Part shown: in pieces, positions 1-64,000 of the stretch | How the letters are laid out: every line of letters begins with the position of its first letter | How positions within the stretch are numbered: position 1 is the first letter of the stretch | Source: Nereocystis luetkeana | Taxonomy: Eukaryota; Sar; Phaeophyceae; Laminariales; Laminariaceae | Direction: 5' to 3' | Assembly: GCA_031213475.1 (NCBI GenBank) | Contig: JARUPZ010000024.1 | Span: forward strand, 6,327,324 to 6,391,323 | Length of the DNA: 64,000 nt | Made by a program: the position numbers and the translations under genes | Notes under the pieces: model-generated | Told to the model about the DNA's origin: nothing | Seen by the model: the letters and a program-made list of their open reading frames with translations, nothing else | Databases searched by the model: none

Positions 1-400
1 ATTGCTCTTTTTTCACTGCATGTCTGAGATTTTGTCGCTTTGACGGCACCCCAGACGGCAGGCGTGTTCCTCCCTGTGTTCATTACTACCGTGCGTTTCG
101 TACGGTGCAGGCAAAACATTCCAGGCAACAACCGCTGTAATCAGCAGTCAAGAGTTGGTTTGTTGTGGGAACAGGCGGAACTCTATGCTGTAGTTGAGAC
201 AATACCCGCGGCCATGTTGCTGTACTTCAGTTTGCACATTTGTTTCATTTTGTGTACGCATTGTTTTTCGTCTGATGTATTTATGGGTGGGAAGCGTCGT
301 GCGTCTCAGGCGAGTTTTAATATTCATTATTTTTGGGATCTTCCCAGTCCTCCGGCACCTTTGCGCGACCACCGACTGCCTGCTTTAGAGAGTAAAGTGA
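1..400 (+). repeat. Dispersed repeat D, copy 1
   Basis: About 400 bp match the reverse strand of 51650-52050, with stretches such as GTGCGTTTCGTACGGTGCAG and ACCCGCGGCCA conserved and an overall identity near 70% by eye. The copy runs off the left edge of the window. The minus strand carries the KGAGGLGRSQK reading. Confidence 0.7.
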
Positions 401-619
401 TGTCAACAACCCCAACAATGCATACCGTGCACAACCTGATTTTCTCCCGGCCATGGCAATCGATGGGCACGGCTCTCAATCGGTTGTGTGTCGGACAATG
501 TTCATCGATGGATACATTGCACGATCTTTTGCGGCCGTCCACTTCGATGCCGGGATGTGGTCGACTAGTTCCTGTGAAGGGCAAATGCTACGGATTGACA
601 GCTGGGTTTTACATATAGG

Positions 620-2440
620 CCGTGCGGTGATGCGCTGGCGCACTTCCTTTCTCTGGGGCTTCCGCGCAGCGCAGCATGTGCCGGAGCCATTGTGCGGCCT
701 GCTGCACCTTTGCTGTTTGGTTCCGCAAGGGTTTTCGCGGCGGTCGCAACACACTGTGCGACCCTCTGTTTTCTCTGTAGGCGAACAAAAGTGTTTTCGG
801 GTCCGTTTCTGACTTTGACGGCGAGACTTTGTCCCATCGTGCCCAAATACAACTGTTTCTTTCGAGAGTGTTTTATGTGGACGAGGAAGCTCGGGAGTTT
901 ACCCACGACCATTTAACCCTAGGTGATGTCGTTTCGTCTTTGTTCTCGTTTTTTGTTTTTCGCCTTCGTACCTTTTTTATTCTGCACCGGCCTTTTCAGC
1001 GCCTTTTACGCTCACAAGCAGGCAGTTGCTCGCCTACAACGAGAGGGCCAAACGGAGTGTGTAACACGCGCACTTCGAGTACATGAAGGCATTGTTTACT
1101 CATGTAAAGTTTAAATGTTGTACCAGGCGGCCCTCCGGGAAGGAGATCGCCCCGTGGGGCGCGACGCAAATACAACCGTAATTCACCCTACGCTACCCTC
1201 CCAATCCCTCTAATGCAACGGCTATAGACCATTTTTTTCACTCATAAATTGTGTTTGGGGATTGACAACATCTATGGGTAGGCACGTTAGACAGCTACTC
1301 GTGGTCAAAGTCATGTATGGATGTATTTTCCCCCTCGTCCACCGCCCAGGAAACAGACTACCGGGTATTGCTAATCGTGCTTATACTGTTGTCCGGGGTG
1401 TGAGTTGTAAGATATTTTTGCTTGATTGTTCACTTTTTTCGTTTCTTTGGTTTCATAGTACTAATCGTCTACAATACTATAGTGGAAGGCAGGGTTGATG
1501 GAAGAAAGGTACCCCTACCACAATACCCGTTTCTCCGATCGATCGCATGTAGAATGTGTCCTGTTCACAGTCCGTATAGTTAAAACGCGAAGCAAATCCC
1601 GGGTGTGAATGCTGTGTTTGTGGCACTCCCTAGAGCCATCGAAATATCATCATTTACGTATAGTGGTACAACCTACAGTCAAAATCTAGCAAAGGATAGT
1701 GAAACGGTTCACCCGGTTCGTGCCCTCTTTTCGCGCAGATCAATTCCATTCGTATCCTAGGCCGCCGAACTGGCAACCGGTAAAAACTGTTAAAGGCAGG
1801 GCTGACAATAGAAGGACGTGCTACGGGTTCCGGTCCGAGAGTGTCATAGGCGATAGGCCTTACACACCAGGTATAGACACACAAGAGGTGCAGGGTGCGT
1901 GTTCACTGAGAAGTAAATACATGAATTCGATGTTTTCCAAATGCACGTAACCGAACTGCAGTACCTGTCGGTACTGGTACTTTTTTTCTACCTCTGACTG
2001 GCGTTGGAATGACCCAAATACCTGCACCCTACCCCCCACGCTGGGATCTACTGTAGGTGGACACATTCAGCGCCTAGCCACTATTGGTAGGCACATCTAC
2101 TCGGAGCTGATTGGCGTGGGTTTTTTCGTGTTCTCGTCAGAATATTATGTGCGAAACTGAGGTGTATGTATGCCATAGTTTGGTTGGCTCAACGAGCGTA
2201 ACATGTGTACCAGGGTACTTTCAATACTTGAGTTGTCTTCTTATTCCGTGTTTCTTTATTTTTACCCCGATGTTTGTGATGTATGCACACCTGAGTTTGT
2301 ATCTGAGTAACAACGAAAGGTGCCCCTTTCTGTTTTCGTAAGATCAATGCGGGGTGTTAACGTTTGGGCTCGGCATGGGTTACCATATCCGATTGGACAA
2401 AGGGAGAAAACAATAGTTTACTCTAGACCGTCGCTCGTTG
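620..2440. other. Intergenic, no supported feature
   Basis: Overlapping short open frames on both strands, none with homology or clear codon bias. A minus-strand frame at 565-912 (115 codons, VAQCVATAAKTLAEPNSKG) is the most protein-like but falls within chance length. Confidence 0.5.
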
Positions 2441-2447
2441 TACATCA

Positions 2448-4292
2448 TTGACGCCCCGTTATGCCTGCCTGTGGTTGTGCTTGCTACGTGCCCAGGACTC
2501 TTGCGGCGAGTTTGTATTGTCCTTGTGCCCCTTTGATGTGGGCGACGGGTGTTCGTACGATCTGTGGAATGGCTACGCGCAGTATGACGTGGAACTGCCG
2601 AAGTCGATTGGAGTTTCCAGCGAGGGATATACCATCCTAGTAACGGACGCTGAGGACGATAACACCTTTGACTGCTCTGAGGAGTTCCGCCAAGTTTCTT
2701 CAGCCGACGCCCCTGGAGCAAGCGGTCTTTTTACACGGAGGAGCCCCGTTGGCGCGTTTTGGGACCAGCGGCATCTTCTTGAACCGGCAGGGAGGAAGGA
2801 ATACGTTCCCCGCACTATTTATGAGGCTGATTTCACGCAGGAGCCTGGTGAATGTGAGGTGGCTCTGCTGAACGTCGAACAATTGCGCGACCAGCCTGTC
2901 CGTTATATATCTGATATAGGCGGTAGCGCGTTGGGTTCGTGGAGGCTAGCTGACATCTTCGCGGGTGGGGATGTGTGCGGTGACTTGTCTGATCGTTCCA
3001 CGTCGCTCGCTGCGTTTGACTCCGCGTTCACCCGCCGGGATGGAATGGGTCTGGGAAACTTACTTTTCCGCGAAGTTGCACTCGAGGGCCGGCGCATTCC
3101 CGCCAGATCTTCGATTCAATCAAGTTTGTTGACGGCCCGAGTAGTCAGCAGCGTGGGCACACCTGGCTCAATTCTTCATGTTCTTCCCGCGACATTGTCC
3201 TATAACGGCCCATATTTCTCGGCGCACGTAAACATCCGTGAGTTGTGGTCTGTACCCCTGTTGTTTCACATCCCGTCATTGTGCCAAGGAGCCGACGTGA
3301 CTTTGGATTTCTACGCAGCCGCGGCCGTAGGCTACGTGACTAGGGTTGGGGGAGGTATAGGCAACGATGCCTCTACCAACATTACTTCAGGATCTCGTGA
3401 GTACAGGACTTCGATATCTATGGTAGACCTCGATGACGAAGCGTTCGAAGAATTACTGGTGAACCAAATATTTTGTGACCTGGTTGAGCAGCCTTGGGAC
3501 AGTCCAGCAGGATGGGCTACGTGTTCCGACGGCACCAGGTACGTCAACACGTCGGTGTGGGTTGGTGAATGCGAGGTGCTTGTCTCTCCGGCCAGGTGGA
3601 TTTCAATCGGAAATTACACCGACCAAACGACGGATGGATTCATCGCGAGAGTCTCGCGGTGGTACGAACAGGCCAACTTCCACGTGTTGTCCATATTACA
3701 TTTGAATCACGAAGCTGAAAATGCCATGGTCACGGCTACAGGCCCTTACCAAGTTTCCACCACGCAGATAGGTCTTCCTCTCGATATGGCTAACGATAGC
3801 ACGGAGTGGATCCTAGTTCTGATAGTGGCTGTCGAATCGGTTTTTGTCGCGGTGGCCTTAGCAGTCTCCTCTGGGTTTGATCATTTGGGGCAAGAGCGGA
3901 GCAACCGGTCGCTTAGGGTCTCACGGGCGGAAGTTGTTGCGATCGCTGGGAAGATTGTCTCTGTTATAATTCTTCTGATGTTGGGCCTGATTCCGGTGTT
4001 GATTGCGCGTGACTCCGAGCTCAACGCTGACAACATGGCCCACACTGATGTGTACTCGCACCATACGGAAATAATGATTTGTTATCCTGTTGCGTGGATT
4101 TCGAATGACGACACGGAGTGGTGTGTGACTACGCGTGTATCGAGCCACTCTCTGCTGGTGCGGTCATACTCAACGACCTTCCTCGGCAGGTATAATATGC
4201 TGGTGGTGGCGTCAATTGTCGTAGGTGCTGTGGCACTTGTTTCCTACGGTACCCTCAGTGCTCGGACGGTCATTGTAGGACGTACAGTGTAG
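2448..4292 (+). CDS. Unrecognised multi-pass membrane glycoprotein, 614 aa
   Basis: This is one open frame of 614 codons, far beyond the roughly 175-195 expected by chance here, so it is almost certainly coding. No family was recognised. Residues 17-450 look extracellular: about a dozen cysteines and NxS/T sites around residues 311, 367, 389 and 450. Three hydrophobic stretches follow near residues 454-475, 496-519 and 583-603, with an RSNRSLRVSRAE loop between the first two, so the protein probably sits in the cell surface or endomembranes. The first ATG gives a weak signal peptide (CLWLCLL). A good 3' splice site (GCCCAG before GACTCTTGC, exon from 2498) allows this to be an internal exon whose leader lies upstream. 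A CAG-GTATAA donor at 4189/4190 could also join the 4445-4553 exon, replacing the third hydrophobic stretch. Coding is certain; ends and function are not. Confidence 0.8.
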   Translation: MTPRYACLWLCLLRAQDSCGEFVLSLCPFDVGDGCSYDLWNGYAQYDVELPKSIGVSSEGYTILVTDAEDDNTFDCSEEFRQVSSADAPGASGLFTRRSPVGAFWDQRHLLEPAGRKEYVPRTIYEADFTQEPGECEVALLNVEQLRDQPVRYISDIGGSALGSWRLADIFAGGDVCGDLSDRSTSLAAFDSAFTRRDGMGLGNLLFREVALEGRRIPARSSIQSSLLTARVVSSVGTPGSILHVLPATLSYNGPYFSAHVNIRELWSVPLLFHIPSLCQGADVTLDFYAAAAVGYVTRVGGGIGNDASTNITSGSREYRTSISMVDLDDEAFEELLVNQIFCDLVEQPWDSPAGWATCSDGTRYVNTSVWVGECEVLVSPARWISIGNYTDQTTDGFIARVSRWYEQANFHVLSILHLNHEAENAMVTATGPYQVSTTQIGLPLDMANDSTEWILVLIVAVESVFVAVALAVSSGFDHLGQERSNRSLRVSRAEVVAIAGKIVSVIILLMLGLIPVLIARDSELNADNMAHTDVYSHHTEIMICYPVAWISNDDTEWCVTTRVSSHSLLVRSYSTTFLGRYNMLVVASIVVGAVALVSYGTLSARTVIVGRTV

Positions 4293-4444
4293 AATGGAGG
4301 TAACATGGGTTTGAAGTGGAGATGTATAGTACGTACACACCACCAAAACCAAGAGCACCTATGTTGACAACTTGTGATTCGCAGAGACTATTTTAGTTCA
4401 GGAGCCTTTGTGCTGAAGTAGGTGGAAAAACTCTCTGTTTCCAG

Positions 4445-4553
4445 AGTGGATTTAGTCGGCGTGGGCCAACACTTCGCTGTAACGAGGTGTCTTCTTCTGC
4501 ATGGTGAAAAATGCTCCTCGATGATCCTAAGAGCTATACAATCGTATGGACAG
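4445..4553 (+). CDS. Candidate exon downstream of the 614-aa gene
   Basis: A 109-bp segment bounded by a pyrimidine-rich acceptor (CTCTGTTTCCAG) and a near-consensus donor (CAG-GTAAGTG). It is open in one phase and gives 36 codons beginning VDLVGVGQHF and ending RAIQSYGQ. Its start phase matches the possible donor at 4189/4190 in the 614-aa gene, so it may be an alternative 3' exon of that gene. No homology supports it; the evidence is splice signal and phase only. Confidence 0.3.
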
Positions 4554-6601
4554 GTAAGTGTGTGGGTCTCATTCAGTCCGCATATTGAGGGATGAAGCAC
4601 AGCACACAACTATGCGCAGGTGTCAACTCGTGCCTACTGTAGATTACATAGATAACACTCTGATATTTATTTGGCGGTCCTGGAGGTGATACGAACGTCG
4701 GTAGTGATGTTGTACCTGAGGACGGTCAGCTCAGAAAAGAACGGGGCGTGCGGGACGCGTCCTTCGGATGTCCCGAAGCTGGTGGACCCGGGTTGGCGAT
4801 GCCGCGAGGTTACGGACAAGCGCCGCGGACCATTCTCAGAGTCGTCACTGACTGGAGTATTTCGCTTGATGGTGGCACCTATTCTGGTTTCCTGATTCTT
4901 ACTGATATATTGATGACGAGTAGAAGCATCGCCTGTGCGACAAACTCCACCGCTCGTTCGCGGTGTCGCAACAATGCCGGACGCACCTGCTCGGCCGTAC
5001 CTGCTTCGCTGCTCCGCTCACAACGGGTAACCAACGCTTCTACACCAAACGCAGCAACTGAAATGCATGCATTGCCCACGGACAGAAAAGGTGCACCGCG
5101 GGTGTCAAATATGAGTTTGTCGGACAACGTGATGCCTTACCTCGTATGGACGGCCGCATATGAGCTACGATTCCACGTTGACGGCATAATTTTCCTACTA
5201 TAGGATATAAGGTAATACCAGGTGACCGGCAGTGATGTGTCGTTTGACGTGTGGATATAATTCCTCTAGACTGGCATCTGTTGTACTGACTATCGAGACC
5301 ATGCCCACGAAGCAGACACATTTCTGTCGGAGGTCGGGAACACCAAGTGTTTTCTCACAACGTTTGAAACGGTATTTGTATGAGTCCACACAGATTTCAT
5401 ATCAACGACCGCCTTGTACAGACCATGACACTTCGCCAACCGGCACCCTCCGCCACGTACCCTGCCAGTTTGCCACCCGCTCCGTACAAAGCTAGAGCAC
5501 GGTGCCGCGAGTGAAACAAACGCAAGGATGTCTGGCACGGTGCGGAAGCCACCCCCATGCTCATTGTCGCGTTTAGGTAACTCGGGCGAGTGGCCTCGTA
5601 CCTCGCTGATAATGTATCACTAAACACGTGATACGAGAGGGGGTAGCACTTCCCTGCCGAAATAGTTCTGACTGGTGGGGCGTTTTCGCTGAGGTGGGGA
5701 ACTACGCAAAATCGTTTTGTTTCGACAGCCGTAAATAAATCGGTGTAGGCCTGGGCCATGGGAATGCTCGTCGAGCCGAGCGTACTACATTCGATATATT
5801 TGTGCGTTTTACAGAGCTCCTCAGGTGGAGATCCCCATTAAAATAGCAGATGGCCCCGGGCCGTAGCACACATAACTACTCTGTTTGGCGCAGCTTAACA
5901 AGCCAGCCCTTTGCGGTGTATGAAGCTAGGGCGAACAACTAAAATTTGGGTAGCCATTCGGCCGAATGGTTCTGATCCTCCTTGGGTCGAAGAGAAGGTG
6001 AACGTGAATTTGGGCCCCCGAGGTTCACCTCGGGGTCACATCTAAGGTACGAGGCCTGGAGGATGAGGCTCCTGTAAGAGGTGTATCAGACCTCCATTAT
6101 CAGAATACACTACGTGGTCCAATTGTGCGTGCTGTTTTTTACGTTTGAATTTTCGCAAACAGCAAGTATCTACCCCTCGTTCGCCTCCTCGCGGTCTGGT
6201 TGCATGAACGCGGTGAGGTCATACATGACATGAAGGACGGGAGTATGTGGAGAGCTGTGTCTCTGGAACCTGACCATCACGCTTTGCGATGGTTCATAGT
6301 TCGACACAATCTCAGGTTCTACTTATTATAGAATAGAGAAAGCTTAACTATTCTATCGCATTTTGGCCGCTAGCCCCCCCCCCCCCCCCGGCTCGCTACA
6401 CTCATGATCGACAATATCGTAGGTGTCTATACGCAACACAGAATATGATCTCCCGTCGGATTATGTGTGCGTGTGTCTCGAGCTTTGGGTATTTACCACC
6501 GATATGTGATGTTGCAAGCCCCCAGCCGCGTTTTGGGCTTTGAGCCACGTGCGAGCCTCACGGCCGCGAAACTGATCGCGGGTGTTTACGCGATGTGTAC
6601 G
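4554..6601. other. Downstream of the 614-aa gene, coding unclear
   Basis: Open frames occur on both strands (4748-5203 +, 5397-5759 -), and several look protein-like, including a possible + exon 5270-5377 (TGICCTDYRDHAHEADTFLS). They contradict each other and none has a homologue here. Poly-C at 6374. Confidence 0.4.
6374..6389. repeat. Poly-C, 16 bases
   Basis: Homopolymer run. Confidence 0.95.
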
Positions 6602-6852
6602 GACGCGTTCTACGACGGAGGTAGCACATTTCGGCTATTGTTGTTTGTGAATGACGGGCTCCCTAACCCGAAATCGCCGCAATGCCAACTTTGTTTCGAA
6701 AAATAAGGTTTTTGTATAGTTGGGTCATGGGATTATTCACCGGGCTGCAATTTGCGTTTGGCTGATGTCATGTTTCGGGTGAGGTATGGAGCTCCCTATG
6801 GGAGGAGCCTCGAAAACCTCAAGGCGAACCACTGTCATCGTAGGACGCCTCT
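6602..6852 (+). mobile_element. MITE-C copy 1
   Basis: About 250 bp with imperfect terminal inverted repeats (GCGTTCTACGACGGAGGT and, at the other end, CGTAGGACGCCTC). The inner sequence (AATGACGGG, TTTCGGGTGAGGTATGGA) is shared with copies 2 and 3. Non-coding; likely a non-autonomous DNA transposon. Confidence 0.78.
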
Positions 6853-8081
6853 ACGCCAAGAGCTAGACTGATGAAAAGACCTCCGGCATGGGAATATCGA
6901 CGAATGACGGCTGCCGTAGAGAACGGTGAGTGTGGCGGAACATAAACTACACAAAGTTTTCGAACCAGCAGCACACTATCATATGTTTATCCAACGTTTC
7001 CCCAGACGAAACTAGGTCTCCGAGCACAATATCAAGAACCAATCGCCTATGCGTCGAGGACAACGGATATATATGAGGGAAGCAAGCGTTTGTCCCGCGG
7101 CATAAGGGCGATGCCAACTACAGCAGGTCGCTCGGGGAACGAAACTCATCAACCGACGGAGGAAGGAGGGAAGCGAGGAAGGAACGCCAAAAAATGATTT
7201 CACGATCCGTATTTCCGCTCGACCTCTAAAATGAAGCACCTTCACATCTGTGTGATACGCGTGCGTTGCGGTGCCGACGATAACATCAGGTATAACACTT
7301 ACTATACGCCGTGTGTCGCCCAATACCACGAGCATGGCTGCGCAAAGTGCGTTTACCGAGACGTGTCGCTGTCGCGACAATATAATCCAACCTGAAAGTT
7401 GTTCTTACGTCCATGTCGGGTTGCAGATGGGAATAGCAACCTTGCGATCCTCATTTATCTGCGTATCGACATTACCAACTGTATTGTACACCCCAAACCA
7501 ATTACTACCTGCACGATCACGCGCAAGTCAAACCATTGGTTTTCTACGATTTCTTCCAGATTTCAGACACAAATCGCACTTGGAGAACCGACGGGTGCTT
7601 GGTTGTGCAGTACGTAGTGAGTATTTGCACTCTAATCCCGACACAAGCCCCGCCTCCCCTCACCCGCCCAGTATCGTACATCGCACGCGGTAATCGATTG
7701 CACACAGAACGGATGCCCCCACGGCAGCTGAACAAAGCTCGGATGTCACGCTAGGTCTGCCGGGTGATTCGGGTCTATTACGTTCCGTACGCGTACCATC
7801 CCGGATATATATCACAAAGTAAGTGCGGTGCGAATCCACCGCCTCACATGGTATGCAGCCTGTAGATTATTCCGATGGACAAGTAGTACATTCCTGTCGA
7901 CACGGTACCGCCCCTGGCACTCTTTCTGGCAAGGAGGTTGCCCCATTGTGTTGTTGGCGGGGTAACATCCCGCCAATTAAAGAGGCGAAACTAGTAATGC
8001 GGCAGATATCCAGCGTTATGAACGAACGCCCACATAGGCTTGTGGTCGGACGTTTCATAGACAACGTACGCTAAAAATCTA
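6853..8081. other. Intergenic, nothing firm
   Basis: One possible minus-strand short exon near 7310-7376 (ALCAAMLVVLGDTRRI before GTAAGTG). Otherwise nothing seen. Confidence 0.4.
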
Positions 8082-8107
8082 CCCCCCCCCCCCCCCCCCC
8101 CCCCCCC
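8082..8107. repeat. Poly-C, 26 bases
   Basis: Longest C-run in the window; length is likely unstable. Confidence 0.95.
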
Positions 8108-8109
8108 GC

Positions 8110-8312
8110 CCCCTCCGGCGCCGTCTTCGATAGAACAACCCCTATCAATAGTCAAGCACACCGCAGATATCATACAGGCTTGTGCCATCATCTCGTCGGG
8201 TGAAACGCCCCTCGCCGTCTTCTCCCCAATGCGCACCTCCGTTCCTCTGTCCTTCGCTAGAGCTTGTAGTCGTTGTTCTCGATCTTTCAGTATGGCGTCA
8301 GTTTATCCATCC
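8110..8312 (-). CDS. Weak candidate exon, coiled-coil-like, next to a poly-G run
   Basis: The minus strand reads DAILKDREQRLQALAKDRG, TEVRIGEKTARGVSPDEMMA and CLTIDRGCSIEDG before running into the 26-base homopolymer. First positions are purine-rich. The charged heptad-like start suggests a coiled coil. Chance cannot be excluded. Confidence 0.22.
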
Positions 8313-8467
8313 CCGTTGGTATTAAGCAGAGGTTTAGACAGGGAACACGCTGCGTCCACGCCCATCTCCTGTGACGGCACATTCTTGGCTGAAGTGCAGC
8401 GAGAGAAGGCGGGTAGCAGGGGATATGGGGCAATGGTTCCTCTGCGAATTTCATCGGCCATTCTGTC

Positions 8468-8577
8468 CTATTACGGGAAACCATAGTTAATAGTACCTAC
8501 GGTATACACAATATATATATATATACATATTTTTACCAACAATATTTGGTCCTATTAACTATGGCCCCCCGTAATAG
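8468..8577 (+). mobile_element. MITE-A copy 1
   Basis: Short palindromic element with ends TATTACGGG and CCCCCCGTAATAG. The left terminal repeat is altered (GGGAAACC) and the centre is expanded by TA dinucleotides. Terminal repeats of about 27 bp and TA at both borders fit a Tc1/mariner-derived (Stowaway-like) MITE. Confidence 0.85.
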
Positions 8578-8624
8578 GAGTTGACGTTGCGTCTTCACCC
8601 GCTTGACACTTGGCACTGATAATG

Positions 8625-8900
8625 TCAACTCAATAATTTGGGGCAGGCTCAAACCTTCCACGGTAACTAATCCCCACATTCGGTTCAACCGTTGTGCCTA
8701 TCATCCATGGTTATTCGCGAGTGAGTCTGCAAGTTTCTCTCCCATTTGTTTTTTTGCAAAAAAATGGGCCGTGCCTGACTCGACGGCTTTGGATCTCCAT
8801 TGTGAGCTAAAATAAAAAATCGTCCATGGCATCGTGCGATCGTTGACATCCTTGGTTGTTTGTGTTCTACTTGTGAAACAGACAGCAGCAAGGCCCCCTA
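8625..8900. repeat. Diverged tandem duplication, unit 1
   Basis: Matches 8970-9245 at an offset of about 335-349 bp (shared TAATCCCCAC, TCTGCAAG-TTCTCT, GTTCTACT). Identity is perhaps 65%. Confidence 0.6.
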
Positions 8901-8969
8901 CTCATCGTAGCAGCTTCAGTCCTAGCAGCCGACGGCGCGTCGTCACCCGGCAAACGAACCTGGTATAAT

Positions 8970-9245
8970 AGAGGATATGAAATGCTTGGGGCTGGCTCAA
9001 GCATTGCATGGCGACTAATAATCCCCACCTTCTACTCGATTCTTTTATGTCTACCCGTCCACGGCTATTTGCAAGTCTGCAAGCTTCTCTTTGATCATGA
9101 GACGAAAGTGGCCATGCTCGGCTCGATGGTTCTGAGTGTCCCTCGTAGGCTAGATACAATGACATCGCGCAATTAATTGTGGACACCCTTGATTTGAGTT
9201 CTACTCGTTATACAGGCAGCAGTAGTAGCCCCCCATCTTCGAGCC
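8970..9245. repeat. Diverged tandem duplication, unit 2
   Basis: Partner of 8625-8900; GGCTCAAGCATTGCATGGCG here against GGCTCAAACCTTCCACGGTA there. Confidence 0.6.
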
Positions 9246-9536
9246 GCACAGCCCTGCTTTCGGCCATGCCCGGATACGATACATCTCGCACATCCCGACC
9301 TAAAAATATTCTTTATTTTTAGACTTACGGTATATAGGAACGCGCTGGACCAGGACGACCATACACCGCACATAGATCGAGGAGGATCGTGTTTCAACCT
9401 TCTTCTCGTACAACACCTCAACAGTGAACTAAACCTTCGGTTCGGTTTCTAAACCTCACTCAGCCAATTTAACGGTTTGGATGGGTGTGCTGGATTTTTT
9501 TTTTTATCCTCCGGCGGATTGGTAAAAAAACAAGCC

Positions 9537-9631
9537 TAACCCTTTTAGAACCGCGGTCCCGTTTTGGGCACAAACTACTTGAAATTTGACTGGTTTCTCC
9601 CCAAAACGGGACTGCGGTTCTAAAAGGGTTA
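9537..9631. mobile_element. MITE-B copy 1
   Basis: Palindrome of about 95 bp: TAACCCTTTTAGAACCGCGG on the left is matched by CTGCGGTTCTAAAAGGGTTA on the right, around TACTTGAAATTT. Non-coding, transposon-like foldback. Confidence 0.8.
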
Positions 9632-9925
9632 AGCTCACCACACTTTGGGTGTGCTGGAATAACTACGGGCCTCCACCTCATGCCTGACGTATGGGTCTTA
9701 TTTAGGTAGACACACCCGTTGTTCTAGGCGCGATAGGGACTTGCTGCTCCCGACGAGTAGAACAAGCCAAACCCAGCTTTATTCGGCACGTACTACCCGG
9801 TAAAATGTTTTGAGCCGGATATAGAACACCATCGCCTACTACTGCGGCGGAAGCGCTCCAACGGTATCTGGGTAGCACTTTTCCGATCAACGATTTCTGA
9901 CCTTTTGAGCTCCTCAAGTGAGCAA

Positions 9926-10042
9926 CTATTACGGGGGACCATAGTGAATAGGGCCTATGGTATACATAAACACCTACTTCATATATATTTAACCATTATT
10001 ACTAACAATGTTTATTCCTATTGACTATGGTCCCCCGTAATA
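9926..10042 (+). mobile_element. MITE-A copy 2
   Basis: Ends CTATTACGGGGGACC and GGTCCCCCGTAATA, with TA borders. Slightly diverged centre. Copy 3 follows 207 bp later in the same orientation. Confidence 0.9.
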
Positions 10043-10249
10043 ATAGTATACGTGGTACCAGCTAGTACGATACTTGTACTTTTCTAGTAGGAAGGGCTTA
10101 GACCTACCGTAGCGCATACCAGGTATATATATATCCAGTTCGGGGTGAGCTAAAAAGATTCTTCGTGTTTAGGGCGAGATGTTGAGCTCCCCATCAACGA
10201 ACGTTGTATAATAAACCCTACCGCGGCATTGCCCCCTTCCTGAGCCCCC

Positions 10250-10360
10250 CTATTACGGGGGGCCATAGTTAATAGGACCTATGGTATACATAAAAACCTA
10301 TATATTTCACCATTTTTACTAACAATATTTGGTCCTATTAACTATGGTCCCCCGTAATAG
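10250..10360 (+). mobile_element. MITE-A copy 3
   Basis: Nearly intact: 26-27 bp terminal repeats (ACGGGGGGCCATAGTTAATA against its complement) around a short AT-rich centre. Confidence 0.9.
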
Positions 10361-11108
10361 CTACCAGGGTATGGTGGTTTCTCCAGAGTGTCCCCAAACA
10401 TTTCCGCGTGAGCCATACCCTCATGAATGTCGTCAGGGCGTATTGAAGTGGGATGTTTGGGCGTCGTGTTCACCATTACTTCTTAAAACGAACCCAGCCC
10501 ATCCACCTTGCAGTGTTGATATTTGTGTTGATCCTCTGACCGACACACTAGGCTCACCAACACACTAGGATCACCAACACTGAAGCTGTACCTAGCGTTT
10601 ATTTTGACGGTAAGTGCCAGCTTGTTGTTGCATGTAGCAGACGAAGCCGTTTGCCAGACCGTCCAAACGAAACTACATTGCATATAATCTTAAAGAATTT
10701 CGCTCACTGTTAACTGTACCTTGCTTCCACAATTTCATAGAATGCCCCGTGTTTTGTGAGTATTTAAGTAACATTGCAATTATTGCACGAAAAGAAGAGA
10801 CACAGTACTTTGTGCCAGGCCAAGTACCAACTCTATTTATTTACCGTATACCAGGTTCAAAATATCCGCATTGTATTTCAGATTCGCAGAGCCTCCACAC
10901 AAGGCCTTTCCACCCCCCTGGCGTTAGCTTGCTTGGTTTTGAAGATGTTGCAACTCCACGCGCTTACTTTCAGCACAAACAAACGCGCACAGGAGGTTCA
11001 AGCCAGCTGCCGTTGGGAATAACTCCACATCTCAGCATCTCGGCAAAGTGCGAGTCCCCTCGCGATCACACCAGATTCACTGAGCTACGATCGAGCCCAC
11101 GAGTTCGA

Positions 11109-11227
11109 CTATTACGGGGGACCACAATAAATAGGACCTATTTATTGTAAACACAAAAACCTACATTTTTCCATTTTTTTACCAACAGTGTTTATTTGGT
11201 CCTTTTAACTATGGTCCCCCGTAATAG
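11109..11227 (+). mobile_element. MITE-A copy 4
   Basis: Ends intact, inner parts diverged (ACCACAATAAATAGG on the left). It lies about 520 bp from the decayed cysteine exon. Confidence 0.85.
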
Positions 11228-11407
11228 TTTGTGGAACAACTAGCGATTACTTGGGTCCCACGGTCCGGTGACCAATAAAAAAGCCAGGTCCCACACCCCA
11301 TACCAATGAACGTGGCGATTCGCGTGCCCTCGTTCTCGCCCGGGTTGGCCTGGAGCTCCCATGTATGTATGTGCCACTCAACCGCTTCCCAGGCCTTTCT
11401 TTCACAG

Positions 11408-11604
11408 GGTCTTGTCCTCGCGCCCACTCAACCTTGACGATCTTGAACCTCATGCACGCCCACGGGCTGCACGAATTATTTACCGTGGTGGGGGAAGTGG
11501 AAACGACATTTACAACGATGTCGTCTGTGATGGAGTCGGATCCCGCTGAGGGCAATGAAGGCGAGGGGCACAGTCACGATTCGGTGCAGTCAGTGCGCAG
11601 CTGA
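11408..11604 (+). CDS. Candidate terminal exon with acidic tail
   Basis: A strong acceptor (GGCCTTTCTTTCACAG) opens a frame of about 65 codons, including LNLMHAHGLHELFTVVGEVE, MESDPAEGNEGEGHSHDS and a final VRS-TGA. Codon positions are about 60/45/71% G+C, as expected for coding. The opposite strand is also open over part of it, so strand is not certain. No family recognised. Confidence 0.33.
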
Positions 11605-11645
11605 ATGGGTGCGAGGGCAACCAGTTCAAAGCAAGAGTCTTGAGT

Positions 11646-11666
11646 GGGGGGGGGGGGGGGGGGGGG
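11646..11666. repeat. Poly-G, 21 bases
   Basis: Homopolymer run about 40 bp after the 11408-11604 candidate exon. Confidence 0.95.
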
Positions 11667-11742
11667 CATTTTGAAAAAATCACAACGCTTTTTTTGACGC
11701 GCTAACTTATACCGAACCAGTAGTAACGGTTATTACACGTTC

Positions 11743-11850
11743 CGATTGGTTCCAAGCACTCCTCCTCCGTGCAGAGCGGCAGCTCACGGTATTCTGGCTG
11801 AACCTTACCATTTATTTCGTAGATTTTGTATCACCGCTGCGAGAAGTGCA
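11743..11850 (-). pseudogene. Decayed third copy of the six-cysteine exon
   Basis: The minus strand reads ICTSRSG and, in another frame, QPEYRELPLCTEEECLE, clearly related to exon 3 of the two lectin-like genes. Two of the cysteines in the second half are replaced (YRELP and CLE where the intact copies have YC-LP and CC) and the frame is interrupted by a small insertion and a stop. No intact lectin-like exons were found beside it. It is best read as a dead exon from a third family member or a stray exon copy. Confidence 0.6.
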
Positions 11851-12845
11851 AATTGGATCCTGGTTCGCGCAAGGGCGATACTGACACAGGACATGTTGGG
11901 GTGTATGCATCTTTCTCCACCAACGTGCGGTGCTGCAAGCTGGTACGTGAGTGCTGGGCGCGCAGGGCGGCAAGGCGGCAAAACGACATGTCGATTGATT
12001 TCTTCACTTACTTCGGGAGTGCCAATGCCTAAAAAAGAATGAATATAGGTTGGAAACATTGTGTACACTCCGATGAACAACTTCGCCGTCAAGCGAAGCC
12101 GATCAAAGTAGCAAGCCACGCGAAACAGTATTCGCATTTATGACAAGATTGGGATATTTTCATCGGTTCAGGAGTCCGTCCGTGAGAGGTAGCCTCCCCA
12201 GCAAATGCCAACCCTTCTTAGAGTGAGACGCGTCTTATAGATGCAGGTGGATGTATGAATATCCAATACACGAGGAGCGATTTCGAGCGAAGACCGTGAC
12301 TTGACGGTTTCTTGCTCCCTGATGGCTCTCACGAATACTTGTTCCTACGTTTGTGTCGTTTTTTTCTGAGATATGTACTCACCGAGAGTAGAGGACGATG
12401 TATACATGGAGCAAATGGCTGAGGTATAGTATGGGGAGGTGCTTCGATGCCTCGACGGGCCTTTCACGTGCCCCCCTCCGTTGCGGGAAGCAGCCCCACT
12501 GTCGGTCATGTCACCCCACTCATCAGATAGATGGTCTACGGAGAAAAACACGGAAACAACCGGGAACATACGAGCGAGACGGACGTGTCGTCAGCATATT
12601 TAGCGTAATAATGTAGTACACCTATATATGAGTACTGGCCTGGCAGAGTTATTTGGGCGTTATCAATGTACCAATTGAGTACCAGAAACGGTGGGAGAGG
12701 TCTTCGGAAAGAAGACGAGTCGCCCCCACTTCCCTTATACGCACAAGACGCACCTGCCCGAGATGTTGTTGCCCGTTTTGCCCGTTTTTCCTCGGCCTCG
12801 AGCACTTGAGGCGAGGTGCCCGCGCCTGGGTGATTCGGCACCTAC

Positions 12846-13121
12846 ATGGCCACCCTGCCTAGGGCGGAAGATTATTTGTTGGAAGGGCGAGCCGACGGCA
12901 CAGCTGTTTCCCGTCACCAAAAACACGCGCTCCGGATCGAGCTCAATCCCAGCCCCCAAGGCACCCTGCATGAAACAGGGGGCATCCTAGAGGGGCGTCC
13001 CGGAGTCCACAAATAAATGTAGCGGACGCCCGATTGGGGTTGGGTTGAGCTGGCTGAAGGGGGGCGCGGGCGACTCCGGGACCGGAGCCGTCGCGTCTGC
13101 CTTGGGATCGGTGGCGACCGC
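12846..13121 (-). CDS. Candidate exon(s) in a GC-rich island, one in-frame TAG
   Basis: The minus strand is open across the window in one frame apart from a single TAG. Before the TAG it reads a proline-rich stretch ending GRPLHLFVDSGTPL; after it, DAPCFMQGALGAGIELDPER and VFLVTGNSCAVGSPFQQIIF, up to an AT-GTAGGT donor. Third positions are near 75% G/C while second positions are near 50%, a coding pattern. The TAG is also the end of a good acceptor (GACGCCCCTCTAG), so either only 12846-12986 is an exon, or this is a broken gene. The A-L-G-x-G-x-x-L-D-P-E-R-V layout recalls small beta-sandwich repeats of extracellular proteins, but no family is claimed. Confidence 0.38.
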
Positions 13122-13448
13122 TTAGACCTAGTCATACTTGTACTACCTCTCAAGAAACAAAAGTCGCGCTTAACTACTCACGAAGGTTTGGGAGCGAAAA
13201 TGACGAGGGATCGTGAGCGACCACTCCACACAACAATGCAACGTCAAGATGTTTTTGATGGGCACCCATAGTTAGTTGCATGGTTCGTGCCAAAGTATTT
13301 CCTTCGTTATCATCTCCAATTTTACCACAAACAAAACGAGATACCGCACCGTTACATAGGTATATGCCTCGTATGCATGCCCAACCATGACCACGTCGAA
13401 TGTAGAGTCGAACGCACTTCGTCGAACCCCCTCCTGCCATGCTGATCT

Positions 13449-13570
13449 ACAGCAGCAGATAACGGCCGCAAATAGTAATCGGAGTATATCGGGACACCTG
13501 ATGATGATGATGCTCTCGCGTTTTCAACTTGGGACACTTGCGGAATTTTCAAGTCTACCACACCTCGAAG
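13449..13570. repeat. Diverged duplication, unit 1
   Basis: Shares ATCGGGACACCTGATGATGA and TTTTCAAGTC-ACCACA with 14272-14395. Confidence 0.5.
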
Positions 13571-14271
13571 GGGGACCCGGTGTGTATCTGTATCAAGCGG
13601 ACTTTTTTTTGCACGTTTCGGGCGCTCTCGTACTCGGCGCACTCACGCCCTCGAGCACACCATCATGGCGCAAGTGAAGTTCCCGGCAGGGCTCCTTGAA
13701 GCATGCTCTGAGTGTTCAAAGTCACAAATTCTGGCAAACGTAATCGCGGGGGGCGGGTAACGCTGAGCTGCATAGAGAGCTGAACGGAAAAAACCCCGGA
13801 CAAAGCTGGTGGTTGTCCTTCGCTGCTGCCGTGCCATGTCTTGATGACACCATATCCCTCACGCTCTCAAGCCCTACACGTTGCCGCGGCAACGGTACAG
13901 CATTAGTCCTGCACACCGAGCCCTTTCTTGGGGTTAGGGCCACTGATGCCCCATATCTGTGCGTGTATGCGTGCTATGTTTTCTGTCGGCCTAGAAATCG
14001 AAACTAGAAAGAATCTCAAAAGAACATCTGCAATGAATCGGATGCTGGGTAGGGTAGGGGGCAAAACGATACCAACTAACACTTCCGCAGCGGTACAACG
14101 GCGGTAAAACAGCACCAGCGCCTCAACTCTAGATTTCGTGACAGTCGTGTTGATTTTGTTCGCCTCTTTCACAAGGAAAAACGCAAAAAAATACTATATC
14201 CCGACGAAGTACACTTTTGAAGTCTAATAAAGTCGGTTCTTTACTGTCGTCATACTGCCCAGCACCAGTTG

Positions 14272-14395
14272 GACAGCTGCACGGCAATAGCAGCAGTACT
14301 CGGAGCAAGATAGAGACGCCTGACGATTATGTTCCCCCTTTCGAACTTCAGACACCCCTAGAATTTCAAGTCAACCACAACCCGAAGGGAAACTA
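14272..14395. repeat. Diverged duplication, unit 2
   Basis: Partner of 13449-13570 (GAGACGCCTGACGATTA, TTTCAAGTCAACCACAA). Confidence 0.5.
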
Positions 14396-14530
14396 TGTAT
14401 ACTTACTCTGCTGTATTTGTCATGGAACACTCTGTAAAGAGTACCAGTACATTAGGGAGAACGGATGCTCCCGCCCACTTACCTGAAAGGACTATTAATA
14501 GATGTCCAGTAAAGTAGTTAGTGCCGTATG

Positions 14531-14781
14531 TCTGGTACCTGGTATTATCGGAGGGTGGTCCATAGAGGTTGGGGATTCGGAGTACAAGGGAAGAAGCAGT
14601 CAACAGCAGCAGCCGCTTTTGCGTAAAGCCTAACTTCAAGAGGGTGCGTTGTATGATGCCGACGGAGGAATTTATAGGCTGGTTTTACGCAAAACGCGGT
14701 TGCTGCTGCTGTCGTTCGCTCCATACCCCCAACCTCAGCTGGCCACTATCCTGTGATATATACCTGGTATCCAGGTACCAG
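14531..14781. repeat. Foldback element
   Basis: Arms 14531-14630 and 14678-14781 are imperfect inverted repeats: CAGCAGCAGCCGCTTTTGCG against its complement near 14690, GGTTGGGGATTCGGAG, and CTGGTACCTGG at the outer ends. A 47-bp loop separates them. Probably a worn MITE. Confidence 0.6.
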
Positions 14782-15885
14782 GTATATGATTTTGTGTATG
14801 TACTCCGTCCAAACATGAGCAAAGAAGCCGTTCTCTACTCAACGGCGTGTAGAGCCTAGTCTACGAGTAAATACATGTAAATGTCAAGTGGAAGCCTACG
14901 TATTAATGCTGGTCCCCTGTCTGCCACAGGCAGCTCCTTTTTCCTGTTTTTTTTTTTTAATGAAGTTGTTCAAGTACCTCTCAGCTGTGAGTACGACCAC
15001 TTGAATAATTAGAACTCAACTTTGGCAGCTGCGCGCTTTCCATCATATAGATGTCAGCCACGCTCAACGGGCGTTCTCGTTCTAATTCTCGTTTTTGAAC
15101 GTGGTGTTTCTGTACGCCAAATAATAGGCGGTGTATCTTTTATCATACCAAGAGCGTTTTCTCTAAGTGTTTTTGGCTGTTAGTATTTACTACAGACTGT
15201 TGTTTCCTTCAAGGTATCAGTAAAACAGTCGTCAATGTAAAAGCCCTCTACAACTGCGTATTATTTCCACAAACACCACCAATCAATACAATCCCGTTCT
15301 ACAAAGCGATATCCCGGTACCCCGGGATGCAATCCAGGCCCAACAGGCAAATACAAGGCATTATAAACAGAACTAAAAAAAAAAAGTACGTCACCAGCTG
15401 TGAGTTCAACCGAGCGGCAGATCGATCGATACTCAACTTTGCATGCTGCGTGAACCATTTGCGCATTTTCCGTTATTTCCCTAGCGATCGACTACTACTA
15501 CTGGCCGGTGTGACTCCCCTGGATGCTACCGGGGTCGACGAGACGACAATACTTTTTACAGCAGGCTCGACTTCCAATTGATGTCGGCCAGTATCACGTC
15601 GTACACTGAAACAGCAGGTCGGCACGCGAAGGTCGGGGTACACAAATGTCAAGACAATCGAAAGTAGATTTACAACAGTTTTGAACGTGACAGGCACACC
15701 AACAACACACACAGATTGTTTTTTGAAATACTCCCTGTAAATGTTGCAGCAGATCTTGATGTACCAGCACATACATACATGAATGAGTACGTAATATACG
15801 TGTTTGTTGGTGAGTCTCACTATCGTACATGTTCCTGGCCTCTTCTGCTCTTGATATATATATGAAAAACACAGTATGCACACAC

Positions 15886-16051
15886 CTGTAAGATTGCAAA
15901 GGGTGGCCCAATAATAGCGCAGGAGGTGATGCTCGTGATGTCTGCAGGCAGGCCATCGAGTGGCACATTTTGATCGTACAGCTCTTTGTTCCATGTAAAC
16001 GTCCTACCGGGCAATACGATCACTATATAGAGCGGGATCTCAACGCTCGCC
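15886..16051 (-). CDS. Candidate exon, possibly membrane-associated
   Basis: Acceptor CATCGTGTGCAG and donor TTACAG-GTGTGT frame 166 nt encoding ASVEIPLYIVIVLPG, FTWNKELYDQNVPLDGLPAD and SCAIIGPPFAILQ. Codon-position G+C is about 53/47/66%. A later minus-strand stretch (15475-15750) contains a hydrophobic segment and a Ser-rich tail and might be its last exon, but phases do not match simply. Family unknown. Confidence 0.35.
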
Positions 16052-16240
16052 CTGCACACGATGTCGAGAAGATGGAAACGAAAAAAGCTTAACACGGGTG
16101 CCACTCTCACAACCTCCTGTCGTATTTTTATTGCGACTCACAACGAAGTCCGGTCCATTTTGTCGATATGGCCCGGATCTTGATTGCTATTATTGGGAGC
16201 TTGTAGATCCTTGCGGGATTCACAAAGTAAACACACACAA

Positions 16241-16350
16241 CTATTACGGGGGACCATAGTTAATAGGACCTATGGTATACATAAAACCCTATATATTTAA
16301 ACAATTTTACTAACGATATTTGGTCCTATTAACTATGGTCCCCCGTAATA
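16241..16350 (+). mobile_element. MITE-A copy 5
   Basis: Intact-looking 110-bp copy, both terminal repeats complementary across GGACCATAGTTAATAGGACC. Confidence 0.92.
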
Positions 16351-18634
16351 AATGCACGTGCGATCAAAAGGGGCGAGGAAATCCAATTAATTAAATAATC
16401 GGGCCTTTCTTTGTTTTGTGGCGCGACCGCGGCCAGACACCACACGAGTCACGTAAACTATACGCACGATATATATGGACCCACGGGCGGGAGGATTTTT
16501 GTTGGCATAATAACGTACCACACAACAACACCGTAATTCGTGCCAGGCATATATATCAGTCCGAAAGACAAACACACACAAATAAATACAGCCCTCCTAG
16601 GTCTCGAGTACCATGCAGACCTTGGTCACAGGTTGTTGTTGTGGAATTTTGTGGACTATGGGCTGGACACTGGAAATAACCGCTCAACAAACCGAAAAAG
16701 TCGGACTCGAATCGTGCTCACCAGCAAGCAATATGGGAAAGTTAAAGATCGTTTAAGGTACCCTGCTTGGGAACGAACATGCTTCGAGTAATAAAAAATT
16801 CTGGATTTTTGCTCGTCATCAGTAGGGAAGTCTCTCCGACCTCCACTTTACACATACATGGCACTTTTCGAGTAATCGATTCTCTCTAAAAATACAAGAG
16901 ACACAGCGAGCGCACATAGCAGATAGTGCTTCTTCTGCTTCTTCTGCTGCTTCTACTCGTATAGTGCTGGTCTTGCGGTAAAGGCGACAAGGAAAGGAAG
17001 AGCAAACCCAGCATCAGAGGTGAGAGAGAGGATGAGGGATACGGAGGGTAAGAAAGAGAGATATTTTCGATGTAGGTATTATTGCTATGTTGTTCGGCAA
17101 GAGATGAACGGTAAGATACGAAAACACGCGAACCTGTTTTTTTGGATGGAAGGAAACCGGAACTATCGGATGCAATGCGAGCGGGTCAGGTAGGGGATGT
17201 ATCCGAAGCGCCGCGCTAGGGGCTATGCGGCTTATCACGCGCAACTTGCTGCTTCTGGTGTTGCTGAGTCTTCTTCTTGCTTTAAACGGTCGATACGGTC
17301 GCACTTAGTCTTCTGGTGATTTTGATGATTGAGCATGCGGCCAAGAGGGTTAATCGCTGTGATATGATGTGGGCGTCCAAGGTAGAGGGCCACTGCTGCT
17401 CTTCACCAGGTACGAGAAAGCAATACAAGTCGAGGGGGTTCGCGTGCTAATAATGATACAGGGTACCCTCGGTGGGATTATTCGGAACCGCGGTTGACCT
17501 GTGCGACTGACTGGGTATGGGGGTGTTCGGGTAATAGCAGGCCAAGTCCTTTTGGGCACAGCTACTCGAAAGGCAGGCTATTAATAGTTGTGATTGCGGA
17601 GGGCTAAATAATTGGCGTAAGAAAAACCACGCAAATTAGGCTATAGTAATCATGCTATCCTCAACCTGTTCGCCCCTAAATTAGGTACCGGTACTTATTC
17701 GAAAGTATGTAGGCTACAACAGATTCTGCTGTCTCGATGAATCTTAAAGCCCCTCCAGAATTCGCCCTAAGAATGTGACTTCATTCTGGTGGTGTAGACA
17801 AGAAAGGGCAACACATAGGAAGCGTGCACGTACACCAGGACGAGAGACTAATGGGTTTTCAAAAAAATGCCAGTATACCTTAGAGAGCGTGTCCCCTCTC
17901 CAATGCCCGCTAGGTCTCTCCCTCTAAATCCTCGTTCATACAATAATGCCGGTTAGGTGACATTGTACCGGCCGTTGGCTGCTTGTGAAACCTGGTGGAG
18001 CCCACAAATAACTTTTGAGCTGTACCAGTACTTTGATGTCACTCGCCAGCATCCCTAGGCTTGTGGCCTGATGTGTGAATTTTACCCCCTACCCCCTCAT
18101 ACTACGGCGACGTTAGCTATGAGCACCAACACGACAACCGTGTATCGAACACGATCGTTTTATGTGGGGGAGCGGTGGCCCTTTGATGAACACCGATCAG
18201 AGCTTGAAGTGTATCAACCAGAGGTGACCCGAACAGATTTTTGTCGACGCCTCACATAAAAAAGGTCAAAACGGAAAACAATCCGGAGCGCTTTGACCAC
18301 GGGATAATTTAAAGAGAAACAAATCTCTCGGGACAGGCGGGTTTCTAGAACCGAGTGATGCAGAGTTGGAAAGTTCAAGTTTGAGGAAAAAAGCGTTGCC
18401 TTCCCTTACTACATCGCCCTGTGATCGCAGCGCTCCTGTTCGTCTCGCATCCTGACATTTTTTTATGTGGACGATAACAAAGAAAAAAGTTCCGGTCTCC
18501 CTCGTGTTAGCTGCTGTAAAGAGCACGATGGAGACCTCAATCGCACAACCAGCACCACAAAGAAGGGCAAGGCGGGTGCAGAAAAAACGCCTCTGAATAC
18601 CCGTGTTGGGAAGGAAAATCCGTACGAGATTGCT

Positions 18635-18726
18635 GACCCTATTAGAACTGCAGTCCCACTGTTGGGACAAACCACTCCAATTTCAAGTAGTTTGTCCCCA
18701 AAACGGGGCTGTGGTCCTAAAAGGGT
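18635..18726. mobile_element. MITE-B copy 2
   Basis: Diverged copy: ACCCTATTAGAACTGCAGTC on the left, GGTCCTAAAAGGGTT on the right, same centre (TTTCAAGTAGTTTG). Confidence 0.75.
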
Positions 18727-20421
18727 TCGGAGCAGCAAGCAGTGTAAGTACGGGAACGGCGACCATTCCTGAGCAATTTTTCGGGCAATCTCGGGCCGCC
18801 CGAAACGAACATATTAGTAATGAGCACGCCGGCTATTGTTTTCGAAGTCACAGCTAAGCCCGAAAATGAAACGTCCGCGTGCTTACGCTGGAGGCAGCAG
18901 TTGTTTAGCGTTTCCCCCACCCTCCGACGGGGTTCCTCCACTGGCGCTCTACAGCACCAAAAATCGTTAATATCTTTGTTCAAGAACATTTTCTATTATA
19001 CGAGGCAGAGTGTAAAATAGGAAGCGTCAGCTTGTTTGACGGTAGTTTTTTTGTTTTTGCGGGGCATATGGAGTTCTTCGAGTTGGTAGCTCCAGAAAAA
19101 GTGGGCGCTTCTCCCTACTACTGTGGAACACGTCGACACCCCAACACTACTGGAAGTGGATGAAGCAGGGATCGTAGCGGTCTCTGAAACAGTAGAAGGA
19201 GTAGTGGCGGCAGACGTAACAGCTGTAATAGCGGGGGTAGCAGTAGAAGTAGCAGTTGCACAGTTTCTAATATATATATATATATACATTGTATAATAGG
19301 AGCAATCACCTCGGCGGCAGCATCCGCAACCAACCGAGAAGGTGTGTGTCTCCCCCTGCCTCAGGCACTGTAGTACAGTGAAACGTGTTCATGTTGAATC
19401 GCCGCCACCGCCACGTGAAGATTCCTGTGCGTTCGCTCGAGCTGGTCGTACGTCGGTGACTTACTTATGCTATCAGCCGCGAAAACAGCACCAACACGAT
19501 AGGTACAGAGAAAAACAGTGACATTACTCCCCTCCGGCCCTCGCTCAGGTCTTCCTCATTTTGGAATTCGAGTGAGAGGGTGACAGGTGACAGTTGGCCC
19601 CTCCTAATTTTTCTCGAAACAACATGCACGGAACACATCAGGGGCGGCACCTATATTTAGAGTAAACCGTGACCGCCAATACTCCCACTTGAAGCTTTAA
19701 CCGCTCACACGTCGTACCCCTTTGGCGCGTTACTGTACTTGGGCAGGCCTGCAGACTATTAAATGTAATAGAACAATCACGTAAAGTGGAGGGGGGCGTA
19801 CCTCGTTTTCGAAGTTATCTTGAAATGTACACATATCGAGACGAGAGTGCCCCCCCCAATAATAGCAGTCTCTCCCCCGAGGTGCTGTGCGCCCATTCTC
19901 CTGCTTAAGCGGGTGCTATGCTCTGCAAACGCTACACCGATCTCGGCAGGAGTTAGGTTGTGGGAGCGAACGAGTACACTGGGATAAAACGGCCTTGCCC
20001 CGAACATTGTTTAGGGCACCCTTATAGGGGTAGACGTATACGTTTAGGAGGTTGTCTTGAGACCATACCCGTCAAGGCACATCACAAGTTGGACGAGTGT
20101 TGTTGGTCACGGCGGGGATGCCTTTCGTATCTGTAGTGTATCACATGTATCCTCTATGGGTGCCCTGGAGGGAGCGAACATTGCTGGCGCAGCTGATCAC
20201 CCAAATGCTGCTATTCTCCCCCATTCAAGCTCCTCAGCAGTGCCAGGTATTATAGTGTTTGGTAAGCACTACACACGTACCTGGTATTTGTTATCAAGTC
20301 GGATCACAATCAAGACTTCAGGTGGCCGAGGTTCTTGTCTGAGCTCGTATGTCTGAAAACCTAATACCATCCTCCGCCCCCACCCCGCCCCCATCCTCTA
20401 ACGTTCAAAAACCAGGTAGCT

Positions 20422-20771
20422 ATGATCGTGGTTGGAGCCGTCTACAGGGCCGCCGTGGCCTGCTCTGTGGTCAGCATGGCATCCGGCGTTTACGTACCGT
20501 GTCCCGCGGGAACTAGAGTGTACTCTCTGTCGGTCTGGAGCGGGGGCTGGCTCGATGGACTCTACATGCGATGTACTGGTGGCAGCGAACAACACGCCAT
20601 CCCCGCAGAGTTTAACGAAGATCCCGGCGGAGATGCTTTCGACGGCATCTGCGCGGGCACCGGAGGCGTGCACAGCATCGCATGGGATATCCCTAGCGAC
20701 TCCGGCCATCTTCGTATGGTTCACGGCAATATCACCTGTCTGGACGACGCAACTTCCTTTTTCGCAGACAG
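20422..20771 (+). CDS. Gene 1 exon 1: signal peptide and first half of lectin-like domain
   Basis: It starts at ATG (context GTAGCTATGA) and encodes a hydrophobic leader ending near MASGVYVPC. Then follow TRVYSLSVWSGGWLDGLYM, a GGDAFDGICAGTGG turn and an N-glycosylation site in GNITC. About 55-60% of residues after the leader match exon 1 of gene 2. The donor is AGACAG-GTGATA and leaves phase 2. Third codon positions are strongly G/C-rich, unlike the flanks. Confidence 0.82.
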
Positions 20772-23700
20772 GTGATAATTTCGAACTTAATTTGGCGGAG
20801 GACTTGAGGAAGATTTCATAGTGTTGTTGGCAAAGGTTCTACCAGAATATGGCGGGTCTTGGATATCATGTCCTTCTAAAAGTTAAATGTAAGCAACCCA
20901 AATTTGTTCGATATATATATGCATGACATGGATTCATACGCATTTTTGGGATGCATACTATAGATAAGTACTGGGCTTCGTTAGCGATCAACCGAGTGTA
21001 GTCGGCGCAGGTGGTCCGCGTGCCTATCAAGATCAATATCGTGGGTTCAAGTCCCACCGAGTGCATGCTCGTAGGGACTTTTTCTTCCATAAAAAATGAT
21101 AATTATTGGCGGAAAGCGCGAGAGCGTGAGTTAGCTACATTCGATGAAAATCGACGAGCAGTGGGAATGCTGCACCCTATGCGCGACAATAATGAAGGCA
21201 CGTACCGGGGGGGAAAAGGGACGACACCCGTGACCACGGCTTGTCCAGAAGATCGCTGAGGGTACTCCGACGAGTTAGGCTGGAAAGTAAAAGTGATGAC
21301 TAAACTAAAAAACAAAAAAAAGTCGACCATTCTATTGTTGCACTTGGTATATCCAGGTGATCAGCTACGTTGTGGACCGAACACGCTAGTCCCGGTTTGA
21401 AACATGCTGTATTCCTGAGTCTATCCACGACACTAACCGCAATCTTCACCCAAAACCTACCGAGGTCGCACTACTGTGTCTCGCGGCGGTGCATGGTTCT
21501 GCGTTGTGCTTGTGGAGTCACTGTTCGAGTTAGATGTCTACGGTTGAGTTCAGGATCGATTTTGGAACCCGAAAGAGCTCACGTTAACAGAGCCGGTTAT
21601 GGAGCCACCGATAGGAAGTTTGTTTCTTCGGGCCATACTGTACGTGCTGCACACTCTCCGCAAGTCGCACGAGTTTAGCCAGAATAATCCACCTCGCGCG
21701 GTGCGAGCAATCGTCGTATGCTGTGATTTGCACGCTCAGGGAGGAACGCGTGCTGACAGGGCATCCACCTTGTTCGCTAATTCTAACGGTTTGCGATGTC
21801 TGCAGGATACCATACAATGAACTGGGCGTTAACGGCAGCCGGTCTGTCTCTTGCCAAGAAGGGGAGCACGTGCACGGGCTTACGTACGACATTGAGTACG
21901 AGGAAGACAGCAACACCCCGTACTTCCTGACATACATCGGACTCATGTGTTCAACTTCGGCACTCGGTGAGCGCATGGACAACTATGCCGCGTCGTATCT
22001 CCACACCCCGATAACATGGAAATGGTGTAGTGCGCGGTGTAATACGTGGTGCTCTATGATGCATCGATCACAGCTTGCTGCAACCCGATTTCTGGGCTGA
22101 AAACCGTATCGTTCTCAAGTACCGGGTGCTTCGCTGGATTTGTTACAGATGTGGGTTGTAGGAAACGCCGGATCGATTTCCTTCACAGTTTCTCTTCCTC
22201 AACCATACATTGTTCTTGATGTTCTTACAGTAGCTCATCGCGGCAATACAATGGAGTCCGTGGTCATACGGTAGCCTGATTTATTTCGTATTGCGACTCC
22301 TAGCAAAGGATATGAATACAAGCACATACATGTACCAGGTAGCGGGTATGATACACGTTCTACAAAACACACGAAAACATATGCTTGTTATCATCTCCCC
22401 CGGGCGAAGAAGCCCACGAATGTCTTGGGCTACAGCAAAATAAAACTCAGATTAGTGCCAGCATAAATCGGGTACGTTGGGGACCGGACAGTCCATTGTC
22501 GGGGGTTCACTCGTGTGCCTTTTTAGGCGATTAATAGAGAGATCTGAACAATGACACGTTTCACGGTCGGTGTCGTCTCCAACAAAAATCAAGTCCCATG
22601 ATTTCGCCAGACCAGTATCATATACATCTGGCAGCATCTAGAGTCTCCCAGAACAGCAATTCACTACGAGTACACTATTTACCGGGGATCATAGTTAACA
22701 GGACCTATGGTATACTTAAAAACCTATATATTTAACCATTTTTACTAACAATATTTGGTCCTATTAACTATGGTCCCCCGTATTAGCTATTATTCTGCAC
22801 TATACCGACTGGCAGCAATATCAGCCGTTCACCCGTTATGGGACCATCTGCAGACCACCCAAACGACAAAGGCGATATTGCTTACCTCCTGTAGGAAGAG
22901 CTTGTGGCAGTACGAACACCGCTATCCCCGCACTCGTGTCGCAGCCGTTACTTTTGTATTAAATGTGAACACAATCCCCACGGGGTGGTGCTGCCATTAA
23001 GCCACACCATCTCAACGCTTTGCCCGTCTGCACTAACTCCAGGCCGTACAGGTAGAACATAGCCGATGTTGTGAAAGGTTCTATACGTTCGAACAGGATT
23101 CCTTCTCGATTCGCAGAGGGGATAACCCCTGTGTCCCGCGCACCGTGCCCGTTGTCAACAACACCTACCTGCGGACCGTGTCAGATCCCATTTGTACGGA
23201 CTGCGGCAGTGGTAAAAAGCTTATGAGTGGCGAAGATCAGCCGGAATTCTGCAAGTCTCCCACCTGCACAGAGGCAGAGTGCTGCCAAACGGGTGAGTGG
23301 GAGACCCATGCTCCGGTCAAGGGGTGCGCCTCAAATCTCTCTGCGGAGATAGGTCTCTTGAGGAGCTCTATTCCTTGTCTAAGGAAACAACTCAGAGGAC
23401 AAATTAACCTGTCCGATGGTGACACGTGTTATTTTAGGGATGCTAGCACTTCTTGGCCAATTTTTTTCATCAGGTTCATGAACTTTTCAACTTAGGAAGT
23501 ACCCTATATATACTATGCAAGGTTTCCCTTCGGGATATAGGTAACGTGAAGTCCCGGGGGCGTCCCAAGACGAAAAGGGGGAGACAGGTAACACACATAT
23601 AGCTGTTGTCGGCGGAAACGGGAGTCGTGGGTTTTAGCATATATATTGCTCGAAGGAAACAGTAAATATAGTCAGCAGGAACTAAGCACTACTCTCAGGG

Positions 23701-26700
23701 TTGTCTGTGGTAGATATACATTACATGCACGCGGTACCATGGGTTGACTGCTATGCAGTTACTATCCACCACTACCCCTACTACGCAGGTGCAATACAAG
23801 TAGAAGCAGCATGGACTCTTCACAATACTACTTGGTATAGTACTACTACGACTACTAACTGCTAACTATACTATTAATACTAGGTACTACTGCTAGAGAA
23901 GACCAATCGCTCATACAATATAGACAACCCCATCTTAAAACAGAGAGGTCAATTAACCACGCGGTACCATATGTTGAGGCATGACTTCTATGCTGTTAGA
24001 CTATAATACGTATATGCGGTACAGGTAAAAGCAGCTGGAAGAGATACTACCACTACGACTACTAATTAATACCAGGGGGCTATAGTATCTGTAAATAAGT
24101 ATACAGGCTACGTAATATATATTTAGGGGAAGCTTTTTGCCCTAGGGGATCCCCTCTTACCTTAGGGGGTCCTCTCCTACCTTAGGAGATCCCCTTTTTC
24201 CTCAGGGGATCCCCACTCACAACTTAGGGGATCCCCAACAGGCTCAGGGAACCCCCGTATATCATTACCTGGTATGTTGATATTGGAATATCACCCACAT
24301 GGTGTTAGAGGATCCCTGTTAGGGGACCCCTTTTGCCTTAGGGCCTCCCTTCTTACCTTAGGGCATCCCCCACAACAGCTACACGGTATTCAGCATGATA
24401 TTGTGTCCAAGTCCTTGATATTATGAGGGGATCCTATTGGCTAGCGGGATTTCCCAACAGGCTCAGGGGATACACCCCCTCGCCTACTCAACTACATTGT
24501 TTAACAACATGATTTTCCAACGTTACACTTAGGTGGTTTTCCAATATCATTATTATGTGATATTGGAATATCATCCAATGGTGTTAGTGGATCCCTTGTT
24601 TGTTGATGACGAGAATTTCCAAAGAAAAAAAACTGAAAATAGACGCTATATCACATACGATTCAGCCGGTAGCAGTTCGCGGAGATTGTTTTCGTTGCAT
24701 GGCCTACCCACCAGGTACCAATGATCGTCGTGAGAAAAGCGAGCACACGAGGCACCGGGCACCAGGTGCAAGGTATCATAGACTACCCACCGACTACCAT
24801 CTTCAAGTCAACTACCACCACCACCACCACCGCCACCACCACCAACAGCACAGGCAACAGCAAAACCTCGTCGGCGATGATGGTGGTGGTGGTGGTGGTG
24901 GGCATCTATTAATATGAGGATAATGTGATATATATATATATGTCGTTGTGTGTTGCGTACTTCAAAACAGTCACTTGAAAACGGGTTTTGTGCTGACTCA
25001 TATATATCCCATATCCAAGGAAGAAGCGGTACCTCAAGACTAACATGCTACTGTACACAGTTGTAGGGTCAACTGGAGGCGTTCTCTTCAACAAACTAAA
25101 TGGTCGAGACAGTATTCTGAAACCAAGTAACACTACACACACGTGCGCGTGTCCCAAGTATGTGCAATAATATCGCACTGCACGACAACGACGTATGTAT
25201 CGATACGTGTATGCATGAAGACAGCATCTCGTCCGAACGCGCCCGCACCGTTCAATTAATTGCGGACCGGGATAATATATATATATATATATGCGCAACA
25301 AACAGGGAGATCTCTTTTTTCGTTCCCACTGTCTGCATGTTTGACGTCGGCAGGGATCGCGTGCGCTGCAACGATGACGATCCATATCGTTGCGGGGCCC
25401 GAGATGCTCGTGAGCGAGACTGCTGTATGACAACCCTACGCGCGAAGGTCTCGCACACTATTACGGGGGACCATAGTCAATAGGACCAAATATTGGTAGT
25501 AAAAATGGTTAAATATATACCTGGTAGGTTTTTATATAAACCATAATATGTTCTATTAACTGTGGTCCCCCGTAATATGTTCGATTTTTACAGTTTTTTT
25601 CAAGGGTACGAGGTACCGGGGTGCAAGGGTGCAGAAGGCACACAACGATCAGATACACGCTCATATCCCCAAATCGTCCCGTTTTCGTACTCCCAGCGCG
25701 TTTTTGTATAGTGACACAAAAAAATCAACGCGGATCGGGGCGGCAATTAAAAGGCGCTTTTTGTCGACGGTTAGTTATGTTTGCGGAGCTTTTTTGAATT
25801 TTCAACATGTACGTTGTTTGTTTATGTTGCGTGGTCTTCTTCGGGGCGGTACGGTGATAGGCGGACAGTGTCGAAGCTGGGGCCCGAAGGAAGCACACGA
25901 TGCTGCAGCATGCTATCAAAACTTGTTTTCCCCATTTTTCCCCCCATTTATTACTGTTCACATGTTTTCGTTGGCTTTTCTTGGATGGGCGAGAGTGTGA
26001 GCTTGCTAAATGGCATGAAACACCACGTGCAGATTGAATGCTCTACGCCAAGTGTCATCAAAATGAAGCAAGTACCATGGGGGACAACGGAATATGCATG
26101 GGACCACCGTCTTCGTCCTCTATGTCGCTGACAGCATATCCTCATTACCTCCCACCACAGTAAATTAAGCTGGAGAGGAAAAAGTGACCGCAGGGGCACC
26201 CTAAGGGTATATTCTACCCGGTACCAAAATATACTCACATTGAAGATCTCCACTTGCAGCAAGTAGAGTGTGTACATGACTCCAAAGCCGCTTTTGGAAT
26301 TTTGAATAAATTGTCGCAAACACGTCGTCAGACGCCAGTACATCTCTGGCTGAGTGGTTGATGTGACTCTTTGAAAGCTGTGTGCTGTGTACCCGTTATC
26401 AGAGATTGTGTGTGTGTGTTTCCTGCTCAACAGTGTTGTATTTCATTGCCGATTGCGATTTCGTTTAAATGGGCTTCCTTGCCGTGGGGGCGATAGGGCC
26501 TCTTATCCCTTAATTCGACCAATACCTCATACATAGGCCACAAATATATCATCGGGTTCACCGTACACACTTGTAACAGCAGTGTTTGGGCAATATATAG
26601 AGCTCGATTAATATGAGGCCCCATGGAGTATTACTGTAAGTACGCTCCCATCGTATTACGGGGGACCATAGTTAATAGGACCTATGGTATACATAAAAAC

Positions 26701-27274
26701 CTATATATTTAAGCATTTTTACTAACAATATTTGGTCCTATTAACTATGTTCCCCCGTAAAATATTGTAGAACAACGATGGTGTTGCAAACGCCTTGGGT
26801 GCTTCGTCGGTCGAGGAGCCGCGTCGCAAAGAAGCGTGCGAGAAAAAACACCCCCCCCGTCACCGTGCCATGGTTGGGGGGTATGGAACCAACGCCCATC
26901 ACCAAAATCATCACGTATAATAGTCCTGACCAACCCCGCGTTCTAGTTGCTGTTGTTTTTTATCCAACCATGAGTAGCATCAACGACTGCGTCGATAAGC
27001 AACGAGCGCCCGACGACGCCATTCTAAAGCAATATTTTAATGCCCCGAACCTGCCTCCTGACCTCGCCGACGCGTGTCATTTTCTGCCATGTCTGCTGCA
27101 GACCATTACGCCACGAAGGTGGCCGTATCGGTCGGTCTCGGTTGCGGATTGGCCGTCCTTGCAATTGGCGGATTGTTCAGGTGGGGCTACGAGGGATTTA
27201 GGGATTCAATTGGGTCGTGTAACTGGTGGACACCCACCGTTTTAGACGATGCCCCGGCCGCACCTCGAGGATGA
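20422..27274 (+). CDS. Lectin-like gene 1: type I membrane protein, 4 exons, 263 aa
   Basis: Exons 20422-20771, 21806-21966, 23185-23292 and 27102-27274 sum to 792 nt, exactly 264 codons with the stop. Intron phases are 2, 1, 1, the same as in gene 2 at 45510-55011. Order in the protein: signal peptide (about residues 1-21), a cysteine-containing beta-rich domain carrying VWSGGWLDGL, a six-cysteine module, one transmembrane helix and a short tail. The motif resembles the exposed strand of jacalin/ZG16-type beta-prism lectins, so carbohydrate binding at the cell surface is plausible but unproven. Introns 2 and 3 carry three MITE-A copies. The model rests on exon homology to gene 2, matched phases and GT-AG borders. 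The last exon is placed by phase and hydrophobicity, because its sequence is not similar to gene 2. Confidence 0.72.
20998..21066 (+). other. tRNA-like segment
   Basis: GGCGCAGGTGGTCCGCGTG gives a D-arm (GCGC/GCGT) and GTGGGTTCAAGTCCCAC a perfect T-arm, but acceptor and anticodon stems do not pair. A T-run follows at 21077. Probably a SINE head or tRNA relic, in intron 1 of gene 1. Confidence 0.35.
21806..21966 (+). CDS. Gene 1 exon 2: second half of lectin-like domain
   Basis: Acceptor GATGTCTGCAG, donor CTCG-GTGAGC; 161 nt entering in phase 2 and leaving in phase 1. It encodes SVSCQEGEHVHGLTYDIEY, YEEDSN and YIGLMCSTSALG. Gene 2 exon 2 has the same layout and differs in length by exactly two codons. 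The GE-HVHGLTY and YIGLMC pieces fit the E-x-I-x-G and I-x-L-x-F strand pattern of jacalin-type domains. Confidence 0.78.
22675..22786 (+). mobile_element. MITE-A copy 6 (gene 1 intron 2)
   Basis: The left end is worn (TATTTACCGGGGATC); the right end reads CCCCCGTATTAG. Sits 399 bp before gene 1 exon 3. Confidence 0.88.
23185..23292 (+). CDS. Gene 1 exon 3: six-cysteine module
   Basis: The exon is 108 nt, in phase 1 on both sides, so it can be gained or lost without shifting frame. It encodes PICTDCGSGKKLM and then EDQPEF, spacing C-x2-C-x15-C-x4-C-x4-CC. The acceptor is CCGTGTCAG and the donor ACGG-GTGAGT. It matches gene 2 exon 3 in all six cysteines and in QPE-C. The module family was not recognised. 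Confidence 0.78.
23728..23885. repeat. Direct repeat, unit 1
   Basis: CACGCGGTACCAT, GTTGA and a TACTACGACTACTAA stretch recur at 23957-24085. Confidence 0.55.
23957..24085. repeat. Direct repeat, unit 2
   Basis: Second copy of the 23728 unit, about 229 bp on, in intron 3 of gene 1. Confidence 0.55.
24128..24500. repeat. GGGGATCCCC-type short-unit array
   Basis: About a dozen variants of YCTTAGGGGATCCCC occur at 20-30 bp spacing, each a self-complementary core. A longer phrase (GATATTGGAATATCA plus TGGTGTTAG-GGATCC) occurs at 24278 and again at 24558. Confidence 0.7.
24811..24902. repeat. Opposed CAC and GTG arrays
   Basis: About ten CAC triplets are followed 35 bp later by eight GTG triplets, so the DNA or RNA can fold into a hairpin. 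Confidence 0.7.
25458..25577 (-). mobile_element. MITE-A copy 7 (gene 1 intron 3)
   Basis: Inverted copy: the AACAATATTTGG half is on the left. A small insertion (ACCTGG) sits in the centre. Confidence 0.88.
26239..26349 (-). CDS. Candidate exon antisense inside gene 1 intron 3
   Basis: A 111-nt segment, phase 0 at both ends, between CAACCACTCAG and a consensus donor (AAT-GTGAGTAT). It encodes PEMYWRLTTCLRQFIQNSKS and GFGVMYTLYLLQVEIFN. G+C at third positions is about 62%. If real, an unrelated minus-strand gene overlaps gene 1. No homology seen. Confidence 0.35.
26654..26762 (+). mobile_element. MITE-A copy 8 (gene 1 intron 3)
   Basis: Forward copy, right end GTTCCCCCGTAAAATA with one base exchanged. 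340 bp upstream of gene 1 exon 4. Confidence 0.9.
27102..27274 (+). CDS. Gene 1 exon 4: transmembrane helix and tail
   Basis: Acceptor GTCTGCTGCAG, entering in phase 1; the joined codon is GAC. It encodes HYATK, a hydrophobic helix VAVSVGLGCGLAVLAIGGLF, then RWGYEGFRDS and a tail ending DDAPAAPRG with a TGA stop at 27272-27274. There is no clear sequence match to gene 2 exon 4, but position, phase and architecture agree. A coding-looking stretch in another frame just upstream (26943-27080) means this exon may be longer or preceded by one more. Confidence 0.6.
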
Positions 27275-27405
27275 GCGCGCGTCAACTCGGACGTTAAAAG
27301 CACCATGCATACCGAGTGGGACTACGTATTTAGGCTGTATGATAAGGGCGTACTTTTCCGTGTGGGTGTACATGGTGTCACTGCCTGGAACGGTGACTCG
27401 GAAAA

Positions 27406-30400
27406 CTGCAGGGGCAGACGGCGCGAGATAGAAGAGCTGCGCAACGGACAACATAGACAGTAGCAAACCCCATGTATGTGGAACCGTAGAGCCAAACCTC
27501 TGCATGGGAGTTGAACAGACAAACGCCGAAGGGTCAAGGCGGGGGAATAACGAGCTGCCCTTTCGGGTTGATTGGTCCGAGCATTCTCACCAATCGTGTC
27601 TGCCTCGATTTAGGCGTGCTGTAATAGGCGTAGGACGGTTTGACCACCAGTTTGCTGACGGGTTGAGCTCGTTCACTGCGCAAGTTGAAGCAAGGTACCA
27701 CTGGCGATGTTTGGTATTTTTCAGATATATATGGCTGAGCTTTGGGCTTCCTGATCAATTTGCACTATATTTGTTTCTCAGCGTCATATTTCCAGCATGT
27801 AGCTACCAAAAAGAGGAGCCTTATAAAATTCTAGGCCCGCCTGCTATGTCGATTGCCTCGTAACATATTTAGGACCACCTCTCGTTATGAGGACCGATTA
27901 CTCGAACTTGAAGATACATGAATGTCGATGCACAGTGCAGCACTAGAAGGGTTAATGCCTGGCAGGCTGTACATAGATGGATCATATTTCTAAAACATCC
28001 AAGAAGAAACATGTAATAAGAGGAAGACCAACGGGTTTCTTGTACGGGACCTCCAAGCGTCGATGTCCGGTGGCTTCGTCGTAAGGTCAGCACTTTGCAA
28101 CCACTGTTCGATAAATACCCCTCGATTGAGCTTCCTTGTCACTTACGGTGTAGGTTTCTTGTGCTACGAATAGGAAGAGACGTAAAGGTTGATTGACATG
28201 GAGTGGATTTGGGAGACTAACAGAGGGATCGTATCATATATCAACGGCGATGAATTGCACGACGGCGAGTTGGGGTTGCTCTGGAAGCTGAGTAGGATGT
28301 GCGCCGCAAAGTAGACCTCGATGACAGATGTCGAGATATGAAAAGTGAAGGATTCGCCAACGGTTGTAAACAGAGGCCGTGATCCAATCGCGCTGGATAC
28401 TGGATTGTTCACCTTCGAAACAGCAATAATTCCAACGTCACGTCCAGTTCTTGAGATTAACGATCTTGAGGTCATGTATTTGGACAAAGGCTCGACAAGA
28501 CTTGGGACCTATCAAAATCTGAGCAGAATAGCCTCGGAAAGGACACGGGTAGGACATACGGAGAAGAACGTGGGCCGGGTTTCGTTTGTTTTGGCGTTTT
28601 CGCTCCCCAGAACAGCAAACCTCCACGTATCCAGTGTAGAATATTGTACGCCGCAATACACGAAATATATCGTAAGCACTCATCTAAAACAAGATCTGAG
28701 CGTCTTGAGGTCGGTGTGTGCACCATTTCTGTATTTCACTTTGTAAAAACGTACCTTTGCCTGTGGTTCTGTTGCCCTAGGTTCAGCATAGTCGTATGTG
28801 CAAGGTGCGTGTTGTGGCATCGCATATATATGGTGTGGTGTGCATAGGGCACGGGAGGGTAGAATTAGTGTGCTGTGATGTACCTGGTGGCATGGTTTGA
28901 AATACACATGGTAAAGTCCACTTTCACGAGGGCGCTCCATATAATGCTAGCTGCATTCCACTGTTTGCTTGATACAGCGAACGCCTGCCCAACACTGTTC
29001 CATGTCAGCGGAGTACAACTATTCATCTCCTCAGAATCTGGGATCAAAAGATTATTCAGTACCTGGAAACTTTGTGACTGCCCTAAACAAATTGATTTCG
29101 CATCCACCAACTGGCTTGATGATTCTTTTCTTTTTTCAAAAGACGCATTCTACAATAGAGGTCATCATGTTCTTTCTGAGGCTCCCCACTGGAAGAGCTC
29201 CGTATAACCGCATACTAACTTTAGCAAACATCAAATGGCATCCCGATGAATAATCCCCGGTCACCAGTATAAGAAAAAGCCATTTTTCAACACAAGATTG
29301 ATATTCTGACGATTTTGGGGTAAGGAACCCCGTCATCTACAGACCATTTGAGAAGAAATGAGCTACCTCTATCGTAGAACGCATCAAACCAGAACCCGTA
29401 TTGATTGCATTTGCGTTAGGGGTTTTAGACACTGTTGCATGCCATTTTGTAGCCAACCGAGGGAGCGCCCCCCACCACCTCCGCCCACAAGGGCGCTCCA
29501 GGTACAAACAGGGCCCAGCGGTATTGTACATGTATCTCCCCAAATTATAGGAACGTTGACCCCGGTCCCCATAAAGGCCCGATGTTGCCGTGCCGTACAA
29601 AACCCTTCAGAATCAGACTTGGTCAATGGATTGTCTGTGTGTTGTGTTTGAGATTTGAGGTCAGCACCAGTGCCACCTCTCTGCCCACCCCGGGGGCTAA
29701 GATCGCCCATACCCGGGAATACAATATAACACCGAGCCAAACGACACTTCCCGGAATTGGAACCGCGCTGTGTCAAAACACATACCGTACATTATACGGT
29801 ACGGGTGCACCCGCTATTATTGAAGCGCCCCGCTTGTCAACCTCCAATTAGACACGTTCTACGCTATGGTTTACCTTTTTTATTTTCGAGCATCCTCACG
29901 CGCGGAGCTTCATACCTCGCTCAAACAGCCATGCTTGTTCTAGACGAAGACGTGCTGTAGCCCGACGAACCACTATCCCTGAGCCTGAGTAGAACTTCAA
30001 TACTATCATGGAACACTGATGACACTTCGACAACATTTGCCAGATAGATCCTAAGTGGTAACTTGCGTCCATACCTGGCGCACAAACACAGCTCTTCGAA
30101 TTAAAAAAGATCGCTCAATCCATTGAGCAATACAGCATAGGTACACGGCACTCCAACGGGTCAATCGAAGCGGATCCACTCATAGTCAACGTAGAAGCTT
30201 GATTTTATTGAGGACGCGAGGCAAACGACCGAATTGAGGGTAGTATACGAATCAACTACGCGCAAGGGAACGAAAGGTAGGGTTTGACCCTATGCCGTAT
30301 CCAAGAGGTCTCAGAGATCCCAAGCTGAACAAGAATTGAAGCGACGGCGGAATGTTAGAATTGTAGTATGCGCACCAAATAGCGGGAACGGAAGGAAAGC

Positions 30401-30762
30401 ATCCCGGGGATCGGGAAAGCCTCATCGGGAGTGCATTATCACAGGGATGGTAGTCACTTTCATCGTCGGCGCCCTTACACCATCGCGGAAAAGTTGCAAG
30501 ATATCAGGAGAAACAAAGACCATCCCGCCACATATCGTTCGTGCACCGATAGGGGAAATAAGGTTTTATAGGCTCTTTTGTGCCGGAGAAACTATTCGAT
30601 GCGGCTAGGTGCCGCGTTCACTACACAACCTCTCGACGGAGTCATTCTCGCTAGGGAGAGTGTTACCGGCTCCTGGTTTAGATTAGGCAAACCGCCGCAA
30701 AGGTAAGCACACCAGCCGGTGTCAAACCGACAGAATGTTGTTCAAGCTTCAGCTCATAGAAC
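27406..30762. other. Gene-poor stretch between gene 1 and the inverted repeat
   Basis: Contains MITE-C 2. On the minus strand 28160-28720 several frames look protein-like without agreeing. A possible minus exon 27264-27405 (VTVPGSDTMYTHTEKYALII) overlaps the end of gene 1. Confidence 0.4.
29142..29385 (-). mobile_element. MITE-C copy 2
   Basis: Inverted relative to copy 1; ends GACGCATTCTACAATAGAGG and CCTCTATCGTAGAACGCATC. Internal sequence is partly lost. Confidence 0.75.
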
Positions 30763-31254
30763 ATGATCAACAACATATTCGCCTGATTGAGAGCGCAGTA
30801 TCTGATTGAGAGCGAGATTGCGCGATACGCTGTAGCCGGACTACCGCTGAGAGGTGGAGCTTGCTGTGTAGCTTGAATTGAAGGGCTAGCCCGTAGCTTC
30901 AAGCCGCTACCCTGGTCATCGTGTGGGAGTCTCTCGTTGTGGAGCTACAACCGGGAGCAGAAGCTACAGTAGAGCCCACCGCCCGAGGCGAAACAGTGTG
31001 AGGCAGGAATAGCCAATCTGGGGGAATCTAGCAACTTGTCTAGCTCCTAGCTGCAGCATCCGATGACGATGACACGCATATGCTCGCGACGGTGCTGACG
31101 AGACCTTCAATTTGCGCCGCTTCTTGGAATAGCCCGTCCCCTACTTACCAAGAAATGGCAAGAGGCGTCTGGACCCGAAATTTCAATTTATTTGGCTGTC
31201 GCTCTCAATCAGATACCTCGCTCTCAATCAGGCGAATATATATGTTGTTGATGA
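30763..31254. repeat. Inverted repeat with doubled inner motif
   Basis: Arms 30763-30814 and 31199-31254 are inverted copies. Each arm holds TGATTGAGAGCG twice. The 380-bp interior has no recognised feature. Confidence 0.65.
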
Positions 31255-31255
31255 T

Positions 31256-34200
31256 GATGATGGAGAATAGCGCTCAAAACCTATGTTGAATGTCTAACGT
31301 TCTTAAGCGGATGCGATGAAGAAAAGGACGAGGAGAGACAAGAAGAGAAGGGAAGAGAAGAGGACTGGAGTGAAGTGAAGCGAAGTGGGCCAGTGTGATT
31401 GTTCACGGTCGATCGACCACATGGCAACGTCAAGAATCAAGACACCTAGCATGCGGTGAAAACTGAATCTCGGACTACAGAACCTCGGCTGAACTCGAAA
31501 CAGTACGTTCGGGTTCTGCCGGATATAAACCCGAGGTGACTCATTATATAAACCGCATGATACTGAATCGACATTGGGTATGACGCATTCCTTTTACTGC
31601 CGTAGCAAAGTTCGTAGTGCTGCTGGGGGCTACTTGCTACATGTGAATAAGTGACCGACCGGCGACTCGTTATAGACTACTGGCTGCCGCTGGGGCGCAT
31701 GCTATCCTTAGTTAATCTTCTTCTTGAACGGGTGAAGTATACCTTCATCGAAACCCGGTAGTTCTGGTCTCACGGAGGTGATCATTCTTGAGACCCATGC
31801 GCGCGCGGTTAAATATTGTGACCCTATGCAGGCGCTTCCATGTGGTAGGTGTCACTCACTCAGAAACGCAGAACGCGGGGAAAGACTGGGAATCGAAATA
31901 ATGGTGTCTGTCATATTTACGCTCGTGTCATGTATACGACTACTATAGTTATCCCAGAAGCCCATCCCAGATATGGCACCCGGCAAGGGACTGAATCTAT
32001 ACTACAGATAACTATTACAGCACCACCTGTGCTACGTATGCGCCTTCGTTGATACGGGTACGTGAGGTATTTGCCCAAGCTGACATATTTTCATTGAATG
32101 CATGGCGTTGAAGCGCGGATTCGTTTTCCACGTGAAGCCAAGACTAGAGGCCCAGGTCTTTCTCCCCCCCCGAGTGTAAACTGCTGTGCCGTGTGGCTCA
32201 GGGTCAAGCTTACTTGGCGTGTGAGTAGTATACAGAACGTCATCACATTGATTGGTAGAGTGTGCTGTAATAAGTTAAGGACAGACACGTTAAAGTTACG
32301 CTAGCTTATTCAAGATGACAATATTAAATTGCCGTAAAAACGGCCTTCTTTATGTATCGAGATCGGCGGGACAAACAGCATGCTGATATACAACCGTACT
32401 GCAGGCATTATTCATGGTGTTCTGGTGTTTCCTTTCCCGCCCTGGAAAAGAGCAAATAAATATTGAAAACAGTTTTTTAATAGTTCGCTCTGAGCATTTA
32501 TTTCGGTTCGATTAAAAAATTGGTGTGTTGCAAGTCCAACAGTAGTTTCCCGCCGAAGGGTATTGATTTAGGGGCATTCTCGACCTTCTTTTCCTCTATC
32601 TACCATTCACTCGAACAACTCCGATCGGCCGGTTTAGGGGAAATACGAGCTGGTTCAAGGTAGACGATCTACGCTTTATCAGCCTCGAATACAGCTTGTA
32701 ATATCTACTCTAATGTCGAATATTTGGTTCAATACGGCCCGCCATGGGCAGCCCAAGAGGGCGGTACATCCGTTTTTTGTTGTGAGGTTAGAGGATTGGC
32801 GCTAGCGGCCACAATGGGTCTCGGCCAACCACGGGCCTTGAACAAGGTGAAGTGTTTCGGTAGGAAGAACCTTAGTACTTTGTATTTCGCTTCACGAGCG
32901 TGTGGTAGAAACTCCAAGGCATGTCTGTAACCCGTTTCGCGGACATATTAATATGTAAGCAATGTGTATTTCATCGGTCTGACTGCATACCACCAGTATT
33001 CGATATGATTACGCCCGACATCGATTCAAAATATACACCAAGTAGTAGGCACTAGGCCACTACGATAGTAATCAAATGCGTTGGGCACAAAATACCAAAT
33101 GTATATGCCGTTAACTGTGAGCATTTACGCACGTACGTGCTTTGTGAGGCCCGGTTTGTCCGTGGACGAAGGGTGTTGATGTCCTTTGTTTTCGCCAGGA
33201 ATTCGGCATTCCGTAAGGCCCAAATATTCCAAAATACAAATCGACGCTATATTTGGCGAACCTATACCTTTAAACAAGTCACGTTCCTTATCGGATCTGA
33301 ACTAGGTCGTAGAACACGTGTGCGAAGTTCAGGAGGCATGCACCTTTAACGGTGTGGACTTCGAACCCTGAAGTTGTTGTTTAGGGATTCAGCCTAGACC
33401 ATGCCGTAGAAACGATCGGTTGTTTTATGACGCAAAACATCGGCGCGCGAGAGGCTTCATCATTGGAAGTGGAGAATACCAAAAGTATGTGTATATATTG
33501 AGCCGGCATTGTAAGTCGGTAACTCAGTAAAATTATCGCAAACGTATAAACGACAAATGTGTTTGTTCGTAATTCGAAAGGGTTTGTGTTTCGTTTCTGC
33601 AACGCACACCTATAAATCCTTAAAGTGAATAACGAAGCAGGCAGTTCTAGGCAAAAAAACGAGAAAACACCAATTCAACAAGAGGTTCTGTAGGACTCAC
33701 GTTGCTGTTATTGGTTCAAATTTTGCACCAAGTCGGGGATTTGATCCAACTCGAGTTGACATGTCGCGAGAAACCCAAGCCATACACGCTAATTTAAGCC
33801 ATGTCGTCGACCGAATCAGAGACGAGAGCCACTTATCTCGAGAGACAAGGCCATCGAAGTGGCCGCAGCGCGATGTCAAACGCCCTCAAGCACAGGGTAA
33901 ACCAGCCGTGGCACCTACCTACACAAACGTAAAGGACGTCGCAAACGCAATGTTTCATCCCTGTTTGTCTTTGAAGCCGTACGAGCACCAACCAGGTCAT
34001 GGCTTCGGGCGGAAGCTCGATCGCGTTATCTCCGTTGCTGATATCCGCATGGGGCTTCAGGGCTCCGCATATTACCCCAAGACACCTCACGAGATATAGC
34101 CTCCCAGCCGGTGCCGGTAGAATACACGTGCCACTAGCCGCGGCGCTCCGGGGAGGACGGGTGCCGTCGCTCACCTGATCGATTGATAACGGGTGTTCTT

Positions 34201-36502
34201 TGAAATTATGTGAGTTATTCGAAACATCGGAACACAGTACGCTATTCCTCGAAACGACGCAAAGTGTTCATGATATATTCAGTTACAATTCATGTGATTC
34301 GAACTTCAATCGTGAAAGTTAACGGTCATCGCTAGTATGGGCCCTTCCAGAGTCGGGGGATCCCCACGGCAACTCAATATCTGGCATTTTGTTCGATTCC
34401 GGTGTTTTGCGGTGAGGCTTTTCCCCGTTTTGTGGGTTTTGCTGACTACGGTGCGGTCGAGCAAAGGTCGTCGGATTACCACTACCAGTCACTCTGAATT
34501 TTGAAGTTCTCAGTCAGAAGAGCAGGGGTAGCTCAAGGGGAGGGGTCCTCGCGAGTGTCAAATGTGCGAGGAGCTGAAATGACTGGGGTCTTCGCTAGTC
34601 TGAAGGGTACTGATAGCGTCTTGAAAACTCCTCCAGGTAACAACAGACCTATGCACTGCAATTGTAGAACTTTTTTTTTCAGGCGCCACGCGTTGTGGCG
34701 GCTGAACAATCCCGCCAGAGAACGCGAGCCGGGTTCACCGAGGCATACGCGACGTTCGCCTATAAAACCATATCCTTTGGGCGGGATGGAACTACCAGAA
34801 GGGAAAACCGTGTATAATAGGCTGGGCTAATTGGTAGAGCTCTTTCTGCCTGAAAAGTGTTTCCCCCGCCAGAATCGGTTCTGTTGTTACCGAAGTTTAC
34901 ATACTATACAGTGATCGCGCAACCACCACTTGGGACATTGGAAAGTAGGGCCCAATCTTATCTGAGAGCGTTTTCCCCAGAACTCCTCAAGTTTGCAAAT
35001 CATAGGAAATAATCAAGATGTGAAGGCGTTCTGTCACAAGCTGTAAAATTGTTCAAAAGCAGAAACACGTAAGAATATTAGATTGCACGTATTTCGGAAG
35101 AAAATGGAAACTATTAATATAAAAGATCTCCGATAAGAATGACCCCAATCATGTTTTGGCTAGACTTTCGAACAAATGTTTTTTTTTTTAGTTTTTTCAC
35201 TGAACATACTGTACTGGTATGACACACGCTGCATCCTAGAAGAGCTAGCGGACTTCGCCCATAATACGCCAGATTCCACAATTGTTTAGATCAAATTCGA
35301 GGCTGGTATTTCGACAACGGGAAGAAGAGCGCAAATGCCGAGGAATGATCCGCTTGGGATGCTCTCGACAAGCTCGTTCCAAAGTCAATATTATATTTTT
35401 GTGTGCCCCATATGCTTTGGGGATATTCTACTTGGAAAATGGACCCGGGGGTTGTGTTATGTTACGTCGTTTGTGCTTCACGGAATGTAAGGGCTTGACG
35501 AGGAAGATACACCACTATCAGCAACCAACTGATTAGGGTGGGGATTCCTCACCGCTCGATGCTTTGAAACCAAACGTTGTTGGAGTGGTAGATGTATGGG
35601 ACAATATCATGTTAGGGGATGGGACCTTATCGTCACCGATTTGCGGCGGGACCTCGAATTTGTCCCGAGAGGCCACGCTCAGCGTCAGCCGGATCCATGA
35701 GCCCCAACCGATCAAACCTCAGCCGACGAGTCTGGGGTTTTACGCCGTGGGGGGCGTCATCAATGTGGGAGAAGCCCATTTATGCCCCGCGGGTTCTTGG
35801 CCTTGTGTATCTCCGGAAAGGTTAAATGATCCGGGGGTGATCACCCATCGTCCCCGAGTGGCGCTGGTTCCAATATCGTCAGCCAACAGTATTCACCCGA
35901 CGGGGTTGAGGTTGTGCACGTTTTGACACTGTGCGGAGCGGTGGCGACTCGGGAGCTTCCAGCATGTTTCCCATGATGGGCAAAGTTGTATTATTAGTAG
36001 GTAAATGGAAGGATTCTTAAATCGGAGATGGGACCTCATTATTCTATGGTTCTATTCAGCTATAATGTGATAGAAAAACCAGCGGTCTGTGGCATGGATT
36101 TGTCCAACCCATGATATGCCAGAGTTCGAGTTCTAGTTTGTAAGTCTTAATGGCTGTCAGAACTGCCAAGAGATCGTGCCACGGCCACAGTTCGGCGTGG
36201 GGTTTAGACCCCGTCTTCTTCTAGTCGTGCCACTCACCGTCTCTGTTCCTGGTGCCAGGCGCGACAGTAGCACTTTGGAGCACGCTACCGTGATGGCATA
36301 CGGACGGGCATAGCAACAGCTCTTCTTAATAGGATATTCTTCTTCGTGTTTTTCCACTGATTGCGAGAGCTGCACGAGACTGATTTCCACAAAGCCCGGA
36401 GGACACGGCAGCGAGCGAGCGGATGGTATTTTCCGTCTCGAGCTGATGGTAGTTGCCGTCTTGTTTTAATATTGTTGCCGGCGATATTTCGTTTTTTGTT
36501 TA
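31256..36502. other. Gene-poor stretch
   Basis: Apart from the weak exon at 33898-34099 and a + frame at 35564-35926 (120 codons), nothing supported was seen. Confidence 0.4.
33898..34099 (+). CDS. Weak candidate terminal exon
   Basis: After AAGCACAG a frame of 67 codons runs to a TAG, including VAPTYTNVKDVANAMFHP and GFGRKLDRVISVADIRMGLQ. Codon-position G+C has the coding order (second positions lowest, third highest), but length is within chance and no homologue or partner exon was seen. Confidence 0.22.
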
Positions 36503-36620
36503 GGAGGAGGAGGAGGAGGAGGAGGAGGAAGAGGAGGAGGAGGAGGAGGAGGAGGTGGAGGAGGAGGAATGAGGAGGAGGTGAAGGAGGAGGAGTAGGAA
36601 TGAGGAGGAGGAGGTGGAGA
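36503..36620 (+). repeat. GGA trinucleotide tract
   Basis: Purine tract of AGG/GGA units of about 110 bp; glutamate/arginine or leucine runs in overlapping frames are its by-product. Confidence 0.9.
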
Positions 36621-37852
36621 GTGCTGAACAGGGGACATCATAACTTCGCGTAGTGTTTCAGATGAAAAGCCGCCAACGAAGCCTCGAGATGAGGGCTGAG
36701 GCGTCCCGGTGGTCTGCACCACTGTCCTGCTCACTCGGGCAGTGCACTTATGCATACATCAGGGGTTCGGTGGGCGGTGTGTGTGTGAACGGGGGTGGCG
36801 TTCAGCGAGAAAACTTGGCGTATGCAGCATGAAACCTCTTAGCGGACCGTTTGCGTTGAGAGTACACCATTATCAAATGCCTGGATCAAGGTACGTACCG
36901 ACCAGAATTCTACCACGCAGGATTCATATAACGGTATTCGTGCAAATACGCATGCCGTGCTTTCGATGCGCTAAGTCTAATCTGCCCGTTGGTTCTGCAT
37001 TTGTTCCGAAGGCGAGTACCAGAACCACTCCTGCCGCGGTGGTGTCCTAGTTCGCAGAGTGTGGGACTGTAGTAGTGTAGACTGGATGAGGCTAGTAGGG
37101 TTGGAATCAAGGAATTAGTCGGAAATGATAGTGATCACGCATGGTGCGTTCTATACCCCTGGGGGACAGTAAATGAACGAGAACGGTACCCAAACCAGCT
37201 GTGGGGGCTGCAAACCAAATTTACGGACTTTGCACTAGTTTCGTAGTTACCGCCCGAGCTAGTCGAGGGCTAAGCACTGAATACAAAGTATGTCAGCACT
37301 GTCACATTTCGATTTCGCAAACAATTGGTAGGCCTGGGCCCTGGTAGCTCTAGCCCGTACATAGTATACTCGCTGCGTCTTACGCCGGTACATTGGACCA
37401 AAACATTGCACCTATGTCCCGGATGGTGAGGGGGTTCCGCCGGATGCACGTTTTGGATAATTTCAAAGGAAATTTGGTGGTAGATTGACTAAGGAAAAAA
37501 AAGAGTAAGAGCGAGCGAGGCGTATGATGGGCAGGAGTGTGCGGAAATACGGCACACTGCAGTACGCAGCCTAGACTCCAGCATATATATGGGACACGGG
37601 TTCAAACGCATGTTCGAAGTGTGCAATACCGAGTCGCTACAACTTGCGAAATCGCGGCCTCAGACGTAACTATCCACGTACGTATCTATTTATGGAGTTC
37701 CAAAAACATGATGTTCACGCAGATTCTCCCTTCGCGATGCCCCCAGCCTTGGGTACTTCGCCTCCCGCTATGCCTGCTTCAGCTGGTCCCAACTCCCTTC
37801 TGGATTGTAATCCGAAGCAACCTCCGGACTAGCAGCAGTGGTGGCGGAGCTG

Positions 37853-38007
37853 CTAGGTTTTAGGTGCACCGTCAGGATCCACCCAGTCCGAGCCATCAGT
37901 GGTTGAGGCGGCTTCGTCCATCGTGTGCATGGTCTCGCTCCCTGTCTCCTCTCTCCCCTCTCTAGCTGTTCTGCGTACCCTCTCGGCGCTTTTAGCCGTG
38001 GATTCCG
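37853..38007 (-). CDS. Candidate terminal exon, hydrophilic tail
   Basis: Acceptor CAGTAAACAG in phase 1 (the phase used before the anchor exons of the lectin-like genes), then 50 codons of very hydrophilic sequence: ESTAKSAERVRRTAREGREE, MDEAASTTDGSDWVDPDGAP and a TAG stop. First positions are 86% purine, a coding signature. It resembles a cytoplasmic tail. A possible upstream exon lies near 38095-38190 but its phase does not fit. Confidence 0.38.
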
Positions 38008-38199
38008 CTGTTTACTGAGGTGCTGTTACAGGACGTACGTAAATAGTCGAAGAACTGGCACCCTGGCAGCCCCCTAGGCCAGTACATACCGGACCAGGGC
38101 CCAGCCCAAATTGGAAGTCGTTGTATATGACAAACTCGAAAGCCTTACATATTCGAGTTTCGATACTGCGAGCTAAACCCGGTGGTCGGTACACAGCGT

Positions 38200-40160
38200 T
38201 CGAGTAGTATAATTATCTGTTTCATGCAGTACGTCGGCGCTTGCTTGTAGATCGTCAAGAAACCACCGTTTGCATGTCGCAGTCTTGATAGCGTACTGTG
38301 CATATTGCTACCGCGTGTATCGTTTGAAGTATCCCTTCAGCAATAGTATGGTTCACTTGTAATGATACTAATAGCATCAATCCTTTTGCAGACCCTGGAC
38401 AAAAACTATTGAATGAAAGGCGCCACCGAGGCGAGCAACGACACCAAAAACACTTTCATCGTGGATTCTTCTGCATTTAGTTGCAGGGTGTACCTGTCAC
38501 GTCGACAGGAACGCAGAAAAGGGGCCAAACTAGCTCCCGGAATAGTCAGGGCAGCGTGTAGGTTCAACACCGGGGAAATAACTAGAACCGAATGCGGAAA
38601 CACATTATGACCCGTCCGTGGGACTGAATTGGATATATCTTGTGTAAAGAGGCGACACGATATCAGGCACCGGGTCAAAAGCTCTTTTTTTTTTAATCGT
38701 CACTTTTACAGTGAATCACACTGGTGAACCCCCGACCTCATCGAGCCTTGTAGGACTCCGACTGTGGAGTCCTCCTTACCCTCCATCCAACCCCGCTGCT
38801 TCTACGGTTTCCGCGCCTAAACTCAACGCAGAAATGTTTGGTAGACGGCACGAGGGCAGTAGCGAGGTCCATCTCAAACAGGCGGGAATGGGTCGAAAGA
38901 TTTCCTTGGAGGCGGCGCAAGAACAATATTTATGAGCTTTACGGGACTGAGGATGGGGTTGAGGTTGAACTGGGTTAGAGGAGGGTAAGGGGTGTCGCAG
39001 CCGACATGGTTGAATGATGCCTTCGTTTGAGATACCAACAGGATCGACTATTACGGGGGACCATAGTTAATAGGACTAAATATTGTTAGCAAAAATGGCT
39101 TAATATATATGTTTTTATGTATACCATAGGTCCTATTAACTATGGTCCCCCGTAATACGTATGTTCTGATGTGTACGTATGGTTTGGTGCTCGAGTATAC
39201 CAGAGGGGGGGCACCTGACCACCCTGTAAACGCTGTATTGCGTAAAGTGGCCTTTGAGGGTTTTGATGGAAATATGCTTATGTTTTGAGTTTGAGCGTTG
39301 TGGCCGATAGTTTGGTGCATGTGCTTCAGGACAGGGCACCGTAAAACCCGTGCAAGCATGCAACGGTATCGTGGGAAATATTGCATTCTGCCCATTTATC
39401 TTCTGTCAACGCCGCCGGTATGACGGATGAGAAGATGGTATCACAACATGTCCTGCATTGTCCACCGATAGTAGCCCTGTGCTGCCCTCGGTGAAAGCAT
39501 AGCCTGAAACCCGTTAGACCAGTCTCTCCGAAACGCCACGGTGAGGATCAAAGAACGCTAAGCCATAGGTGTAGCACATCGCTGCCGTGCACCTGGAGAC
39601 CTAGCCGAGGGTTGGCACAGCCGCTTGCGTTGATAAAGAGCTATTGATGTTTTTTTGACAAAATTGGTTCGTACATTGCAATTCATCGTATATCGCAATT
39701 CATTCAGCCGAGCGCATCTCGATGCCTCTTGGCAATTACGCTCAATAGGGCGCGTCAGCCGTTATCGGCGGCGCTCACAACGAATAATCTACCGAAATGT
39801 TGTTGGCGGAAAAATCTCTAGGCCATGACGATTACCGTAGTCTCGGCCGACGCGACAAAAAACAAAATCATTGATTAGGCGGCTGCGGTTTAGTGCGCGT
39901 CCCTCAGAGACGAAGTGAAACTACGATGATACCTCGAGCAGGGGCGGTTCAGTGCAGGCGAAGGCAAGTTCCATCGTATTCTCCCACAGACGACACCTTC
40001 CCGTCAACTGCTGCACGACAACAGGGCTTATCCCCCGGCTATGGTTGGGCGCGCGCTGGGGCTCGTCGAAACCCGGCTGGAGGCGTTGGTCCTGGCGTAC
40101 CGTCAGCGGTCCCATCTCGTAGCGGGCCTATTTCCGTATCACCCTCGTACCTGTTTGTAT
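38200..40160. other. Intergenic with MITE-A 9
   Basis: A short + frame 38413-38610 begins KGATEASNDTKN with G/C-rich third positions at first but has no partner. Nothing else seen. Confidence 0.4.
39048..39157 (-). mobile_element. MITE-A copy 9
   Basis: Inverted, near-intact copy with TA borders in a gene-free stretch. Confidence 0.92.
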
Positions 40161-40166
40161 TTGTTT

Positions 40167-40277
40167 CTATTACGGGGGGCCATAGCTAATAGGACCTGTG
40201 GTATCCACAAAAACCTATATATTTACCCATTTTTACCAACAATATTTGGTCCTATTAACTATGGTCCCCCGTAATAG
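40167..40277 (+). mobile_element. MITE-A copy 10
   Basis: Forward, near-intact copy; about 700 bp from the AAA exon. Confidence 0.92.
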
Positions 40278-40982
40278 AATATTCAAGGAGGCAACCGGCA
40301 GGAATGCCAGCTACCGAAACGGGGCTATACTTGTGCTAAATGGTTCCGAGTGTTCGGAGATGCCGCGTAGCGGCTCCCGGCAGCGTTTCGTCCGGAATGT
40401 CACACCTCCTCCGGTCTGGTTGGGTCAAGGATGAGTTTGTGCTCTGATCAGCACAAATAACTCATCGTAGATATCTCTCGGTCATGACGAACTAAACCAA
40501 CACTAATGGACTGCGTGAAGATCTGTCGCAGTCAAATGCCCTGGTACGTCACAGTTGATGAGATGCTGTGTGGACTAACAGTTGCGAAACGGTTCGCGCA
40601 TCCGACGTTGGTTGCCCTTCCAACTCTCAAGGTAAAGTAACACGCCTCCACCAACAGTTGGATTCGAAATGAAGCCTTCCCCAACTTCTCCCGTCCTGCT
40701 TATATTTCGCGACATCACGTCTTGGGAATACAAATCTCGAAACGAAACATTCTCCCTTGCCGTACTGTGTCGCTTGGGCGCGAAGTATCGTATGCAGGCG
40801 TCTTGTTCATACGTCTAACGGTATCAGACAGCTTTTTTCTTCGTATGATACAGCCTTGGCCCATCTCACCGCTCGCAATAGTGCCTCCTATTTTGTGTTC
40901 CTTTTCATAGTGTATGTAGAATACACAACAGACAGAACAAAGGACGAAGGTATCTAATCCCTTCATGTATCGGAGGTTTTAC

Positions 40983-41104
40983 ATCATCTTGTCGATTCGC
41001 CCCGGGGGATTGAGCGTGGCTTCCCAAGCATCGAGGAAGTTGGTGGTCACTACCACAGTGCACCGCGAAGCATCCATCCACCCGTCCACTGCAGCCGGAA
41101 GGAA
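40983..41104 (-). CDS. Exon of an AAA-type ATPase (sensor-1 to PGRID region)
   Basis: The minus strand encodes FLPAAVDGWM, then CTVVVTTNFLDAW and ATLNPPGRIDKM. This matches the classical AAA block: DG, hydrophobic beta-4, TTN (sensor 1), then A-L-x-x-PGR-I-D, as in BCS1/FtsH-type proteins where RPGR carries the arginine finger (here N-P-P-G-R, so one flanking Arg is Asn). The borders fit splicing: GTTCAG acceptor (phase 0) and GAT-GTAAAA donor (phase 2) right after the IDKM. Walker A and B exons were not found nearby, so this is either one exon of a gene with long introns or a leftover fragment. Confidence 0.5.
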
Positions 41105-41255
41105 CTGAACAGTATTCGTGTGAGATGTATGGACTACCCTTTTGATGCACAGGCGGCACAGGCGCGGTTTTGTAGAGGTATAGTAGCATCGAATGCTTTT
41201 TCATGAGGATCTTCACTGGACGAGCTGTCATACCATGCATCCAACCACCGAATTT

Positions 41256-41308
41256 GGGAAGCTTGGCAAGTTGCATTTTTTTTGGGAAGCTTGGAAAGTT
41301 ACACTTGA
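41256..41308. repeat. 26-bp tandem duplication
   Basis: TTTGGGAAGCTTGG occurs twice, 27 bp apart, separated by a T-run. Confidence 0.7.
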
Positions 41309-41502
41309 CCCCAGATCCCACGGGTCAGAGAGGTATCTGACACGAGTTTTTAGTGTCGCACGTACACGTCGCCTTAATACAGGTATTATTGCAGATACAT
41401 GTTCTAGGTGAAGCCCCGTAGGTCGTAGTTTTTCTAAACTCAAACGTACAACCACTACCCATAGCTCGGCGGGAATACATGTTACACGTGTATGTGGGTA
41501 CG

Positions 41503-41506
<4 letters not shown>

Positions 41507-41536
<30 letters not shown>
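41507..41536. repeat. AT dinucleotide run
   Basis: Fifteen AT units. Confidence 0.95.
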
Positions 41537-41538
<2 letters not shown>

Positions 41539-42163
41539 GCCTGGACGACAACGAGCACTATGCTTGGTCCGGGCATGATTGTTTGTAGCCCGCGTATCAC
41601 GCACATAGCAAGCAACATGAGTGTGGTATTGCGAGCGTCTTGAAAAAGCGTTAGGCAGTCCAGAAGGGATAACTGATGCCGTCTTCGTATGCCGTGTACA
41701 CAGCTCTCGCCAAACCAGAATCGACACGTCCTCTAAACACAACACAACAAAAACCCGCAGTTGGCATACATCATGTCGAGATCAGACGTTCGGAAAGGGG
41801 GAGCTTGCTTGTGGTTTGCACGCGAAAATCGATATCGGTGTTCCTCATTTAGAGCGAGGCCCATATTGTCCGTCATGCATAAATGGTTGCGGTTCGTGGT
41901 CATCGCAGGCTAGGCGCGACGCTCTGTCCGGAGTATTTCCATCGTAGGTGTAATTTCTTCGGCGTATACCTCAGCATGAGAAGGAAAAAGAACAGCAGCA
42001 CTGTCCTTGTTGATCGTACGGAGACCTACACCCACGTGGTGAATATCCTAGCTCTGATTAGACTTCGCACGCCGTCTTTCGGTGATAGACTGTTGTGTAC
42101 AGAAACACGAACCGCCCTTGATAGTAATTACAGCTTCATTGCTGAGGACATAGCTTCACCGCG

Positions 42164-42411
42164 GAGGCGTTCTACGATAGGGGCTCACCCTGAACTTTCT
42201 GAGGCTTCTCACTCGAGGAAATCCATACCTCACCCGAAAACTGACTTCAGCAAAAGCTCAAATTGTGTCCCGATGAATAATACCATGCCCCAAGCATACA
42301 GTCACGTCACGTTTCGAAACAAGAATGGCATTCTGACGGTTTTGGGTTAAGAGTCCCGTCATTAAGAAACCATTTTAGCGGAAATGTGCTACCTGTATCG
42401 CAGAATGCGTC
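42164..42411 (-). mobile_element. MITE-C copy 3
   Basis: Inverted relative to copy 1. The complementary ends extend outward to CCGCGGA on both sides, suggesting a terminal repeat of about 22 bp. Confidence 0.78.
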
Positions 42412-42874
42412 CGCGGTTGAAACGGCAAGGCGACTACATACTTGCCACTCCGGCCTTCTATCAGGCAAACATAATAGCTTCTCCGATACACCCAGAATTT
42501 GGCGTACGCGCCGCATGGTAGGCAGAAGGGGATCGGAATAAAGGTGCACCGAGGCCCAGCAATTCCCTAGGTTCACCAAAACCCAGGTACCCCAGGAGCC
42601 AATATGGGAAACTCGGGGTTTTCCTCCTCTCGGTTGTGCTTTGGAGAGGGCTACTGAGCGTGGATACGTTCTGCAGTGTCCCGTCTCTCGGTTTCGTTTG
42701 TTTTCTGCAGGGCCAGGAAAAAGGGGGGGGGGGGCATACGCATTTATTTCTTGCTTGCCTAAGCCTTCACACTACTGACCACGCATCCATTTCGAGACGG
42801 AGGGGGGGAGGTATGCACTCGACGTTTGTCGCCCTTCTCGCGCTCGTCTGTTCGTCGTAGGGTTGAGCGGGTTT

Positions 42875-43030
42875 TCAGGTGTCCATGCCAGCAATGCCCC
42901 GTGAGAGCACGACGGGAGAGGCGGCGTCCACAGCATCCTTGAAAAATATCACGTTGTCGACCGCCAGGGTGACAGAGAGGTCTTGCGTGTCCACGTGAAA
43001 GCTCTGGGCGAGCTTGAGCTCCCTTAGGTC
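42875..43030 (-). CDS. Candidate terminal exon, unknown protein
   Basis: Acceptor GGGGTGTAG, then 51 codons in phase 0 starting DLRELKLAQSFHVDTQDLSV, continuing LAVDNVIFFKDAVDAASPVV and ending GIAGMDT with TGA. About three quarters of third codon positions are G or C, well above the local average, which argues for real coding. It looks like the soluble C-terminus of a protein whose other exons lie at higher coordinates. No family recognised. Confidence 0.42.
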   Translation of the reverse strand, partial: DLRELKLAQSFHVDTQDLSVTLAVDNVIFFKDAVDAASPVVLSRGIAGMDT

Positions 43031-43504
43031 CTACACCCCGACCACAAAAAGAATTTCAATGGCAGTGGACTGATCACGACGAACGGATCGGCATAATACA
43101 GCACCAAGCACGAATAAATGATACGTACATTGCACGGGCCACGAAATGATCAGTACCGTATTTCGTGACCCTTTTTTTCATTTGTTTTCAGCAGAGACAA
43201 GGTTGGTATGCTTTTTTATTTGTCCATTGTACACCGTTCATGTCTACGTGTATAGTGCCGTTTGCCATATATATAATTGTGATGGCAGCAGGGCGAGACG
43301 CGCGACACGCCGCTGCCCCTACCACTACCAAGGACAACCGGACCGAACGGTAGCAGCAGACGCAGCAGCAGCGGCTATAGGGGGACGAAGAGCGACCACC
43401 AACGACAATCATCGGCATCGTTTAACACTGCAAAAAAACACACCAGAAGTCGGTTGTGCGTGCTTTCATATCGCATGCCCGCACCATACCCCGGTCCGCC
43501 GCCC

Positions 43505-43840
43505 TCGTTTTTCATGTTTGCCGTATTACCCGAGGCCACCTTAGGTGTGTTACATAGTTGCACGCCCATATTGTGTAAGGCTTGCGTTTGCCAAGGTTAA
43601 CCGTGAGACACTTGGGGAATCCAGGCGATGTTGCGCTTCTTGTTGGAGCTTGTAGATGCCCCCATCAGACCCCTGTCCCCCGCCCACTTTTTCCATGTTA
43701 ACACCGTAGTACCCGACACCACCTTAGGCGTGGTACATAGTTGCACGCCCACATTGTGCAAGGCCCACATGTGCCAAGGTTCGCCGTGAGACGCTTGGGG
43801 AATCCAGGCGATTTTGCGCCGCTTGTGGGAACTTGTAGGT
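43505..43840. repeat. Tandem duplication, 183-bp offset
   Basis: Units 43505-43656 and 43685-43840 share CATAGTTGCACGCCCA, CTTGGGGAATCCAGGCGAT and more. Both are open on the minus strand (SPGFPKRLTANLG in one). Confidence 0.75.
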
Positions 43841-45509
43841 ATACCGAGTCAACTTTCCGAACCCCAGACCTGCGATGAAACCATTTATTCATGACGCGGG
43901 AAGGTTTTGATTGGCGCAGCCCTTGGATTACACCTCGCTCAAAGGCCCCGTGGTTGGGTCTGCGTCCGTGCGGCTGTCCCGTGGCGGGAATAAAGCACCC
44001 GTGTGGGTCCTCGTGCAATCGTACAAAACCCTGGTTGTCCCGTTACTTGTTTTCGTATAGCCGTGAGCTAGGCCCCTACCTCGAGCCACAACACATGTAC
44101 GTATTCATATGTTCGCCTCAGATATGTATCATGTATGTGCGCAAATCTACGGTGTTCTACATCTATCTATGCAGTAGCCGTTTTCTCTCTCGAGGAGACT
44201 CAACGTGAAACACGCAAATACAACAGATTCCGCTGTGAATAAAACGGTGAAGAGGTTGGGTAAACGTCTATGACCCCCATCTAAACTCTCGTAAAGCCTG
44301 CTGCTCTGGTTGTGACACTCCGCCCCACAAACTCCCGGGTCTCATCACGTTTACCTGACGTCAGGGCGTTCGTTTCTCCAGATCTTCGATGCCCCGTGCA
44401 AACGGTAGCGGATTGCTGCTTGCGGGCAATCCAACACCAACTGCGTCAAGCCTTGGCTGCTGTACTGTTACCTGATATTACAGAACGAGTATGGGGTGTA
44501 TGCGCTTTTACCGTGGTCTTGCCCTCCATGGCTCATACACTTATCTCTGACCTCGATGTCAAGTCAGCGGCTGCAACACGTACGTACTTGTCGTCACCTT
44601 CCGAACGCGAATGGACACGTCTTACAATACGGTTGGGCTGCAGCAACATACCCACTCCGAGCTCCTCGCATGAGGACATGGGCATCTGTGGACCAAATCC
44701 TTTCTCCGCGAAACACAGTACTCACAGCCGGATGAATAACCGCGCAAATTTTGACAATCGAGCAATACGACGAACGGTAAGGGTGGTGGCAATCTGTTTC
44801 CTGAGAGCTTCACGCATGAGAAGCTCCGTATGTCACCCGATAAAACGGTTGCGAAGACGATTGTTCGTGCAACCCGGCAAATAAATGCTGCTATGCACTA
44901 CAGAGTGTCCTATTATTCGTGATGTACTACTTTGGTAAGAGTATCATACCGCACTCGTGCTTGCTCCCTTTAGGAAGTCCATCCGCCAGAAAGCGTTGAG
45001 CCATATCCTGCAGCCCTTGCCATGGGATGAGCCGATCGTTACGCGAAAGCAAGATAAACAGGATACAACACGATGTACAGTACGTACATACGGAGAGTGA
45101 TAATATAGTAGGCATATCTCTAGGTGAGGTGTCCCTCGTCGGTAGAAACGTTTCGGCTTGTACTAGTGCCCCACCCACCGCGGTACGCCCCAAATATACT
45201 CCGTCCGCCGTGTGAGTTAGTTCCCTTCCGTAGTGCTTAGATTCGGCTTTGATACGAGTGCACTGAACGCACAAAGCTTTATAACTTGCATTTTTTTGTT
45301 TTTTACTTTTTACAATCCTAGAAGCATGACAAGCTTCTACCGTATATGTTTAACGAGCCGTTCCCGGTAGTTGTTCAGGGCACGACTTGGCGAACCCTCA
45401 GCTCCTGCGAAGACTGTGGATGGTATCAGACGTTGGATGAGTCCCCTGAGAAGCATATTTAGGGTATTCAGCGATTGGCGCGTCTCCTACAGTAGTACCA
45501 GCCCGAACT
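43841..45509. other. Region past the 3' end of gene 2
   Basis: Contains a 190-codon + frame (44312-44884) of chance-level length and no recognisable domain. No polyadenylation signal was called with confidence. Confidence 0.4.
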
Positions 45510-45685
45510 TTAGTTGACCCTTGTCTGGTCCTCCGCGGTGAACACTGCGACCCCATCGGTGTTCTCGTTCTTCTGCTTGAATTTCTTGTGCATCCACGCG
45601 CTAGCCGAAATGATCATGGTGGCGAATACGGTGCTAACGACGCCGATTATAATGGTCGTCGTCGTGGATTCAGATTCTTCGTCGT
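45510..45685 (-). CDS. Gene 2 exon 4: transmembrane helix and charged tail
   Basis: Acceptor CATGATCCGCAG, phase 1 (joined codon GAC). It encodes an acidic stalk DDEESES, a helix TIIIGVVSTVFATMIISASA, the stop-transfer sequence HKKFKQK and a tail ending AEDQTRVN with TAA. Third positions are G/C-rich. The anchor type (single helix, basic inner flank) marks a type I membrane protein. Confidence 0.78.
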
Positions 45686-48600
45686 CTGCGGATCATGCAG
45701 GCACGGGATATATCAACCGTCGTTCAGGGCGGTTAGATAACGAGCTGAGGATGTCGAATGAGTGTTTTCCGATACCATGAAACAAACGTAGTTCACGGTG
45801 GGGGCGATTAAGATGAAATCACAGAATTTGGTTCCTGTACGTGCGTGTTTTTGTGACTGACATAACTCCATGACTAAAACAAAATCCGTCGGCAGGTGTT
45901 GACCCACTGGCGTGTTCTGCGCAAGCGGTGACTACAACCGTCGCATTGTTTCGCTGCCGGTACTGGCCTTCGCTCATTGCGCACAGGTTCAGCATTTATT
46001 TCCACCACCGTACGCGACATAACCGAATGATCTCTTTGTTTTTTGTATGGCCTGCGCCGTTTTTTTATATCATTGTTGAGACTCGCCCCTTAGATACGTT
46101 AAAATTATATCACAGTGGCGTTTTTTCGCTGAGCACAAATGCATACCTGGTAGCTGTTTATTGAAAACACGAACGAACTTGGACTTTAGAAATCTCAAAA
46201 TCTGGTCAACACTTGTCGCGTGATGTACTCGTCGATGCCTATGTGTATTTATTTGCCAACTACTTTTCTCGCACCTCGGAAAAGCGCGAAGACTCGGAGA
46301 ACCCACGCGGGGATTTTGTTGCTGTCTCGCGTTCTCCCGTTGTACACCGTACGTTAGAAGATCGGAAAAACGGTAGAACTGTACCAAAAAAATTCAAAGA
46401 CATCGTCGTGGTTCCAATATTTCCTCACACTACCAGGAGTACCCAATGTACTTGCCAACACCAGCGTCTATCTCAAGGTACATCACTACCTCTCGGTGCC
46501 CTGTGTCCAGATTGAGAGCTGCGGGCACGCTTTAGTACGGCACGCGTTACGCGTGACCGTGTCTCGTCCTTTAAACCGCTGGGCGCAATAGCCTCACCCC
46601 CTTCATGTTGGGCTGCACACTACCAATCAATGAATCATAACAATGCAGGTCATACGTTTAGGTTAGAAGAAAATATAGGAAGACCCGATACCTCAGATGA
46701 ATCCCACCACCTAAATGCTGCACATACATGTAGTGGGTTTGCGTACTGTTTTTCAGTGGCACTGATGACTTGCCATGACGCCTACTGCAGACACCTTCTG
46801 GGTTCGGTCGTCGTCTCATTTTGTGCTGTCCAGTATAGTACTGACACTACACAAATAGCACACAGTTGTAGTACACGTCGTCGCGAAACAACACACAGGC
46901 TCTGAACAAATGACTTGGTGCACCCCAGTACTTTGACAGTACGCACTAGGTCCAAACTGCTGTACTGGTGGGTACACCCAGCTACTGGCAGTACGTCGTA
47001 CCCAGCGTATTGTGTTGATACTCTGCCGCACTGCGGTGACGGCCTGAACAAAGCTCAGACGCCTAGCAGTCTTACGGCAGGCTCTGGAGAAGCACTTTTG
47101 ATGCGCAACATATAGCTCGGCAACCGATGAAGAATTGTCAGCTGAAGAGGGGCTAGACGCTCTATATATTTAGTATCCGATGTGTTTGCTACGGTACAAT
47201 TATCTCCGACAGCAGAAATACTCGTGTACTAGACCGTACACAAGGTGAAGACGGTCGATCTATCGGGCTGAACTCGCCATGTTTTTTCAACGTGTACGGC
47301 GTTGGGTGAGAAACAGAGCTCTTCTTGAAGGCAACCTCATCATGAACAGTGCGCGCTACATGCCCCTACCATGCCTACCGCAGCTATTACGGGGGACCGT
47401 AGTTAACAGGACCTATGGTTTACATAAACACCTATATATTTAACCATTTTTACTGACAATATTTGGTCCTGTTAACTATGGCCCCCCGTAATAGCTGCAC
47501 GCTCAACAAATTTACCTTTTAGTTCGCAGCACTCCGTCTCTGTGCAGCGGGGCAACTCGCAGTATTCCGGCTGGTCTCGGTCGCTCTTGAGCGCCGTGTT
47601 GCCGCCGCAGTCCGTGCAGATTGCATCTGTGTGCGTTTAGGTTTTGTCGTCGGGTTTCAGCATCCTCCCGACTTGGTAATTTGCAAACAAATACGGGCGA
47701 GAAATTCTATTCTGCACGTACGTCGCAACAAGGTCGGTGGACGGTCGGGAGTGCGATGCTCTCATTTTATGCCTATTACGGGGGACCATAGTTAACGGGA
47801 CCTATGGTATACATAAAAACCTACCGGTATATGTTCAATCATTTTTATTCACAATATTTGGTCCTGTTAACCATGGCCCCCCGTAAAGGTTGTCTTTACT
47901 ATACCGGCCCAATCAAGAATACTGTTTCGACCGCGCTCATTAACTGACCAACTACCGGCACCCTTAGTCGGAATAACCCACACTGAGGATTACTCTTACC
48001 GTTGAGGGCGGCGATATCCAGATATTTTGTCTCAAGCCGCTCCGACCCACACGGTGGAGGGACCACCTTCAACCTTGACTATGGGCACAGCCCTGAGAGC
48101 CTCCAACCGTTTTTGTTGTTGATAGTTGCACCGTCGTGGGATTCTGGGCTACTCCGCGACCACAAACAAACAAATTTTCGGTCGATTGTGAGTGAGGCAC
48201 AGACCCGCTCGCCAGACTGACGTGAACGCGGAAATTAAATTAAGGGCCAGATACAGCCCCCCCCCCCGTGCCTCGCTAAGGGTGCCTAGCGATTGGTGCA
48301 AGTAAAGTCTGCCTGGTGGCTGAAAAGCGAACGTGATCCATTCTGCCATTTTAGGGGTGCGAGGGTGCGTGGTCATACGATTGCGGCAATGCATGATATC
48401 GAGTACCCCCCCCCCCTCTCCCCCGGCTCTGTGAACACCCCACGTGGCCCGTTCCGGAATTGTAGTTGTTTTCGTTGTTTTTGGTATAATATCAAGAGAC
48501 TGGTTCCAGGCACGCCAAGGCATGTCTAAATAAAGAGCCTGCACAAATGATGGCAGAAAGGACTGCGCAGGATCAACAATATTCGGTTAAGCTTAACGCT

Positions 48601-51600
48601 AAAAGTGGATTTCATATCGTGTTGAAAAATACCGTACAATGCCCGTTTCTTCCACTAAGGTCAATGGCTTACGTACCTGAATTAGACTCAGCCACTCCGG
48701 GCACACCTTCCGCGCCAATACAGCGAGATGGTAGCGGAAGGGGATTCAGGGTTTCGGGTTGTTCTTTTCGCTAGTTATCTAGCGCCCAAGCATTCGTCAT
48801 TTCCAACAACCCGAACACCCCAGACAACCGACGGATCAAAGCGAAGTACTAAACACCCCGTCCATACACCCCTCGACACGAGGGCCCTTAAAGTGTGTGT
48901 GAAGGTTCAGAGTCTTGAACACCGAAAAAATGGCTTGAATTCCTGATGTCAACCTTATTGTTTGACGGGATCGTTGAGTCATCGGGTTAGGTGCACATCA
49001 TCTTTGAAACGTCAGCCGTTTCGCCAAAATGGAAGATTGCCAAGCGGAAAGGCCTTCGGAACCTTTCGATGCACCCCGGTCTCAAAATGATTCGAAGCAT
49101 GGGTCCCACGAGCCATGCACCTTGTAATATCCTAGGAAATAATAGGTCTTTCATGAGCGTTTTTACATAAAAACTCAATGTGGAGCAACGTGATTCAATC
49201 CAGACGTACGTTCATCTATTCATGACGCGCGTGCCACCATAGAGGTATACACGCGTGGAATGTTTGACCGAAATATTCAGGAGTGACGCTCCTCGTCAAA
49301 CCGAGAAACTACTCGATATTGTTGGATTACCCCTCACAAATATGTGTGTTTACCTGCTACGACATGTATTGGTCAACCGTATGACTAGGCCAGTTGTTAT
49401 ATTTTCACGTTGTTTTCAACCCATCTATTGCTTTTGATCTTATTCTCTAGTTCCTTCCTCCTTATCTCAGATCCTGGGCCACATAGCGGGCTGTTGCCCC
49501 AGCCCCCTGCCTACGTACGTTCGCGACATGAGTTTAACACAGGTTCTTATCTCGTCATCTAGCGTGAACTAGTGCGCGCAGGTGTTCAGCGCTTTCTTCA
49601 GGCCAGGTTTCGACAGGATAAAAGGCCTGCTTCGTGCGTCTTGAACTCGGCAGATATGCCTGTTTGTCAGGTGCGAGGTTCGGGCACCATCGTACTGGGA
49701 GCGCCAGACACGGTTGTGTATTCTTTCTCGGGTTTCACGTTCAAAGTAGTCCCAAGGTCAGTGGTCGGGCGAGGGAGACCTCATGAAGCGTCATGACAGC
49801 AGCAATACCACGGTAGCGGTGTTGCTGATTTTCTTGCGCTCTTCGCATTCGGAGCTCACGCTATCACCCGAAGTATGACTTCGAAGAGATTTCTTCGCGC
49901 GACCAGACCGACATTCCTTTGCGCTGGTTCCATCCCAAATATTTTACCCAAAGTATCATACCAACCAGTATGCTAATCTTTGCTAACTTGTTACAGGTAT
50001 ATCCGCTTGAAAATGTCTCTTCAAACGGCAAAACATGGACCCCCATGCCCTCACTAGGCAAAACATCGATCCCCTTGCCGTGGGATGAGTCTGAGCTCCC
50101 ATGCCCCTCCTAAAACGTTGTGCACCGGCGTCCATAGCAGTCGTGCTGTGAACTCACCGAGCGCGGAAGACGAACATATGAAGCCCACGCTCGTGATGAA
50201 GTACTGGTAGCGACTGTTGCTGTCTTCCGGGTAGTCGAGGGTATACGTGAGGCCTTGCACGTACTGCTCCTCCTCGCAGGAGACGGTGCGAGTACTTGTT
50301 ATGTCCCAAAAATCATACGATTGACTGCGCCGGGACGCAAAAAAAAAACGGAAACAAAACGCGAGGTGGAAACATACGCTTCAGAGCATGAGAATATGGA
50401 TGCCGTCTTCACCTGCAGCAAGGTCGTTTCCCTGACCTTTACGGTAGCCGTGGTCACACAACCGCAAAACCAAGATCTGGAACCAAAACGCACAAACACC
50501 GCAGAACCTACCTGCCCGCCAGGGATCTGTGAGGGTTGTGGTATACCATCCTATAATATCCGTTGTAAATATTGATGACATATATATCTAGATTCTGTGG
50601 ATATTGAATCAACATCAACGTCGGCGGTAGTCACCCGGTCTGGACATTTTTCAACACACATCTATCTATCTGGGCCTGAGGGGAGATGCGCTTCAAAGTA
50701 GGAGAGGTCCCGGAACCCGTACCCAGCAATTGGGGCAGTACCACATCGGGAGAAATTTCGACGGCGAGTCAACCCGCGGTAGGGGTTGCACGTTTCGGGT
50801 CAAAAGTTTTCTGACCGACTGAAATCCTCAAGTGAGGAACAATTCACTCGTATATATATATTCGTTTAGGACTACTATTACGGGGGGCCATAGTTAATAG
50901 GACCAAATATTGTTAGTAAAAATGGCTCAATATATGGGTTTTTATGTATACCATAGGTCCTATTAACTATGGTCCCCCGTAATAGCGCATAGAAGGGCCG
51001 GTCGGGTGGCGTAAACATTTTCTTTTTTAGTACTGTATCGGATGAGATATTGAGCTCCTGCCGTGAGGGGCTCAGAGAGTTATGGTGCACCCCTACCGTG
51101 GGATGGCTCCGGCAATATCAGTATCACTCACAGTATATATATACCAAAGCACTTACCGCATGGTGTTTAAGCATATATATGTATCGCGGAGGCCGTAGGT
51201 ATGGGGCTTATGGTTAAACCGGAGACAGCATTTCATCAGCCAAGAGAGGAGACTTTTACTTGGAAGCGGTGACGGTTCGAGTGCTTTAGTGGTTAGGACA
51301 TTGGGAAACGCTTTCTCATCGATGTACCTGCTCGTGGGAACCGACAAGCAGACCACTACCATATATAGAGTTTTCTTTGCGTATGTGATTTGCCCTATTA
51401 TTGCGACCTCAGCAGCTGGTAGGAGCTAAACCAGACTAGCAAATGTTACGAAAGATTCGTCCACCATTGTTGCTACAACTGTGCGTTTGTATTTGCGCGT
51501 CAAAACGAGCCTTTCGAGTCGACCCTACTCACGCTGCATCCGCCCAATGCATTTGACCTCTGTCAATACGTCCTACTGACTCGTGCAGCAGTAATTTCAG

Positions 51601-54600
51601 GGTGACTTTCGCACTTTTAATTTATGCGCTGCTTGAATGTTGTTGTTGTTCTCACATTAACTCTCTGACGAAGGAGTCCGTGGTCACACAAAAAGGTGCT
51701 GGAGCCCTAGGAAGATCGGAAAAACAAAAAAAAATCGAAGATTCGGCTGCCTCAAAATACACGAGACGGAAAAAGCGCACACAAGATAAAACCAATGTGC
51801 AAAACTGAACTAACTTGGCCGCGGGTATATCCTCTCAACTATAATATAGAAGAGTACCCCCGTTCCCATCACTAACCAACTCGTGGCTGCTGACTACAGC
51901 GGATGCTGTCTGAAGTGCTGCCTGCACCGTACGAAACGCACGGTAGTCGTGAAAACGAAAGAGGCACACACCTGCCTGCTATCTGGAGTGCTGTCAGAGT
52001 GAAGACTCGCGGATATGCAGTGAAAAAAAGGAGCAATCAAACCTTTCTGCCACACGAATATCAACGATCGCCATCTCTTCCTGGACTGTCTGACACAAAA
52101 AGGTGCAGCACAGTTATGATACCACGTCCCTGATAATTGCGTAGGTTATTCCCCATGAAGGGTATACAACTCGTTAAACTACAAAAACCAGTGACGAGTA
52201 CCGGTAGATACTATTCTGCCTCGTGAAAAACAAAACCAGGAAAAAACAAACTATGACTGCTTCTCTCGGGATGATAGTGTGCGCGCAAATCATGGGTCTC
52301 CATGCACCGTCTTCCTGCCGCTCTTCATGGCCGCATCATCGCCTTGGCCCAATCCACCCGCTCCTTTGCGCGTGCACTCGTTGCCATTCCCTTCCAGTCG
52401 TTTCCCTTTCTCCGTCATCCTGAAAAACAAAATGCTCCTCGCACTTGCGGTTCTGATCTGGGAAATAAAAATTGTCGCGCAGGGGGAAGTCAATCCGTCT
52501 CTTCCCCGCACGTCGACGCTCAGTCTCCCTCCTCCCTCGTCGTCGAATCCAGCCTCCTACCGGCGCAATAGACTGTGCCGTAGTGTGGCCTGTGGTGGCG
52601 CCTGCCTCCGCGCATGGACACCCCGATTGAGCATTGCTGCTCTGCCGCAGCTGCCTAAAAAGACGCGCGAATCGTAGGTCTCCGTGCCTGACGCACCACG
52701 TACGACCCAACTCTACTGCCGCCTGAGCCTCGCGGCCACAGGCAGCAGCAAGAAGGTATCACTCCTTGAGGGTGAGTCCGGCCTTACACCCGCCAGAAAG
52801 ACCTACCCCACTCGCTATTAGCCTGATAGGGCATGCCTCGCAGCATTCCTTGCCGAGGCAGCGAGGGGAACTGCTATCTTTGTGTGACTGCCATAGAGTT
52901 TCGAATGGCCGGTGATAGCGCGATACCTGTACAATCAAAGCTGCATGTATCCGTCAATGTATCTTTCTTAGGGCCGCATGTATATGCTATTGTTGACAAC
53001 CGAATTTTTCCAGGGTTGACACTGAAAACGTTTTCACGGAGCTGTCTTGTGTTCCGGTATTAACAGACAAATCGGAAAAATGGGAACGAAGCCTAAAATG
53101 AGAACCAAGCCGTATCTCCAGAACCATGTGGTGTATCAGAGAACCAAAATGATCCCGCGAAACCCCTTGGCCAGCCCTGTGAGATGAGCTCGTCAGAACG
53201 GTCATGCTCCATATCGTGCCTTCGGGTGGGCGCAAAAAGCGATATACGCTGGCTCTATTGTGATTTCTCTAGAAGATGCTGGCTACCGCGGCGATGCCGA
53301 GGACTTCCAGCCTGAGCGACAGCTCATTCGAAGGCTGCTGTACAGCCCCACAGGACTGTCAACTGTTTTTCTTGGAGTTGTACACAATTGGTTTGCTTTC
53401 TAAAAAAACCCGTCCGTTCCCATTTTTTGTTTCGTTCCCATTTTTCCGTTTTGTCTGTTTATTCTTGATACATGTTTTTTTCTGGTTTCCCCGAATGTGC
53501 TTCCTTACACTCGGGCTGCTCGCAAACGTTTCGAACTGTATTATCTCGGTTAAAACTGGTCAACGAGTACTGAATTATAATCTAGAATTTGAAACTTGGA
53601 TTATAAACCACATCTACGTCACTTTCCCCCCCCACGAAACACCTTGTATAAGCGTTCGACTTCGGGTGGAAGTTGTACTTCATTGGCATGAAAGTTAAAA
53701 CTTTGACGCTCATGAACTCGCCCCCCACGGGGGCGGGGGGGGGGGGGGGGGGGGGGCGTGATATTTTAGATCCCAAATACCAGCTTCCGAAAAGCTAATA
53801 TAAGCTGACCTTATTTACATTGGGTTGTTACGGATATGTTCTAAGGTGTTGATGTTTTTTTCCTCTATACGTTTGAAAACCGTGAAAAGCAGGAGAGACG
53901 TCCATGGCGAATAGCGGCAATCAGCAGGGCGTTCACGAACAGGGAGGGGCCCGGCTGGGCTATGAGCGACCAGCACTCTCTTCCCCACACCACGTCTCGT
54001 GCATTGTATTTTTGTCGGGATAATCCTTCGGGCGTTTCGTCCCTCGTCCTTTCCATTCGAAATGCCCCTGCCCACGAAGTTAAGCGCTCTCAGCAGTTGA
54101 TTCCCGTTTCTTTATATGTCTGGAAATATAGCTAAACACATATGACCCACCAGCGGTCCGACCTTCATATAAAACACTTTTACGGGGGAACATAGTTAGT
54201 AGGACCTATGGCATATATATATTAAAACCTACATATTTAAACATTTTTACGAACAATATTTGGTCCTATTAACTATGGCCCCCCGTAATAACAGCATTCA
54301 AGGTTACTACCAGACGACCGGAGTGGCCGGCCGTTAGATCGATGTTTAAAAGAAACTAAAAACAAGCCTGTTATATATATTTCAAGTTTTGACGAAACAA
54401 TATCAATCTACTGGTTAATTTCTGCTTCCGCCTCGTGGCCCTATCCTTTTTTTTCGTTTTCCCCTCGGCATACCTCCGTTTTTGTTACAACCGAGTGAAT
54501 AATCGATCGAGCTGGCTTGATGTGTGTGGAGTTCCCTTTGTTGGATACACCATAACGACCGCCTGCGCTGATCACACCCATGCGTCGTACAACACCCAGA

Positions 54601-55011
54601 CTGTTTACAACAGCCCCGTCCCATTCCCGCGTCCCTGGCCTAGGTTACCATCCGCCTGACTCACCCGTTTGAGAAGTGGTAGGTTTGGTTGTCCAGGCAC
54701 GTGATGTTGAGGTAGACCATAACGTAATAGCTTTTGGGCACACCCCATTCCATACTCTGCACGCCTCCAGTGCCCGCGCATATACTTCCTGCTTGTTCCC
54801 CTCCGGGATTGTCGTTAAACTCTTGTGGGATGGTCTCCTCTTCGCCGTCACCAGTGCATCTCATGACAAGCCCATCGAGCCAGTGCCCACTCCAAACGGT
54901 CAGGGCGTACACCCTTGTTCCGGTTGAGCATGGCTCATTGATGCCCGACGATATGGCGACCGATGCCGAGCAGATAACGATCAGCTTGAGAAAGGTCCGA
55001 GCCCCCGACAT
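45510..55011 (-). CDS. Lectin-like gene 2: type I membrane protein, 4 exons, 266 aa
   Basis: Exons, in transcript order, are 55011-54665, 50324-50158, 47626-47516 and 45685-45510: 801 nt, exactly 267 codons with the stop. Phases are 2, 1, 1 as in gene 1, and the first three exons are homologous to those of gene 1. The protein has a signal peptide (about residues 1-23), a beta-rich cysteine domain with VWSGHWLDGLVMRC, a six-cysteine module, a transmembrane helix and a 25-residue charged tail. It is probably a cell-surface recognition protein; the beta-prism lectin assignment is a resemblance, not a proven match. Introns are 4340, 2531 and 1830 bp and hold four MITE-A copies, a copy of the left-edge repeat and an unrelated-looking tail exon at 52290-52419. 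Orientation is opposite to gene 1, with tails facing each other across 18 kb. Confidence 0.75.
47384..47494 (+). mobile_element. MITE-A copy 11 (gene 2 intron 3)
   Basis: Forward, intact terminal repeats. Only 21 bp separate it from the end of gene 2 exon 3. Confidence 0.92.
47516..47626 (-). CDS. Gene 2 exon 3: six-cysteine module
   Basis: Symmetric phase-1 exon of 111 nt encoding DAICTDCGGNTAL, RDQPEYC and LPRCTETECCELK, with the same C-x2-C-x15-C-x4-C-x4-CC spacing as gene 1. Acceptor CGCACACAG, donor AAAAG-GTAAAT. A MITE-A lies 21 bp beyond its donor and another 146 bp before its acceptor. Confidence 0.82.
47773..47886 (+). mobile_element. MITE-A copy 12 (gene 2 intron 2)
   Basis: Forward copy; right end shortened (CCCCCCGTAAAGG). 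With copy 11 it brackets gene 2 exon 3. Confidence 0.88.
50158..50324 (-). CDS. Gene 2 exon 2: second half of lectin-like domain
   Basis: The acceptor is preceded by a pyrimidine run (TTTTTTTTTGCGTCCCGGCGCAG) and the donor is CTCG-GTGAGT; length 167 nt. It encodes TRTVSCEEEQYVQGLTYTLD, YPEDSN and TSVGFICSSSALG. It aligns with gene 1 exon 2 with conserved cysteines and the same splice phases. Confidence 0.82.
50875..50985 (-). mobile_element. MITE-A copy 13 (gene 2 intron 1)
   Basis: Inverted, near-intact copy about 550 bp before gene 2 exon 2. Confidence 0.92.
51600..51808 (+). CDS. Candidate tail exon with KGAGALG motif (repeat-D copy 2)
   Basis: The sequence after TAATTTCAG reads a hydrophobic stretch VTFALLIYALLECCCC, then LTKESVVTQKGAGALGRSEK and a basic tail ending KTNVQN with a stop. 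The whole segment is homologous to the minus strand near 190-450, where one frame reads LLSKAGSRW and then RKGAGGLGRSQK. Sequence similarity continues past the stop into non-coding DNA, so this may be one part of a dispersed repeat rather than a live exon. Confidence 0.3.
51650..52050 (-). repeat. Dispersed repeat D, copy 2 (inverted)
   Basis: Inverted relative to copy 1 and located in intron 1 of gene 2. It includes the KGAGALG reading at one end and the conserved hairpin-forming CCGTGCGTTTCGTACGG at the other. Confidence 0.7.
52290..52419 (-). CDS. Candidate tail exon with KGAGGLG motif
   Basis: A strong acceptor (TTTTGTTTTTCAG) opens a terminal exon encoding MTEKGKRLEGNGNECTRKGA, GGLGQGDDAAMKSGRKTVHG and DP-TGA. 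Codon-position G+C is about 62/50/69%. The motif KGAG-[GA]-LG-[RQ] recurs at 327-584 (-) and 51600-51808 (+). It lies inside intron 1 of gene 2 on the same strand and enters in phase 2, so exon 1 of gene 2 could splice to it in frame and give a short protein without anchor; nothing proves that this happens. Confidence 0.4.
53721..53756. repeat. C6 and poly-G (22) pair
   Basis: CCCCCC followed by a G-run, able to fold or form a quadruplex. Confidence 0.9.
54177..54290 (+). mobile_element. MITE-A copy 14 (gene 2 intron 1)
   Basis: Forward copy with a worn left border (TTTTACGGGGGAACATAG); right end intact. Confidence 0.88.
54665..55011 (-). CDS. Gene 2 exon 1: signal peptide and first half of lectin-like domain
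   Basis: The start codon sits in a good eukaryotic context (GAGCGGCGATG). The leader is FLKLIVICSASVAISSG, followed by TGTRVYALTVWSGHWLDGL, IPQEFNDNPGG, SICAGTGGVQSMEW and the sequon NITC. The donor is AACGG-GTGAGT, phase 2. It pairs with gene 1 exon 1 along its whole length. The region upstream is CT-rich with no clear TATA box. Confidence 0.85.
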
Positions 55012-57239
55012 CGCCGCTCGGGGTTCCTATAGGGTGTCGGGATAGAGAGCGAGGGGGGGGTATCGTGCGGGATTCGGGCCCTCTTGGAATCCTGTCAAAT
55101 ATATCAGACGGGCGATCGTATCGCCCCTTTCTAGGTGGAGAACGCGCAACAGAAACATCGCCGTCCTGAGTCTAGGTCGGGCAATGCCTTACATCGCAAC
55201 CGCGGACACGTCTCATACTTCACCAGCCTGACATGCTTTGTGTGGTTTAAGCTGCGCTAACGCCAACCATACTTGCCGTCACGCTTTCCAGCGAACGCGT
55301 TCACAGGCCAAACGAGATGTCACACCCAGTCACCTATACCATGGTTTTTGCTCGTCCTTGGTCGTCGTCTGTTGTTGAGCAAACATTCGTCTTCGTAGTG
55401 GGGCTTCGAAATAAGGAAGGGTAACAACCAACTGGACACGATCCTCGTTTTGGCCTCTGTTTCCTCCTTAAGGGATAGCCGAATGAATAGGTGGACGCAG
55501 TACACCAGGCTCGAAATGAGGCCCCATCACCACACTCACTCGATCTAGATGGTAGCCACACCTATCTGGATTGGGCATCACTGACTACGGACGGGCAGCT
55601 CATTGACGTTCTATCTCACCGCCCCTCATGTCACCCTCTCTGATCCATTTTCTCTACGTGAAGTCAACCGACGTACATTATATACTGCGAAACGTTTACG
55701 GGCCTACATCCAACGAGCAGATACGGAGAATAGATCGCGACGTGCATCCAAGAGTCTAGGTCCATAGGCCCGTGGTTTCGGGTATTCCGACGCCGATGTT
55801 AATCAGTTGGTGTCGGCTGACCCGGTTGGATCGTGTTAAACATAAACCTTTGTTGTTGCACTGTCTGACAAACGTATCTCATGTTTTCTGCAGGGATTGG
55901 CATCATCGTCCGGCGTGGCACGCTCCTCCCGACGCCAACCAGTCATGGCATGATATATCTGACGACATATACTGGGCGTATTAAGCACTCTGGAACGTGG
56001 TGTCCCCAGCTTTGTTCTACCGTAAGTCTACACGACGTACTGCACCAATCCGGGCGACGACGAATGTTCCGTTTGTCTTTCAAGATTGAGACGGTTCCTG
56101 AAATATTTTGTGGCATCGGAAACTATATTCGCATGAATTGCACCGTATTTCCAAGAGGTAAACAGTTTCGGATAAATTAATTGGGTTGCCCGACCTCATT
56201 GGTTGGGGGTTGAGATCACAACGCCGACTGTGTCGGCGCACCGCAGCGCCCGCACGAAGCGCCACAACGAAGTTCTTACATGGTTGCACTGGGCTCAGCC
56301 TACTCGTGGGCGTCGTTATACCCCGAGACGAACGACCGTACGCAACAGACGTCTTCTGTCATCGCGCCCACACAAACTAGTTGTCGGTCGCAGACGTAAA
56401 AATTCAGGAAACAGCGAACCCAGACACAAAGGCCCGTGATGTTTGATTCCGGAGGAAAGAGGAAAGTTGTTTGTGCACTGCACGGTGTGTCATTGGCGGA
56501 CTCCGAGCTTTGTCCATCATGCCGTACTTGCAAAAAAACCCATCGGGTTTCCTAATTGGATACGAGCTCACTAACCTACCCGCTCTTTAATGAACGCTTT
56601 TTGGCTTTTATTTTGAGTCCTGTGCTCTTTCAAAGGGGAAGTGCAGTACGAAAAAAAAAACAAATGAGGGGCACACAAGTAATCCCAAACGGTGCTACGC
56701 GGGCGCCTAGAAATCGGGGTAGGGGTGATTCCGGTAAGCGTTCGAATATGTGTGAGGATAATTACTCTTACCATTCGGGACACGCATCACTGCCCTTTTA
56801 AGCCGTGAATCGTTGATATGGGGACAAATCATACATGCGACAACATAAATAAGACATCACTAGGTGATAATAAGTGGTCGATAGGCATTTTGCGACAGGG
56901 CGTAGTACTATTGATGTATATTCATTCTACTGTGCTAGTATATCAATGTGCCAGGCACCCGTATACAATAATAAAACAAGTCACCCCCGAGGGAAGTGTC
57001 TGCTCCCGTACGCGTCTTGTCTGCCACTATGCATGATATGTTGGGCCTGATATCACGAGTGCAATATAAGGCTGTTGCGGTTGGTTGCTGATAGCCGCTG
57101 CTGCCGCGACGGGGCAAGTTCCGAAGTGCAGGACGGTACAACCACTACGTACGGTGGCCACGGCTGATTTCGAGCGTCAGACACCGTGCACTACGGGCAA
57201 GCGACTCGCAAGCAAAAAATCTGTACCAGCAGTCGGAGT
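55012..57239. other. Upstream of gene 2
   Basis: A CT-rich stretch (CCCCCCCTCGCTCTCTATCC read on the minus strand) lies about 25-50 bp before the start codon and could be an initiator. The rest has no supported feature. Confidence 0.4.
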
Positions 57240-57770
57240 ACGCGGCAGCGCAAACATGCGCCATACACCGAGGAAAGGGTAGTGGCGATGAACACAAGCA
57301 GGTTTCCAGTGTCAGTCAGCGCGCCAAAACCACAGCGCAGGGGTAATATCTTGAAACCGGTGCGGTGGTAAGATATTGTAGCCAGCGGGTTCATTTTCAT
57401 GTGTAGCAGGCGATGGGCAAACGTCGGGTACCCGAGGGAGGGTGAATCAGCCCGCGGCGAAATCACGGTGCAAGTGCACACGGCAGTACAAAAAAGCGCC
57501 ACACACCGGGAAGCGGGTAGTGGCAATGAGCGAAAGTAGGTTTCCTGTGGAGGTCGGGGCGCGACTAAACCACAGTGCAGGGGTCCTATCCCAACCACGG
57601 TATAGTGATTAAATATCGAGGCTTGCGGCAGGCGATGAGCGAACGGCGGTAGCCAGGGTGAGCTGGGGTGCGACGAAATCTCTTTGCAAGGTTACATGGC
57701 AGAGCAAAAAAGCGTCACCCACCGGGAAAAGAGCAGTGCGACTAGAAAAAGAAGGTTACAACGCGCAGCC
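57240..57770. repeat. Degenerate tandem array, about 240-bp unit
   Basis: Three imperfect units (marks: CACACACCGGGAAGCGGGTAG, CACAGTGCAGGGGT, GGCGATGAGCGAAC) start near 57250, 57490 and 57705. Confidence 0.65.
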
Positions 57771-58246
57771 GCGAGGTACCGTTTAGTTAGGACAAGCAGC
57801 GGGAACCAAGCGCGAGGTACGCTGTTCTCGTTGCGAAACATGAACCACTGAGCCACTCAGTCAGAGTTGACAGAGCGGTAAGCCGTCCGCGAACGCGTGG
57901 ACTGATGTCGCTATGGGTTACGGTCGGTGGGGTAATATTGCGAAAAATTATGCAAATTTGCTTGAGAGGTGCATCCTGTCGGTCTTGGCCGAGGAAAGAT
58001 GAGAGCAAAGCTTGATCTCTGCCCTGCGTTCAACTATCTGTTCTTTTTCACCGCCAGAAACGGCTGGGAAACCCGTTGATTCAGCCGCGACCCCCCCCCC
58101 CATCGCTAGGCCCGAGAGTCTTCGTGGCTTTATTGCGTAGTAGTTGGTGGTGACTGCCAATGTTTCCATTTATTTACCAACCCTCGTCAATGCGGACCGT
58201 TGGAGACACCGCGGTGCCTAGTTTATGCCAAAAATAATTATGTCTT

Positions 58247-58507
58247 GTTGACTGTGCTCAAGAACACGATCCGTAAGATCCATCGTAGATTGAGGAGTTC
58301 CATGCTGAACAGGGATTCTGGTAGTAGGGTATTGGGATGTCGGGGTAACGTGTACCCCACCAATACCACTTGTTAGATGTAGCTTCATATGAGGCGAGTC
58401 AGCTCGACAGCTCAGATGTATAATATAAGATGAGTTCCGTGTTAGTGTCTGGAGCAACCACGCGTTCCCGTGCCAGCTGCGTCTATACCTTTAGAGATCA
58501 ATCAACA
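58247..58507 (+). repeat. 5' LTR
   Basis: Left long terminal repeat, TG...CA ends with short inverted termini (TGTTGA/TCAACA). Confidence 0.78.
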
Positions 58508-58914
58508 CACTAGTGAAAAACCGGTGATCTTCTATTGGAAAGCGTAGCCGAGGCCAACCTAGAGAGGTGGGAACCTTCCGGCATGTCTGGTTTAGATGGC
58601 GTGTCTAGTCTGGAAGCCAACGTGGGAAATGAGTAGAATATGCATATAGATAAGCTGCTGCTGATGATCCCGGGGAGGATCGAGGTCCTGGTGGAAAGGA
58701 CGTGAGAGGAGAAGAAGAAGATACCGCACCAGAAGCAGCAGCGATCCCAGCAGGGCCAAGTTTGAGCCGGACCTGGTAGATTCGCTTGGCACTGGTGGCG
58801 AAGGCTCTGGAGAGCAGCAGTTGCAAGGGAAACAGCACCTCCAGTAGCACCGTCCCAACAGCAGCAGTCAGGGGATTGCTGCGCCTGTTGCGACTATGAA
58901 GCGCACGCAGCAAC

Positions 58915-59003
58915 CACCGTCATCGCCGCCGCCGTCACCACCGCCGCCGCAACCGCCGTCTTCGCTACCGCCGCTGCCGCCGCCGTCGTCTCGACCGCCG
59001 CGT
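58915..59003 (+). repeat. CCG/CCGTC-rich tract
   Basis: Imperfect GCC/CCG trinucleotide tract in the LTR element. It makes a long proline-rich open frame (58896-59438) on the + strand and an alanine-rich one on the other; neither has a recognisable domain. Confidence 0.7.
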
Positions 59004-60127
59004 AACCGTCGAAGCTGCAACACCCCAGGAGAGCCAGGTATCTGCCTGAATCTATCTGTGGGTTCGTTTCGCGCTGGCGAAGTAGAAGCAGAAAGTAAGA
59101 ATATAAGAGAGGGTGAAGGACGAGTATGTGTATCGCCGGGAGGAGCCGGGTGGAAGGTGGAGACCGCGGGAGCGAGGCTGAAAGGGTTTTGGGCAAAATC
59201 GTTTTCCTGGACTGCTAAAAAACAGCGCCCGCAGGTGGTTGATGGAGGGGGGACGTTGCCTCCGAGGAAGGAGATGAAGGAGAGTGAGGATGGGCGCAGG
59301 GGGGGGATCTGCATCTATCTGCTGTTCGGGATCAGCGCACGGGCGCGACAGGATGCACTGCCCCAAGCGAGAGAGGGTGAAAGTGAAGAGACCGAGGCGC
59401 CACCAGCAAGGACTTTTGTCCGCAACAGGCACGTTTGACTTTGTTGATGGTTTGCTGTTGGTAATTTCCGTTTTTAGATTGATTTTATATCGATTTGAGA
59501 GTGGTAGATCATTTCCGGACATTGGAATTGAGAATTGAGATTGTTGGAAATTATAATGAGATGCACAGACAGACGTGTTCGTATATAGCTTCCCTCTCTG
59601 AAGCTAATATGTAGACGATTGCAGGACAATGACGTCTGTCTGTTTTATAGTTGACTGGTCGAGGGCTCTGGTTGGGCATCGATGCGAGTGCGAGTACGAG
59701 ATGAAAGTAAAGTGTATGCGAAAGCGTAAAATTCGAGTTGTGGCTGAGAATTCGGGGGAGAATGACGTATCATCGAAGACAAGTGCACAAAGTTGGCGCC
59801 GAGTTAAGTTGCATTGATGTACTGGGCATGGAAGCCGATACGCGCTGATGCTGGATGTTTTTTTTATTGAGTTGTTTGCCCAGCACAGGACTATCATGCC
59901 CATCGCGTTGCTCGACCTGCGGAGCACCACAATGTCAAGTTGTATCTGGTACAAGCATCTGTCTGTATTTTATGCAACCATTGAAGAATGAACAATGAAG
60001 AATTTCGTTATGATATACATACTGCTGTATCCCTGCGACCGATGCATGGCGTTCATTTTACATGGGGTAAAAACGTATGCCTTTCAGCTCTTCCCTATCC
60101 AAGCCTTTTTCCCCCCATCTAGCAGTG

Positions 60128-60240
60128 ACTGAGTAGCTCAGTGGTCCATTCCTTCTAAGTTACGCGGAATGAGTGGTCTAGCAGTTAGTGCTGTATAATT
60201 CCCAAGGGTGGGTCGGGGGTTCGAATCTCGCCGAATTCAT
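60128..60240 (+). other. tRNA-like segment with two A-boxes and one B-box
   Basis: GAGTAGCTCAGTGG and, 50 bp on, GGTCTAGCAGTTAGTGCTG look like pol III A-boxes with a pairable D-stem (TAGC/GCTG); GGGTTCGAATCTC is a good B-box. The acceptor stem does not pair, so this is more likely a tRNA-derived repeat or dead tRNA than a tRNA gene. Confidence 0.35.
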
Positions 60241-61283
60241 AATTTGTGCTTTTCGAGCGTGCGCGCCGGAGATAATACGAATGATTATGACGGTGTGCCT
60301 CTAGACACCAGTAGCGTTTGCCGAGGGGAGGGCCCCGGAGATCACTGTTACCTAGTTGGGCAAACATGGGCATGGGATGCAGGTTACAGTATTGTCTGAG
60401 CATCTCGCTTACAGACAGGAAGGTAGGGATGGTGTGTATTGAAATACTCCGTGTTAGATGGTACAAGAGAGGGACGCTGAACCAGATAATATGATGTGAG
60501 CTCGATGACTACGCAAAGACACTTCGCCCTTTGATAACAGCACTGACTGGGCAAGTACAGGAGAAATACATAATGTATGTGTTGAACCCTTGAGCCCACT
60601 ACGTACAGCAACACGTTAGTTTGCGGCATTCCAAATATTTAGATCTTCATACATACGCGGACATCTCGTTTTCGAGTTTTTGAGTTGATGTGTAGGACCA
60701 CCCATGCTACTTGATACGTACCGAACGGCGAGATGTTCGTATGCGAACGGGGTAATATTCAATAAGAGTACAGCAGCAGAAGTAGAATGGAAAGAGAAAC
60801 ATCCGGGTATATGTAGTGGTCGAGGAATGCATGTATTTGATATGGGACCAGATATTCTCGTTGACAAGCATCTGTTTTCTTTTTGAAGTGGCATTTGAAA
60901 CTTTAGTGGTAAAGAGGAGTTGGAAAGCGGTTAAAGCAAAACACCCAATCAATGCAGACCTAATCGCTCGATTGCACGCCCCATCCCTTGTGTGCTTGTG
61001 TGTGTCGGGTCAATACTGCGGAGGCGACGTTTGATTCATCCAGGAGGATAAGCTGGATGACCCGAGCTGCGGCGGCGCCACGAGATCGGACGGAGAGGCA
61101 GCCGCGGCGGAGGCAACAAACAGCAGTTGTTAGTTACTAAGAAGTAGTGTCTGGGGTATCGGGGTGGTTTTTAATGAAATGTGATTGCCTGTGAATCTGA
61201 ATGAATGATTGTTTTTTGTTTTTGAATTGTGTTTCCGGTCGACTTGGATTCCACGAGATTTTTTGGTGTTTTCCGAGTCGTCT

Positions 61284-61373
61284 TAACCCTTTTAGAACCG
61301 CAGTCCCGTTCTGGGGACAAACCAGTCATATTTCAAGTAGTTTTGTCCCCAAACGGGACCGCGGTTCTAAAGG
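61284..61373. mobile_element. MITE-B copy 3, inside the LTR element
   Basis: TTAACCCTTTTAGAACCGCA on the left, GACCGCGGTTCTAAAGG on the right. Located in the internal region of the LTR element, so it jumped into it or was carried with it. Confidence 0.78.
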
Positions 61374-62137
61374 ATATAATTTTCTAGTGGGGAAACCTAT
61401 GTGCTATCTCGCATTATACCGTCGCGATCTGTGTATCTATGGCGGGAGTAGGGGATAAGGGGAGACTCTTGTCCGGGGGAACGGGGTTCCTCGCGATCTC
61501 TAGCATTAAAGTTCTTGACTTGGTTTTATTTTGATTGGCATGACCACTCCTGTGGTAATTTTTCTGATGGATTTTGTTGTTTAGGTTTTGATGATACTGG
61601 AGAGAGACTACGAAGCGCCTGGGGGCGTGTGCGGTCCCAATGAAAATGTTTTCTGACGAGGGGAGGTTTGGATAGAATTTCGGAATATTGAGAGAGAGGT
61701 TGGTAGGACTGAACACTGAAATGCCAGGGGACGCATACGTATCGGATTGAATGTTTTCGTTTTCGGTTTTTGGTAACTAACCCGCTGATTATTTGTTGAC
61801 AGGATTGGAATTTCTACAATAATTACGTTCGAGTCGATTTGCGTTTTAGATCTTGAAAGTGGACGAATATATTTGGATCAATTCCGCGGACAATGCCGTT
61901 TTACCTGGCTGAATCCCGAGAAGAGTGCCGTTTTACCTGGCATTGGATTTCGAGAGTTTTACATGTTTGGAACAGAGAGGCTTTGGATTTGATCGTTTGA
62001 ATAATTATATGAGGATTTGAGTGTTGATTCAAGGATTTGATTTTTGCGTTGCAGATTGGATTTTTGAGTTTCTGAGTTTGGTATGAGGTGATTATGATAT
62101 TGCGATCTATCAACCCTGCAATTTCGTGCCTTGTCAT

Positions 62138-62231
62138 GCACCGGAGCAGGGGGGACATTAGGAGGGTCGTGTACAGTGTTACCGACCTGGGGGGATATTT
62201 GAGTATGGTCGTGTATAGTGAGCAGGGGGGA
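62138..62231 (+). repeat. Reiterated purine-tract units before the 3' LTR
   Basis: Three imperfect units of about 40 bp, each with a G-run of six and the phrase GTCGTGTAYAGTG, end at the 3' LTR border. Confidence 0.6.
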
Positions 62232-62496
62232 TGTTGACTGTGCTCAAGAACACGACCCGTAAGATCCATCGTAGATTGAGGAGTTCCATGCTGAACAGGG
62301 ATTCTGGTAGTAGTAGGGTATTGGGATGTCGGGGAAACGTGTACCCCACCAATACCACTCGTTAGATGTAGCTCCATATGAGGCGAGTCAGCTCGACAGG
62401 TCGGATGTATAATATAAGATGAGTTCCGTGTTATTGTCTGGAGCAACCACGCGTTCCCGTGCCAGCTGCGTCTATACCTTTAGAGATCAATCAACA
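62232..62496 (+). repeat. 3' LTR
   Basis: Right long terminal repeat, preceded directly by the purine tract. Confidence 0.78.
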
Positions 62497-64000
62497 TGTT
62501 GTCTTGATGGCAGCCGCCGAGTGATTTCTTATGTTGTACGGTAGGCGGGGAGGCCGAACACCACTGCGATATTTTTCGCGTCGCCTAGGAAGTAGTCCCA
62601 GCTCGTTGTACGTTACCTGTAGGTTTGTGTCCGTTCGCATAATAATGAAGGTTCAAACTGTCTTTCCCAAAAGAAAATGTGTTAGCAAGAAATATTGGAG
62701 CGTGAGTGCGTGTATGCCAACAAATGAAAGACAGCCGAACAGCGGGGAAGTAGCGCAACTTGTAGCACGCGGCAGCAACACACCAACCATGCAAACGCTG
62801 CAATTATGTGACACTACGTTTTGCTTTCAACTGGCAACCGCATCCCACGGGGAAATCAGCTTTGTTTACACCACCAGTCGTTGACTCGAGCATACCGAGC
62901 ATGACTCAAACTGTACAGTACCTACTGAAACATTCATCCATGCTATTTGTCGATTACGCAGGTCTGAATGGGGCTTTGCCAGGGGTACCCGTTCGCATGA
63001 TTACTTTCGATACTTGGGGTACGTTTACGAACGGCTGCGTATATGGCATCCTCAGAGAGAGGTGTACGTATTCTCAGCGGAGTAGCATTCGAAGCGTTCA
63101 TGCCGCGGAGTTGGTTGGGTGATGCTCATGGAAACCACTTGTACGCCAACGTTCCAAACCGGAGCTGCCCGCGGCAGCAAGCAGCACAGAAGAGAGCGCC
63201 CATACATACAAGCCACAGCTGTTATCCCCTTTAGGGGTAGGAATTTTCGGGCGTTTTAAGAATCAAAATATTGCAAAATACGTCGGGTGTAAGTTCGACC
63301 GATTGAATGATTGATACTATTCCACTTGTAGTGTGGTGTTTGTGCATTGGAGTTACGATGTACTACTACTGTTGGAGCAGTTGAATCTCAATTTTACAAG
63401 TAGGTGCGGAGTCGCCCGTTCGCACGTCTTCTACATCCAGTCCTTCTGAGAGGTTAAAGCACTGTATCAATAGTGACTTCCGTGACCACCCTGGGTGCTA
63501 CCCCGATCAACACGACTTTACAAGCACTACTTCGGTCCGTAATCATGCTGCGAGCTGAGATATACCAGTACTATGTATCCCGAATATAGGACAATACCTT
63601 CCGGGACTGCTACATCGTACATACGGGGAGAATATTGATACAACCAAACTGAGCCGCAACTAACTGCTGGTGCAAGCAATAGAGACATTCTACGAAAATA
63701 TACCACTTGCACAACTACAGTTTGTTCCATCACACGACGCAGCCCGGACGGTTGGGGCAGTAGGTATTTACGATGTGTCTTTTGACAGCAGCCGGGGCGC
63801 GTGCAACGATGGGGGGACGCGAAGCTGCGAGCAGTACAGCAGTAGATTGCTTGTCCCCCCCCACGGTTATAAATTATAACCCCTCTGGGTTTCAGGGTCT
63901 CAGGGGAGACGGTCAGATGTTTATACGAGGTATACCCGCGCACATATTTACGTAGTTATTATCGGCACGTATCGGGAAATGTACCAGCAACGGGGTGCAT
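62497..64000. other. Right edge, no supported feature
   Basis: Short frames only. GGGGAAGTAGCGCAACTTGT at 62744 resembles an A-box but lacks a B-box. Confidence 0.4.

Follow-up and report, generated by a model that had tools for sequence, protein, structure and literature searches.

Two convergent, tail-to-tail genes of four exons each, which appear from their sequences to be paralogs and look real, lie in the window, by which we mean the whole 64,000-nucleotide stretch of Nereocystis luetkeana DNA analyzed here. With reasonable though not full confidence, we take them to be members of a small local family, most likely encoding type I single-pass surface glycoproteins with a probable ligand-binding ectodomain. 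A decayed third copy on the minus strand is new here; the small family that the first-pass annotation had suggested thus comprises two intact-looking copies and one relic. The features, with the evidence for each in parentheses, are as follows.

20422 to 20771, plus strand, 350 nt: plus gene exon 1, start codon, leader, and first four ectodomain Cys (ORF, GT border, phase 2, homology to 55011 to 54665)
21806 to 21966, plus strand, 161 nt: plus gene exon 2, next two ectodomain Cys (AG/GT borders, phases, homology to 50324 to 50158)
23185 to 23292, plus strand, 108 nt: plus gene exon 3, six-Cys module (AG/GT borders, phases, homology to 47626 to 47516)
27102 to 27274, plus strand, 173 nt: plus gene exon 4, candidate P-type anchor with hydrophobic helix, tail, and stop (phase-1 acceptor, 792-nt total, weakly supported third-copy remnant)
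54665 to 55011, minus strand, 347 nt: minus gene exon 1, start codon, leader, and first four ectodomain Cys (ORF, border and phase, homology to plus gene exon 1)
50158 to 50324, minus strand, 167 nt: minus gene exon 2, next two ectodomain Cys (borders and phases, homology to plus gene exon 2)
47516 to 47626, minus strand, 111 nt: minus gene exon 3, six-Cys module (borders and phases, homology to plus gene exon 3)
45510 to 45685, minus strand, 176 nt: minus gene exon 4, candidate M-type anchor with acidic stalk, hydrophobic helix, basic tail, and stop (801-nt total, third-copy remnant with its own AG)
12383 to 12535, minus strand: third copy (relic), exon 2 remnant (global alignment above all shuffles, CTCG|gtgag donor as in the intact genes)
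11742 to 11858, minus strand: third copy, exon 3 remnant, in which indels break the frame and Cys are lost (local alignment)
11442 to 11545, minus strand: third copy, M-type anchor remnant with a phase-1 AG acceptor (best non-self match of the minus anchor in the window, acceptor, shuffle control)
11233 to 11337, minus strand: third copy, putative P-type anchor remnant adjoining an inverted-repeat element (best non-self match of the plus anchor in the window, weaker control, not seen by DNA comparison)

Exons 1 to 3 of the two genes, read directly at both loci, are homologous and keep the same order and identical phases; the introns of both genes are GT-AG, with phases 2, 1, and 1. Exon coordinates, borders, phases, and the collinear homology of these exons all agree with the first-pass annotation. 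Searching all six frames of the window with the plus ectodomain recovered minus gene exons 1, 2, and 3 separately (E values of 2.6e-38, 2.3e-13, and 6.4e-13), and the two spliced ectodomains are identical at 104 of 200 amino acids (52%). When positions 20001 to 25000 were compared with 47000 to 55300 by blastn at E values up to 1, the matches consisted of parts of exons 1 to 3, a dispersed inverted repeat of ~110 bp, and one match with an E value of 0.12, so that introns 1 and 2 hold no further homology detectable by blastn. Because the two anchor exons are unlike each other, the homology of the pair is limited to exons 1 to 3.

In the first 204 codon pairs of the alignment, which take in the leader, the two genes differ 70, 50, and 92 times at codon positions 1, 2, and 3, respectively. 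The dN/dS ratio is 0.32 by NG86 and 0.29 by both YN00 and maximum likelihood, with dS above 1. The exon homology and the substitution pattern are far beyond chance and show that protein-coding exons were duplicated long ago and have been kept under purifying selection. Exons 1 to 3, their splice borders, and selection on the protein are established, as is the decayed third copy. It had also been claimed that only exon 1 of each gene is visible as a long frame. This holds for the minus gene, whose exons 2 and 3 are unlisted at 100 amino acids, and fails for the plus gene, whose exons 2 and 3 do show in a simple frame list, being contained in ORFs of 125 and 116 amino acids, respectively.

For the anchor exons, lengths had been given in the first-pass annotation but no coordinates. 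Those anchors are almost certainly 27102 to 27274 on the plus strand and 45685 to 45510 on the minus strand, because the 173 and 176 nt to the stop bring the coding sequences to exactly 792 nt (263 amino acids) and 801 nt (266 amino acids), precisely the totals that had been proposed with one anchor each. A first scan for hydrophobic stretches (hydropathy of at least 1.7) behind an in-phase acceptor, run downstream to 36000 for the plus gene and to 34000 for the minus gene, gave 10 and 19 rows, respectively, many of them in a common frame; 27102 and 45685 came first in each. A stricter scan of the whole window asked for an in-phase acceptor with a Py of 0.65 or more, a frame of 25 to 75 amino acids, and, no further than 30 residues in, a 19-residue hydropathy of 2.1 or more. 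It left three plus-strand and four minus-strand sites, both anchors among them and two of the minus-strand sites in one frame. Chance is an unlikely, though not absurd, reason for one such site to fall in the first 3.8 kb and another in the first 1.8 kb.

The two anchor exons do not resemble each other, their alignment score of 20 being equalled by 823 of 2,000 shuffles. A homologous last exon common to both intact genes was sought downstream, where only repeats were seen, and neither an M-type exon in the plus gene (to 36000) nor a P-type exon in the minus gene (to 36000) was found. With the anchors unlike and no other shared downstream exon seen, the last exon is not checkable between the intact genes. 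Both anchor exons are nevertheless supported, that of the minus gene better than that of the plus gene.

The third copy (12535 to 11233, minus strand) presents, in order, an exon 2 remnant, an exon 3 remnant, an M-type anchor remnant, and, ~100 nt later, a P-type remnant; exon 1 was looked for and not found. Global alignment of the exon 2 remnant with each intact exon 2 scored above all 1,000 mononucleotide shuffles, where the remnant's borders were picked by the AG and the donor and the shuffles keep base composition only. Its local alignments are marginal (17.0 against a shuffle maximum of 15.8, and 15.0 against 16.0; 60 shuffles). The exon 3 remnant stands out in local alignment: it scores 28.4 and 31.0, whereas the highest of 60 shuffles reached 14.8 in the one comparison and 15.0 in the other.

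Both anchor remnants are reciprocal best non-self matches of the intact anchors within the window. The M-type remnant (11540 to 11442) scores 59 against the minus anchor, and the AG before it keeps phase 1 and places the exon start at 11545; in the minus gene, the acceptor is two codons farther from the part that matches. The P-type remnant (11337 to 11233) scores 54 against the plus anchor and ends about ten bases or less from the inverted-repeat element. In window-wide protein controls, the M-type score was reached by none of 400 full shuffles and by 1 of 400 sequences shuffled within thirds; the P-type score is marginal, being reached by 6 and 13 of 400, respectively. These figures count in place of those from an initial control of 60 shuffles each, none of which reached the scores, as that control was too small. 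In DNA-level controls within 11741 to 8741, the M-type match was equalled by 2 of 1,000 shuffles, while 796 of 1,000 did as well as the P-type match, the best DNA counterpart of which lies elsewhere. Since DNA comparison fails to show it, the P-type remnant stands on protein comparison alone. The position of both anchor remnants right behind relic exon 3, on the same strand, adds weight beyond the shuffle figures. The third copy supports both anchors, the P-type one weakly. A possible second M-type remnant on the minus strand at 10997 to 10881 (score 45) was rejected, as full shuffles reach 54.

Both anchor types occur in the relic and one was found per intact gene. As the anchors of the intact genes differ in type and the relic holds both, an ancestor may be suggested in which a single ectodomain could be joined to either of two last exons, both encoding a transmembrane helix and tail of their own; the living copies would have split the anchors, and the dead copy would keep both in tandem. 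We put this forward tentatively and consider it rather doubtful. A little short of an even chance must be given to the relic being two merged decayed copies, one per anchor type. Two merged relics would have the same appearance as one two-anchor relic gene. The missing relic exon 1 implies that whole exons can vanish, so a second copy could retain its anchor alone. Against such a merger, only ~100 nt separate the two anchor remnants, and no additional exon 2 or 3 remnant turned up in the searches.

If the relic mirrors the ancestor, an arrangement in which either of two anchor exons could follow the same ectodomain would resemble Dscam1 of insects, whose exon 17 comes in two mutually exclusive versions that span the transmembrane domain (PMC1397879). 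Unlike in Dscam1, each intact gene here shows one anchor type, and the choice would be read from the relic; the likeness is one of gene layout.

The two genes could instead encode secreted, anchor-less proteins, with intron 3 retained (or another exon used) after exon 3 and the helix exons belonging to nothing. The frame of the plus gene is indeed open past exon 3 to 23492, and the unlikeness of the two anchors would also fit such proteins. In the minus gene, however, retention of intron 3 leads to a stop after ~14 codons (frame end at 47475). The GT donors that close the two exon 3s share one phase, and anchor-like remnants sit directly behind relic exon 3. We therefore regard secreted products as improbable and favor membrane-anchored ones.

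The first-pass annotation had called the proteins lectin-like, a label that is unsupported by any positive test result. With E values up to 10 allowed, a Pfam search with both ectodomains returned for each a single zinc-finger-type match, unrelated and far below its cut-off (E values of 0.17 and 0.31), and no match to Jacalin or VMO-I, with the caveat that the HMMER filters discard most matches above an E value of ~0.1 and may have dropped weak ones. A two-sequence profile retrieved no PDB chain at an E value of 10, and phmmer of the minus ectodomain against the PDB returned two chains at chance level (E values of 0.42 and 0.91). Like VMO-I and jacalin, the ectodomain may be a three-segment, Cys-bounded, strand-rich domain. 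It differs from them in the absence of a significant Pfam or PDB match, and the proteins carry a Cys module, a helix, and a tail in addition.

That the ectodomain is a true beta-prism lectin of the jacalin or VMO-I kind, binding cell-wall or microbial sugars, seems unlikely to us. Each protein does contain three Cys-bounded segments of 31 to 41 residues, and the best repeat comparison between segments was reached by 11 of 500 shuffles. The four strands and one short helix of an AlphaFold model of exon 1, built from two sequences, would also agree with such a fold, but that model is too poor to be relied on (mean pLDDT of 45.9). Of the 12 cross comparisons in the internal-repeat test, 11 lie above 5%, the second to fourth best being reached by 35, 41, and 56 of 500 shuffles, and the database searches point away from this fold as well.

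That the two intact-looking copies are themselves already dying, as the relic in the same window might hint, is very improbable given frames open over four exons, 12 retained Cys, and a dN/dS near 0.3.

We thus return to single-pass surface glycoproteins. The proposed architecture of leader, Cys-rich ectodomain, Cys module, helix, and tail, and with it the four-exon structure, is borne out by several features of the predicted proteins. All 12 ectodomain Cys after the leader are aligned between the two. N-glycosylation sequons occur at 103 and 126 in the plus protein and at 102 and 108 in the minus protein, with one pair aligned. Presuming that exon 4 is used, its 19-residue hydropathy of 2.19 (plus) or 2.16 (minus) is followed by a short tail and a stop. 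On the leader, the two proteins differ: the most hydrophobic 12-residue window of the minus protein is at residue 10 (2.45); the leader of the plus protein is outside its top eight hydrophobic windows.

From these features we infer membrane topology, disulphide pairing, glycosylation, and function. Each protein would be a type I single-pass glycoprotein of the cell surface with an N-terminal signal peptide. Exons 1 and 2 would encode a domain of ~150 amino acids with six Cys, to which exon 3 would add the six-Cys module; exon 4 would give one transmembrane helix and a short tail that holds no known domain. The ectodomain would bind an extracellular ligand, and the protein may serve as an adhesion protein, a recognition protein, or a co-receptor. 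Because Pfam revealed no catalytic or signalling domain in the ectodomains, recognition or adhesion is probably the likeliest role. The earlier label "receptor" is drawn from topology.

In brown algae, candidate immune receptors are described among the ROCO genes, which have one LRR per exon, with exons all of phase 2 that are shuffled in arrays (PMC11378527). Repeat units on separate exons of one intron phase and a proposed recognition role are what the present genes may be likened to in that account. Unlike those genes, ours show no LRR or ROC in the Pfam scan, and the domains differ as far as Pfam shows.

Relatives were sought in several collections. None of the stretches matching the search patterns was confirmed, whether in viral contigs (55 with the full profile, 40 with the Cys module) or in bacterial and archaeal genome contigs (37 with the full profile), and tblastn at E values up to 1 found no relative in phages. 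As these collections consist of viruses, phages, bacteria, and archaea, the negative results carry little weight for a family of eukaryotes. Viral contigs yielded no copy of the inverted-repeat element; a 33-base pattern from it had one match among prokaryote contigs, at the contig end of a Saprospiraceae MAG, in which the protein profile found nothing. Elsewhere in the window, ten other long ORFs had no Pfam match save one at an E value of 0.073, below its cut-off, and no Rfam family reached its gathering score. ARAGORN (bacterial code) placed one tRNA-Arg at 55043 to 55134.

If our interpretation is true, a eukaryotic genome gains a surface-protein family that has no Pfam match. The duplicate pair may then have divided two anchor exons between its members, which would make it a small case of one outer domain fitted with different anchors in the membrane. 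Should the tails have no special function, this would be an ordinary gene family that merits annotation.

The window holds 14 copies of a MITE-like inverted-repeat element, each of ~110 bp and typically bounded by the ends TATTACGGGGG...CCCCCGTAATA. With up to three mismatches allowed, these ends were matched 28 times in the window, against an expectation of 0. Relative to the convergent pair of genes for putative surface proteins, half of the copies (7 of 14) lie in introns and none in exons.

Copies of the inverted-repeat element in the window
8472-8573
9930-10039
10254-10356
11113-11223
16245-16347
22680-22782
25462-25574
26657-26759
39052-39154
40171-40273
47388-47490
47777-47885
50879-50981
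54181-54287

Other repeats are also present, including a second short palindromic family of ~100 bp (9533-9635, 18636-18730, and 61282-61371), a dispersed ~250-bp repeat with 70 to 74% identity (6600-6851, 29142-29385, and 42164-42413), and a 265-bp repeat, possibly a recent mobile element, whose two copies are 96% identical (58246-58507 and 62232-62496).

Just upstream of the start codon of the minus-strand gene, on the opposite strand, ARAGORN called a tRNA-Arg with anticodon tcg (55043-55134, +), which may be a false call, since Rfam at the gathering score found no tRNA there. An open frame of 614 amino acids with hydrophobic stretches (2448-4292, +) resembles a gene without introns for a membrane protein; a Pfam scan of this frame returned no matches above the cut-off.

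The same inverted-repeat element occupies positions 1-92 of L001, a stretch from the prokaryotic collection matched by a 33-base pattern taken from the element, and is 79 to 95% identical to the 14 window copies. The contig that carries this copy, at its end, is 8.2 kb long and belongs to a Saprospiraceae MAG. Because this contig combines the element with a bacterial-looking ORF of 2317 amino acids, it may be a chimera that includes DNA of a related host.
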